Assembly (NCBI GenBank): GCA_000416275.1
Contig: ASZJ01000016.1
Location: 5,935-54,556, forward strand
Length of the DNA: 48,622 bases
Direction of reading: 5' to 3'
From: Osedax symbiont Rs1
GTDB taxonomy: Bacteria > Pseudomonadota > Gammaproteobacteria > Pseudomonadales > Balneatricaceae
Part shown: positions 1 to 48,622 of the stretch, piece by piece
Layout of the letters: every line of letters begins with the position of its first letter
Numbering within the stretch: the first letter of the stretch is position 1
Program-made: the position numbers and the translations under genes
Notes under the pieces: model-generated
What the model was told of the DNA's origin: nothing
Databases searched by the model: none
The model's input: only the letters and a program-made list of their open reading frames with translations

Positions 1-115
1 GCTCAATATGCTCATTTACACCAGTAATACCCATAAAAGAGGGGCATACTAATTCCGCTATCTCGCCGGTTTTTGCCTTGTCTTACCTTCGCTCGCAACG
101 TTATGCAGAGGTCTC
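1..115. repeat. Family B dispersed repeat, copy B1 (cut by window edge)
   Basis: This is the right-hand part of the family B element, ending in the terminal inverted repeat GTTATGCAGAGGTCTC at 100-115. It matches the copies at 9065-9263, 12313-12515 and 26775-26954 over most of its length. It begins 11 bp past the livH stop codon, so it separates livH from whatever lies beyond the window edge, where livM would be expected. The left end is outside the window. Confidence 0.85.
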
Positions 116-126
116 GTTTAGTTAAT

Positions 127-1020
127 TCAAATACGTTCGATATCTTTAGTGCCAAACAGACCGTATGGTTTAAACCAGAGGATAATCAGCAATACATAAA
201 AGGGGGCTATGTCGTACATGTTGCCGATGTGCAGATATTGACTGTCGACAAACTCGGCCACATTCTCCAACACCCCGATAATGACCCCACCGACAATCGC
301 GCCGATAATCGAGTCCAACCCCCCGAGGATCACCGCCGGAAAGACTTTAATGCCCATAATCGAAAGCGAATCAGAGACGCCGTTAACCATCCCCAACACA
401 ACCCCCGCAGTTGCCGATACTGTCGCGGCGATACCCCAGCTCATGGCGAAAACATTTTTTACTGATATCCCCAGACTTTGTGCTACCTGCTGGTCAAAAG
501 CAGTCGCGCGCATCGCCAGCCCATGTTTGGAATATTTAAAGAAAAAGTAGAAAGCCCCCATAATCACTAGGGCGATCAAAGTGCTCATCAGATAGGCCAT
601 CTCAATATTCAGACCCATTATATTAATGCTCTGCTGATCAAAAACCTGCGGGTAACTTTGCGGCGATACGCCAAAGATCCATTTCATTAGCGACTGGAAG
701 AAAATTGATAGGCCAATGGTAATCATAATCACCGATATAATGGGTTCACCAATCATTGGCCGCAGCACGATCATTTGTAACAACACACCAAAGGCTGCCA
801 TAAATAATAGACTTAAAACAAAGCCGAGCAAAAAGGGAAGCTCTAAATACACCAGTATTGCCCAGCACACCCAAGCGCCAATGAGCAGGAATTCGCCCTG
901 GGCAAAGTTAACAATTTTAGTCGACTTATAGACCAGTACAAAACACATCCCTATCACACCGTATAACAGGCCGACAATCAGACCATTAATGATCAGCTGG
1001 ATTAATAGTTCAAAATTCAT
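127..1020 (-). CDS. livH: Branched-chain amino acid-type ABC transporter permease, LivH family
   Basis: This is an inner-membrane permease subunit of a LivFGHMK-type uptake system. The 297-residue product has about eight hydrophobic helices, and its start resembles LivH (LIQLIINGLIVGLLYGVIGMCFVLVYKSTKIVNFAQGE is split across the first two helices). The ATG overlaps the stop of the upstream acyl-CoA ligase (ATGA), with a GAGGAG ribosome site, so the two are translationally coupled. LivM, LivF and the binding protein are not in the window and would lie beyond its left edge. Because an acyl-CoA ligase is embedded in the operon, the substrate may be a carboxylic acid rather than leucine, isoleucine or valine; that is inference. 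Confidence 0.9.
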   Translation of the reverse strand: MNFELLIQLIINGLIVGLLYGVIGMCFVLVYKSTKIVNFAQGEFLLIGAWVCWAILVYLELPFLLGFVLSLLFMAAFGVLLQMIVLRPMIGEPIISVIMITIGLSIFFQSLMKWIFGVSPQSYPQVFDQQSINIMGLNIEMAYLMSTLIALVIMGAFYFFFKYSKHGLAMRATAFDQQVAQSLGISVKNVFAMSWGIAATVSATAGVVLGMVNGVSDSLSIMGIKVFPAVILGGLDSIIGAIVGGVIIGVLENVAEFVDSQYLHIGNMYDIAPFYVLLIILWFKPYGLFGTKDIERI

Positions 1021-2963
1021 GAGGCTCTCCTCTGTGCTATTACTGCAGTTTCGGCACTGCTTTCAATTAAAGTAGCGACCATCAGCTGCGTTTTAATTCT
1101 TGAAGTACTGCCATCTTGAAAAGTAATCAAAGTGTCGATATCCACCACTGGCTGGTGGTCATATATCGATTCGATAATTTCTGCGTATTTCTCTGCGATC
1201 ACAGAGCGGCGCACTTTACGGGTGCGGGTTAGCTCCCCGTCATCCGCATCTAGCTCTTTGTACAAAAGTACAAATTTATGAATTTTTTGCGCCTCAGGTA
1301 GACTTTGATTGACGCTGTTAATTTCTTTGCTGAGCATCGCATAAACTTCAGGTAGCGAAGCTAAGTTTGTATAGTTGGTAAATGCCAAGCCCTGCTGCTC
1401 TGCCCACTTGGAGAGAATAGAAAATCGAATACAGATGATCGCACTGAGAAAGGGCCGATCTTTACCGAGGATCACCGCCTCGCCAATGTAAGAGGAGAAC
1501 TTTAATTTATTCTCAATATATTGCGGTGAATACTGTAGACCATTACTGGTTCTGGCTAAGTCTTTAATCCGATCAATAATCACCAGATGTCCAGAGTCTT
1601 TAAAGTAACCCGCATCCCCGGTGTGCATCCAGCCCTCTCGCACGTCTTCATCGTAGGCCACCTGGTTGTCCAAATAACCGGTAAACATCCCCCCGGTTTT
1701 AGCCACCACTTCCCCGACTCCCTCGCTGTCGGTATTAATTATTTTAATCTGACTGTTATCAAAGCTCACTCCGACGCTGTCGTAATCAATATCGCCCTCT
1801 TTATGAATGGTGTAAGCGCCGCCTAGTTCTGTTTGCCCGTACAATTGCCTCAAGGGCACACCAATGGTCTGAAAGAACCTAAAAGTATCAGGCCCCATCG
1901 CCGCTCCCCCTGTGGCTGCCGATTTAAGGAAGGTAAAACCGAGTCTGTCGCGCAGTGCTCTCATCAATAAAAGCTCGGCTAACCAAGATTTACGCCCGAG
2001 CTTTTGCGCCTCTTCTGCATGTTGCATGGCGAAGTTAAATATTTTTTGTTTTAAAGGTGTCGAGTCCATCATTCTCGCTTTGACATCGGCAAGAATCCCC
2101 TCCCACACTCGCGGTGCCAGTAACACAAAGCTTGGGCCTATCTCTCTTAAATCAGCCATCAATGTTTGCTGTTCTTCAACAAAATTAACAATCTGTCTGG
2201 CGATGAGAGCCTGACCAACCGCGTACACTTGCTCCATAATCCAAGGTAATGGCAACACCGAAACATAATTATCACCGACCGCTCTTGGATCCGCTCTTAA
2301 ATAGGCGCTGCAATGCTTGACGAAATTACCGCCGGTCAACAACACAATTTTAGGTTTGGAAGTGGTTCCTGAGGTCGTGCAATAAATGGCGGTATCTTGC
2401 GCGTTAGTGGCATCTACGTAAGTATCGTAAAGCTCGGGAGAGAGTGTTTCTATCTCCCGCCCTTGCAGGTAAATATCTTCAATACTAATCAGTCGTGGGT
2501 CGCTGTATTTACGCATTCCCCGCGGATCGCAATAAACGATCACTTTTACCTCGCTAATCGCATCGCCTAACTCCAATAGCTTGTCGCACTGCTCTTCATC
2601 TTCGGCAATCACCACGCTGGCCTTAGATTTATTCAGCAGGTAAACCACTTCCTCGTGCAGAGAATCTTGAAAGATCCCAATCGAAAAACACTGCATAGCA
2701 TGGGCCGCGATCTCGCCCCATATCCACTCGGGGCGGTTGTCGCCCAACAGCGCAACCGCGTCACCTTTTTTCACTCCCAGTTTAGTCAGCGCTAAGGCTA
2801 GCCACTTAACTCGGTTTTGATAATCCTGCCAGTTGAATTCGGTCCAAATTCCCAGCTCTTTTTCACGCAGCGCAGTATCACTTGGCCAATTTCTGGCGTT
2901 GTGTCTTAATATTTTAGGAAACGTATCAAACTCGCCCATTTCAAAGTTATTCGGTTTACTCAT
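1017..2963 (-). CDS. Long-chain acyl-CoA synthetase (AMP-forming), in liv operon
   Basis: This enzyme activates a carboxylic acid to its CoA thioester through an acyl-adenylate. The 648-residue product is of the large FAA1/long-chain type. The AMP-binding P-loop CTTSGTTSKPK lies near residues 195-205, the YGQTELGG adenine-binding motif near 375, and the HTGDAG motif with the RIKDLARTSNG hinge near 447-475. It sits between livG (TAATG junction) and livH (ATGA overlap). An AGGAGGTGAG ribosome site lies inside the end of livG, so the three genes are one translationally coupled unit. A ligase inside a liv-type transporter operon is a recurrent proteobacterial arrangement and suggests import coupled to CoA activation of an aromatic or fatty acid. 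The substrate cannot be read from sequence. Confidence 0.9.
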   Translation of the reverse strand: MSKPNNFEMGEFDTFPKILRHNARNWPSDTALREKELGIWTEFNWQDYQNRVKWLALALTKLGVKKGDAVALLGDNRPEWIWGEIAAHAMQCFSIGIFQDSLHEEVVYLLNKSKASVVIAEDEEQCDKLLELGDAISEVKVIVYCDPRGMRKYSDPRLISIEDIYLQGREIETLSPELYDTYVDATNAQDTAIYCTTSGTTSKPKIVLLTGGNFVKHCSAYLRADPRAVGDNYVSVLPLPWIMEQVYAVGQALIARQIVNFVEEQQTLMADLREIGPSFVLLAPRVWEGILADVKARMMDSTPLKQKIFNFAMQHAEEAQKLGRKSWLAELLLMRALRDRLGFTFLKSAATGGAAMGPDTFRFFQTIGVPLRQLYGQTELGGAYTIHKEGDIDYDSVGVSFDNSQIKIINTDSEGVGEVVAKTGGMFTGYLDNQVAYDEDVREGWMHTGDAGYFKDSGHLVIIDRIKDLARTSNGLQYSPQYIENKLKFSSYIGEAVILGKDRPFLSAIICIRFSILSKWAEQQGLAFTNYTNLASLPEVYAMLSKEINSVNQSLPEAQKIHKFVLLYKELDADDGELTRTRKVRRSVIAEKYAEIIESIYDHQPVVDIDTLITFQDGSTSRIKTQLMVATLIESSAETAVIAQRRAS

Positions 2964-3763
2964 TAGCTCACCTCCTGCAAAGTTATATCGTCATCATCAA
3001 TACCAAGATAGGCGCGTTTTACATGGGGATCAGCCATCACCTCTTCGGGTAGACCGCAAATTAATTTTTTACCGAAATCCAACACCATCACTTCATGGGA
3101 GATATCCATTACCACCCCCATATCATGTTCAATCATCACGACTGTGATATCGAATTCTTCATTTAGATCTAAGATATAGCGGGCCATATCTTCTTTTTCT
3201 TCGAGGTTCATGCCCGCCATAGGCTCGTCGAGCAAAATCATTTTTGGATTGAGTGCCATCGCCCTAGCCAGCTCTACTCTTTTTCTTAAACCGTAGGACA
3301 AGGTGCCGGCAATCGCTTTTCTAATATGCGATATTTCTAGAAAGTCGATGATTTCCTCAACTCTTCGTCGATGCTCTAGCTCTTCTGTCTGGGCATTTGA
3401 AAGCCAGTATAGAGGCCCAGTTAACCAATTATTTTTCAGCAGGTGATGGCGACCGACCATAATGTTATCCAGTACAGACAAGTGGCCAAATAAGGCTAAA
3501 TTTTGGAAAGTACGGCCCATCCCCAAATCTGCTCGATCATTAGGTTGCAAGTGTGTGACGTCTTTATCTTGAAAAATCACTTGGCCCTGGTTCGGCTGAT
3601 AACGCCCAGAGATGCAGTTAAGCATGGAGGTTTTTCCCGCTCCATTGGGACCGATAATCGAAAAAACCGCGCCTTTTTTGACTGAAAAACTCACATCAGT
3701 CAGTGCTTTAACACCGCCGAAGGCCAGTGATAGTTGCTCTACTTTAAGTATTAACTCAGCCAT
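2963..3763 (-). CDS. livG: Branched-chain amino acid-type ABC transporter ATPase, LivG family
   Basis: This is the cytoplasmic ATPase subunit that energises the transporter. Walker A is GPNGAGKT at residues 38-45. The signature region is LSYGLRKRVELARA, the LivG variant of LSGGQ, followed by Walker B with the catalytic glutamate in MILLDEPMAG. The C-terminal extension (GLPEEVMADPHVKRAYLG) is typical of LivG. The frame is open upstream to 3808, but the ATG at 3763 has an AAGGAG ribosome site and starts where the family does (MAELILKVEQLSLAFGG), giving 266 residues. Its TAA stop overlaps the ATG of the acyl-CoA ligase by one base. This is the first visible gene of the operon; its promoter should lie in 3764-4180. 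Confidence 0.93.
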   Translation of the reverse strand: MAELILKVEQLSLAFGGVKALTDVSFSVKKGAVFSIIGPNGAGKTSMLNCISGRYQPNQGQVIFQDKDVTHLQPNDRADLGMGRTFQNLALFGHLSVLDNIMVGRHHLLKNNWLTGPLYWLSNAQTEELEHRRRVEEIIDFLEISHIRKAIAGTLSYGLRKRVELARAMALNPKMILLDEPMAGMNLEEKEDMARYILDLNEEFDITVVMIEHDMGVVMDISHEVMVLDFGKKLICGLPEEVMADPHVKRAYLGIDDDDITLQEVS

Positions 3764-4132
3764 AAGCACTCCTTGTTCAATAAATACAGCCGGGGCTTCG
3801 AACTGCACCTGCGTTGGTAAATTAATTTAATTATTGCTGTTAAATCATTGATATTAAATCAAAACATACAGCCGCTTATTTAGTTTTTATCAGTTATTAG
3901 CGGGGCTCTCAAACACAGGCTAGTAACACCCCACTCAGAGCATTTAAAGACTCGCGCTACAAGGCGCCATATAAACCAATTGACATGCGCCAACACTGAA
4001 TTCTTTAAGTGTTAGGCACTGACGTTTGCTAAAAACACTGGCTGATTATGTTTCTGTATCTTAAATGAGTGATTAAAACCGACAATTGGCAATAGGGATT
4101 AGCGCCAAAGTAGTACTGCTTTAGAGGTACCG

Positions 4133-4160
4133 CTTAAGGACTAGCACTTAAGGACTAGTG
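4133..4160. repeat. Tandem 14-bp direct repeat
   Basis: CTTAAGGACTAGCA is followed directly by CTTAAGGACTAGTG (12 of 14 identical). The overlap creates the inverted pair AGCACT/AGTGCT at 4143-4162. It lies in the divergent control region between livG and crbS. A binding site or replication slippage are both possible. Confidence 0.5.
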
Positions 4161-4188
4161 CTTTTACTTATCAGACGAAATAGAATCA

Positions 4189-4249
4189 GAATTGTGCTAT
4201 AGAACCAATTTTTTACGTTCAACATCCACTTTGGGATCACATATTCAGG
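4189..4249. repeat. Family A repeat, decayed right half (A0)
   Basis: The stretch matches the right-hand 60 bp of full-length family A copies: an AACCAAT segment, TTTTACG, CCACTTT and a terminal ATTCAGG at 4243-4249. There are many substitutions and no left end can be recognised. Confidence 0.55.
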
Positions 4250-4311
4250 TACTATTTATATTAATTTTGTTGATGGTCACCGTAACGCCACCCATCCAGT
4301 GTAAACATAAC

Positions 4312-4379
4312 CCTCAATCAGTGACTTCACTGCACACATAGCGCAAGCTATTGATTTACGTTGAAGTGACGGGTTTCGG
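4312..4379. repeat. Family A repeat, short 68-bp derivative (A1)
   Basis: It begins CCTCAATCAGTGACTTCAC and keeps the ACATAGCGCAAGCTATTGATT segment in the middle (split here for length). It ends GAAGTGACGGGTTTCGG. It has the same internal deletion and the same 68-bp length as the copy at 29000-29067. It ends 37 bp before the crbS start codon. Confidence 0.75.
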
Positions 4380-4416
4380 GATAAGGACACTTATAAAAAT
4401 GGCAGTAGAGTAAGTT

Positions 4417-7400
4417 ATGTTTTCTAATTGGTTATTAGTCAGTGTCAGCATCGGTTACATCAGTTTATTATTTTTATTTGCTCACCTGGGAGGAAAATAT
4501 CGTCATAAACTAGTCTCCTACCAACACAGTATTATTTATGCGCTATCGATAGGTGTGTACTGTACTTCCTGGGGCTTTTTAGGCACCGCCGCCCAAGCGG
4601 CAAACGCATCGTTTACCTACCTTTCTCTCTATATTGCCCCGATATTACTGTTTGTTTTTTGCTGGCCATTTATCCAGCGAGTGATTAAAATTAGCATTCA
4701 GCTAAATATCACTTCTATTGCTGATCTACTGTCTGCGCGCTTTGGAAAATCTCAAAAACTGGCGATTATTATCACCTTGGTGGCTTTAATTGGCACCATG
4801 CCCTATATCGCATTACAGTTGAAAGCGATTGTTTTTTCCTATCAAATATTGCAACAAAACCAAGATTTTCCCGGCTGGTTACTCGGTTTGATTGTCAGCA
4901 TTATTCTCGCGGGATTCACTATTCTATTTGGCGTGCGCAGCATCGATATTAGCGAGCGCCACCCGGGAGTGATGATTGCCATCGCCTTCGAATCTTTTAT
5001 TAAGTTAATCGCTTTTATTATCGTCGGGATATTCGTCTCCTTTTATGTCTTTGACTCTCCCCTTGAAATCTTTCAACAAACAATCGAGCATATTGATTTA
5101 TCGGCACAATTTTCATTATCCAGTTTAGTGGGTATGTTTGGATTGCTGATCATCGCCACTTCCGCGTTCCTCTGCTTACCGCGCCAATTTCAAGTGATGT
5201 TCGTGGAGATTAAAGAACCGAGATTCGCCAATCTTTCACGGTGGCTGATTCCTTTATATGTACTGGTATTTGCGTTTTTTGCCGCACCTATTGGCCTAGC
5301 GGGTTTTTTACAGTTCGGAGATACCGTGCCCGCTGACGCCTACGCCTTATTTTTACCGGCAGCCAACGGCCATCTGTGGCTATCACTGGTTTCATTTATT
5401 GGCGCTGTATCCGCCGCGAGCTCGATGGTTATCGTCTCCACTATTGCTTTAAGCACGATGCTCAGCAATGAAATTGTCTTTCCTTTAATGTTCAAGTATT
5501 CAAAAAAACCGCACATTGATTTTAAGCATTTTCAGTCTCATCTACTGTTGATTCGCAAAGCGTTAGTGATCTTAGTCATCGTATTGAGTTTAAGCTTATT
5601 ACTGTTCTCCCCAGCCGACACTCTCGCATCGCTAGGTGAAGTAGCGTTCGGTGCTATTGCGCAAATTGGCCCAGTGTTAGGCGCCGCTTTCTTTTGGCGA
5701 AGATCGACATTAACAGGGGTGTTAAGTGGTATTTGCAGTGGTTTTAGTATTTGGATGGTGTTTAATTTCTTACCGCAACTAGGTGTCATGGAACACCCCT
5801 TACAAGGCTCACAATACCCTGCTAACACTGTCGTGACTTTGTGCGGTCTACTGGTGAATATTATTGTTATGTGGCTGGTATCCATCGCCACCCGTCAAAG
5901 TTTGAGAGAACAGACCCAATCTAAGTATTTTTACCCTGAACGTCAGGCCGCTCAATGGAAATTGCCAATCCAACCTAAAGTTGATATCAATGAATTAGAG
6001 TTTTTGGTGGCACGTTTTATCGGCAGCGAAAAATCTGCTCTTTCATTTACGGAGTTTTCAGCCAGCAACCAGCAGCTTTTGCCTAAGGATTACGATCAGG
6101 CAATCATTACTCATGCAGAAACCACTTTGGCATCGGTGCTTGGTTCCGCATCTGCAAAGCTGGTCACCTCCTTTGCTTTGGGAGGTAGTGAAATGCCTTT
6201 TGATCAAGTGGCAAAGTTGGTCGAAGAAAGCTCCAATCAACAGCAGGAGTTTAGTCGCACTGTGTTACAAAGTGCCATCGAAAATGCCAGTGAAGGGATT
6301 TCGGTGATTGATAGCGAATTAAAGTTGGTCGCTTGGAATCAACGATACTTAGATATTTTTAACTTCCCCGAAGAGTATATCTATATTGGCAGCCCGATTA
6401 GTCAATTGATTAGACACAATTTAAGTTTACGACCAGAGTACGCCACCCGTCTCAACCAGCAAGTGCACCGGCGTTTAGAATACCTCAGACAAGGAAGTAG
6501 ACACAGCTCTGAAAGAAAGTTGGAAAATGGCATGACCATTCACATCGAAGGCAACCCTATACCTGGTGGCGGCTTCGTCATGATATTTAGCGACATCAGC
6601 GTTTACCGACAGAAAGAAACGTTTTTGAAGCAAGAAAATGATGATTTAGAAAGCAGAGTGCTGGAGCGCACCCAAGAGTTAGAACTGGCCAATCAAGAAT
6701 TAGCGCTGGCTAACCAAGAACTGGCGCTGGCCAGAGTAAAAGCTGAACAGGCCCATTTCAAAAAAAGCCAATACCTAAAAGCTTGTAGTCACGACTTGCT
6801 ACAACCGCTATCAGCGGCGAGATTGTTTTCATCAGCGGTGTGCCTAAGCTCTAAAGTTTCGCCGCAGGAGCGTCGGCAAATCAGACAGATAGATGAGTCT
6901 TTAGAAATTGCAAATACGCTATTATTAGACCTTAATGAGATTGCCAGAATTGAAAGCGGCAACATTAATCCGATCATAGAAGCGGTCTCAATTAGCCATT
7001 TGTTCAAGATATTGAGCTCTGAATTTAAGCCTTTAATTCAAGCCTCTCAGATAAATTTCAAGTATATTGACAGTCAATTATTTGTCAAATCTGACCTGAC
7101 TTTGCTGACTCGTATTTTGCAAAACTTCTTAAGTAATGCCTTTCGATACGCACCGCAGGGAAAGGTACTGCTCGGCTGCAGACGACAGGGGAAAGATCTC
7201 GCTATTCAAGTGTTTGATACAGGCCCGGGCATCCCCTACGATCAACAGCAGCAAGTATTCGAACAGTTCTCGCAATTATCAACCATCAAAACTAAGGGTC
7301 CCAAAGGATTGGGATTAGGGCTTAATATTGCTCAGAGTTTAGCGCTGTTATTAGACCACCGAATAGATTTGCAATCAGCGCAAGGCGCGGGGTGTATGTT

Positions 7401-7944
7401 TAGCGTCACCGTGCCCATCGCCATGACTCCTCAGATCGAAAGCATAGCTGCCAGCACTTTGGCAAACAGTTTACATGGGGTGAAAGTGCTCTGTATTGAT
7501 AATGAAGAAAGTATTTTACAAGGTATGTACGAGCTCTTAACCGCTTGGAAATGTGAAGTATATACCGCCCAGTGCGCAAGCCAGTCACTGCAGTTATTCG
7601 AACAGCACGATGGCCAATTTGATTTCTTACTGGTCGATTATCAACTGCAGGAAATCACAGCAACTAACGATGCCAATAAAAACAATACAAGCAAGTCTCC
7701 TGAAGCTGCTTACCAAAGTGATGGCATTGCCCTGATTCAGCACTTGCGCTCCCTAACCCGCTATAGCTTACCGGCTATTTTAATTACCGCCACTACCGAT
7801 GAAGATATTTTAGAGCGGGTAAAGAAAGAAGATATAGGCTATTTGAGAAAGATCATCAAACCTATTGCTTTAAGGGCGCTGATGAGTGCTTTACTGGCGA
7901 AAAACCTGGAAGAAAATTACGCCCAGCAAAAATCACCTTACTGA
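4417..7944 (+). CDS. crbS: Hybrid sensor histidine kinase with sodium/solute-symporter domain (CrbS-like)
   Basis: This is an inner-membrane sensor kinase of 1175 residues. Residues 1-about 500 form a 12-13 helix SSF (SLC5) transporter-like module. A linker of the STAC type follows. A PAS domain lies near 620-730 (IENASEGISVIDSELKLVAWNQRYLDIFN), then a coiled coil with repeated ELALANQ units. HisKA has the phospho-accepting H792 in CSHDLLQPL. The HATPase has NFLSNAFRYAP, DTGPGIP and GLGLGLNIAQ. A C-terminal receiver has D1074 in LLVDYQL and the conserved K in RKIIKP. This domain order is that of CrbS/MxtR, which with the LuxR-type CrbR/ErdR controls acetate utilisation (acs) in Vibrio and Pseudomonas. 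The receiver carries an insert (residues about 1078-1100, Asn/Lys-rich). It converges on crbR with a 12-bp overlap of coding ends. Confidence 0.85.
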   Translation: MFSNWLLVSVSIGYISLLFLFAHLGGKYRHKLVSYQHSIIYALSIGVYCTSWGFLGTAAQAANASFTYLSLYIAPILLFVFCWPFIQRVIKISIQLNITSIADLLSARFGKSQKLAIIITLVALIGTMPYIALQLKAIVFSYQILQQNQDFPGWLLGLIVSIILAGFTILFGVRSIDISERHPGVMIAIAFESFIKLIAFIIVGIFVSFYVFDSPLEIFQQTIEHIDLSAQFSLSSLVGMFGLLIIATSAFLCLPRQFQVMFVEIKEPRFANLSRWLIPLYVLVFAFFAAPIGLAGFLQFGDTVPADAYALFLPAANGHLWLSLVSFIGAVSAASSMVIVSTIALSTMLSNEIVFPLMFKYSKKPHIDFKHFQSHLLLIRKALVILVIVLSLSLLLFSPADTLASLGEVAFGAIAQIGPVLGAAFFWRRSTLTGVLSGICSGFSIWMVFNFLPQLGVMEHPLQGSQYPANTVVTLCGLLVNIIVMWLVSIATRQSLREQTQSKYFYPERQAAQWKLPIQPKVDINELEFLVARFIGSEKSALSFTEFSASNQQLLPKDYDQAIITHAETTLASVLGSASAKLVTSFALGGSEMPFDQVAKLVEESSNQQQEFSRTVLQSAIENASEGISVIDSELKLVAWNQRYLDIFNFPEEYIYIGSPISQLIRHNLSLRPEYATRLNQQVHRRLEYLRQGSRHSSERKLENGMTIHIEGNPIPGGGFVMIFSDISVYRQKETFLKQENDDLESRVLERTQELELANQELALANQELALARVKAEQAHFKKSQYLKACSHDLLQPLSAARLFSSAVCLSSKVSPQERRQIRQIDESLEIANTLLLDLNEIARIESGNINPIIEAVSISHLFKILSSEFKPLIQASQINFKYIDSQLFVKSDLTLLTRILQNFLSNAFRYAPQGKVLLGCRRQGKDLAIQVFDTGPGIPYDQQQQVFEQFSQLSTIKTKGPKGLGLGLNIAQSLALLLDHRIDLQSAQGAGCMFSVTVPIAMTPQIESIAASTLANSLHGVKVLCIDNEESILQGMYELLTAWKCEVYTAQCASQSLQLFEQHDGQFDFLLVDYQLQEITATNDANKNNTSKSPEAAYQSDGIALIQHLRSLTRYSLPAILITATTDEDILERVKKEDIGYLRKIIKPIALRALMSALLAKNLEENYAQQKSPY

Positions 7945-8589
7945 GGGGCCAAATGATGTATGTGCCAAATAAATGTCATTTAGCTTGATCACTGCCTGGG
8001 TACGATTGCGCACCCCCAACTTGAGAAAGATTGTACTGGCATGGCTTTTAACCGTAGATTCAGCGACACCTAGCTCATAAGCTATCTGTTTATTTAATAG
8101 CCCATCGGCGAACATCAGTAGTATTTTATGCTGCTGTGGAGTTAGCGAGTCAATCGATGCATCACTAGGTTTACAGTCTTTCGGTAAATAATGCTCTGCT
8201 GTAGGCGTCCACAATTCACCTTGAAAAATTCGCTCTATCGCCACCATCATTTCGCTAACAGCCGTTGATTTTGGGATAAAACCTGCGGCGCCATGCATCA
8301 TCGCTTTTTGAATAGTATCTTTATCTTCAATACCAGAGACGATGACAACGGCTAATTCAGGGTACTGGTGGCGTATTTGAATTAAGGTATTAAACCCCTG
8401 AGTGCCGGGAAAGTCCAAATCTAACAGCACTAAATCTGCAGTCGTCTCCTGTAGGATTTCCTCTAAATCTGTCACTGAATCAACTTCAAGTAATTCAATT
8501 CGATTAAAGTGCGACTTGAGCATCTCTGAGAGTGCTTTTCTAAATAGCGGATGGTCATCCGCTATTATTATTTTTTCGACAATCGTCAT
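7933..8589 (-). CDS. crbR: LuxR/NarL-family response regulator (CrbR-like)
   Basis: This is a DNA-binding response regulator of 218 residues. The N-terminal receiver has the acidic pair D11-D12, the phospho-acceptor D57 in LVLLDLDFPG and the PKS lysine near residue 110. The C-terminal LuxR helix-turn-helix is LTPQQHKILLMFADGLLNKQIAYELGVAESTVKSH (two parts), near residues 147-185. Its position tail-to-tail with a CrbS-like kinase makes it the likely cognate regulator, by homology an activator of acetyl-CoA synthetase and related acetate genes. The assignment of partner is from context and family, not shown. The TGA stop lies inside the crbS coding end. A dyad CCAGTAT-N5-ATACTGG at 8671-8689 lies 82-100 bp upstream and could be a control site. 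Confidence 0.85.
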   Translation of the reverse strand: MTIVEKIIIADDHPLFRKALSEMLKSHFNRIELLEVDSVTDLEEILQETTADLVLLDLDFPGTQGFNTLIQIRHQYPELAVVIVSGIEDKDTIQKAMMHGAAGFIPKSTAVSEMMVAIERIFQGELWTPTAEHYLPKDCKPSDASIDSLTPQQHKILLMFADGLLNKQIAYELGVAESTVKSHASTIFLKLGVRNRTQAVIKLNDIYLAHTSFGPSVR

Positions 8590-8670
8590 CTTTAATATTA
8601 ATCCTGTTTATTCCAGCTACACCCATTTTTCTCTCTGATGGGCAACGCTAATTGTGTTCATTATTAATTC

Positions 8671-8689
8671 CAGTATAAATCATACTGGC
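8671..8689. promoter_or_regulatory. Inverted repeat upstream of crbR
   Basis: CCAGTAT, a 5-base spacer, ATACTGG: a perfect 7-bp dyad 82-100 bp upstream of the crbR start codon. It could be an operator; no regulator can be named. Confidence 0.35.
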
Positions 8690-8700
8690 AATATGAAGCC

Positions 8701-8847
8701 CCAGTATGACTACTACGCTCGGTAATCCGGCATTTAAATCAGCTCAACCTTCTCATTTATAACTATAACAGCCATAACAAGAGGCACTCTGGACTCCTTT
8801 ATTTGGCCGTTCTTTTACCTTGTCTTTCCTTATTGTTACCAAGGTCT
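8701..8847. repeat. Family B repeat, decayed copy (B7)
   Basis: It keeps the family B landmarks in order: GTATGACTACTACGCTCGGTAAT, GCTCAACCTTCTCATTTA, ACAGCCATAA, TTTTACCTTGTCTTTCCTT and a terminal GTTACCAAGGTCT. Substitutions and small deletions are common, so this is an old copy. Confidence 0.65.
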
Positions 8848-8860
8848 ATTTTTAGCTCTA

Positions 8861-9059
8861 TATTTTCAAAGTGAATAAAGAGTGTAATATATTAGTTTGA
8901 CAGGGGAATTAAAAAATATTAACTGCCAGCTCATATGCGTCCTGCATTCGCTAAACAAATGCATTCCCGCATAAAACACATAGCTTCAGTGGGTGTTTTT
9001 CTAACCGCTGTAGAATCAAGAGCTTGCGCTATGTGGTGCAGTGATGTCACTGATTCAGT
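8861..9059. repeat. Family A repeat, long subfamily (A2)
   Basis: In reverse orientation it carries TCAAAGTGAATAAAGAGTG at the left, then a cassette with CTCATATGCGTCCTGCATTCG (two parts), then the AGCTTGCGCTATGTGGTGCAG block and GTCACTGATTCAG at the right end. The left terminal repeat is worn away. The internal cassette is shared, in the same relative place, with the copies at 22525-22699 and 25699-25813, defining a longer subfamily. Confidence 0.75.
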
Positions 9060-9064
9060 GTTAT

Positions 9065-9263
9065 GATGCCTCTGCATAACTTACCCAGAGGGTATGATAA
9101 CTGCGCTCGGTAATACGGAATAACCGGCTCAACATGCCCATTTACACCAGTAACAGCCATAAAGAAGGACACACTGTACCCAAAGTGAGGGGCACACTGA
9201 CTCCGCTATCTCGGCGGTTTTTGCCTTGTCTTATCTTCGCTCGCAACGCTATGCAGAGGCCTC
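9065..9263. repeat. Family B repeat, full-length copy (B2)
   Basis: The 199-bp element has near-inverted ends: GATGCCTCTGCATAAC on the left and GCTATGCAGAGGCCTC on the right. The interior holds GGTATGATAACTGCGCTCGG, the CACCAGTAAC segment and CGGTTTTTGCCTTGTC. It lies 74 bp beyond the stop of the diguanylate cyclase gene and only 5 bp from the A2 element. Confidence 0.85.
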
Positions 9264-9336
9264 GTTATAGCTATTCATGTTATTTAGCCATCCATAATGA
9301 ATACATCACATTTTAGAGGCGTTGATCAACATTAAT

Positions 9337-10446
9337 CTAAACTTTCAAATTTTCTGAAGGTTTAGATGGAAGTGAAATATTTACCCTCGCCTTACCTTCA
9401 TTTTTAGATACGTAGAGTAACCTATCCGCCTCTTGGATAGAGGCTTCTGATGATGAGTAGTCATTGAGACTACTAATACCAGCACTGAAAGAAACATTAA
9501 TCGAAATGTTTTTAAATTTCACTGGGCTCTCAGATAATCGTTTAAGTGCTCGTTGAATCACTTGCTCCGCACCTCCTGGGGCAACTCCGATTAAAAGCGC
9601 TAAAAACTCTTCTCCGCCCCAGCGAGCTAGATGATCTATTTCACGAATGTGCTTCTTTAAATGATCAGCTACATGAATCAATACTGCATCGCCACAGTTA
9701 TGACCATATTTATCATTAATAGATTTGAAATTATCCAGGTCTATCATGACAAGGCTAACAGGGGTATTAAACCTTTCGCAACGCAAAAATTCCTCTTGGA
9801 TATACATATTCATAGCACGCCTGTTTAACAACTTCGTTAAAAAATCATTATTGACTTGTCTACGCAATAATAAAGTCGTCCTATGTACCATAGTTCCCAA
9901 CATCATGGCGCTGAATAAATACGCAATCACGTACAAAATATCATTACTGACATCCCAGTTATGACCGAAGTACGTCCCACCAATATAACAAATGACCAAA
10001 TAGATAAAGACGATTAATAAATTCAAATAAAAAGAAAACCAAAAAGTGGAATAGGCAAATAAAAATGAGATGACCATCATCGCACAAACCAAAGTAATGG
10101 ACCTTTGATTCGCCATAAAAAAGCACCATATAGAAAATAGCACTAACCAATTAACAATTTGAATTAACTGCATTTTTTTAACATATTTCAATGTTGATTT
10201 TTTTGGTTTCAAACAGAAAAGAGCGATCACTATATTATTAAAATAGACTATAAGCAGCAAATAGAAAAAGACGTTGGCAGAATAAAAGCTTATATTTAGA
10301 AAAACGCCAATGAAACTTGTCATAAGGGCGACATGGTATGCCACCAAAGTAAATATAAAATATTGGATGGTTTTTTGCTTAAGTGTTCCTATTTGATTAT
10401 ACCATTGGGATATTTTAGTTGAAAAAACCAAAAAATTTGTGCTCAT
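9337..10446 (-). CDS. Membrane-bound diguanylate cyclase (GGDEF)
   Basis: This 369-residue protein would make c-di-GMP at the inner membrane. Residues about 25-185 form six hydrophobic helices, followed by a GGDEF domain. The active site is GGEEF at 277-281, a functional variant of GGDEF. The metal-binding aspartate is in MIDLDNF near residue 236. An inhibitory RxxD site (R268-D271) lies five residues before GGEEF, so product feedback is expected. No defined sensor domain other than the membrane block is visible. The ATG has an AAGG ribosome site. It stands alone between repeat-filled spaces. Sure of the activity class, not of the signal. Confidence 0.9.
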   Translation of the reverse strand: MSTNFLVFSTKISQWYNQIGTLKQKTIQYFIFTLVAYHVALMTSFIGVFLNISFYSANVFFYLLLIVYFNNIVIALFCLKPKKSTLKYVKKMQLIQIVNWLVLFSIWCFFMANQRSITLVCAMMVISFLFAYSTFWFSFYLNLLIVFIYLVICYIGGTYFGHNWDVSNDILYVIAYLFSAMMLGTMVHRTTLLLRRQVNNDFLTKLLNRRAMNMYIQEEFLRCERFNTPVSLVMIDLDNFKSINDKYGHNCGDAVLIHVADHLKKHIREIDHLARWGGEEFLALLIGVAPGGAEQVIQRALKRLSESPVKFKNISINVSFSAGISSLNDYSSSEASIQEADRLLYVSKNEGKARVNISLPSKPSENLKV

Positions 10447-10573
10447 TTACCTTAAATCCATTTTTTATCACGAAGATTAACTTAGATATACATTTGAGCT
10501 TAACACGTAAGCTTGATTCATCTAATTCGCTGTCCATTTTGTTGAGTAAGACACTGCTTATTCTTATTTTATA

Positions 10574-10608
10574 CCTGAATCCGTGACTTCAAAGTAAATA
10601 ATGAGCGC
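10574..10608. repeat. Family A repeat, solo end (A3)
   Basis: It starts CCTGAATCCGTGACTTCAAA and continues GTAAATAATGAGCGCTG, matching the left end of reverse-oriented family A copies for about 35 bp and then losing similarity. No matching right end is seen. Confidence 0.6.
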
Positions 10609-11041
10609 TGTGCACTTATTGAAAGAAGCTGCATCTAAGAGTTTCTCTTAGTCGGCGTAGTTTAAATTATAACCAACAACTAATCGATCTCTTTTTGACC
10701 TTAACGTTAATTACCCACATTCAATCATGTCGCATTATTGCAACTCAAATACAGTACATATTATTAACAGTGTATTTTGTATTATTAATATCGCTTAACA
10801 GCTAGTTATGATCAAATAACGCACTGCTGTTTTTATTTTTGCTAGGTACGCACAACTCCTCTTTGCGTTATTATGATATCTGGCACATCTGGGAAGCAAG
10901 ATAGATGTAGCATCCTGTAAATTGTTCCCGAAAAATCAAATCAACATTATAATGACGTGTTTGATATCACCCGACCATCTTATTCGAGATTGCCACTACT
11001 GCTGAAGCGGGCTTTTGTAAATTTCAGCTCAAATAAATGAG

Positions 11042-11076
11042 CCTTGTCTAAAATCTAGTCGTTATGCATAGGTCTC
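11042..11076. repeat. Family B repeat, right-end fragment
   Basis: CCTTGTCTAAAATC followed by GTCGTTATGCATAGGTCTC aligns with the terminal 35-40 bp of family B. The rest of the element is missing. Confidence 0.6.
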
Positions 11077-11157
11077 AGCTTCTCAAAGCTAAGCCTCAAG
11101 CAGACTATTCACTCTGCCACGATTAAAGATGGATCATCTCGAGAACCCAACCTATAT

Positions 11158-11317
11158 CCTGAATCAGTGACTTCAATGCACCACATAGCGCAAGCTATTG
11201 ATTCTACAGCGGTTAGAAAAATGCCCGCTGAACCTACGGGTGCAGCTAAGATTTTTCAATTCCACTGTAAAACCAATATCTTACACTCTGTATTCACTTT
11301 GAAGTCACGGATTCAGG
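11158..11317. repeat. Family A repeat, intact copy with 5-bp target duplication (A4)
   Basis: The 160-bp element begins CCTGAATCAGTGACTTCA and ends TGAAGTCACGGATTCAGG, which are inverted repeats of each other with one mismatch in 18. It is flanked on both sides by TATAT (11153-11157 and 11318-11322), the pattern left by transposition with a 5-bp target duplication. There is no open frame inside. This copy is the best reference for the short (160-bp) subfamily. Confidence 0.85.
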
Positions 11318-11473
11318 TATATGAAATCAATAAATATAAAACATAGTCCGCCAACTATTTAAACTATGAACTACTATTAGCCTGTGTTTTCGCGCACTCA
11401 ATAATGATGTTTAGCGGCACTTTGCTTGAATAAGCAAGGCGCTCGCAGTAGGCTGTGTTGATGGATGATTAAA

Positions 11474-11541
11474 CCTGAATTAGTAATGCTCATGTGTGCT
11501 TAGCATCAGCTATGGATCCACAGAGAAAGCATGAATTCAGG
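11474..11541. repeat. Family A repeat, short 68-bp derivative, decayed
   Basis: It begins CCTGAATTAGTAATG and ends CATGAATTCAGG; the middle retains TAGC and AGCTATGGATCCAC, in line with the 68-bp derivatives at 4312-4379 and 29000-29067. It ends 24 bp before the aqpZ start codon, just upstream of its ribosome site. Confidence 0.5.
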
Positions 11542-11565
11542 GAAAACTAACAAAAGGAGTTGTAT

Positions 11566-12288
11566 ATGAATTTATCTAAAAAGCTGGCCGCAGAGTTTCT
11601 CGGTACATTTTGGCTGGTATTAGGGGGTTGCGGCAGTGCCGTGTTAGCAGCGGCCTTCCCCGAGGTGGGTATTGGCCTACTGGGAGTGTCACTCGCCTTT
11701 GGTTTAACTGTATTAACGATGGCGTTCGCCATCGGCCATATATCCGGCTGCCATTTAAACCCTGCGGTATCAATCGGCCTATTTGTTGCCGGCCGATTTA
11801 ACAAGACGGAATTAGCACCCTACATTCTCGCCCAAGTGTTAGGTGGTATTTTTGGCGCGGCGATTTTATATGTAATAGCCAGTGGCCAAGCTGATTTCAG
11901 TACCGCTGGAGGCTTTGCAGCTAACGGCTATGGGGAACACAGCCCTGGAGGCTACAGCTTGCTGGCCGCCTTAGTGTGTGAAGTAGTGATGACCTTTATG
12001 TTTTTAATCATTATTTTAGGCGCCACTGATGCCCGCGCTCCCGCTGGGTTCGCACCTTTAGCAATTGGCTTGGGCTTAACACTGATCCATCTCATCAGCA
12101 TCCCGGTCACTAATACTTCGGTAAACCCCGCCAGAAGTACCGCGGTGGCAATATTTGCCGGAGATTGGGCCATCGCTCAGCTCTGGTTATTTTGGCTGGC
12201 GCCGATTGTCGGCGCTGCTATCGCAGGCGTCGTTTACGCTTGGTTATCAAGCGACTCCGTGCAATCCCCTGCCACTGATTCGCAGTAA
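11566..12288 (+). CDS. aqpZ: Aquaporin Z (water channel)
   Basis: This is a six-helix inner-membrane MIP channel for water. The two NPA half-helix motifs are present: HLNPAVS (N65-A67) and SVNPARS near residue 186. The His of LIHLIS and the Arg of NPARS fit the narrow, water-selective filter of AqpZ rather than the glycerol facilitator GlpF. At 240 residues its length is normal. The ATG at 11566 has an AAAAGGAG site 6 bp upstream; an in-frame TTG two codons earlier is not needed. It stands alone, with family A and B elements on either side. Osmotic regulation is plausible but not visible. Confidence 0.95.
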
Positions 12289-12302
12289 TCGCAGTAATCG
12301 CA
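12280..12302. repeat. 9-bp tandem repeat at the aqpZ stop
   Basis: TCGCAGTAA occurs twice in tandem, followed by TCGCAG. The first unit contains the aqpZ stop codon TAA (12286-12288) and the second adds an in-frame TAA. This looks like slippage at the gene end. Confidence 0.7.
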
Positions 12303-12312
12303 GATTCAGTTT

Positions 12313-12515
12313 GAGACCTTCGCATAACGTTGCGAGCAAAGATAACACAAGGCAAAAACCGGCGATATAGCGGAGTCAGTGCGCCCCTCACTTTGGGTGC
12401 AGTGTGCCCCTGTTTATGGGTATTACTGGTGTAAATGAGCATATTGAGCCGGTTTTTAACGCCGTATTACCGAGCGCTGTTATCATACCCTCTTGGTAAG
12501 TTATGCAAAGGTCTC
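12313..12515. repeat. Family B repeat, full-length copy (B3)
   Basis: The 203-bp element has the best-preserved ends: GAGACCTTCGCATAAC and GTTATGCAAAGGTCTC, inverted with two mismatches in 16. An internal inverted pair, AAAAACCGGC and GCCGGTTTTT, is also present, so the whole unit can fold into a long hairpin or cruciform. Flanks are AGTTT on the left and AGCTT on the right, a possible worn 5-bp target duplication. It begins 25 bp after the aqpZ stop. Confidence 0.85.
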
Positions 12516-12630
12516 AGCTTAAAACTTCGATCTATACCAGTGACGGCGGGCACAGCGCGGTCACTGGATTCGCGATTTAATCACTGCTCGACTCTCGTAA
12601 AAGCTACTAGTTGATTCTACAGAGCTCTCT

Positions 12631-12800
12631 AAGGAGCCTCTGAACAAGCCATACACCCTCAGGTATGCTGAGAATCGACCGGACTGCCCACAGAACCCAG
12701 TTTTAATGGGAGTCACACTCGCTGCATGCTCGTGCTTAACTGCGAAAACCTCTGCCCTGCCCCCTAATCCCACACAGAGCCCTCTCTGTGGGATTAGCTG
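12631..12800. repeat. Possible family C repeat (C1)
   Basis: It starts AGGAGCCTCTGAACAAGCC followed by ATACACCCTC and, further on, CCGGAC. The same order of segments occurs at 25641-25696 (GGAAGCCCTTGAACAAG, ACACCCCC, CCGGAC). The right boundary is unclear; the hairpin at 12763-12796 may be its end. Two partial matches are weak support for a family. Confidence 0.35.
12763..12796. other. Strong inverted repeat (16-bp stem, 2-base centre)
   Basis: CTAATCCCACACAGAG, CC, CTCTCTGTGGGATTAG: 15 of 16 positions pair. There is no U-tract on either side, so it is not a typical intrinsic terminator. It may be part of the family C element or a cruciform site. Confidence 0.6.
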
Positions 12801-12887
12801 ACTAAGTCCAGTCGCTAGTTTTTCAGTAAAGCGATCAATAATTCAGCAACTGGGGATGGTTTTATGCTTAATTTTTAAACATTATGC

Positions 12888-12916
12888 TTTACGTTTACGT
12901 AAACTTACCCTATATT
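12888..12916 (+). promoter_or_regulatory. liu operon promoter with LiuR-type operator
   Basis: A dyad TTTACGT-TT-ACGTAAA occupies 12888-12903. It fills the spacer between a possible -35 (TTTACG, 12888-12893) and -10 (TATATT, 12911-12916) 17 bp apart, the usual placement for a MerR-family operator. As I recall, the described LiuR motif of gammaproteobacteria is a similar ACGT-containing palindrome. It lies about 40 bp upstream of liuR, implying autoregulation and control of the whole operon. Confidence 0.65.
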
Positions 12917-12957
12917 TCAACTTCACCTTTAACTCTAGTTAATAAAAGTACTGATTA

Positions 12958-13347
12958 ATGACTGAACAGAGCACCTTTAGTATTAGCGAATTAGCGGCAG
13001 AATTTGACTTAACCACGCGCAGCATTCGCTTTTATGAAGACCATCAACTGCTTAACCCAGCGCGGCGCGGACAAACAAGAATTTATTCCCGTCAGGATCG
13101 CGTGCAACTCAAACTAATTTTACGAGGTAAGCGTTTAGGCTTCTCGCTGCTTGAAATCAAAGAGCTGTTTGATTTGTGGGATGCCACTGAAGGCGGCAGT
13201 GAAAAGCAATTGCGCTTACTACAAGCCAAAATTGCCGAGCGCAAGGTTGCACTAGAGCAGCAACAGCAAGACATCAAAATGCTGCAACTTGAACTAGACA
13301 ATGCGCAAAATCGTTGTATTGAAGCGCTAAAAGAGCTGCAAAAATAA
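12958..13347 (+). CDS. liuR: MerR-family regulator of leucine/isovalerate catabolism (LiuR)
   Basis: This is a 129-residue MerR-type transcription factor. The N-terminal winged helix has ISELAAEFDLTTRSIRFYEDHQLL, followed by the second wing (RIYSRQDRVQLKLILRGKRLGFSL) and a C-terminal coiled coil (residues about 80-120) for dimerisation. It has no cysteine cluster, so it is not a metal or redox type. Its position directly before liuA, with a 24-bp gap, and the operator-like dyad in its own promoter identify it as LiuR. The known family represses the liu genes until a branched-chain catabolite is present. Confidence 0.9.
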   Translation: MTEQSTFSISELAAEFDLTTRSIRFYEDHQLLNPARRGQTRIYSRQDRVQLKLILRGKRLGFSLLEIKELFDLWDATEGGSEKQLRLLQAKIAERKVALEQQQQDIKMLQLELDNAQNRCIEALKELQK

Positions 13348-13371
13348 TCCTATCCATTATAAAGAGGTCCT

Positions 13372-14541
13372 ATGATGATCGCACAATATAGCCAAATGAA
13401 TTTCGGACTTGGCGAGACAATCGATATGTTACGCGAGCAAGTCAATGCTTTTGCAGCCAAAGAAATAGCGCCTAGAGCCGCGCAAATTGATCGCGATAAT
13501 GAGTTTCCGAATGATTTATGGAAAAAATTTGGCGACATGGGGCTGTTGGGAATTACCGCCAGTGAAGAGTACGGCGGAGTGGATATGGGTTATCTCGCCC
13601 ATATTATCGCGATGGAAGAAATCAGCCGCGCCAGTGCTTCTGTGGGCTTATCCTATGGGGCGCACTCTAACCTTTGCGTTAATCAGATCAACCGCAATGG
13701 CACAGATCTGCAAAAATCCACCTATTTACCTAAACTGATCAGTGGCGAGCATATTGGAGCACTGGCCATGAGTGAACCCAATGCTGGTTCCGATGTGGTC
13801 TCGATGAAACTACACGCCAAAGATAATGGCGATCACTATCTACTGAACGGCAATAAAATGTGGATCACTAACGGCCCAGACGCCAACGTTTATGTAATCT
13901 ATGCAAAAACCGACTTACAGGCGGGCGCGAAAGGTATTAGCGCTTTCATTGTCGAGCGCGATTTTGCGGGCTTTAGTCGTCAACAAAAGCTCGATAAATT
14001 AGGCATGCGCGGTTCAAATACTTGTGAATTAGTTTTCCAAGATTGCCCGGTCCCCAAAGAAAACATGTTGGGCACGCTCAATGGTGGTGTCGCGGTATTA
14101 ATGAGCGGCTTAGATTATGAGCGGCTGGTGCTCTCCGGTGGTCCTTTAGGGATAATGCAAGCGGCATTAGATATCAGCGTGCCCTATATTCGCGATAGAG
14201 AACAGTTTGGCCAGGCTATTGGGGAGTTCCAATTGGTGCAGGGCAAAATTGCCGATATGTACACAGTGCTCAATGCCGCTAAAGCTTACACTTACCTGTC
14301 CGCCCAAGCGGCTCAACGTGGGCAAATAACCCGCAAGGATGCGGCCGGCTGTATTTTGTACTCCGCGGAGATGGCCACTAAGGTCGCCCTCGATGCTATT
14401 CAGTTACTTGGCGGCAATGGCTATGTCAATGAATTCCCAACCGGCAGATTACTCAGAGACGCTAAGCTTTACGAAATTGGTGCCGGCACCTCTGAAATTA
14501 GACGCATGTTAATTGGCAGAGAGCTTTTTTTAAACAAGTAA
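13372..14541 (+). CDS. liuA: Isovaleryl-CoA dehydrogenase
   Basis: This flavoprotein oxidises isovaleryl-CoA to 3-methylcrotonyl-CoA in leucine breakdown, passing electrons to ETF. The 389 residues have the usual acyl-CoA dehydrogenase length. The motifs are [13 protein letters not shown] (FAD and substrate), KMWITNGP, the catalytic E250 in [10 protein letters not shown], which is placed as in isovaleryl-CoA dehydrogenases rather than the medium-chain type, and the C-terminal [18 protein letters not shown]. There are two adjacent ATGs; the first, with an AAGAGG site, is used here. It is the second gene of the liu operon. Confidence 0.95.
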
Positions 14542-14584
14542 GAGCAATCAAAAGCTGCCCATACTCACCAACAGCACACTAGCA

Positions 14585-16210
14585 ATGGAAATCAAAATGC
14601 CTGTTTTAGCATCTAACATCAATCGCAATGCCGATGAATTTAACCAGCGCCATCAAGATATGCAGCTTGCCGTGACCGATTTAAAGCGGCAGATAAGCTT
14701 GGTAACTGAAGGGGGTGGAGCTAGTTATAAAGCGCGTCACCTGGCGAAAGGCAAGCTACTAGCCAGATCGAGAATTGACGCGCTGCTCGATCCTGGTAGC
14801 GCTTTTCTGGAACTTTCACAGCTGGCAGCCCTGCACGTCTATGAAGACAATGTCCCCTGCGCCGGGGTCATTACCGGCATCGGCCAAGTTAATGGCATTA
14901 AATGTATGATTATCGCCAACGACGCGACTGTCAAAGGCGGTACTTACTACCCACTGACCGTCAAAAAGCATTTACGCGCTCAAGAAATAGCCGAACAAAA
15001 CCACTTACCTTGTATTTACCTCGTAGATTCAGGGGGGGCTAACTTGCCACAACAAGACCAAGTATTTCCCGATCGCGATCACTTTGGGCGGATATTTTTC
15101 AACCAGGCCAGAATGTCTGCTAAAGGCATCGCCCAAATTGCGGTGGTCATGGGCCTTTGTACCGCAGGCGGCGCCTATGTACCGGCGATGGCCGACGAAT
15201 CGATCATCGTTAAAGGACAAGGCACTATTTTCTTAGCGGGTCCGCCACTGGTTAAAGCAGCCACCGGCGAAATTGTATCGGCAGAGGATCTTGGCGGCGC
15301 TCAAGTGCATTGCAAGGTGTCAGGTGTGGCCGATTATATGGCGCAAAACGATCACCACGCCCTGCAAATTGCCCGAGATTGCATCGCCAGTTTAAATATT
15401 AGCCAAGACAGTACAGCGCAAGTTGCAAGAAAAGAGCCCACCCCGCCCCTGTATAATATTAATGAGTTATACGGCATTGTTGGCACCGATTTAAGAAAGC
15501 CCTTTGATGTCCGAGAAGTGATCGCGCGCATTGTTGATGGCTCAGAATTTGATGAATTCAAAAAACACTTCGGCACTACGTTAGTCACTGGCTTCGCCCA
15601 TATCTTTGGCTATCCTGTCGGGATAGTGGCGAATAATGGGGTGTTGTTTAGTGAATCGGCACTCAAAGGCGCGCATTTTATTCAACTGTGCTGCCAGCGC
15701 AAGATTCCGCTGCTATTTTTGCAAAATATAACCGGTTTTATGGTGGGGCAAAAGTACGAAGCTGAAGGCATCGCCAAGCACGGCGCTAAACTAGTTAATG
15801 CGGTGGCCTGTGCTGCCGTGCCTAAATTAACCATTTTAATCGGCGGCTCTTTTGGCGCGGGGAATTATGGTATGTGTGGTCGAGCCTACGACCCTAATTT
15901 TCTGTGGATGTGGCCAAATGCACGTATCTCAGTAATGGGCGGCGAGCAGGCGGCAGGTGTGATGGCCACCGTCACTAGAGATGCCAAAGAGCGCCGCGGT
16001 GAAACTTGGAGTGCCGAGCAAGAAACTGCATTTAAACGTCCGATCATCGACACTTACGAACAACAAGGTCATCCCTATTATGCCTCCGCCAGATTATGGG
16101 ACGATGGGGTTATCGACCCCATTCAGACGCGGGATGTGCTTGGACTAGGGCTAGCCGCTGCACTTAACAAGCCGATAGCCGATAGCCAATTTGGAATATT
16201 TAGAATGTAA
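14585..16210 (+). CDS. liuB: Methylcrotonyl-CoA carboxylase, carboxyltransferase (beta) subunit
   Basis: It transfers the carboxyl group from biotin to 3-methylcrotonyl-CoA. The 541-residue product has the tandem crotonase-like carboxyltransferase fold: [30 protein letters not shown] (the acetyl-CoA carboxylase-like N half, split), [16 protein letters not shown], and in the C half [22 protein letters not shown] and [16 protein letters not shown]. These are hallmarks of methylcrotonyl- rather than propionyl-CoA carboxylase. It partners with LiuD. The start is the first ATG; a second in-frame ATG four codons on is possible since the ribosome site is weak. Confidence 0.95.
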
Positions 16211-16279
16211 TTAACTTTAGATTAAAACTGTATCTATTTGATTATTAAATTTTAAATTACCGAACAAGGATTTATATCT

Positions 16280-17065
16280 ATGTGCCAAGCCAATGTTATT
16301 TTTACGCAAGCAGCCAACGGAATAGCGACATTAACCTTAAATCGTCCAGAGATCAGAAATGCTTTTGATGATCAAATGATAGCAACCTTGATCACCCATT
16401 TAGAGCAGATAGAGCAATCTTCTACGATCAAAGTGTTATTGCTAAAAGCCAACGGCAAGCACTTTAGTGCCGGAGCAGATCTTAAATGGATGGCGCAGAT
16501 GGCCGAAAACCAGCCCGCGCAAAATTTTGCAGATGCCCAGCAATTGGCGAAACTAATGTACCTGCTCAACCGCTTAAGCAAACCGACAGTCGCGATTATC
16601 CAAGGCGCTGCATTTGGTGGAGCGGTCGGGTTAGCTGCGTGTTGCGATATGGTCTTCGCCACTGAACAAGCGAGCTTTTGCCTCAGTGAAGTGAAGCTGG
16701 GGTTAATTCCCGCCGCCATTAGCCCCTATGTAATACGCGCAATTGGTGAACGTCAGGCGAGAAGGTATTTTATCAGTGCGGAAATGTTCAGCGCTAGCAC
16801 TGCATTAGATCTAGGCTTAGTCCATCAAATAGCTCCCAATCAAGATGCCCTAGAAAGCATCAGCAGTGACTGGCTAAAAAACTTATTAAACAATGGCCCG
16901 CTGGCGATGCAAGCCGTCAAAAAGCTAGTACTTGAGGTAAGTTTGCAGAATATCGACGATCGTCTAATCGCAGATACAGCCCAGCGAATTGCCGATATAC
17001 GAGCGACACCTGAAGCAAAAGAGGGTCTGGCGGCTTTTTTGCAAAAAAGAACAGCTGCTTGGTAG
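16280..17065 (+). CDS. liuC: Methylglutaconyl-CoA hydratase (enoyl-CoA hydratase family)
   Basis: It hydrates 3-methylglutaconyl-CoA to HMG-CoA, the step between the carboxylase and the lyase. The 261-residue crotonase-fold protein has the oxyanion-hole segments GKHFSAGADLKWM and GAAFGGAVGLAACCDMVFA. The acid/base region is CLSEVKLGLIPAAISPYV, with Glu in the SEVKLGL position. The C-terminal helix is typical. An AAGGA site lies upstream of the ATG. Function is assigned from its place in the liu operon, since the family alone would only say enoyl-CoA hydratase. Confidence 0.92.
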   Translation: MCQANVIFTQAANGIATLTLNRPEIRNAFDDQMIATLITHLEQIEQSSTIKVLLLKANGKHFSAGADLKWMAQMAENQPAQNFADAQQLAKLMYLLNRLSKPTVAIIQGAAFGGAVGLAACCDMVFATEQASFCLSEVKLGLIPAAISPYVIRAIGERQARRYFISAEMFSASTALDLGLVHQIAPNQDALESISSDWLKNLLNNGPLAMQAVKKLVLEVSLQNIDDRLIADTAQRIADIRATPEAKEGLAAFLQKRTAAW

Positions 17066-17189
17066 CAGAGAGTTAACACTAGCCCTTTAAATTGAGCTTA
17101 GCATCTTGGCTTTCAATAGCGCTGTTGGCTGTTGAGCCAAAACCCCAAACCATAGATACAGGCTGATCTAAAGCCTTTAGGTATTCATT

Positions 17190-19295
17190 ATGTTTAGTCG
17201 AATTTTAATTGCAAACAGAGGCGAAATAGCCTGCAGAATCATCAACACAGCCCAACAAATGGGCATCCATTGTATTGCCGTATACTCGCAGGCAGATATC
17301 GATTCTCAGCATGTGCGCATGGCAGATGAGGCTTTTTTACTGGGACCGGCGCAGAGTAGCGACAGCTATCTAAGAGCTGACAAAATATTACAAATAGCCA
17401 AGCTTAGTGGTGCCCAAGCTATTCATCCAGGCTATGGGTTTCTATCGGAGAATGCCGAGTTCGCCACAGCTTGCGAGCAACTTAACATCGTATTTATTGG
17501 GCCGCCAGCGGCTGCTATTGCAGCGATGGGTTCAAAATCAGCGGCGAAAGAGATCATGGCTAATGCTCAAGTTCCGCTGGTCCCCGGCTATCACGGCGCC
17601 GATCAAGATCCGGAATTACTGGCCAGCGAAGCGGTTAAATGCGGCTTTCCGCTGTTATTAAAAGCAGTCGCCGGTGGTGGCGGTAAAGGTATGCGGGTGG
17701 TCGAGTCCATCGAGGAATTTACCTTGGCCCTCAGCTCTGCACAACGAGAGGCTAGTAACGCTTTCGGCAACAGTGATATGTTGTTGGAGCGATACCTCAG
17801 CAACACCCGTCATATTGAAGTCCAAGTTTTTTTCGATCAACAGGGAAATGGAATCTATCTCTCGCAGCGAGATTGCTCCATCCAGCGCCGGCATCAAAAA
17901 ATCATTGAAGAGGCACCCGCCCCAGGTATTAGCCAAAAAGTAGTTGAAGCTATGGGAGAGGCAGCCTTAGATGCCGCTCGGGCCATTAATTATGTCGGTG
18001 CAGGGACGGTCGAATTTTTGTTCAATGAAGATGATAGCTTCTACTTTATGGAGATGAACACCCGCTTGCAAGTTGAGCACCCTGTCACAGAGATGATCAC
18101 CAATACTGATTTGGTTCAGTGGCAGCTACGGATTGCGCACGGCGCTCCCCTGCCACTTACTCAAGCCCAAGTCCAAGTGACAGGTCACGCAATTGAATGT
18201 CGAATTTATGCCGAAGATCCCAATAATGATTTTTTGCCCGCCACCGGCCATTTAAGCTATCTGCGCACTCCGACTGAAACTGAGCAGCTAAGAGTAGATA
18301 CTGGTGTGGTGCAAGGCGATGAAGTTAGTGTCTACTATGACCCAATGATTTCAAAACTGATTGTGCATGCTGAAAGCCGGCCACAGGCAATTGCAAAAAT
18401 GGCCCAAGCGCTCCAGGATTATCGGATCGTCGGGGTGAAAAACAATCTGAGCTTTCTGCATAAAATAATCACTAATGATGTGTTTAAACACAGCATTGTC
18501 AATACCCATTTTATCGAGCAGTATCGAGCTGTTCTTTTTGCTAACACGTTAGATATTGATCAGTGTATGGCAATCGCCAGTGTCGCCAAAATCTTATCTT
18601 ACCCAGCGGCAAAAGCTCAAGACATCTATGCAGGAGGTGTGCAATGGCGTATGAATCAAAGCCCCCACTACCACATAACTTGGTTAGAGCAAGGTGTTAA
18701 TGCCACTGATCCGCATGAGGACAGTCAATTATGTCAGCTACTCGTCGAGGAGTTACAAGATAACTTACTCTCCAGCTACTGCCCTAATGCCGAAAAAAAC
18801 GTATCAGAATCACCCCCTTATAGAGCCTTTAAAGTCACTAGCAGTGCACCAGCCGAATCATCTACTGCCGGTAATGATACTGAGTATCTGATTGCTGCTA
18901 CCTTGCAGGGAGATGAGCTAGCCGTGCGCATCAATGGCCGAAAAATTAAGCTTCATGCCTATATAAATAATTCACAGCTGATTTTATTCTATTACGGAAC
19001 TAGCATTCAATTCCAGGCACCTAATTTAGCAAAATCCACTGAAGAGATTGATAACAAAGGTGCCCTGACTGCGCCGATGAACGGTCGAGTGATTGCCGTC
19101 TTAGTTAAAGCAGGACAGACCGTAAAAGCAGCTACTCCGTTGATTATTATTGAAGCGATGAAAATGGAGCACAGCATTTTAGCCCCCTATGCAGGCAGAG
19201 TGACTGATATTTTTTATCCAGAGGATAGTCTAGTGGCAGAGGGAGACAAACTGATTGCAATGCAAGATGCGACAAATTCCCAAACTAGCACCTGA
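17190..19295 (+). CDS. liuD: Methylcrotonyl-CoA carboxylase, biotin-carrying (alpha) subunit
   Basis: This subunit carboxylates its own biotin using ATP and bicarbonate. Residues 1-about 450 are a biotin carboxylase (ILIANRGEIACRI, the ATP-grasp KAVAGGGGKGMRVV, FMEMNTRLQVEHPVTE). A linker domain follows, then a C-terminal biotinyl domain with EAMKMEH and the modified K658. The length (701) suits the family. The stop codon lies inside the family A repeat that starts at 19291: the last codons are AGC ACC TGA, and TGA is bases 3-5 of that copy's terminal sequence CCTGAG. Most likely the native stop was displaced or removed by insertion, with the biotin domain complete before it. A gap of 124 bp separates it from liuC. 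Confidence 0.95.
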   Translation: MFSRILIANRGEIACRIINTAQQMGIHCIAVYSQADIDSQHVRMADEAFLLGPAQSSDSYLRADKILQIAKLSGAQAIHPGYGFLSENAEFATACEQLNIVFIGPPAAAIAAMGSKSAAKEIMANAQVPLVPGYHGADQDPELLASEAVKCGFPLLLKAVAGGGGKGMRVVESIEEFTLALSSAQREASNAFGNSDMLLERYLSNTRHIEVQVFFDQQGNGIYLSQRDCSIQRRHQKIIEEAPAPGISQKVVEAMGEAALDAARAINYVGAGTVEFLFNEDDSFYFMEMNTRLQVEHPVTEMITNTDLVQWQLRIAHGAPLPLTQAQVQVTGHAIECRIYAEDPNNDFLPATGHLSYLRTPTETEQLRVDTGVVQGDEVSVYYDPMISKLIVHAESRPQAIAKMAQALQDYRIVGVKNNLSFLHKIITNDVFKHSIVNTHFIEQYRAVLFANTLDIDQCMAIASVAKILSYPAAKAQDIYAGGVQWRMNQSPHYHITWLEQGVNATDPHEDSQLCQLLVEELQDNLLSSYCPNAEKNVSESPPYRAFKVTSSAPAESSTAGNDTEYLIAATLQGDELAVRINGRKIKLHAYINNSQLILFYYGTSIQFQAPNLAKSTEEIDNKGALTAPMNGRVIAVLVKAGQTVKAATPLIIIEAMKMEHSILAPYAGRVTDIFYPEDSLVAEGDKLIAMQDATNSQTST

Positions 19296-19443
19296 GTCCA
19301 TGACTTCAAAGTGAATACAGAGCGTAAAACATTGCTTTTACAGTGGAATTGAAAAATCTTAACTGCACCCATAGTTTCAGTGGGATTTTTTTAACCGTGT
19401 ATAATCAATAGTTTACGCTACGCAGTGCAGTTACTGATTCAGG
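19291..19443. repeat. Family A repeat inserted at liuD 3' end, with target duplication (A5)
   Basis: The 153-bp copy is in reverse orientation: CCTGAGTCCATGACTTCA on the left, TTACTGATTCAGG on the right. It is flanked by TAGCA on both sides (19286-19290 and 19444-19448), a perfect 5-bp target duplication. It splits the liu operon between liuD and liuE and supplies the liuD stop. Confidence 0.88.
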
Positions 19444-19596
19444 TAGCAGTTCAACCGAGAGTTCAATCAAGAGTAGCGAGCTGAGTGAGAGCAAGGCTAT
19501 TTAAGGAAAAATTAACGCTTACTCTGCATAGGTCATCCTGATGCCAGGGATATGTATGACTGGTGCAGCGGTTAACGACATAACACGCCAAGGAAA

Positions 19597-20499
19597 ATGA
19601 TGAACAATTCAGCCGTAAAAATTTTTGAAGTAGGTCCAAGAGATGGACTGCAAAATGAAAGCGCTACAATTAGTATCGAGACAAAAATTGATTTAATAAA
19701 TCGACTTGCCGACTCGGGGCTAAAGCACATCGAGTCAGCGAGCTTCGTCTCGCCGCGCTGGGTTCCGCAAATGGCTGATGCACTGCAAGTAATGCGCGGC
19801 CTGACAGCCAAAAACCAGGTGGTCTACAGCGCATTAGTACCCAATCTGCAAGGCTTTGAAAATGCGATTGCTGCCGGTGCCAAAGAAGTGGCTATTTTCA
19901 CCGCAGCATCTGAAGCGTTCTGTCAAAAAAACACTAACTGCACTATCGCTGAAAGTATCGAGCGCTTTAAAGATATTATGTCATTAGCCAAGTCGGAAAA
20001 CATCCCGGTACGAGGCTATGTATCCACCGTGCTTGGCTGCCCTTATCAAGGTAAAGTAGCTATTTCACAAGTTGCCGCTATTTCCAGGCAGCTCTACGAG
20101 ATGGGTTGCTATGAAATATCTCTAGGGGATACGATTGGGGTCGGCACTGCGGATAATGTTAAGCGTTTAATCGATGCCACGGTTCGCGATATACCAGTGC
20201 AAAATATAGCGGTGCATTTTCACGATACCTACGGCCAAGCACTGACCAATATCTATGCCGCTTTACAACATGAGGTTCGAATTATCGACAGTTCAGTCGC
20301 TGGGCTAGGCGGCTGTCCTTATGCCAAAGGGTCGAGCGGCAATGTTGCCACTGAAGATGTTGTCTACCTATTACAGGGGCTAAATTTAACATGCGGCGTA
20401 GATTTAAAAAAGCTGGTCGGGGTAGGACATTGGATTAGCGCCATACTGCACCGCACTAACAGCTCCAAAGTTGGCATTGCCATGAATATGCGAAGATAA
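19597..20499 (+). CDS. liuE: Hydroxymethylglutaryl-CoA lyase
   Basis: It cleaves HMG-CoA to acetyl-CoA and acetoacetate, the last step of leucine breakdown. The 300 residues form an HMGL-like TIM barrel. FEVGPRDGLQNE at residues about 8-19 has the catalytic Arg and Asp. HFHDTYGQA has the metal-binding histidines. GLGGCPYAKGSSGNVATED has the catalytic cysteine in the mobile loop. The two consecutive ATGs follow an AAGGA site. The gap to liuD is 301 bp, about half of it a family A insertion, so either read-through or its own promoter must serve it. Confidence 0.95.
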   Translation: MMNNSAVKIFEVGPRDGLQNESATISIETKIDLINRLADSGLKHIESASFVSPRWVPQMADALQVMRGLTAKNQVVYSALVPNLQGFENAIAAGAKEVAIFTAASEAFCQKNTNCTIAESIERFKDIMSLAKSENIPVRGYVSTVLGCPYQGKVAISQVAAISRQLYEMGCYEISLGDTIGVGTADNVKRLIDATVRDIPVQNIAVHFHDTYGQALTNIYAALQHEVRIIDSSVAGLGGCPYAKGSSGNVATEDVVYLLQGLNLTCGVDLKKLVGVGHWISAILHRTNSSKVGIAMNMRR

Positions 20500-20630
20500 T
20501 TTCTCTGCATCAATAGTTAAAACGGACGCCGCTAGCAGCTACGGCTAGTTTGCTGCTAGTAATTTTAATAGCTGAGCGCTATTTTTTTAGTGATGTTTTA
20601 AACTACAACAACAACAATAATTGGATTTTT

Positions 20631-22316
20631 ATGCCGCTACTCAGCTATTCTAAAGGCGCTACCACTACCCCTTTAATGGAAATCACCATTGGTGATCTTC
20701 TCGATCGAACTTGCGCCCGCTTCCCCGATAATGACGCTTTAATCGTGGTAGAACAGAACATTCACTACAGTTACAAAGAGTTCCAAAAACAGATTAATCA
20801 AGTTGCTAAAGCTTTTATCAGTATTGGCATCACTAAGGGGCAACGTGTTGGAATTTGGGCCCCTAACTGTGTTGAATGGGTGCTGTGTCAATTCGCAACA
20901 GCTAAAATCGGCGCTATTTTAGTGAATGTCAATCCCGCTTACCAATCTTACGAGCTTGAATACACTTTGCAACAGTCTGGTATTTGCTGTCTGGTCATGG
21001 CCGATCAATTCAAAAAATCTGATTTTATAAATATTCTACAAACTGTGGCGCCAGAGTTAGCCACTTGCACACCCGGCGCTTTGAAAACTGAGGCAGTACC
21101 TGAACTTAAAACAGTCATCAACTTGGCCAACACAGATATTGCAGGACTTTTGAACTGGAGTGATTTTTATGTGCAAGGCACTGCTATCAATGATCGACAA
21201 TTAGCGGATTTACAAAAAAGCTTAGATTTTAATGACCCTATCAATATTCAATATACCTCAGGGACCACCGGCTCACCCAAAGGGGTGACTTTATCACACG
21301 CCAACATTATCAATAACGGCTACTTTGTTGCGCAAAGCATGCAGTTCACCGCTGCAGACCGACTGATCATCCCAGTGCCGCTCTACCATTGCTTTGGTAT
21401 GGTAATGGGTAATTTAGGCTGCGTTAGCCATGGCGCTACGATGATTTATCCCAGTTTTTCCTTTGATGCCAAAGCAGTATTACAAGCGGTTGATGATCAT
21501 CAAGCGACCGCTTTATATAGTGTCCCTACGATGTTTATCAGTATGCTTGAACTCCCTGAATTCTCCAGTTTTGACCTTGGCAGCTTAAGAACTGGGATAA
21601 TGGCGGGCTCTTTATGCCCGGCAGCTATTATGCAAGCGGTCAATAGCAAAATGCATATCACTGAATTACAAATAGCCTACGGCATGACCGAGACCAGTCC
21701 AGTGTCAACTCAAACGGCCTATAACGACCCTTTTGATAAAAGAGTCAGTACCGTAGGTCGCACTCAGCCACACCTTGAGCATAAAATAATAGATCCTCTC
21801 ACCGGCGAGATAGCCCTCAGAAACCAAACCGGAGAGCTATGTACTAAAGGTTACTCTGTGATGCTCGGTTATTGGCAAGACCAAGCAGCCACTGTCGAGG
21901 CTATTCAAGAGGGTGGCTGGATGCGTACTGGCGACCTAGCGAGGATGGATGATCAGGGATACATTTGTATTGTCGGGCGCATTAAAGACATGCTGATTCG
22001 CGGTGGTGAAAACATTTACCCTAAGGAAATTGAAGATTTTTTGTACACTCACCCCGACATTAGTGATGTGCAAGTCGTTGGCATTCCAAGTGATAAATAT
22101 GGTGAAGAATTAGTCGCTTGGATAATACTAGCGCCAGAGTGCAATGCACTATCTAGCGAGCAAATACAAGAATATTGTCGAGGAAAAATTAGCCATTTCA
22201 AAATTCCACGATATATCAACTTTGTTAAAACATACCCTTTAACGGTGACCGGAAAAGTACAGAAATTTATACTTCGCGAATTAGCCATTAAACAACACCT
22301 TGAGACCCAGCTTTGA
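20631..22316 (+). CDS. AMP-dependent acyl-CoA synthetase (ACSF2-like), end of liu cluster
   Basis: It forms acyl-CoA from a carboxylic acid, ATP and CoA. The 561-residue product has the P-loop YTSGTTGSPKGVTLSH, the A5 motif YGMTETSPV, TGDLARMDDQGY, and the C-terminal PLTVTGKVQKF with the catalytic Lys. It resembles ACSF2/medium-chain synthetases. The frame is open from 20550, but the first 27 codons are Asn-rich and unlike the family; the ATG at 20631 (MPLLSYSKG) starts where the family starts. It follows liuE on the same strand with a 131-bp gap. In the liu context it could activate isovalerate, or acetoacetate released by LiuE; this is inference. Confidence 0.88.
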   Translation: MPLLSYSKGATTTPLMEITIGDLLDRTCARFPDNDALIVVEQNIHYSYKEFQKQINQVAKAFISIGITKGQRVGIWAPNCVEWVLCQFATAKIGAILVNVNPAYQSYELEYTLQQSGICCLVMADQFKKSDFINILQTVAPELATCTPGALKTEAVPELKTVINLANTDIAGLLNWSDFYVQGTAINDRQLADLQKSLDFNDPINIQYTSGTTGSPKGVTLSHANIINNGYFVAQSMQFTAADRLIIPVPLYHCFGMVMGNLGCVSHGATMIYPSFSFDAKAVLQAVDDHQATALYSVPTMFISMLELPEFSSFDLGSLRTGIMAGSLCPAAIMQAVNSKMHITELQIAYGMTETSPVSTQTAYNDPFDKRVSTVGRTQPHLEHKIIDPLTGEIALRNQTGELCTKGYSVMLGYWQDQAATVEAIQEGGWMRTGDLARMDDQGYICIVGRIKDMLIRGGENIYPKEIEDFLYTHPDISDVQVVGIPSDKYGEELVAWIILAPECNALSSEQIQEYCRGKISHFKIPRYINFVKTYPLTVTGKVQKFILRELAIKQHLETQL

Positions 22317-22322
22317 GTGTTA

Positions 22323-22382
22323 CCTCAATCTATGGTTTCAAAGTGAATCGAGAGTTTGTGCTATGTGGAGTCCGGATTTAGG
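22323..22382. repeat. Family A repeat, 60-bp deletion derivative (A6)
   Basis: CCTCAATCTATGGTTTCAAA and GTGAATCGAGAG on the left are joined directly to TGTGCTATGTGGAGTCCGG and ATTTAGG on the right: both ends of a reverse-oriented copy with the middle missing. It starts 6 bp after the acyl-CoA synthetase stop. Confidence 0.6.
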
Positions 22383-22524
22383 CGCTAGATGTAATTATAA
22401 ATTCAAATTTAATCGCTAGAAAATAGCATAAATACTGAACTCACAATTTATTGTCACTATTGTTTTTTGTTGCTCCGCTGTGTAGCGCAGCGCGCTGTGC
22501 CCTCTGTGGTGAAAATATCTTTAA

Positions 22525-22699
22525 CCTGAATCAGTGACTTCACCGGCTAGAAAAACACCCACTGAACTGATAAGTTTTATGCATGGATATATTTATTTAG
22601 CGGATGTAGGACGCATATGAACTTGCTGTTAAAATTATTAAATCCCCTTTAAAACCAATATTTTACATTATTCATTCACTTTGAAATCATGGATTCAGG
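22525..22699. repeat. Family A repeat, long subfamily (A7)
   Basis: It begins CCTGAATCAGTGACTTCA and ends TGAAATCATGGATTCAGG. The interior carries the cassette GCGGATGTAGGACGCATATG shared with 8861-9059 and 25699-25813. Part of the left arm is deleted. No matching target duplication is seen. Confidence 0.8.
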
Positions 22700-22945
22700 T
22701 ATTTGATATAACTGCACGCTAAGCATCTATATTTAACGCTTCGATTAACTAAAGCTACGATTATTTGGTCAGGCTAGGGCTGATATTTCTTAGCTAATAC
22801 GAATAATAACTAACTATTCTTGAAAATTGATATTAATAACAAAATTTTATCAACTTTTTCTGCGGGAGTGCTAGTATTTATAAGTATAAAGCCCACAAAA
22901 ACTATTATGTACTTTTTCATCATCACTTCGCACTCTAAGTTAATA

Positions 22946-23105
22946 CCTGAATCAGTGACTTCAAAGTAAAAACAGAGTGTGAGGTATTGGCTCTACAGTG
23001 GAATTGGACAATCTTAGCTGCACTCATAGGTTCAGCGGGTATTTATCTGACTGCTGTTGAATCAAGAATTTTCGCTATGTGGTGCAGTGAAGTCACTGAT
23101 TCAGG
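22946..23105. repeat. Family A repeat, intact 160-bp copy (A8)
   Basis: In reverse orientation, it starts CCTGAATCAGTGACTTCA and ends TGAAGTCACTGATTCAGG, perfect 18-bp inverted repeats. It has the same length and content as the copy at 11158-11317. Flanking bases do not give a clear target duplication. Confidence 0.85.
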
Positions 23106-23243
23106 TGTAAGCAAGCAAAAAATGCAGCGTCAATATAAACAACCGATAATAAATTAGCTAAAAAATTGCAATATAACCGTATTCTACTTCTTTATATTTA
23201 AACCAGCTAATTGTGTTAAAAATTAGCACATACGGAGTGAACT

Positions 23244-25568
23244 ATGATTGAACGTAGACTAAAAGAGAAACTATTACTGATCGTGGTTGCTGTCAGTATT
23301 TTGACTTTGATTCCTTTTGTAATACTTGCTTTGATAAATAATGACCAAGTTCAATTTTGGGTCGATTTGATTGTCTTGTTTATTTTAACTAGTATTTTTA
23401 TTGGCGTTTATAGATCAAGAAGGACAACAGTCTACGGAACGTTGTTAGGAGGATTAATGCTCCTTACCGTTTCATTTGTCATTTTCATAAAGGGTTTCGA
23501 CGCTATATATTGGCTCTATCCCATGATCATCGTATCCTTTTATTTACTGTCACCGATTGTAGCAAGTATTTTAAATTTATTAGCGATTACCTTTTGCTTA
23601 TTGGTTATCTACGATGAAATGACTGGTGCTGAATTAACCAGAGTCATGTCCTCCTTATTCTTGACGAATGTATTTTCGCTAATTTTTTCAAAATACCTTG
23701 AAGATAGAAATAAAATACTCACCAGACATAATACAGTCAATAAAATACGCAACGATATATTGGAGCTTATAGCCAGTTCTACGAATCTAACCACGATATT
23801 AAGCAAAATTGTTACCAGTGTTGAAAAGGAGCTACCAGATTCAATTTGCAGTATTTTATTGCTTGACGAGAGCGGAAAGCAACTAACAGTTGGAGCAGCC
23901 CCTAATTTGCCGAAGTTTTATAACGATGCGATTGAAGGCGTTAATATTGGAGTCGGTGTAGGATCCTGTGGCCATGCTGCATACACCGGTCAACGTACCG
24001 TGGTCAATGACATCCAAAACCACCCCTATTGGTCTGCATGGGCTCCTTTAGCATTGCAGGCAGGGCTAAATACTTGTTGGTCTGAGCCTATTACTAAATC
24101 TGAAGGAACTGTACTGGGGACTTTTGCCGTGTACTACCCAAAGAAAACCAAAACAACCCCAAAAGAGCACTTATTAGTAGCACAATTCACAAATTTAGCG
24201 CGAATAGCAATAGAGCGACAACAAGCCGATAATATTATTTGGAAGCAAGCCCATTTTGATAGTTTAACCAATCTACCTAACCGCAATATGCTACGCGAAA
24301 AACTAAATTCAGTGATAAGCGATTCTTGTCGTGAAAACAAAAGCATTTCATTGGCAATACTCGATTTAGACAATTTTAAAGAAATTAATGATAGCTTTGG
24401 CCATGAATCTGGGGATTTTATATTAGTTGAGTGCGCAAAACGCATTGAAAATTGTATACGTTCAATGGATACCGCTTTTCGCTTAGGGGGAGATGAATTC
24501 GTTGTTATAATGCCAGACATCATTAATAAGCAACATGTCGATTCAATCGGAGAAAAGTTACTCACCTCTTTAGCTAAACCATATTTTCTTAAAAATGAAA
24601 AAGTCTATTGCACGGCCAGTATCGGTATTGCCAATTATCCTGATGATGCGAAAGATATTGAAAACTTACTAAGAAACGCAGACCAAGCGATGTACGTTGC
24701 TAAAAGCAAAGGCTGTAATAATGTATACTTTTTTAATGAAGACATACACATCGCTTATCTTAAGCGCATGGAACTAATACAAGACTTACATGTTGCGATT
24801 AAAGAAAAGCAATTCTATATAGATTACCAACCGATCGTCAATCTTATGAATTTTAAAGCGACTAAGGCAGAGGCATTAATACGTTGGAATCATCCGCTAA
24901 AAGGCCTGATTTCTCCCCTTGACTTCATACCTTTAGCAGAAGATACCGGACTAATATCAGATATTAGTGACTGGTTATTTGAAGAAGTTTCGACTCAAGT
25001 TCAATATTGGCGATTAAAATATAAAATAGATTTACAAATTAATATCAACACATCACCTTTGCAATATAAGAACCAAGGTAAACAAGTTAAAAAATGGATC
25101 GAGTTATTAAATAAGAACGGTATTCCACCTGAGGCAATCGGCCTTGAAATTACTGAAGACTTAGTAATGGAGAATAAAATGGAAGCCGCGGTAGTGATTG
25201 ATGATATACGAAAAAAAGGCATCTCAATTTCAATCGATGATTTTGGATCTGGCTATTCCTCTTTCTCCTATTTAAAAGAGTTTCAAGTGGATTATATTAA
25301 AATTGACAAATCATTTGTACAAAACATGTCAGAAATGAATGATGATATGGCGCTTTGTGAAGCGATAATTGTAATGGCAAAAAAATTGAAGATATCGGTC
25401 ATCGCAGAAGGCGTGGAAACAGAACAACAATTAAAATTACTGACCAGAGCTGGCTGTGATTTTGGTCAAGGATTTTATTTACACAGACCACTATCACAAG
25501 ATAAATTTGAGCTTCTTCTCTCTGAAATCAACCCCCTACTAAATGCTGTCGCACAAGCTAGCGAATGA
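23244..25568 (+). CDS. Membrane GAF-GGDEF-EAL protein (c-di-GMP synthesis/turnover)
   Basis: This 774-residue inner-membrane signalling protein has about five helices in residues 10-150 and a GAF domain near 170-330 (GVGSCGHAAYTGQRTVV is typical of the sensor GAF type). Its GGDEF domain has an intact GGDEF at 415-419 and an RxxD inhibitory site just before it. Its EAL domain has EAL at 543-545, DDFGSGYSS, KIDKSFV and the catalytic-type EGVET. Both enzyme domains keep their signature residues, so it may make and break c-di-GMP. The last codons (AGC GAA TGA) fall in sequence resembling family B, so the natural C-terminus may have been altered. It stands alone. Confidence 0.92.
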   Translation: MIERRLKEKLLLIVVAVSILTLIPFVILALINNDQVQFWVDLIVLFILTSIFIGVYRSRRTTVYGTLLGGLMLLTVSFVIFIKGFDAIYWLYPMIIVSFYLLSPIVASILNLLAITFCLLVIYDEMTGAELTRVMSSLFLTNVFSLIFSKYLEDRNKILTRHNTVNKIRNDILELIASSTNLTTILSKIVTSVEKELPDSICSILLLDESGKQLTVGAAPNLPKFYNDAIEGVNIGVGVGSCGHAAYTGQRTVVNDIQNHPYWSAWAPLALQAGLNTCWSEPITKSEGTVLGTFAVYYPKKTKTTPKEHLLVAQFTNLARIAIERQQADNIIWKQAHFDSLTNLPNRNMLREKLNSVISDSCRENKSISLAILDLDNFKEINDSFGHESGDFILVECAKRIENCIRSMDTAFRLGGDEFVVIMPDIINKQHVDSIGEKLLTSLAKPYFLKNEKVYCTASIGIANYPDDAKDIENLLRNADQAMYVAKSKGCNNVYFFNEDIHIAYLKRMELIQDLHVAIKEKQFYIDYQPIVNLMNFKATKAEALIRWNHPLKGLISPLDFIPLAEDTGLISDISDWLFEEVSTQVQYWRLKYKIDLQININTSPLQYKNQGKQVKKWIELLNKNGIPPEAIGLEITEDLVMENKMEAAVVIDDIRKKGISISIDDFGSGYSSFSYLKEFQVDYIKIDKSFVQNMSEMNDDMALCEAIIVMAKKLKISVIAEGVETEQQLKLLTRAGCDFGQGFYLHRPLSQDKFELLLSEINPLLNAVAQASE

Positions 25569-25640
25569 TGACAAGGCAAAAACGGGAAAAATAGCGGAGT
25601 TAGTATACCCCTCATTTTGGCTACCGCACTCCCCTATTTA
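25557..25640. repeat. Family B fragment overlapping the GGDEF-EAL gene end (B6)
   Basis: GCTAGCGAATGATGACAAGG followed by CAAAAACGGG, ATAGCGGAGT and ACCCCTCATTTTGG matches the reverse-oriented family B consensus (GCGAGCGAAGGTAAGACAAGG, CAAAAACCGG, and so on). The gene's stop TGA (25566-25568) lies inside it. The remainder of the B element is absent. Confidence 0.6.
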
Positions 25641-25696
25641 GGAAGCCCTTGAACAAGTTACACACCCCCTAGCCGGACAGATAAGTCAGAGGCTCC
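25641..25696. repeat. Possible family C unit (C2)
   Basis: GGAAGCCCTTGAACAAG on the left and AAGTCAGAGGCTCC on the right form imperfect inverted ends (compare GGAGCCTCTGA). The left end and the CCGGAC segment are shared with 12631-12680. At 56 bp it may be a deletion derivative. Confidence 0.35.
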
Positions 25697-25698
25697 TC

Positions 25699-25813
25699 AG
25701 CGAGTGCAGGACGCATATGAGCTTGCCGCTAATATTTGTCAATGCCACTGTTGTAGTGGTCAAATCGACCAATATCTGACGCTCAGTATTCTCTTTCGAG
25801 TCACGGATTCAGG
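25699..25813. repeat. Family A repeat, long subfamily, left-truncated (A9)
   Basis: It starts within the cassette (GCAGGACGCATATGAGCTTG) and runs to the right end GAGTCACGGATTCAGG. The left end is missing, replaced by the C-type unit. Confidence 0.7.
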
Positions 25814-25904
25814 TATTAATGAGAATTTTGATCCAATTTTTAACACCGCTAGGCTGAACGCAGTAGCTTTTCGACAGGCTAGCCAGAGTATTTAATATGC
25901 ACGG

Positions 25905-26615
25905 TTAGTCCTTTCTTAAACTGGTCAGATATTGACGACGAATTTGATTAATTCTGCCATAGGCTTGCATCTGCAGCAAAATTTTATTGATTTCAGATAC
26001 CAATTTTTTGTGTTTTACGTGTAAATAATGAAATAATAGCCGCTCTGCCACTGGCTGGTGGCTGACTTTTATATGGCTGTTTTCCGATTTCCCAAGATAG
26101 CTTAACCCTGCAGTAATACTTGCCACCGCCACTTCCGTTCGCCCCTTATTGAGCATTGCAAACAGGTTTTTTTGATCATCGACAAAGTACACGTCCATGC
26201 CGCTGGTCATCTTTTTTGTATACGCACTACCCGCGGGCATCACAATCGTAAAATCAGCCAAGCTCGGCCAATCCATGATTTCAATGGAGGTTTCTTTGGC
26301 AAAGGTGTGCCAGGAAATTTTTTGGATCGCTTGTGGCACTTGTATCAAGTTGGGGTAGGTATCAGCCAAACCGGCCATGAGCTGCAGCTCTCCATCAACT
26401 TCACCACTATTAGCCATCTTTAATGCTCTAAGGTTAGGGTAAGCGGCAAACTTTAGATCTATACCCAATTTATGATATGCCTCTGATAATACTTCCCTGC
26501 TGACTGGCACTAGTAAATCATGCTCGATGTACGCTATCGTCAGGGTTTGCGCTGACGCTTGCAGCGAGCAAATGCTCAAGCCTGTTATAAGGAAAAACTT
26601 CACTGCCAGCTTCAT
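25905..26615 (-). CDS. Periplasmic solute-binding protein (ABC transporter SBP family 3-like)
   Basis: This 236-residue protein has a clear signal peptide (MKLAVKFFLITGLSICSLQASAQ, cut after Ala-Gln near 22) and a bilobed periplasmic binding fold: an N-terminal LTIAYIEHDLLVPVSREVLSEAY segment and IVMPAGSAYTKKM. No membrane permease or ATPase is adjacent. In marine gammaproteobacteria such orphan proteins are common and many are of unknown use; some may act as sensors. The ligand cannot be predicted. It is monocistronic, between two repeat-rich spaces. Confidence 0.75.
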   Translation of the reverse strand: MKLAVKFFLITGLSICSLQASAQTLTIAYIEHDLLVPVSREVLSEAYHKLGIDLKFAAYPNLRALKMANSGEVDGELQLMAGLADTYPNLIQVPQAIQKISWHTFAKETSIEIMDWPSLADFTIVMPAGSAYTKKMTSGMDVYFVDDQKNLFAMLNKGRTEVAVASITAGLSYLGKSENSHIKVSHQPVAERLLFHYLHVKHKKLVSEINKILLQMQAYGRINQIRRQYLTSLRKD

Positions 26616-27099
26616 TAACGCACCTATCCATGCAAAGCTATTCGACTATCTGCGCGTACATTGAATACAAATATTTTAGAATAAACTTCTATCATATAAA
26701 ATCAGCTATTTGCTATTCCATATAGGGTAGTTCAGAGCAGCGAAAATTGCCAAATTATGGCGGATAAATAGATAGGGACCTCTGCATAACTAACCCGGAG
26801 GGTATGATAACTGCGCTCGGTAATACGGTGTTAAAAACCGGCTCAACATGCTCATTTACACCAGTAATACCGATAAAGAATGGCACACTAACTCCACTAT
26901 CTCGCCGATTTTCGCCTGGTCTTACCTTCACTCGCAACGTTATGCAGAAGTCTCAAATAAATTGTTCTTTAATTCGCAGCTGTTCCCCCTCACTTGCGAT
27001 TAGCACTCTGGTGAGTGTTCTAATTTGTGATAGGTAAGGTTGCAGTAGCATTTCTAGTATCTGTCGCTGTAACTAATCAGTGTTCGAGCGGCCCGCCTG
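26616..27099. other. Intergenic region between zapE and the solute-binding protein gene
   Basis: It contains a family B copy (26775-26954). The region 26616-26774 should hold the promoter of the solute-binding protein gene. 26955-27099, just past the zapE stop, shows no clear terminator. Confidence 0.55.
26775..26954. repeat. Family B repeat, copy B4
   Basis: The 180-bp copy runs from GGGACCTCTGCATAAC to GTTATGCAGAAGTCTC. Like B1, it lacks the roughly 20-bp internal partial duplication (the extra GGCACACTG segment) seen in B2 and B3, which gives two size classes in this family. Confidence 0.85.
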
Positions 27100-28245
27100 T
27101 TAGTCTGATTTAGATTTTAGATAAGTACTCCCCTGCATCTCAATAATCCGGCTATAGGTTCGCTCAAATTCGAAGACTACTCGTCCACCGAGATACAACT
27201 TAGCTAGCTCACAGTGAGCACCGATTATGACCCGTTTGTTTTGATCGTACATTTCATCAATAAAGCTAATGAAACGACGCGCCTCATCATCGCCCTTAGC
27301 GAGAATAAATGGCCGATCCGCTACTTTTTGATTAATATTATAAGTATCTTCTGTGCCCCTCGCCACTTTACGCTCATTGAGCTGCCCACCCATTTGCGGC
27401 ACATCTAACAGATAAATGAATTTAACTATCTCCCCTAACGCTATGTAATCATTAGCACTTCTAGGGCCGACAAATAACTGCGGAAAACTAAAACAATATC
27501 GACCGGCACTTTTAGCTAGACAATTTATCTGTCGTGATTCAATACTCAATGCAATATTTGTCTGTAACGATTCTCCCTGAGAATCATGCAAAAAACGTTG
27601 ATAAAGTAAATTATCGACTAGAGACTGTTGTTGGCAGTCTAGATCATCCACATAGTAATGAGGAAAACCTGCGGCTTTTGCCAGCCGATGATCTTCAGCA
27701 CCCTGCAGGTTAATAATCTGCAGCGAATATTCAAACATCGCAATCGCCGGCAAAAATCTATCGCGCTGTAAGCCATCTTTATATAATTGACTTGGCTCAA
27801 CATTGGAGGTAGTTACCAGCACTAGCCCCTGTTTAAACAACACCGTCATTAGCCTACCCAACAACATCGCATCGGCAATATCTGAGACAAAAAATTCATC
27901 TAAGCAGAGTATTTTATGCTCGCGCAGCAGATCTTTCGCAACCAGTACTAGAGGGTCTCTATTGCCCTGATGATGTTTAAGTCGAAGGTGCAGATACTGC
28001 ATAAAGCGATAGTAGTGCAATCGTTTGGCACGTCCGGCCAACGCCTGATAAAAGCAGTCCATTAGATAAGTTTTACCACGACCCACTTTCCCCCAGAGAT
28101 AGAGGCTCGAATTTGGCTTTAAGCTCCCCTGGGTAATATCTAGATAAAGCTGATTGAGCGCTGCAATAGCAGCGGTTTGGCAAGGGTCACGGCTATGGCC
28201 ATTTTCGGCGATATCACGATCATAGAGTTGCTGGGGAGTTGGCAT
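27100..28245 (-). CDS. zapE: Cell division ATPase ZapE (AFG1-like)
   Basis: This is an ATPase associated with the Z-ring and, in the AFG1 family, with membrane protein quality control. The 381 residues include Walker A GKVGRGKT (52-59), Walker B ILCLDEFFVSD (about 111-121), a sensor region VTTSNVEPSQLYKDGLQRDRFLPAI, and the C-terminal segment RRFISFIDEMYDQNKRVI. These are diagnostic for ZapE/AFG1. It is downstream of slyD on the same strand, separated by a 15-bp-stem hairpin. No unusual features. Confidence 0.93.
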   Translation of the reverse strand: MPTPQQLYDRDIAENGHSRDPCQTAAIAALNQLYLDITQGSLKPNSSLYLWGKVGRGKTYLMDCFYQALAGRAKRLHYYRFMQYLHLRLKHHQGNRDPLVLVAKDLLREHKILCLDEFFVSDIADAMLLGRLMTVLFKQGLVLVTTSNVEPSQLYKDGLQRDRFLPAIAMFEYSLQIINLQGAEDHRLAKAAGFPHYYVDDLDCQQQSLVDNLLYQRFLHDSQGESLQTNIALSIESRQINCLAKSAGRYCFSFPQLFVGPRSANDYIALGEIVKFIYLLDVPQMGGQLNERKVARGTEDTYNINQKVADRPFILAKGDDEARRFISFIDEMYDQNKRVIIGAHCELAKLYLGGRVVFEFERTYSRIIEMQGSTYLKSKSD

Positions 28246-28405
28246 TGGGCTTCCTAGTATGGCTTAAAACCATCGACAGTCAGATCCAGCAGTGACTTTT
28301 TAAGGACTATAAACAATAGCTGCTATCTCTTGGTACTTTTGATTAGAGTCGCTATTTTATCGCTAGCTAGCTCTGAGTACCGAGACCGAGCTGATAGATA
28401 TTTTA

Positions 28406-28448
28406 CACTGAGTATAGAGCCACTCTAACGAGCGCTCTATACTCAGTG
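28406..28448 (-). terminator. Hairpin between slyD and zapE
   Basis: CACTGAGTATAGAGC and GCTCTATACTCAGTG form a perfect 15-bp stem with a 13-base loop, 40 bp past the slyD stop. It is followed on the minus strand by TAAAATATC rather than a run of T, so it may be a weak terminator, an mRNA-stabilising hairpin or another small repeat. Confidence 0.5.
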
Positions 28449-28487
28449 GCTATAGACCTAAGGCCTATATAGATGAGGAGCAATTAT

Positions 28488-28970
28488 TTAATGATGATGG
28501 CCGCCAGCTCCATGAGCATGCTTGTGGGATATTTCATCGGCAGTCGCGGCACGTACATCAATCACTTCCATGTCAAAAATTAGCGTTTTTCCGGCAAAGG
28601 GATGATTGGTGTCCACTGTCACCATAAAACGGCCCATCTTGAGTACGGTCACTTGGTGCTGTCCCCGATCGGTATTTACCGTGGCAACCATACCCGGGCG
28701 CCATTTTTTAGCGCCTTGCAAATGCTTGAGTGGGATTTTCATCTCGGCGTTTTCACGGGGCATTCCATAAGCGTCTGCAGGCGCTAAAGTAACAGATACT
28801 TGATCGCCTTTGACATGCCCATGCAGTGCTTTTTCGACCCCTGCCAACATGTTATTGTGGCCCTGCAAGTAAGCGATGGGCTGATCGGTATTGGTCTCTT
28901 CTAAAATAGAGCCATCGGTATCTTTAATTATATAGTTAAAATGAATGACGGTATCATTGCTAATTTTCAT
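28488..28970 (-). CDS. slyD: FKBP-type peptidyl-prolyl isomerase SlyD
   Basis: This is a cytosolic prolyl isomerase and chaperone with a metal-binding tail that helps nickel delivery. The 160 residues comprise an FKBP half with the inserted chaperone flap (GVEKALHGHVKGDQVSVTLAPADAYG is split around residues 45-75) and a histidine-rich C-terminus, HKHAHGAGGHHH. The tail is shorter than that of E. coli SlyD. The frame is open to 29048, but the first 26 codons upstream come from a family A repeat. The ATG at 28970 has an AGGA site and begins MKISNDTVIHFNY, as in the family. Confidence 0.93.
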   Translation of the reverse strand: MKISNDTVIHFNYIIKDTDGSILEETNTDQPIAYLQGHNNMLAGVEKALHGHVKGDQVSVTLAPADAYGMPRENAEMKIPLKHLQGAKKWRPGMVATVNTDRGQHQVTVLKMGRFMVTVDTNHPFAGKTLIFDMEVIDVRAATADEISHKHAHGAGGHHH

Positions 28971-28999
28971 GTACTTATCCTGAGCGGAATTAATGTTAA

Positions 29000-29067
29000 C
29001 CTGAATCAGTGACTTCACTGCAGCACATAGCGCAAGCTCTTGATTCACTTTGAAGTCACGGATTCAG
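29000..29067. repeat. Family A repeat, short 68-bp derivative (A10)
   Basis: It begins CCTGAATCAGTGACTTCACT and ends TTTGAAGTCACGGATTCAG. Compared with the 160-bp copies, about 92 bp are missing between two ATTC tetramers, so recombination or slippage at ATTC may have made it. It lies 29 bp upstream of the slyD start and would be in its promoter or leader. Confidence 0.8.
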
Positions 29068-29124
29068 AATTAAGGAATGAGACTCGCGCCGGTGCAATAG
29101 ACGCGAGTCGATAACAGCTGGCTA

Positions 29125-32064
29125 TTACAGCGTAATAACAGTAAAGCTAGCACCCAAAGACTCAGCGCCTTGGCTATTAGTCACCACCGCTATACTGGCC
29201 TTTTCCGGTTTGAGGTAGGTGGCAGCCACGCGTTGTAAATCGGCAATACTTACCTGTAAAATTTTAGCTCTAAAGGCTCGACGCTGCTCGGGATTGCGAC
29301 CGAATAATTGCGCGTGATAGGCTTGTTTGGCCTCACCCGCCGGAGATCCCGGTTTATCGATAGAACTCACTACCCCTAAAATCGCTTCACTGAGTTTCTT
29401 GTCGTCGTGAGTTGTATTCGCCAGCCAGTTTAAAGCATCGTCAAAATCGGCGAGGGTCTCTAACAATCGGGGGTCTCGGTAGGAGAAAAAGCGGAACACT
29501 GCATCGGCGTTGTCCTGCCCTGCCCCCGAGCCGTAGGCTCCACCTTGTTCACGAATAGCACGATGCAAATAGCCATTGCGCAAGAAGTCTCCCAACACTG
29601 ATAGCGCCGCTGCATCTTCGTGATCAACAGAGACTGTCGCGTAAGCTTTAGCACTAAAGTTTACCTGGGTGCTAGTCACCCATGCTTGTTTTACTGTCTG
29701 CCGCGTCGGCGCTAAGCTAAAGTTAGCATTTTCACCGCTGGCAGGCTCTTGCCAAAGGGAGTTTAACGTCGCTATCAACGACTCTTTTAATTCCGGCTCT
29801 GCGACTAATAAAAATTGTCTTGGTGCCGTTTTTAGTTTGTTGTGCATGCCTTGCAAGGTTTTAGCTAAAGCTTCAAGGGCGGCATCATCGGCCAAGCTAT
29901 CATCGAGTAATTTCACTGCTTTAATGCTTTCTAAGCCGCGATTTTGATGTGCAAGTAGTGCACTCGGTGCCAGTTGAGCACTCGCCGCCATCATTGCCAA
30001 GCTGTGACCGCTACCGGTAATACTCTGCTCTTTACGACTGCGCTGTTGCGCGACAATTTCACGAATCCTAGAAAGCTCATCAAAGCGACTCTCCAGCAAT
30101 GTCTCTTTAACCAATTTAAGCACCGCATCTTGGTGAGCGTTTAAGCCCTTTCCCGATACGACGAAAAATCCTGTGACACTCTGCTCATCACTAACCGAGG
30201 CGCGCACTGATGAATAGCCGCTAATACCACCGGTAACTTGCGCTAAATACTGCTGATTTTCTTGATAACTGCGATCGGCGCAACCTAACTCACTCATGCA
30301 GGTACTAAACAGCGGCAACAGTTGTTTTTCAGCGTCACTAAACTCAGGTAACTCGACAATCACTTGCTGGTAGACGAGACCGTTAGTGCCTTGCCCATAC
30401 CAATCTAAAGGTTGCTCAGCTATTGCCAGGCGCTCGCCACGGGCAATAAACTGCTCGGCGGGCACATCGGCTAAAGTCACTTCTGGCAAAATACTTTCAT
30501 CGTCAACTTGGGTTTGTCGCGCTTCGAGAGCCGCCGCTTGGTCAACTATATCCTGACGCTGCTGCTCGCTCATTTGATCGCGCAGTTTAAGCAATTTTTG
30601 CTCGTCAGCTAGCGCGCGCAGTTTCTCAAGATTTTTATCTGGGCGCAGTGTTAAGCGCACGAAATGCGGGTTATCTAACAGCAAGCTTCTGACTAATTTA
30701 GAAATAAAGCGCGGATCTTTAATCGCTTCGCGCAGCTCTTCCAATACCGGATCTAAATTCAGCAGCGCGATCGGATCACCCCGATGAATAGCGCTCGACA
30801 TTGAAGCCATGATTAAATTTAATCCGTAGGGATAGCCATCGCCACTGATTTCACGCTGGCCCAGCTCCAACTGATGCAATTGAGCTTCTACCACTTCCTG
30901 GCTGACACCTTCTTTTTCTACTTTTTCTAATACTTCAAAAACTAGCTTTTCAAATGCTTCCGCCTGCTCCGGCTCCGATCCCTCGAGACCACACATAAAG
31001 GACATTTCGCGGTTGGAATCTTCCAGGCCACAAAGCGGTGAAGGCGCTTTTCCTAAGTCGCTTGATTCAAGCGCAAACCTGAGCGGCGAGGCTGAATTAT
31101 CCAACAACACTCTAGATAACAAATGCGCTTCAAGCTGTTGTTTTAAATCAATTGATTGCCCCAGCAACCAACCCATCACATGGTGGGTTTTCGCGGTTAT
31201 ATGCTCTTCATCAAGATTGTACGACTCTTCAACGCGCAGCGGAGCAAAGTAGCGTTTCTCGTCGGCAACAGCGACATGGATATCTAATTTTTTGAAATCT
31301 CGCAACGCATTCTCTTCAAAGCGCTGCTGTAGATCAGCGGCGGGGATATTACCAAAGGTCATGAATATTGCGTTACTTGGATGGTAGTGGCTTTTGTAAA
31401 AGCTGGTTAGCTGCTCATAGGTGAGATCGGTAATAGATTCGGGATTACCCCCTGAGTTGAAATGATAAGTTTGGGTAGGAAACAAATGCTTGGAAAAAGT
31501 CTGCCACAGCGTGGAGACAGCAGAGCTCATAGCCCCTTTCATTTCATTGTATACTATTCCCTTGTATTCTAGCGCCGAACTAGTGTCGCCTTTTTCTTTA
31601 AATTCAACCCTGTGACCTTCCTGGGCAAAATCTAGTTCATCTAATCGCGAGTGGAAAGTAGCGTCCAGATACACATCCAAAAGGTTGTAATAGTCTTTTT
31701 CGTTTTGGCTGGCAAAAGGGTAGGCTGTCCAGTCTGAACTGGTAAACGCATTCATAAAAGTATTGAGTGAGCGCCTAGTCATCATAAAGAATGGATCGCG
31801 AACCGGATATTTATCACTGCCGCAAAGTGCTGTATGTTCTAGCACATGGGCCACGCCAGTGGAATCCATTGGCACAGTTCTAAAGGCGACTAAAAATACA
31901 TTTTCTTGTTGCTCTGCCGCTATATGATAGTGCATTGCACCGGTTTCTCTGTGGCGAAACTCTTGCATGGTGACATTGAGTGAATCAATTTTTTGCTGGC
32001 GCATAAACTCAAAGCTTGAATGGCATGTAGTAGCAGGACTCGTGGCGCTATTAACTTTTGACAT
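29125..32064 (-). CDS. M16C zinc metallopeptidase (presequence protease-like)
   Basis: This is a large inverzincin peptidase of 979 residues, the size of PreP/Cym1 enzymes, which degrade short peptides in a closed chamber. The inverted zinc motif HxxEH is HVLEH (H73, E76, H77), in the context GVAHVLEHTALCGSDKYPVRDPF (split). The distal glutamate ligand lies in the EGHRVEF segment near residue 150. The C-terminal half is the inactive M16C-associated domain, with the YG-rich GAYGSGAG loop near 855. It has no signal peptide, so it is probably cytosolic. It is monocistronic. The substrate in bacteria is not well defined. Confidence 0.92.
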   Translation of the reverse strand: MSKVNSATSPATTCHSSFEFMRQQKIDSLNVTMQEFRHRETGAMHYHIAAEQQENVFLVAFRTVPMDSTGVAHVLEHTALCGSDKYPVRDPFFMMTRRSLNTFMNAFTSSDWTAYPFASQNEKDYYNLLDVYLDATFHSRLDELDFAQEGHRVEFKEKGDTSSALEYKGIVYNEMKGAMSSAVSTLWQTFSKHLFPTQTYHFNSGGNPESITDLTYEQLTSFYKSHYHPSNAIFMTFGNIPAADLQQRFEENALRDFKKLDIHVAVADEKRYFAPLRVEESYNLDEEHITAKTHHVMGWLLGQSIDLKQQLEAHLLSRVLLDNSASPLRFALESSDLGKAPSPLCGLEDSNREMSFMCGLEGSEPEQAEAFEKLVFEVLEKVEKEGVSQEVVEAQLHQLELGQREISGDGYPYGLNLIMASMSSAIHRGDPIALLNLDPVLEELREAIKDPRFISKLVRSLLLDNPHFVRLTLRPDKNLEKLRALADEQKLLKLRDQMSEQQRQDIVDQAAALEARQTQVDDESILPEVTLADVPAEQFIARGERLAIAEQPLDWYGQGTNGLVYQQVIVELPEFSDAEKQLLPLFSTCMSELGCADRSYQENQQYLAQVTGGISGYSSVRASVSDEQSVTGFFVVSGKGLNAHQDAVLKLVKETLLESRFDELSRIREIVAQQRSRKEQSITGSGHSLAMMAASAQLAPSALLAHQNRGLESIKAVKLLDDSLADDAALEALAKTLQGMHNKLKTAPRQFLLVAEPELKESLIATLNSLWQEPASGENANFSLAPTRQTVKQAWVTSTQVNFSAKAYATVSVDHEDAAALSVLGDFLRNGYLHRAIREQGGAYGSGAGQDNADAVFRFFSYRDPRLLETLADFDDALNWLANTTHDDKKLSEAILGVVSSIDKPGSPAGEAKQAYHAQLFGRNPEQRRAFRAKILQVSIADLQRVAATYLKPEKASIAVVTNSQGAESLGASFTVITL

Positions 32065-32090
32065 GTATGAATAATTCCCAAGTGAACCCG

Positions 32091-32105
32091 AAGCACTGAT
32101 TCAGG
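32091..32105. repeat. Family A repeat, solo terminal remnant
   Basis: GAAGCACTGATTCAGG matches only the last 15 bp or so of family A and is followed by TATAA as in several copies. It lies 27 bp upstream of the M16C peptidase start. It is too short to be certain. Confidence 0.35.
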
Positions 32106-32327
32106 TATAAAGTAGCTAAAACCTTAGCCTATTGATGATATCGAGCTAAGGCAGGTAAAAATATCAGTAATTAAAATTAAACGATTAAATGATGCGCCGC
32201 ATTGTAACGTTTTAGCGGTTGATAAGCACCTACAAGCCGATCTTGTGCATAGTTTTGTTGAACTGTGACCAGGGTTTACTGCAGTACTACTGTAATTCAA
32301 GCTCGCTAGCACTCGCCCAGTTAATCG

Positions 32328-33608
32328 TTATTTGTTGCGCCTAGCGAGCTCAGGTAATGGCCCTTCCATGCCCATCGCAAAGCCCATCACCTTCTTTTTA
32401 GCCAGCGGGAAATTTCCCGCTAAGCCTAAACCAATATTGCGCAATATTTTAAGAGGCCCTAAATCATTACTAAAAACCCGATAAAAGCTATCCATTAATT
32501 GCATCACTAGCAAATTGTGCCGACGGCGCTTTAGCTGGTAGTCAGCCAGTACTTTAAGCGAGCCAATATCATCATCGGTACTATTTGCATATTCATCTGC
32601 ACTGCTAACCTCATCGCCAATTACCGCTAGTATGGTTTGTGCCAATTGCGCGGCATCTAGCAAGCCAATATTGACTCCCTGCCCCGCCAGTGGATGAATC
32701 ATGTGTGCTGCGTCGCCGATCAAGGCCAGCCCTTCCTGCACATACTGTTGGGCATGCTGACGTTTTAAAGGAAAGGCAGCTTTGGCTAACACTGTATGCA
32801 CTGTTTTTAAACAATCGGGAAAACTCGCCGTTAAAGCCGCTAAAAACTCTGACTCATCTAAGGCCAATAGCTGTTTGATCCGATCGGGAGCGTTGTACCA
32901 AACTAAAGACGCACTATCCCCGGTCAGTGGCAAAAACGCCAGGGGCCCGCTCGGGGTAAATTGCTGCCAGGTAATGTCTTGCTGTTCAGCGAGCATCTGC
33001 ACACTAATCACTAGGGCACTCTGCTGATAATCCCAACTGTGAATCCCGATCCCCGCGGCACTGCGCACTTTAGAATTACCGCCATCGGCCCCGACCAGTA
33101 ATTTGGCAATCAATTGCTTGCCGTCAGCCAACTCAATTAAACTGGCTCCCGGCTGGTAATCGATATCAACGGTGTTTTGATTAAATAAAGTAATGTTCTG
33201 CGCGCTATTGATTCGCTCTAACAAAGCCAATTGAATCACTCTATTCTCAACGATATGACCTAAGTAATCGACACTTTTTCCGACTCCCTCCCCCTGAGAA
33301 AGGCCCAGCTCAGCACTATCAAACAGTATCGCCGCCCGATCTTCATCCAATTCCCAGGTTTTAAGGCGTCGATAAACACAGCAGCGCCGACTGCTAATCC
33401 CCTGCCAAGCACCCACATTTTTAAGAATATTTTCAGAGGCTATATTTAACGCAGAAACACGTAAGTCATGCGTTTGATCCGCTGCAAAGGCCTTAGGCAA
33501 ATGGGGCTCCACTATGGCTATTTGCAACTTTGTATCGGCCAGTGCACAAGCTAAAGTAGCCCCAACCATACCACCACCGACTATCACTAGATCAAATTTA
33601 TTTATCAT
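32328..33608 (-). CDS. UbiH/UbiF/VisC-family FAD monooxygenase (ubiquinone hydroxylase)
   Basis: This is a flavin hydroxylase that adds an oxygen to the benzoquinone ring in ubiquinone synthesis. The 426 residues have the N-terminal FAD dinucleotide fold VIVGGGMVGATLA (8-20), the second FAD motif with GD in LALIGDAAHMIHPLAGQGVN near residue 290, and a DG-type motif in LLVGADGGNSKVR. These are the UbiH-family signatures. Which ring position it hydroxylates (UbiH, UbiF or UbiI) cannot be told from motifs. An AAGAGG site precedes the ATG. No other ubi gene is adjacent. Confidence 0.88.
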   Translation of the reverse strand: MINKFDLVIVGGGMVGATLACALADTKLQIAIVEPHLPKAFAADQTHDLRVSALNIASENILKNVGAWQGISSRRCCVYRRLKTWELDEDRAAILFDSAELGLSQGEGVGKSVDYLGHIVENRVIQLALLERINSAQNITLFNQNTVDIDYQPGASLIELADGKQLIAKLLVGADGGNSKVRSAAGIGIHSWDYQQSALVISVQMLAEQQDITWQQFTPSGPLAFLPLTGDSASLVWYNAPDRIKQLLALDESEFLAALTASFPDCLKTVHTVLAKAAFPLKRQHAQQYVQEGLALIGDAAHMIHPLAGQGVNIGLLDAAQLAQTILAVIGDEVSSADEYANSTDDDIGSLKVLADYQLKRRRHNLLVMQLMDSFYRVFSNDLGPLKILRNIGLGLAGNFPLAKKKVMGFAMGMEGPLPELARRNK

Positions 33609-33886
33609 AAGTACCTCTTAATTAGCCGCTGCATTATCCTAGATTCCTTGATTTAGTGCAAAATATTGCTGCGCATATGAAAGTAATAAAAACAGCAACT
33701 AGACAGTCATTGACCAACATCAAACTCACTGCAGACTTGCGCTGATAATTTTAATATCAATAACTTATACTAAGCGCTGCATGGCTGTCACCAATTGAGG
33801 TTAAAATGACCAGTTCTAAGCTTTAAGCTTTAAACTTTGATCTTTAACTTTTAACTAAAATACTGACGATTCTATTGGAGAGAAAG
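33609..33886. other. Divergent intergenic region, UbiH-family gene / thioesterase
   Basis: It should hold two divergent promoters. A low-complexity stretch at about 33817-33858 is built from repeated CTTTAA/CTTTTAA-like units. Nothing else is recognised. Confidence 0.4.
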
Positions 33887-34315
33887 ATGTCAATCTGGAA
33901 AAAACAGTTCGACTTAGCAATGCTCAATAAAAACCGGGAGAACACGCTCATAGAGCATTTAGATATTCAGTTTATCGACTTTGGGGAAGACTATCTCAAA
34001 GCCACAATGCCCGTCAATAATCGCACTCACCAACCTATGGGATTATTGCATGGCGGTGCCTCGGTGGTACTCGCTGAAACTTTAGGTAGCATCGCCGGCA
34101 CACTGGCTTGCCCAGAAGGTTTTGTCTGTGTAGGACTGGAAATAAATGCCAATCATATGCGTGGCGTTAGATCAGGGTTAGTGACAGGTATCACCAAGGC
34201 ACTGCACATTGGTCGAACCACACAGGTTTGGGAGATTAAGATGTTCAATGATAAACAACAGTTGAATTGTATCTCGAGACTTACGCTGAGTGTAATCAAG
34301 TATCCAAAAAAATAA
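33887..34315 (+). CDS. Hotdog-fold acyl-CoA thioesterase (YdiI/MenI-like)
   Basis: This 142-residue PaaI-type hotdog thioesterase hydrolyses acyl-CoA. The motifs THQPMGLLHGGASVVLAETLGSIAG (split, residues 47-71) include H55-GG and the catalytic E64. The line of matches to E. coli YdiI starts at the first residues (IWKKQFDLAMLN, versus IWKR in YdiI) and runs to the C-terminus. YdiI acts on 1,4-dihydroxy-2-naphthoyl-CoA and on benzoyl-CoAs; no menaquinone genes are nearby, so a general role is as likely. The ATG at 33887 has a GGAG site 6 bp before; an earlier TTG in frame at 33875 overlaps that site and is unlikely. Confidence 0.88.
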   Translation: MSIWKKQFDLAMLNKNRENTLIEHLDIQFIDFGEDYLKATMPVNNRTHQPMGLLHGGASVVLAETLGSIAGTLACPEGFVCVGLEINANHMRGVRSGLVTGITKALHIGRTTQVWEIKMFNDKQQLNCISRLTLSVIKYPKK

Positions 34316-34407
34316 GTCACTGAATTTAATCAATTGACGACAGATAGATAGAGGTACGCCACTAGATAGACTGCATAGCTCTTTTGAAATTTAAGCCCAG
34401 CCTGTGA

Positions 34408-35193
34408 TCAAGCTTGGCTTTTACTAAATAGCTGGTAGTAATTTTGCGTACTTAGCTCGGCTAAGGCAGCCACTGATATGCCTTTTAGATCGGCGATGTA
34501 CTGGGCGACTTCAACCACATATTTGGGCTGGTTCTGTCGCCCTCGATAGGGCACTGGCGCTAAATATGGAGCATCTGTTTCGATTAAAATTTTATTTAAA
34601 GGCAGCTGCTTAACCACGGCTTTGAGCTGCGCCGAATTTTTAAAAGTAACGATGCCTGAAATTGAAATCATATAGCCAAGCTCGATCGCCTGCTGAGCCA
34701 TTTCCAAGGTTTCGGTAAAGCAGTGCAACACGCCCGCTGCACGACCTCCATGCATGGCAATTAATTCGATGGTATCTTTCCGCGCATCCCTAGTGTGGAC
34801 TATTACCGGCAAATCTAGTTCGGCCCCCGCTTGCAAATGATTGATAAAACTCTGCTGCTGTAGGTCGCGATGCTCACTGTCGTAGAAATAGTCTAATCCC
34901 GACTCGCCAATCGCGACCACTTTTGGATGCTGCTTGGCGATATCGACCAAGTGAACGACGCTCGCTACATCGTCAATACTTTTGACATGCAGAGGATGTA
35001 CCCCCAGCGACGCATCAATCTGTTTAAATGCCGCTATTTTTTGGTACATACTTTGAAAGTCTTGCAAACTAATGCTGACACACAACATTTTAGCCACTTG
35101 TCTTTGCGCTGCTGAAGCTAACATTTTGGTCAGGCAATGGTCGTATTCAGTCAGATCTAATTTATCTAAGTGACAGTGCGAATCTATAAACAT
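34408..35193 (-). CDS. tatD: TatD-family metal-dependent deoxyribonuclease (YcfH-type)
   Basis: This 261-residue TIM-barrel hydrolase starts MFIDSHCHLD with metal ligands H6 and H8. It has GESGLDYFYD, the VIVHTRDA histidine, HCFTETLEMA and ETDAPYLAPVPYRGRQNQP, the three TatD signatures. The family has metal-dependent DNase activity. Its place after holB and pilZ is the same as in Pseudomonas (the E. coli ycfH position). It is the last gene of the fab-holB block; a 92-bp gap separates it from pilZ. The ribosome site is weak. Confidence 0.92.
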   Translation of the reverse strand: MFIDSHCHLDKLDLTEYDHCLTKMLASAAQRQVAKMLCVSISLQDFQSMYQKIAAFKQIDASLGVHPLHVKSIDDVASVVHLVDIAKQHPKVVAIGESGLDYFYDSEHRDLQQQSFINHLQAGAELDLPVIVHTRDARKDTIELIAMHGGRAAGVLHCFTETLEMAQQAIELGYMISISGIVTFKNSAQLKAVVKQLPLNKILIETDAPYLAPVPYRGRQNQPKYVVEVAQYIADLKGISVAALAELSTQNYYQLFSKSQA

Positions 35194-35285
35194 AATTTTT
35201 CAGGGCTTGTGGGATACAAATAAAAGAAGGCGTAGCTGCGAAAGTATCGACATACGCGGATAATGCCGCTAGCTAGCGAACAAGT

Positions 35286-35660
35286 TTATAACGTTTGAGT
35301 GCTCTGACCGTTATCAAATCCCGCCAAATAAGTTTCAATCTTTTTACTCAGATTAATATCTTCATTAGATATTTGAATGCCTACTCCTTGCTTTTTACCA
35401 TTTTGTGGAGATTTTGGCGTCATCCAAATCACTTTTCCGGTAATCGGTGTCTTATCTGTTTCGTCCATTAATTGCAGCAGCGCGAACACTTCTTCACCTA
35501 GATGAAAATCTCGATTAGTCGCTATAAATAAACCACCACCTTTGACAAATGGCATATAGGCATCATACAGCTGCTGTTTTTCTGGCAAGACTAACGTCAG
35601 TATACCATGGCTCATACGTGGTCGGGTCGGCATAGGTCCTGCAACACTTTCTACATTCAT
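35286..35660 (-). CDS. pilZ: PilZ-domain protein (type IV pilus PilZ-like)
   Basis: This small cytosolic protein (124 residues from the ATG at 35660) has the fold of PilZ, the type IV pilus assembly factor. It contains GILTLVLPEKQQLYDAYMPF (residues 17-36), GGGLFIAT and GKVIWMTPKSPQNGKKQGVGIQI. The c-di-GMP-binding RxxxR and DxSxxG motifs are absent, as in true PilZ, so it should not bind c-di-GMP by the standard site. The frame also opens with TTG at 35687 (nine more residues); the family start favours the ATG. It lies between holB and tatD, the standard place. Confidence 0.85.
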   Translation of the reverse strand: MNVESVAGPMPTRPRMSHGILTLVLPEKQQLYDAYMPFVKGGGLFIATNRDFHLGEEVFALLQLMDETDKTPITGKVIWMTPKSPQNGKKQGVGIQISNEDINLSKKIETYLAGFDNGQSTQTL

Positions 35661-35771
35661 TTCACTGTTACTTAATATAATAGCCAAGGTTTACGATCCC
35701 TCTGGTTTACATAGCGCCGGCTCGCAGTATGCGTCGACGCCTCCCTTAATAGTCTGAATACTTATCTTTAG

Positions 35772-35916
35772 TCTGAATCGGCAACTCAGACGGGCACTTA
35801 GCATAAGACATTGATTATACAAGATTTTAAAAACACCCTTAAAACTAAAAGGTGTAGCTAAGATCTTCAATTGTGCCGTGAAATCGACATTTTACGCTCT
35901 AATGCACCGAACTCAA
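35772..35916. repeat. Family A repeat, decayed copy (A12)
   Basis: It begins CTGAATCGGCAACTCAG. The GGTGTAGCTAAGATCTTCAA segment, ATTTTACGCTCT and a worn right end AACTCAAG can be aligned with the 160-bp copies. It lies between holB and pilZ, dividing the gene block. Confidence 0.6.
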
Positions 35917-35952
35917 GTTTAAATCATTGAAAACATGACCTATTTAACCATT

Positions 35953-36990
35953 TTATATTAAATTATTCCAATCTAGTAATAAATCTTCCAATAACAGTTG
36001 TTTATTTGGATTTTGATGCGCCAATAAAGCGGCCCTCTGCGCTTGTACTTTATCTGACAGACGATAGACTGCCTTGATATCACTTCGCTTGGCGAGGGCC
36101 GTCAGCATTTTTGTCATATCTGAATTGACTATGTTGCGATCCGCACCGATTAAATGCAGCTTGGCAATATCAACCAGTAAACTATACATCCAAGCCAGCA
36201 ACATCAATATATCCGCTTTCGCGTAACTCAGAGCCAAATCAATGGCCGTGGTCTTTTTTTGTAGGATGCTCTTTAAACCGGTAAAAAATTCTGCCCTCAG
36301 CGACTGATCTCCTCCCTGTTTAAACCCCAGCCCTAACAGCGGTGCTCCGTGTACAACATTAAGCAGCTGGGTTGCCGGCCCCGATTCAATATTGAGCTGC
36401 TGTGCGAGCCACTCTACCGCGATACTCTGCTCAGGCACTGGGCAATCCACCCGCTGACAGCGACTTTTAATAGTCGGCATCACTTGTCCTAATTGATGTG
36501 AGATGAGCAGCAACAAGCAGTTTTCACCAGGCTCCTCTAAGGTCTTCAACAGTGCATTTGCCGCTGACAAGTTCATCGCCTCAGCAGGGTCTAAGACCAC
36601 CACTCGATAACCGCCCTGCTGGGCTGATTTCTGCATGAATTGACTGAGATCGCGGACTTGATCGACTTTTATTTGCCCAGAGCCCGGCCCGGCTTTAGAT
36701 CCCGCGCTGTCCTGCGGCGCCAAATGATACAAGTCCGGATGCCCACTTGAAGAAAAAAGCTGACAACTACGACACTGCAGGCAAGCACCCGCTGGCTGCA
36801 GGCTTTGACAGAGCACTAACTGTGCGACACTGCTGGCAAAATGCAGTTTTCCAATCCCCTTGATACCGTTGATGATCAAGGCGTGCGGCAATTTTTGGGC
36901 GCGGTACAACTGGTTAATTCTCTGCCACTGCGGCTCAAACCAAGGATACACATTAGTTTCCAGTGCGTGGTATCTGCTTGCAATATCCAT
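35953..36990 (-). CDS. holB: DNA polymerase III delta' subunit
   Basis: This is a clamp-loader subunit of the replicative polymerase. The 345 residues include an AAA-like module with a degenerate P-loop GIKGIGKLH (42-50), a zinc-binding cysteine group CLQCRSCQ (C70, C73, C76), VVVLDPAEAMNLSAANALLKTLEEPGENCLLLLIS (split) and the SRC motif KSRCQRVDCP. All are typical of HolB. The frame is open upstream to 37074 inside tmk; the ATG at 36990 follows the tmk stop by one base (TAATATG) and matches the family start. Translation is therefore coupled to tmk. Confidence 0.93.
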   Translation of the reverse strand: MDIASRYHALETNVYPWFEPQWQRINQLYRAQKLPHALIINGIKGIGKLHFASSVAQLVLCQSLQPAGACLQCRSCQLFSSSGHPDLYHLAPQDSAGSKAGPGSGQIKVDQVRDLSQFMQKSAQQGGYRVVVLDPAEAMNLSAANALLKTLEEPGENCLLLLISHQLGQVMPTIKSRCQRVDCPVPEQSIAVEWLAQQLNIESGPATQLLNVVHGAPLLGLGFKQGGDQSLRAEFFTGLKSILQKKTTAIDLALSYAKADILMLLAWMYSLLVDIAKLHLIGADRNIVNSDMTKMLTALAKRSDIKAVYRLSDKVQAQRAALLAHQNPNKQLLLEDLLLDWNNLI

Positions 36991-36991
36991 A

Positions 36992-37633
36992 TTAAAGACC
37001 AAGTTTCGAGGTGAGTATTGCCGCCACTTGCCGCTCAACATCCCGCAAATTTTGAGATGCATCCACCTGCGCAAAACGCTGCGGTTCTTTTTTCATCTGC
37101 TGCTGGTAGCCGGCTCGTACCTTTTCAAAAAAACTGTGCTTTTCCTGCTCAATTCGATCCAACTCGCCTCTGGCACTTGCGCGCGCTAAACCAATCGCTA
37201 CCGGTGCATCCAATAATATAGTCAAATCCGGCCGCAAACCTTGCTGCACAAAATCTTCTAACTGACTTATTCTCTCTAAATCAATACCTCGACCATAGCC
37301 TTGGTACGCGTAAGTGGCATCCGTAAAGCGATCACTCAATACCCAAATCCCCTTGGCTAGAGCCGGTGCGATCACTCGATTAATATGCTGAGCTCGCGCT
37401 GCAAACACTAACAAAAGTTCAGTATCGACGGCCATTTGCTCTTCTCTAGGACTGAGTATCAGCTCTCTAATTTGCTCTGCCAAAGCAGTTCCACCAGGCT
37501 CGCGGGTTAGTATCAACTCAATACCAGCAGCTTCAATGCGCTTTTTAACGAAGGCAATGTTGGTACTTTTCCCAACACCTTCAGTGCCTTCGATACTGAT
37601 AAAACGCCCTTTTACAGGTTGTCTGTTACTCAT
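36992..37633 (-). CDS. tmk: Thymidylate kinase
   Basis: It phosphorylates dTMP to dTDP for DNA synthesis. The 213 residues include the P-loop [10 protein letters not shown] (15-24), the dTMP-binding TREPGGT (DR-like loop), [16 protein letters not shown] and the LID segment near [10 protein letters not shown]. The length is normal. A GGAAG site lies before the ATG. It sits between mltG and holB in the standard order. Confidence 0.95.
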
Positions 37634-37673
37634 TTACGCTTCCTAATCTAGCTACTTTAGATGGCTTTCTTGA

Positions 37674-38711
37674 CTATTGAGCGGGGGCCGATCGATAACC
37701 CTTTTTACGCTTCAACTGATAGCGTCGCACTGCATTGTTGTGCTCTCGCAAACTTTTAGAAAATTGATGACTGCCATTCCCTTTGGCGACGAAATATAAA
37801 TATTTAGTTTTTTCTGGATTGAGCGCTGCTTTGATAGCCTCGGGGCCGACGGTGGCAATCGGCGATGGCGGCAAACGTTTAATCACGTAGGTATTGTAAG
37901 CACTGGGACGGCGCAAATCTGCCCGGGTAATATTGCCTTTGTATTTATCACCCATGCCGTAAATTACGGTTGGATCAGTCTGTAATTTCATGCCAATATT
38001 CATGCGGTTAATAAACACCCCGGCAATCACCGGACGCTCTTTGGAGGCGCCGGTCTCCTTCTCAACTATAGAGGCCATGATCAGTGCTTCATAGGCATTT
38101 TTGTAGGGCAGTTTTTTATTGCGCTGTTGCCACTGCTGATCCAATAACTTTTGCATGCTGTGATAGGCGCGCTTAAGCAGTGCTATATCGGTACTGCCGC
38201 GCTCTACTCGGTAAGTTTCAGCCAGCAGCAGACCTTCCAACTTTTGCTCTGTTGCACCAATCGCCGTTAACAATTCAGCCTCGGTCATGTCAGTGGTTTG
38301 TAAATCTAGAATATCTTGGTATCTGAGTAATTGCGCGCGCAGTTCTTTAACATTGGAGCCCTCAATGAATACCACATTATGGCGCACTACATCGCCGGCA
38401 GAAAACAGTTTCAGCAACCCTATTGGGGTTGTGCCTGCACTCACTGCATATTCCCCGGCCTTGATCCCTTTGCCGTAGCGATAGTATTTAGCATACAGCT
38501 TAAAATAGAGATCATTGTCTATTAAATTGGCGGTTTTCAGCTGAGCGGTCAAACGATTAAAGCCAACCCCGCGCTTCACCACAAATGTTTGCGCAGCACC
38601 CTGCTTAAAACTGGCTTCAGCCATGACTTTATGAATATCTTGCCATATATACCCAGCAGCTAACGCAGCGCCAATAACAGCCAACAACAAGGCGATAAAA
38701 AACCTTTTCAC
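37674..38711 (-). CDS. mltG: Endolytic murein transglycosylase MltG (YceG-like)
   Basis: This single-pass inner-membrane enzyme cleaves nascent glycan strands and so sets their length. The 345 residues have one N-terminal helix (FFIALLLAVIGAALAAGYIW) and the YceG domain, with the catalytic glutamate in ASIVEKETG and the signature TDPTVIYGMG and NTYVIKRLPPSPI. The start is GTG at 38711, overlapping the pabC stop as GTGA, with an AAGGA site in the pabC end, so it is coupled to pabC. Confidence 0.94.
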   Translation of the reverse strand: MKRFFIALLLAVIGAALAAGYIWQDIHKVMAEASFKQGAAQTFVVKRGVGFNRLTAQLKTANLIDNDLYFKLYAKYYRYGKGIKAGEYAVSAGTTPIGLLKLFSAGDVVRHNVVFIEGSNVKELRAQLLRYQDILDLQTTDMTEAELLTAIGATEQKLEGLLLAETYRVERGSTDIALLKRAYHSMQKLLDQQWQQRNKKLPYKNAYEALIMASIVEKETGASKERPVIAGVFINRMNIGMKLQTDPTVIYGMGDKYKGNITRADLRRPSAYNTYVIKRLPPSPIATVGPEAIKAALNPEKTKYLYFVAKGNGSHQFSKSLREHNNAVRRYQLKRKKGYRSAPAQ

Positions 38712-39586
38712 AACTTATTTTCCTTCAGATAATATTGCTGCAGTAACTGCTGCAAGGTGGTAGTAATAGCGCCTATAGAAAAAGGCACTGGAGTAAAGTT
38801 AGAGGTTGAACTACATGAGAGCACAGCGCTGACTGGCAGAATATTAAACACACTATTGCAGACAAATATTTCATCGGCCGCTAATAATTGTTGCAATTGG
38901 TACTCGCCAACCCGCTGCTCTGCCAGGGTATTTAATGCACATAATTGCAGTAATTTATTGCGCACCACTCCAGCCACTCCGGCCTGTGATAGATCGGGGG
39001 TATAGAGGACTCCATCGGTCACCCAGAAAACATTGCTCATACACCCTTCAATGACATAGCCGGCAGTATCACAGACGATCCCCTCTGTAACCGAGGGGTC
39101 ATGCCACTCACTGCGAGCGATGACTTGCTCTAATCTATTCAGATGTTTGATGCCGGCGAGTAGCGGCTGTCTGGCAAGCTGCGTCGCGCATAAGTGAATA
39201 TTGACACCTTGTCGCTGGGCGGTAGACATATCGGGCTTGGCAGAGAGAGCTGCGATGCGAGTAACACTGGCATTGGGGTCCGCTTTGTAGCCGCGAGCGC
39301 CGATCCCCCGGGTCAAGGTAAGCTTAAGAATGGTATCTTGGGACTGATGCACAGCTGTCGCCATCAGTTTCGTAAAATCTTGATAGAACGCTTGCTCTGT
39401 CGCCTGATTAAATGGAATCGCCAATCGTTCAGCACCCAGTCGCATTCGCTGCAGGTGCTCGCCCCACAAGAGCGGCACTGCACGCTGTACAGCGATGGTT
39501 TCAAACAATCCATCGCCGTAGCTCAGACCTCGGTCAGAGACGTGTATGGACTGCTCTGCGATGCCGTTGATTAAAATATTTATCAT
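38708..39586 (-). CDS. pabC: Aminodeoxychorismate lyase
   Basis: This PLP enzyme releases p-aminobenzoate for folate. The 292 residues from the ATG at 39586 form a class IV aminotransferase fold: DRGLSYGDGLFETI, the PLP lysine in IKHLNRLEQVIARSEW, EGCMSNVFWV and a C-terminal NSVFNILPV. A GTG four codons earlier (39598) is also possible; neither has a strong ribosome site. It lies directly after fabF, as in E. coli and Pseudomonas. Confidence 0.93.
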   Translation of the reverse strand: MINILINGIAEQSIHVSDRGLSYGDGLFETIAVQRAVPLLWGEHLQRMRLGAERLAIPFNQATEQAFYQDFTKLMATAVHQSQDTILKLTLTRGIGARGYKADPNASVTRIAALSAKPDMSTAQRQGVNIHLCATQLARQPLLAGIKHLNRLEQVIARSEWHDPSVTEGIVCDTAGYVIEGCMSNVFWVTDGVLYTPDLSQAGVAGVVRNKLLQLCALNTLAEQRVGEYQLQQLLAADEIFVCNSVFNILPVSAVLSCSSTSNFTPVPFSIGAITTTLQQLLQQYYLKENKL

Positions 39587-39613
39587 CTGCTTAGCCACTG
39601 GCTAGTACAGCAC

Positions 39614-40858
39614 TTATATTTTACGGAACAACAAGCTACCGTTGGTGCCACCAAAGCCAAATGAGTTGGAAATTGCAACATCAATTTTACAGCTCTGCGC
39701 ACTGTGGGCAACATAATTCAGATCGCAACCTGGGGACGGATTATCGAGATTAATCGTCGGAGGCGCCACTTGATCGCGAATCGCTAGGGCACAAAAAATC
39801 GCTTCCACGGCACCCGCGGCACCTAATAAGTGGCCAATCATCGATTTTGTAGAGCTCATCCGCAACTGGTTGGCATCCTCACCAAATAAGCGTTTTACCG
39901 CATTAGTTTCAGCAATGTCGCCCGCTGGAGTGGATGTACCATGAGCATTAATATAGTCAACCTTAGAGATCGCTGATATTTTGTTGGCATCTCGAAGCGC
40001 ATTGCCCATCGCCAATGCGGCACCTTCTCCGGTCGCGGGAGGGGCGGTAATATGATGAGCATCATCGCTCATACCAAAACCGGCTAACTCGCAGTAAATC
40101 TTAGCACCGCGAGCTTTGGCAGCTTCGTACTCTTCAAGCACTACGATACCGGCGCCATCACCCAGCACAAAACCATCGCGATCGGCATCCCAGGGACGAC
40201 TTGCCGCCTGTGGGTCTGCATTGCGCTTCGATAAAGCTCTGGCAGCGGCAAAGCCACCCAAGCCTAATTTGGTAGTCGCCATTTCAGCACCACCGGCAAT
40301 CATCACATCGGCATCGCCGTATTGAATCATCCGCATCGCCTGACCAATATTATGCGTACCGGTAGTACAGGCCGTAGTAATCGCGATATTCGGCCCTTTA
40401 AAGCCATATTTAATCGCCAGATGACCGGCGATCATATTGATAATGCTACCGGGAACAAAAAATGGAGACACTTTTCGCGGACCGGCATTGCTAATGATAT
40501 CGTAAGTCGACTCGATCATTGATAAGCCACCGATCCCAGAACCGATAGCACAACCTATTCTAGAAGCATTCTCTTCCGTTACATCAAGGCCGCTGTCGCT
40601 CACCGCCTGAAAGGCCGCCGCTAAACCATACTGAATAAACAAATCCATACGCCGAGCATCTTTAGGATTCATGTACTGAGCGATGTCGAAATCTTTAATC
40701 GATGCTGAAAATTGAGTGCTGTAAGCAGAGGCATCAAAATGTGTAATGGGAGCGGCACCACTTTGCCCCGCCAAAATAGATTTCCAACTTTCCTCGACGG
40801 TGTTCCCTACCGGTGTTAAAGCCCCTATTCCGGTAACTACCACTCTTCTACGAGACAT
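39614..40858 (-). CDS. fabF: 3-oxoacyl-ACP synthase II (FabF)
   Basis: It condenses acyl-ACP with malonyl-ACP in fatty acid elongation. The 414 residues have the catalytic triad of KAS II: C164 in [12 protein letters not shown], His in [11 protein letters not shown] near 303 and His in [14 protein letters not shown] near 340. The final [15 protein letters not shown] is typical. The frame is open to 40906, but the ATG at 40858 has a GGGAG site and starts at the family position. A terminator hairpin and a family B fragment lie between it and acpP. Confidence 0.96.
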
Positions 40859-40949
40859 TGTACTTCTCCCATTATACTCTTGAATTGGCGCATTCAGCGC
40901 ATTCAAAATTATTCTATATACTGATACTTTTGTTCTTGTCTACTGAGCC

Positions 40950-40996
40950 CATTAGCTTGTCTTACCTTCGCTCGCAACGTTATTCAGAGGTCTCAT
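40950..40996. repeat. Family B repeat, right-end fragment (B5)
   Basis: CTTGTCTTACCTTCGCTCGC followed by AACGTTATTCAGAGGTCTC matches the last 40 bp or so of family B almost exactly. It lies between the acpP terminator and fabF. The rest of the element is absent. Confidence 0.75.
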
Positions 40997-41010
40997 TTTA
41001 TTAGATATAC

Positions 41011-41050
41011 AAAAGAAAAGCCGCTCTAAACAAATAGTAACGGCTTTTTT
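41011..41050 (-). terminator. Intrinsic terminator after acpP (bidirectional)
   Basis: AAAAGCCG and CGGCTTTT form an 8-bp stem (41016-41023 and 41041-41048) around a 17-base loop. On the minus strand the stem is followed by CTTTT, and on the plus strand by further T. It lies 30 bp past the acpP stop and would let acpP be made in excess over fabF, as is usual. Confidence 0.75.
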
Positions 41051-41079
41051 TAGATCTAAACGATTACAAACAGTATTGA

Positions 41080-41313
41080 TTACTGATTAGAAGTAACGTA
41101 ATCAATAGCCAGTTGTACAGTAGTGATTTTTTCAGCTTCTTCATCGGGAATTTCAGTTTCGAATTCTTCCTCTAAAGCCATTACTAGCTCAACGGTGTCT
41201 AGAGAATCCGCGCCTAAATCATCAACAAAAGATGCAGGATTAGTAACTTCTTCAACTTTAACGCCTAACTGTTCTGCAACAATTTTTTTAACGCGATCTT
41301 CAATATTACTCAT
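41080..41313 (-). CDS. acpP: Acyl carrier protein
   Basis: This 77-residue carrier of fatty acyl chains has the phosphopantetheine serine S37 in [12 protein letters not shown]. It is highly acidic and of standard length. It lies between fabG and fabF, with 203 bp upstream that can hold its own promoter and a terminator downstream, suggesting independent high expression. Confidence 0.98.
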
Positions 41314-41516
41314 AATTTTTCCTATTATTTATCAACATAGCAACATACGATATGCAACTTTTGATTATTAAATATTATCAGCTCTTAAATGGAGCTAATA
41401 ATTTTTTATTCGATTCAGGTGTGGCAATTATCAACAAATCTCTGAAAATATCAATCACAATTGTCGGTTTTTGCTAATCTGAGTCCGATTTAGCCAATCT
41501 TTATGCTTAGTACTCA

Positions 41517-42260
41517 CTAAGACATATACATACCACCATTGACCTGGATTGTTTCACCCGTTACATAGGACGCAGCTTCGCTGGCTAAAAAGCCTACTAC
41601 TGTAGCTATTTCTTCAGGCTTACCTAAACGTTTGACTGGAATTTTAGATGTTAAAGCCTCTTTGTGTTCCTCTGCCAGACCTTTTGTCATATCGGTGTCA
41701 ATGAAACCTGGTGCCACACAATTGACGGTCACATTACGCGAGCCAATCTCACAGGCCAGAGCCCTAGAAAAGCCTTCCATCCCCGCCTTGGAAGCTGCAT
41801 AATTGGTCTGCCCTGCATTGCCCATCGAGGCAACCACGGAACTGACACTAATAATCCGACCCCAACGCTTTTTACTCATACCACGCAAACACGCTTTTGC
41901 AACACGGTAGACAGAGGACAGATTAGTGTTAATCACACTATCCCACTCACTCGCTTTCATCCGCATCAGCAAATTATCTTTAGTGATACCGGCATTGTTA
42001 ACCAAAATATCAACCACCGCGTATTCATCATTGATACGCTTAATTGTTTGTGCGACAGACTCATCACTGCCCACATCTAAGACCATACCAGCACCTTGAA
42101 TACCCGCAGCACTTAAGTATTCAGAGATTGAAGCAGCACCTGCCTCACTGGTTGCAGTACCTATAACAATCGCTCCTTGACACCCTAACTCTTCGGCAAT
42201 TGCCTTGCCAATACCGCGAGTTGCGCCAGTCACTAATGCAAGCTTTCCTTCGATACTCAT
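41517..42260 (-). CDS. fabG: 3-oxoacyl-ACP reductase
   Basis: This NADPH-dependent reductase of the elongation cycle is a short-chain dehydrogenase of 247 residues. It has TGATRGIG (11-18), NNAG near 88 and the catalytic S141, Y154 and K158 in SSVVASMGNAGQTNYAASKAG (split). The C-terminal VTGETIQVNGGMYMS is typical. An AGGA site precedes the ATG. It is between fabD and acpP. Confidence 0.97.
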   Translation of the reverse strand: MSIEGKLALVTGATRGIGKAIAEELGCQGAIVIGTATSEAGAASISEYLSAAGIQGAGMVLDVGSDESVAQTIKRINDEYAVVDILVNNAGITKDNLLMRMKASEWDSVINTNLSSVYRVAKACLRGMSKKRWGRIISVSSVVASMGNAGQTNYAASKAGMEGFSRALACEIGSRNVTVNCVAPGFIDTDMTKGLAEEHKEALTSKIPVKRLGKPEEIATVVGFLASEAASYVTGETIQVNGGMYMS

Positions 42261-42342
42261 ATTTTTTTCCTATGCTAATTTCTTATTCTTAATTTATTAT
42301 TGAGCCCAAATAATACAGGCGACGCCCGGCAGATTCGCCCGC

Positions 42343-43272
42343 TCAAGCCAAGGCTTTTTCCCAGCCCGCGCTATCTGCTAAAGACGCTATCACTAAGGGC
42401 TTGTGAATTTTTTTATTCAGACCAGACAGAACTTTACCTGGCCCACATTCTATCGCCACTTGCACACCGCTTTCAATAACACTCTGCATAGACAAGGTCC
42501 AAAGCACCGGACTATACAGCTGCGCAATTAAGTTTTGTTTTATTTCTGCCACACTTTCTGGCGATTTAGCAGAGACATTCTGCAGCACCTTAATCTTTGG
42601 CATTTGCAACTCAATGTCCTGCAATTTTTTCGCTAGCTGCGCCGCTGCAGGGCGCATCAATTCACAGTGTGAGGGCACACTCACCGGCAGCTCTATCGCC
42701 CGTTTAGCGCCACTTGCCTTGCAGGCAATAATAGCCCTGGCAACCGCCGCTTTTTCGCCGGCAATAACCACTTGACCTGGACAATTGAAATTAACCGCCG
42801 CCACCACTTGCCCTTGCGCCGAACTTGCACAAGCCTCTTCCACTAACGCATCGGCCAAACCCAGAATAGCCGCCATAGCACCAGCCCCTGCCGGCACCGC
42901 TTGCTGCATGTACTCGCCACGCAAACGCACCAAATCAATGCCATCGGCAAACTCCAGCACCCCAGCGCATACTAACGCGGTGTACTCTCCCAGACTATGC
43001 CCCGCCATCACCTGCGGCAGTGCAGCTCCTTTTTCTAGCCATAGACGCCACAGCGCCACCCCCGCACACAATAACGCAGGTTGAGTGCGATCAGTTTGAT
43101 TCAAGTCTTCCGCGGGCCCCCGCTGTACTAAAGCCCATAAATCATAGCCTAGCACCGCTGATGCCTCGGCAAATGTCTGTTCGATAATTGGATTTTCTGC
43201 GGCTAGTTCAGCCAACATGCCAACTTGCTGGGAACCTTGCCCAGGAAAAACAAATACTGTTGATGGTGTCAT
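42343..43272 (-). CDS. fabD: Malonyl-CoA:ACP transacylase
   Basis: It loads malonyl groups onto ACP. The 309 residues have FPGQGSQ at 9-15, the catalytic serine S93 in GHSLGEYTALV and the histidine in SVPSHCELM near 202. The frame also opens with GTG at 43284; the ATG at 43272 fits the family start. In Pseudomonas the gene upstream is plsX; here the upstream 343 bp are non-coding, so fabD probably has its own promoter. Confidence 0.95.
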   Translation of the reverse strand: MTPSTVFVFPGQGSQQVGMLAELAAENPIIEQTFAEASAVLGYDLWALVQRGPAEDLNQTDRTQPALLCAGVALWRLWLEKGAALPQVMAGHSLGEYTALVCAGVLEFADGIDLVRLRGEYMQQAVPAGAGAMAAILGLADALVEEACASSAQGQVVAAVNFNCPGQVVIAGEKAAVARAIIACKASGAKRAIELPVSVPSHCELMRPAAAQLAKKLQDIELQMPKIKVLQNVSAKSPESVAEIKQNLIAQLYSPVLWTLSMQSVIESGVQVAIECGPGKVLSGLNKKIHKPLVIASLADSAGWEKALA

Positions 43273-43615
43273 TGCAGGTTCCACTCCATAAAAATTAGGT
43301 TTTACTAAAAACTGTTTTTTATCAATTACTTTTAAAAATATTCTACAACATTAGAAGAAAAATAAAATCACTAATATTCAAAACTATTAGTAAACTTTAG
43401 CGACGACGCTGTTTAATGAGCCTAAAGGGCTGATTCGCGATGATATAAAAGAACGACGGGGATATAAATAGAGACTAGCCAGCTTCGACTAATGAGAGAG
43501 GATTAATAATTCCCTAGATGGGCACTGCCGAATACTTTACCACAAAAAAATATGGAGGCCTAAGCCCCCATACGTCACATCAATCGCAAAGTGCTGCGAT
43601 GCAATCCAGCAGCAA
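43273..43615. other. Non-coding gap between rpmF and fabD; plsX missing
   Basis: No open frame of plsX or recognisable remnant is present. The part next to rpmF holds a terminator (43544-43572). The part next to fabD (about 43290-43400) is strongly AT-rich and is the probable fabD promoter region. Confidence 0.7.
43544..43572 (-). terminator. Intrinsic terminator of the yceD-rpmF operon
   Basis: On the minus strand, TATGGGGGC, a 4-base loop and GCCTCCATA (one G-U pair) are followed at once by a run of seven T. It lies 44 bp past the rpmF stop and is a textbook terminator, ending the operon before fabD. Confidence 0.88.
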
Positions 43616-43795
43616 TTACTCGCTGTCAGTCGCTGTGATTTGACGACCACGGTACATACCGTCAGCTGTCATGTGATGACGACGGTGAGTTTCACCAGTA
43701 GTCGCATCAACGGTTAATGTAGGTCCTGATAGCGCATCGTGTGAACGACGCATATCACGGCGTGAACGTGATTTCTTACTCTTCTGTACTGCCAT
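43616..43795 (-). CDS. rpmF: 50S ribosomal protein L32
   Basis: The 59-residue protein starts [20 protein letters not shown] and continues [15 protein letters not shown], the normal L32 sequence. It is very basic and lacks cysteines, so it is the zinc-free form. It is 20 bp downstream of yceD and is followed by a strong terminator. The ATG has an AGGAG site (in the yceD-rpmF gap). It is too short to be noticed by length alone but is certain. Confidence 0.97.
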
Positions 43796-43815
43796 TTGAT
43801 ATAACTCCTAATAAC

Positions 43816-44343
43816 TTATTTCTTGTCGGTGCTGCCCTTTAAGGAGGCCAACACACTAAATGGATTTGGTTTCTCAGCCTCTGAAGCAGCGGCTGCATTT
43901 CCATCACCAAAACTGGTTTGTATACTGCAATCTGAATGATATGACACTATTGGTAACTCTAGCATCAGCTCTTGTTCAATTAATGGCAGCAACTCTAAAT
44001 CATCACCCTCTACGATCAGAGGCTCATAATATTTAGGTAGCGTTTGAGCTTTTTCTTCATTATATGAAATTGCCAAGTTTAACTCAGCATTCAATGTAAT
44101 ATCTACCGGCTCTAAACAGCGCTGGCACTGTACTTGAACAGTAACTTTAGCACTACCTGAAATCGTTCTGATTCTCAGCTCATCTCTAGCGAACTTTAAA
44201 TCTGCTATCACATCAACGTTCGGGCCAACTAACATTTTTGATAGCTCTGTCATTTCATTGACAGCTAGTACACCACTAATTTGTATTTCCCGATCAGCCA
44301 ATTTCCGCGGGTCAACAAATTTAGGTAATTTAACATTTAACAT
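43816..44343 (-). CDS. yceD: YceD family protein (DUF177), rRNA accumulation protein
   Basis: This 175-residue DUF177 protein, in E. coli YceD, is linked to 23S rRNA accumulation. It starts MLNVKLPKFVDPRKLA, has the CQRCLEP cysteine pair typical of the family and ends with NPFSVLASLKG. It is co-transcribed with rpmF. A consensus promoter lies so close upstream that the start codon would be only about 3 nt into the mRNA, and no ribosome site is visible. Confidence 0.92.
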   Translation of the reverse strand: MLNVKLPKFVDPRKLADREIQISGVLAVNEMTELSKMLVGPNVDVIADLKFARDELRIRTISGSAKVTVQVQCQRCLEPVDITLNAELNLAISYNEEKAQTLPKYYEPLIVEGDDLELLPLIEQELMLELPIVSYHSDCSIQTSFGDGNAAAASEAEKPNPFSVLASLKGSTDKK

Positions 44344-44352
44344 AAGCGCGCA

Positions 44353-44381
44353 ATTCTATGTACCTTACCCCCCTCTGTCAA
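44353..44381 (-). promoter_or_regulatory. Sigma-70 promoter of yceD-rpmF
   Basis: On the minus strand, TTGACA (44376-44381), a 17-bp spacer and TAGAAT (44353-44358). The -35 is perfect and the -10 differs by one base. Transcription should start near 44346, just before the ATG at 44343. Confidence 0.8.
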
Positions 44382-44482
44382 AGGGAAACGTATGTTTGTG
44401 GTAAAAATTCGCGTATATTGTACGCCATTTTTACAAAAGCTAAAAGTTTGTTGATCGATTAGCTTTATCAGAGGTTTTTTCA

Positions 44483-45067
44483 TTGAGAACTATCATACTT
44501 GCTTCAAGCTCACCTTATCGGCGCGCTATTCTAGATAAAATCCAACTCAGTTACCACTCAATTAGCCCACAAATAGATGAAACACCCCAAACCGCTGAGA
44601 CGGCGAGGGAAATGGTGGCGAGACTCGCATTGCAAAAAGCCGAAAAAGTAGCACAAACCCAAACCGACAGTCTTATTATAGGCTCTGATCAAGTCGCGTT
44701 ATTAGAGGGCAATATTTTAGCTAAACCACTCACCGCAGAACGCGCCGTACAACAGCTTGCACAGAGCTCCGGTAAAACGGTGGTTTTTTATACCGGGCTC
44801 TGCCTACTTGACAGCGCAGATGCTAGCTACCAATTAGAAGTAGTGACATTCAAGGTACATTTTCGACAGTTGAGCGAGCGAGAAATTACTACTTACATCG
44901 CCCTAGAGCAACCTCTCGACTGCGCGGGCAGCTTTAAAGTCGAAGGCTTAGGGATAAGCTTGTTTGAAAAATTAGAGGGCGATGATTTCAACAGCTTAAT
45001 CGGCCTGCCATTAATTCGACTGTTAGCGCTTTTAAAAAATAAAGGAATTTCGCCGCTACTACGGTAA
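44483..45067 (+). CDS. yceF: Maf-family nucleotide pyrophosphatase (YceF-type)
   Basis: This house-cleaning enzyme hydrolyses modified NTPs; YceF acts on m7GTP. The 194 residues have ILASSSPYRRAILD at the start, the catalytic aspartate in IIGSDQVAL near 71, and EGLGISLFEKLEGDDFNSLIGLPL. The start codon is TTG (44483) with an AGAGG site 9 bp before; no ATG fits. Its divergent placement next to yceD-rpmF is the E. coli yceF position, which supports the YceF subtype over YhdE. Confidence 0.92.
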   Translation: MRTIILASSSPYRRAILDKIQLSYHSISPQIDETPQTAETAREMVARLALQKAEKVAQTQTDSLIIGSDQVALLEGNILAKPLTAERAVQQLAQSSGKTVVFYTGLCLLDSADASYQLEVVTFKVHFRQLSEREITTYIALEQPLDCAGSFKVEGLGISLFEKLEGDDFNSLIGLPLIRLLALLKNKGISPLLR

Positions 45068-45152
45068 TCCCTAGCGCACATAGAGGCGAATAATTACAGT
45101 AGAGAATCCAACGATTGCTGGAATATTGAAGGGTTTAGAGAAAACAGTTATC

Positions 45153-45173
45153 GCAGAGCACTGTTTGCTCTGC
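45153..45173. other. Hairpin between maf/yceF and pta
   Basis: GCAGAGCA, CTGTT, TGCTCTGC: a perfect 8-bp stem in the space between two converging genes. There is no clear T-run on either side, so a terminator role is uncertain. Confidence 0.35.
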
Positions 45174-45205
45174 ACGCCTAATCCAGAACCTTACACAGAA
45201 ATAGA

Positions 45206-46198
45206 CTACTGAGCTTGCACGACGGTAATGGCGATAACGTTTAACACATCACTGGCACTGCAACCTCTTGAAAGATCATTGGCGGGCTTCTTCAAACCTT
45301 GCAAGATCGGCCCAATCGCCTGCGCTTTACCAATTCGCTCGGCTAATTTATAGCCGATATTACCCGCTTCTAGCGAGGGAAATATCAGCACGTTAGCTCG
45401 GCCCTTTACCTGTGAGTTTGCCACTTTTTTCGCCGCTATTTCCGGAACGATTGCCGCATCTAATTGCACTTCACCATCAATTATCAAGTCTGGTTGCGCC
45501 TGTTTAACTAACGCGGTAGCGGCGATTACTTTATCAACTGCCGGGTGTTTAGCACTGCCATTGGTTGAGAAAGAGAGCATCGCAATTCTGGGCGACTCCT
45601 GTAGTAGAGTAACGGCACTTTTAGCGGCACTTAGCGCTATTTCAGCGAGCTGCTCTGCATCGGGGTCAATCACTAATGCGCAATCAGAGAATATAATTCC
45701 ACCTTGCACGTCATGAAAAGGCTGACACATCATCATCAAGAAAAAGCTAGAGACTATTTTCGTCGATTCGGCTTTGCCAATTATTTGCAGTGCTGTGCGC
45801 ACCGTATCTCCCGTTGTATAAACAGCACCAGCCACCGATCCATCTGCATCCCCTAAGTGCACCATTAACTGCGCATAATAAAGTGGCTCATCTGTGAGCT
45901 CGCAAGCTTGCTGCTGTGACATTCCCTTAGCTTTACGCAGTTGAAATAACTGCTCTGTGTAACGTTTCTTTTCGGGGGAGTTTTGCGGATCAATAATGGT
46001 AATATTATGCAGGGTAAGATTTAATTTTTTTGCCTGCAACGCTATCCGCTGCGGCTCACCCAACAAAGTAATTTCAGCTAGGCCCTTGGCGACACACTGA
46101 ACTGCAGCGGTGATAATTCTTGGGTCTTCTCCTTCAGCCAATACTATTTTTTTTGGGTTTTCACTAGCGCGTGCAAAAATATTATTCAATGCTTTCAT
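45206..46198 (-). CDS. pta: Phosphate acetyltransferase
   Basis: It interconverts acetyl-CoA and acetyl phosphate. The 330-residue product is a short PTA of the Bacillus/EutD kind, without the N-terminal DRTGG regions of the E. coli enzyme. It has VLAEGEDPRIITAA near the start, VAGAVYTTGDTVRTALQIIG and VLIFPSLEAGNIGYKLAERIG near the end. The ATG at 46198 is used (a TTG two codons earlier is in frame). No ackA is in the window. With crbS/crbR near the other end, acetate metabolism is a recurring theme. A 57-bp A derivative is 34 bp upstream. Confidence 0.9.
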   Translation of the reverse strand: MKALNNIFARASENPKKIVLAEGEDPRIITAAVQCVAKGLAEITLLGEPQRIALQAKKLNLTLHNITIIDPQNSPEKKRYTEQLFQLRKAKGMSQQQACELTDEPLYYAQLMVHLGDADGSVAGAVYTTGDTVRTALQIIGKAESTKIVSSFFLMMMCQPFHDVQGGIIFSDCALVIDPDAEQLAEIALSAAKSAVTLLQESPRIAMLSFSTNGSAKHPAVDKVIAATALVKQAQPDLIIDGEVQLDAAIVPEIAAKKVANSQVKGRANVLIFPSLEAGNIGYKLAERIGKAQAIGPILQGLKKPANDLSRGCSASDVLNVIAITVVQAQ

Positions 46199-46232
46199 CG
46201 ACAACCATCTCTTTTCGAATGATAATTATTAG

Positions 46233-46289
46233 CTGAATCGGTGGCTGCAAAGCAGCCGTTGAGCACCGCATAGAAGTCACTAACTCAGG
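46233..46289. repeat. Family A repeat, 57-bp derivative, decayed (A13)
   Basis: CTGAATCGGTGGCTGCAAAG on the left and GAAGTCACTAACTCAGG on the right match the two ends of family A; the middle keeps GCACCGCATAG. It lies 34 bp upstream of the pta start codon. Confidence 0.5.
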
Positions 46290-46377
46290 CATTAGGAACC
46301 AGATAACATAGAAGCCAAACAAACCACTTAGCTCGGACAAGCTATGTAATACTCCGATGATAGCGCAACTCATTGCT

Positions 46378-46418
46378 GTTACAGGCTGTATTTATGATTG
46401 AGAAATACAGCCTGTAAC
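46378..46418. other. Perfect 16-bp-stem hairpin
   Basis: GTTACAGGCTGTATTT and AAATACAGCCTGTAAC are exact inverted copies around a 9-base loop. It lies 275 bp past the GNAT stop and 180 bp before pta. It lacks a T-run. Its role is unknown. Confidence 0.75.
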
Positions 46419-46692
46419 ATCGAGAAGAAGGCTATCCCACGAGTTTAGTCTGCGAGACTCTGGCTACAATCAACTCTTCAAAGTATCAATCAAATATAAA
46501 AGCATTACTAGTGACTTCTGATTTTACCTGAAGTTATGTTGTCTGAAGTCATACACCTAACTGCATATCTCAAAAGCTGACAGGCACATATTGCCAAAAC
46601 GGGCCCAGCTTCAACTCTTTTGCAAGCATTTGTTAAATCGCTAGGCCATCGCTACAGCCTCAGCATAACGTATGCTTTACAGCTCTTTTAAT

Positions 46693-47124
46693 TCAGCCTG
46701 CCGTCAAGGCTTTTTTCAGCCAGCATCGACTGTGCCCAGGCGGGTAATCAACCAGTTCTGCAAACACTTCGTATCCCTGTTTTTTATAAAAATCAACGGC
46801 TTGGTAACTAAAACTGGTCAGATGAGAGTGCTTACAGTCATTTTTTAGCGCTTCTGCTTCGATAATATTCAGTAATTGTAGACCGTAACCTACTCCTCTG
46901 GCACTTTTGGACACAAACAACGAGTCGATCCACAACCAAGCAAAATTGTCATAGTTGCCTTGCACCCCTCCTAGAACTTGATGATTTTCATCGCGCAATA
47001 AAAAACACAGCTCATGGCGGCCAGTATCCCCCACAATCGGCTGGGTAAAGCTTTCAATTCCATCCCAGAGAATATGCTGCTCTGCAGTTGTTAACTTATT
47101 CGACTGACTAATTGTTAGTTTCAA
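46693..47124 (-). CDS. GNAT-family N-acetyltransferase
   Basis: This is a 143-residue acetyl-CoA-dependent acetyltransferase. Motif A has LFVSKSARGVGYGLQLLNIIEAEA (split), with the RxxGxG acetyl-CoA loop as RGVGYG, and motif B has SFSYQAVDFYKKQGYEVFAELVDYPPG. The substrate is unknown. The start is TTG (47122-47124) with an AGGAG site 9 bp before; no ATG precedes the domain. It is 64 bp downstream of the phzF-like gene and may share its transcript. Confidence 0.85.
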   Translation of the reverse strand: MKLTISQSNKLTTAEQHILWDGIESFTQPIVGDTGRHELCFLLRDENHQVLGGVQGNYDNFAWLWIDSLFVSKSARGVGYGLQLLNIIEAEALKNDCKHSHLTSFSYQAVDFYKKQGYEVFAELVDYPPGHSRCWLKKALTAG

Positions 47125-47188
47125 TGATTGATACTCCTAGCGCTTAGCTTATCCTTAGGCACAAGTTAAGCTGATTAATATCTGCCTG

Positions 47189-48049
47189 TTAGATAGAGAC
47201 CGTGATTGTCTTAAGTATGCAGGCTGTGCCGCCCACTTTAACACTTGTTACGAGATCATCATGACAAGTGACGGAGGCTGTGATTATTGAGGTTTTATTG
47301 ATCGCCCTACCCTGTTCAAAAATATAGTTGTGTGGCAGCGCTGAATGCTCGGCTAAATAACAGGCTAGCGCACCACTGGCACTGCCGGTTGCCGACTCTT
47401 CTGAGATGCCAAACAGCGGCGCAAAATTTCGACAACTAGCACTAATAGCGCTCTCTTTTCCATAGAGTTCAAAAACATGAAGACCAACCACTTGGTGTTT
47501 TCTGCAAAAATTAGCGATGATTTTATCCCGAGGTATAATGACATCTAAATAGCCTGTAGGGACAGCAATAATCACATCCGACAAACCCGTAGAAATCGCT
47601 TCAACCGGCAATTTTGTCGATGCTAGCACTGAACTGTCAATTCCAATAACCGCAGCTATCTCCTGATGGGAAAAATGTTGCAATTTTTGGGGTAGCTTTT
47701 GCTGCATAATAACTGAACCACTCGCATCGATCGTCACCGCCAGCAATCCAGCTTTAGTTCGCTGTAAGTAAGTGCCTGAATTCAACATGTTCAGCGTAAA
47801 CAGAGTGGAAAATACCGCTAAGGTCGCATGCCCACAATAATCGACTTCCTCGGTGATGGTGAAAAATGCCACTTCAAAATCAGCCTCAGCATCTTTAGTC
47901 ACGAAGGCTGTTTCGGAAAAACCTACCGCTTGTGCTACTTTCAACCTCTGCCTATCTGATAGGTGCTCAGCATCAAATACTACACCACCTGGATTACCGC
48001 CTTCTCCTTTATGAGTAAATGAATTTACTAATACCACTTCTACATGCAT
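47189..48049 (-). CDS. PhzF-family isomerase/epimerase-like protein
   Basis: This 286-residue protein has the double hotdog-like fold of PhzF/diaminopimelate epimerase relatives. It begins VEVVLVNSFTHKGEGGNPGGVV, has GFSETAFV with the conserved catalytic glutamate, EEVDYCGHATLAVF and ESATGSASGALACYL. There are no phenazine genes nearby, so the reaction is unknown; this family is widespread and mostly uncharacterised. The ATG at 48049 has an AGGA site; the frame continues upstream for nine codons without support. Confidence 0.88.
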   Translation of the reverse strand: MHVEVVLVNSFTHKGEGGNPGGVVFDAEHLSDRQRLKVAQAVGFSETAFVTKDAEADFEVAFFTITEEVDYCGHATLAVFSTLFTLNMLNSGTYLQRTKAGLLAVTIDASGSVIMQQKLPQKLQHFSHQEIAAVIGIDSSVLASTKLPVEAISTGLSDVIIAVPTGYLDVIIPRDKIIANFCRKHQVVGLHVFELYGKESAISASCRNFAPLFGISEESATGSASGALACYLAEHSALPHNYIFEQGRAINKTSIITASVTCHDDLVTSVKVGGTACILKTITVSI

Positions 48050-48111
48050 TAAAAACTTTCCTAAGATAAGCGACAAAACACACTATGCTGCTGTGTTTAG
48101 ACTCAATGATA

Positions 48112-48238
48112 TGAAGAAGCCTAAGGATAACAACGCCGCTCGGTAATGCGGCGTTAAAAGCCTTCTGCTCAGTTAAAGCCGTGGCCTTCGCCTGCCTTGT
48201 ATTACCATATGTCGTCACTTTATGATGAGAGCCTCGGT
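48112..48238. repeat. Family B repeat, decayed copy (B8)
   Basis: GGATAACAACGCCGCTCGGT, AATGCGGCGTTAAAAGCC, GCTCAGTTAAAGCC, CCTGCCTTGTATTACC and a final TTATGATGAGAGCCTCGG follow the order of family B segments, with many changes and a missing central part. Confidence 0.5.
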
Positions 48239-48377
48239 AATCGATTGCTGATTTACTTTTAAATACTCAATATCAGCTAAGTAAGCCAAGTGATGATTAT
48301 CACTGATATTATCTATGAACGCCGAGTTCCCCCTCGCGGCTTCTTTTTCCATATAATCAACTAAATCTTTAACCCTA

Positions 48378-48579
48378 TTCCTGATTACCCACCACTTTCA
48401 ACTATGGTTAGGCCAAGCCCCTCAAACCCTAGTATTGGCGATAAATATAGCAGAAAACGCTTTCGTAAGATAATTACCCTGCATACTGCTACACCTTATA
48501 ATTCATCGCAACCAATTGATTATAAAACTTAAAACATAGCTTCTTATAAAGTCGGTTGAGTCTCATGGGTAATCAGGAA
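48378..48579. repeat. Candidate inverted-repeat element (single copy)
   Basis: TTCCTGATTACCCA at 48378-48391 is the exact inverse of TGGGTAATCAGGAA at 48566-48579. Extending inward to 25 bp, 19 positions still match. The 202-bp size resembles families A and B, but no second copy is in the window and no target duplication is clear. Confidence 0.4.
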
Positions 48580-48622
48580 AGATTAACGCCTAGGAAATTG
48601 TTGTCTTTCTAAATTTCTTGAT

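Follow-up and report, generated by a model that had tools for sequence, protein, structure and literature searches.

An abundant intergenic repeat of an Osedax symbiont as a probable MITE of IS1380 type

Several described miniature elements can be compared with the repeat treated here, which we call Family A. MITEPye1 of Paracoccus yeei, as presented in the available part of its description (PMC11578231), is like Family A in being small and geneless, with IS-like ends (of IS1182 type) and direct repeats, and in lying mostly between genes and folding into a long stem. It belongs to another IS family, however, and has 1-3 chromosomal copies where Family A has hundreds. TIMEs, which derive from Tn3, also have no transposase, carry the ends of an autonomous family and make a target duplication of 5-6 bp; unlike Family A they have Tn3-type 38-bp ends and a length of 262 bp, and usually occur as single copies (PMC4133298, in its accessible part). 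High copy number and intergenic placement are shared by Family A with ERIC and the Chunjie MITE, and the size variation of Chunjie (178-235 bp) can be likened to that of Family A. The copies reported in the available text, 30-711 for ERIC and, for Chunjie, 38 with a further 57 partial ones, allow a comparison with Family A by description only (PMC10969869). For IS1380 elements, direct repeats of 4-5 bp are given in the accessible portion of one source (PMC12116815), in agreement with Family A, and the portion available of another gives 1672 bp and a 5-bp repeat for IS1247 (PMC3281130). Our literature search, which had ISfinder and most subscription papers outside its reach, found no IS1380-linked MITE.

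Family A was noticed in a stretch of 48,622 nucleotides from the Osedax symbiont Rs1 (contig ASZJ01000016.1), which we refer to as the window. From its sequence we assign it, with a probability of about 0.93, to the MITEs, as a non-autonomous, IS-related element of IS1380 type. It is short and multicopy and has no transposase gene; its terminal inverted repeats resemble those of known ISs, its target duplication has the length made by the related ISs, and its insertion is shown by empty sites. No IS1380 transposase lies between the ends of an element of 160-209 bp, and Family A is a derivative served by the IS1380 family, not an IS1380 IS. It is a new MITE family of an already known kind; Rfam families gave 0 matches within the window at gathering score.

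The 18-bp terminal inverted repeats that had been described are present, but the inverted repeat is longer: two arms of about 80 bp each make the element an imperfect palindrome, and the consensus arms agree at 57 of the 78 positions aligned without a gap. We regard this near-palindrome as a side effect of the mobile DNA or as something that stabilises it, and not as a demonstrated function. The two ends can be told apart by base 9, with one C-type and one A-type end in 89 of 110 MITEs and no such pair in the other 21. A second form of about 209 bp has 49 extra internal bases. Among two-ended elements of the genome, sought at lengths of 36-260 bp, 61/107 measure 160 bp and 11/107 measure 209 bp, with a range of 41-239 bp; these copies were chosen by similarity or end matches and are therefore not a random sample.

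The first-pass annotation spoke of about 15 copies in the window. Fifteen is the number of ends (15 sites with at most 3 mismatches to the end pattern, against a shuffle mean of 0.09), and the copies are about nine clear ones plus three faint ones. Alignment to the family consensus gives nine elements or fragments at E <= 1e-4. All five copies named by that annotation lie where it placed them. Two are complete 160-bp copies, at 11158-11317 (minus strand, where plus means that the C-type end comes first), with 98.8% identity to the consensus and the target duplication TATAT, and at 22946-23105 (plus), with 88% identity and no target duplication (flanks TAATA / TGTAA). The third is a 153-bp copy at 19291-19443 (plus; 84%) with the duplication TAGCA; both duplications are exact, as had been said. 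The remaining two, given as near-complete units of about 160 bp at 8861-9059 and 22525-22699, are indeed Family A and belong to the 209-bp form. One of them (8865-9059, plus, 90% to the 209-bp consensus) has an eroded C-type end, and the other (22525-22699, minus) is a 175-bp internally deleted copy without an exact duplication. Just past the former, at 9064, another repeat family, B, starts. Consensus alignment also finds half of a 209-type copy at 25699-25813 (minus) and a C-type end stub, the first 27 bp, at 10574-10600 (plus). Two deletion derivatives are present: 68 bp at 4312-4379 (minus), with an A-type end, a decayed other end and no target duplication, and 69 bp at 29000-29068 (minus; flanks GTTAA / ATTAA), in which 47 bp of the A-type side are joined to a C-type end. 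The faint remnants are a C-type end at 4197-4249 (minus; 72% over 53 bp, E 0.02, weak on its own), pieces of both ends at 22323-22368 (plus; E 0.006-0.02) and a decayed 58-bp copy, with no strand assigned, at 46232-46289 (flanks TATTA / CATTA, 4/5), which is weak and was missed by the consensus alignment.

The interpretation that Family A was moved by a transposase making a 5-bp staggered cut is supported. Genome-wide, 71 of the 106 two-ended copies have an exact 5-bp duplication, and duplications of 4, 6, 7, 8 or 9 bp occur in none of the 106. Among 11130 combinations of mispaired flanks, 261 (2.3%) match. The duplications are 90% A+T, compared with 57% in the sequence examined. In 35/106 copies the duplication is absent; copies of 60-75 bp had none in a first sample (0 of 4), and in a larger sample 3/7 copies of at most 75 bp have one.

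Paralogous empty sites, counted where no gap lies within 10 bases of the junction, were found for 5 of the 71 duplicated copies; three are firmer and two weak. The best pairs locus L009 with L151 over 140 bp. L009 and L200 lie within the same repeat, and L184 is a MITE inserted into a decayed one with 67-70% identity to other copies. The empty sites of L175 and L203 are weak, with about 21 bases on one side. Joined flanks that matched their own locus (L007, L023, L144, L134, L193, L191, L167) were not counted, nor was L027, whose match to repeat family B started only near its junction. At the 19291 locus, the orthologous spacers of five congeners measure about 96-126 bp, against about 400-440 bp here. 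At the 11158 copy, an alignment with two congeners was obtained for the downstream flank alone.

The host genome has 524 ends at no more than one mismatch; the pattern read backwards, used as a control, gives 0. With the same pattern, six congeners have 40, 13, 7, 5, 2 and 0 ends. Of 116 genomes of the bacterial family, 6 match the 160-bp consensus, all of them from its own genus, and the other genera among the 116 gave no match to Family A. About 250 or more copies appear to have arisen in the host species, part of them recently. Two viral contigs (L146, L147) match the end pattern, each at a single 18-bp site and without other likeness to the element, and we took these matches as chance.

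A quite different reading would be that Family A is an ERIC- or NEMIS-like intergenic repeat, RNA or DNA, which the host maintains for the hairpin in its transcripts and whose mobility is an old and incidental trait. In the 11158 copy, folding reaches -81.3 kcal/mol (z -12.8) for the C-first strand, against -59.1 (z -7.95) for the other. Where the consensus arms differ by a transition (8 positions), the C-first strand always has G.U and never A.C. The strand difference together with this bias suggested selection on the transcript. Most copies also lie outside ORFs, 4 of 65 being inside one (ORFs called mechanically, 90 aa or longer). Within 41 copies, however, distinct changes from Watson-Crick pairs to G.U (21) and to A.C (17) are about equal, and orientation relative to tandem neighbour genes is 42 vs 32 (p 0.30). 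For genes ending less than 100 bp away it is 31 vs 18 (p 0.085), and below 50 bp 23 vs 11 (p 0.058); a smaller sample had shown a stronger bias (16 vs 5 within 100 bp), which shrank with more data. Tests of function on Family A gave nothing significant, neither the mutation classes nor the larger orientation sample supports an RNA function, and end counts ranging from 524 to 0 among congeners also speak against host maintenance, which we regard as unlikely.

We return to the MITE reading and to its probable transposase. An IS with ends matching the 18-bp terminus, the proposed check, does exist: ISs of about 1.65 kb of the IS1380 family (in NCBIfam the relatives tested come out as IS1380 family transposase) in Marinobacter, Marinomonas, Neptunomonas, Alteromonas and others have MITE-like ends, close to CCTGAATCCGTGACTTCA (IRL) and CCTGAATCAGTGACTTC (IRR). 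Both such ends, with at most 5 mismatches per end, are present in 56 of 80 fetched IS1380 loci, a few of which are poor (e.g. L090, L115, L119). Of the ISs with both flanks examined, 29/51 have an exact 5-bp duplication. The nearest relatives form one branch (L053-L075, from Marinomonas, Marinobacterium, Marinobacter, Neptunomonas and Alteromonas), in which the terminal 18 bp of most loci are within 0-4 mismatches of the MITE. There, 17 of 18 two-ended loci have C as base 9 of the left end and A as base 9 of the right end, and Family A shares both this difference and the 5-bp target duplication. The branch ISs have a transposase gene, whereas Family A, at 160 or about 209 bp, is geneless and has only the ends in common; beyond the terminal 18-27 bp, nothing of it is related to the ISs compared.

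Could another transposase have moved Family A, such as a Tn3-type enzyme that makes a 5-bp cut or one already resident? On reading, none of the ORFs listed for the window looks like a transposase, in line with the earlier remark that it holds none with such ends. The genome was searched with an IS1380 profile, which gave 6 hits, and the window's contig (C16) has none of them. The genome does hold four intact IS1380 copies (L047-L050), which share identical sequence over at least 1609 bp, have open frames and therefore were probably recently active. Their ends, TAGCCCGCATNTTGCA with the left end changed in one copy, have no resemblance to those of the MITE, and on that ground we rejected these copies as the donor. 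The MITE ends instead fit a single IS1380 branch, down to the left/right difference, and one member of the bacterial family (G056) holds at least 15 full-length copies of such an IS, those listed each having the exact right-end 18-mer. Judged from the IS1380 elements and their ends, a different enzyme seems very improbable.

Six pieces of the branch-type IS exist in the host genome (contigs C22, C26, C48, C206, C130 and C43), the C26 piece with the IRL CCTGAATCCGTGACTTAA and the C22 piece with the IRR CCTGAATCAGTGAGTTCA, ends nearly the same as those of the MITE. A MITE interrupts the C130 piece, the uninterrupted reading of which is present in that of C26. The genome yielded no intact IS with Family A-type ends, and a PF13701 protein was found in none of the six congeners; hence the donor enzyme is one that we infer. 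An IS1380 transposase acting in trans would have bound to the 18-bp ends, and the element would have been inserted through a staggered cut of 5 bp. The parent IS would since have been lost or broken, or may survive in unassembled sequence; if intact, it should have ends near CCTGAATCCGTGACTT and CCTGAATCAGTGA.

A more speculative suggestion, possible though rather doubtful, is a hit-and-run history. An IS1380 element of this branch may have driven a burst that gave one species several hundred MITE copies, and may have been destroyed itself, partly by MITE insertions, so that a dead parent now stands beside a young swarm. If this is what happened, nature offers an example of a parasite on a parasite that has outlived its host element and contributed to its death. 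With 524 ends against 0-40 in the six congeners, and only broken IS pieces found, the ending of a burst could be tested within one genus, as could the question of whether a MITE burst harms its parent.

A very abundant unnamed repeat can now be assigned to a transposase family, and its interest lies in what looks like a species-specific burst beside a broken parent. Intergenic hairpins in such genomes can be mobile DNA, which calls for caution, and repeats like Family A may break draft assemblies. A copy can also come to lie at the very end of a reading frame: the first bases of the 19291 copy, CCTGA, provide the stop codon of the ORF at 17190-19295, the product of which, by reading of its sequence, is probably biotin-carboxylase-like.

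Family A is, on its sequence, a MITE family putatively served by IS1380 transposases. Its end pattern CCTGAATCMGTGACTTCA occurs at 15 sites in the window with at most 3 mismatches, versus a mean of 0.09 in shuffled sequences. The first-pass annotation spoke of about 15 copies. The figure holds for ends; alignment to the family consensus assigns them to 9 clear elements or fragments and 3 faint ones. The copies described there as complete, 11158-11317 and 22946-23105, are both 160 bp long (98.8% and 88% identity to the consensus). Of the two reported flanking duplications, TATAT is indeed present at 11158-11317 and TAGCA at 19291-19443; the copy at 22946-23105 is without one. The copy at 19291-19443 provides the stop codon of an ORF ending at 19295.

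A search of the whole genome and of related genomes, as had been proposed, gave 524 ends at no more than 1 mismatch in the symbiont's own assembly (4,505,254 bases in 226 contigs, the window included) and none for the pattern read backwards. We infer about 250 or more elements, or roughly 1% of the genome. The six congeners have 40, 13, 7, 5, 2 and 0 ends. With at most 7 candidates scored per genome, the consensus finds a match in 6 of 116 genomes of the bacterial family, all six of the own genus (6/6). In an earlier search covering 38 genomes, with the symbiont's among them, family A again turned up in 6 and in none outside the genus. Since 41 of the symbiont's 160-bp copies lie on average 5.1 bases from their consensus and two are identical to it, we regard the burst as partly recent, though many of these copies were picked for resembling one in the window, which favors young ones. 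There are two main size forms, one of 160 bp and one of about 209 bp that has 49 extra bases in its middle; shorter forms reach down to 41 bp. The 41-bp form (L167, 554-594) is barely more than two 18-bp ends, flanked by a perfect TCCCA duplication; it either moved in this short form or lost its inside after insertion.

Target duplications extend well beyond the window. Both flanks are present for 106 of 107 two-ended elements, and 71 of these 106 have an exact 5-bp duplication, versus matches in 261 of 11130 mispaired flank combinations. No duplication is of 4 or 6-9 bp, and three elements show a 3-bp match. The duplicated bases are 90% A+T, versus 57% in the sample. By size, duplications accompany 48/60 elements of 160 bp, 11/17 of 205-213 bp, 3/7 of 75 bp or less, 6/14 of 76-159 bp, 3/7 of 161-204 bp and 0/1 longer than all of these.

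Loci without the insert, a comparison also suggested at first pass, could be found. Paralogous empty sites, gap-free within 10 bases of the junction, exist for 5 of the 71 duplicated copies: L009 (best versus L151, 140 bp, 82%, gap-free), L200 in the same repeat, L184 inside a decayed MITE, and two weak cases, L175 and L203, where one side spans about 21 bases. The repeat hosting the L009 and L200 elements is another genome repeat, seen also in L010, L151, L161 and L199. At L184 a 160-bp MITE, near 2011-2170, sits in another, decayed copy. Around the 19291 copy, the matching flanks stand about 96-126 bp apart in five of the six congeners versus about 400-440 bp here; the MITE and its duplication account for 158 bp of this difference, other sequence for the remainder. 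In the sixth congener (G002) the downstream gene alone aligns.

Ends like the 18-bp terminus, which the annotation had proposed to seek in an IS, occur in IS1380-family loci. An IS1380 transposase piece lies in the symbiont genome on contig C22 (L051); 230 bp separate its stop codon from the outer end of CCTGAATCAGTGAGTTCA. We kept 80 of 121 loci with relatives of this piece in public genomes. Both ends, within 5 mismatches, are present at 56 of the 80 (L090, L115 and L119 among them look spurious), mostly 1.63-1.74 kb apart, and 29 of the relative IS loci have exact 5-bp duplications. Some of the 24 other loci are truncated by contig ends. With position 9 left free, 57 loci are two-ended. At that base 17 of the 18 two-ended loci among the nearest relatives (L053-L075) carry a left C and a right A, and 35 of the remaining 39 carry C at both ends. 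The MITEs carry one C end and one A end in 89 of 110 cases and therefore match the branch whose pieces are in the symbiont genome. NCBIfam applies the label IS1380 family transposase to three relatives, to L047 and to the C22 piece, whose 131.6 bits fall under the cut-off of 180 for the whole protein. Published features agree with these findings: in the text available of each source, the IS1380 family produces 4-5 bp repeats (PMC12116815) and IS1247 has 1672 bp and 5-bp repeats (PMC3281130).

The symbiont also has four copies of an intact IS1380-family IS (L047-L050), identical over at least 1609 bp. Its ends are TAGCCCGCATNTTGCA, with the left end changed in one copy, and it is an unlikely donor.

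In the draft assembly, the transposase of the matching branch was found in pieces only: residues 276-433 on C22, 1-126 with the left end on C26, about 123-206 on C48, and about 46-156 on C206, where the left end has 2 mismatches. Two further left ends lie on C130 (with residues 1-25) and C43 (about 100 bp, without a meaningful coding match). On C130 the transposase gene holds a 209-type MITE, the uninterrupted sequence being the C26 piece, and behind the MITE are only 37 bp more of the IS. Two readings of the repeated bases are possible: ATTATC, or ATTAT if one base was inserted in the MITE end. On C48 a MITE end is about 11 bases from the IS piece, and the contig starts inside the MITE. Of the six pieces, those on C22, C48 and C206 are near contig starts. 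Because the assembly is a draft, an unassembled intact IS is possible. None of the six congeners has a match to PF13701, the profile used for IS1380-type transposases. G056, a one-contig genome of the same family, has at least 15 full-length copies (15 of 25 candidates scored), each with an exact right end; the six further exact ends comprise two IS-sized pairs and two solitary ends. The consensus search, scoring at most 7 candidates, found no family A MITE there. What is unusual in family A is its copy number within one species together with the broken state of the parent IS.

The element is an imperfect palindrome. The 11158 copy, C-end first, folds at -81.3 kcal/mol (z -12.8), and its opposite strand at -59.1 (z -7.95). 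In the symbiont consensus the arms agree at 57 of 78 ungapped positions, with 8 transitions and 13 transversions. All 8 transitions give G.U, and none A.C, on the C-first strand (minus at 11158-11317). Consensus or single sequences from five congeners, which are not independent, give G.U to A.C ratios of 6:0, 9:0, 9:1, 8:2 and 10:3. Older copies in the window show less asymmetry (4:4 at 19291, 3:5 at 22525), and distinct changes from Watson-Crick pairs in the 41 copies number 21 to G.U and 17 to A.C. Orientation relative to tandem neighbor genes, taken as mechanically called ORFs of 90 aa or more, showed no significant bias: 42 to 32 overall (p 0.30), 23 to 11 for genes ending within 50 bp (p 0.058) and 31 to 18 within 100 bp (p 0.085). 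Our conclusion is that family A has no demonstrated function other than mobility.

The family is, as far as tested, new, and it is of an already known kind. The available text of PMC11578231, PMC4133298, PMC3542288, PMC10969869, PMC3281130 and PMC12116815 describes no IS1380-linked MITE, and one may still be in print; IS1380 is absent from the main text, as available, of the review PMC10969869.

A second dispersed repeat, family B, lies at window 1-118, 9064-9266, 12310-12516, 25570-25640, 26777-26957 and 40918-40997. Family A copies sometimes adjoin it (window 9059/9064, L016, L027), with a further resemblance to its edges at the L175 and L203 junctions. A stretch of about 48 bp at 19470-19517, with at least 15 matches in congener G002, is perhaps a third repeat family.
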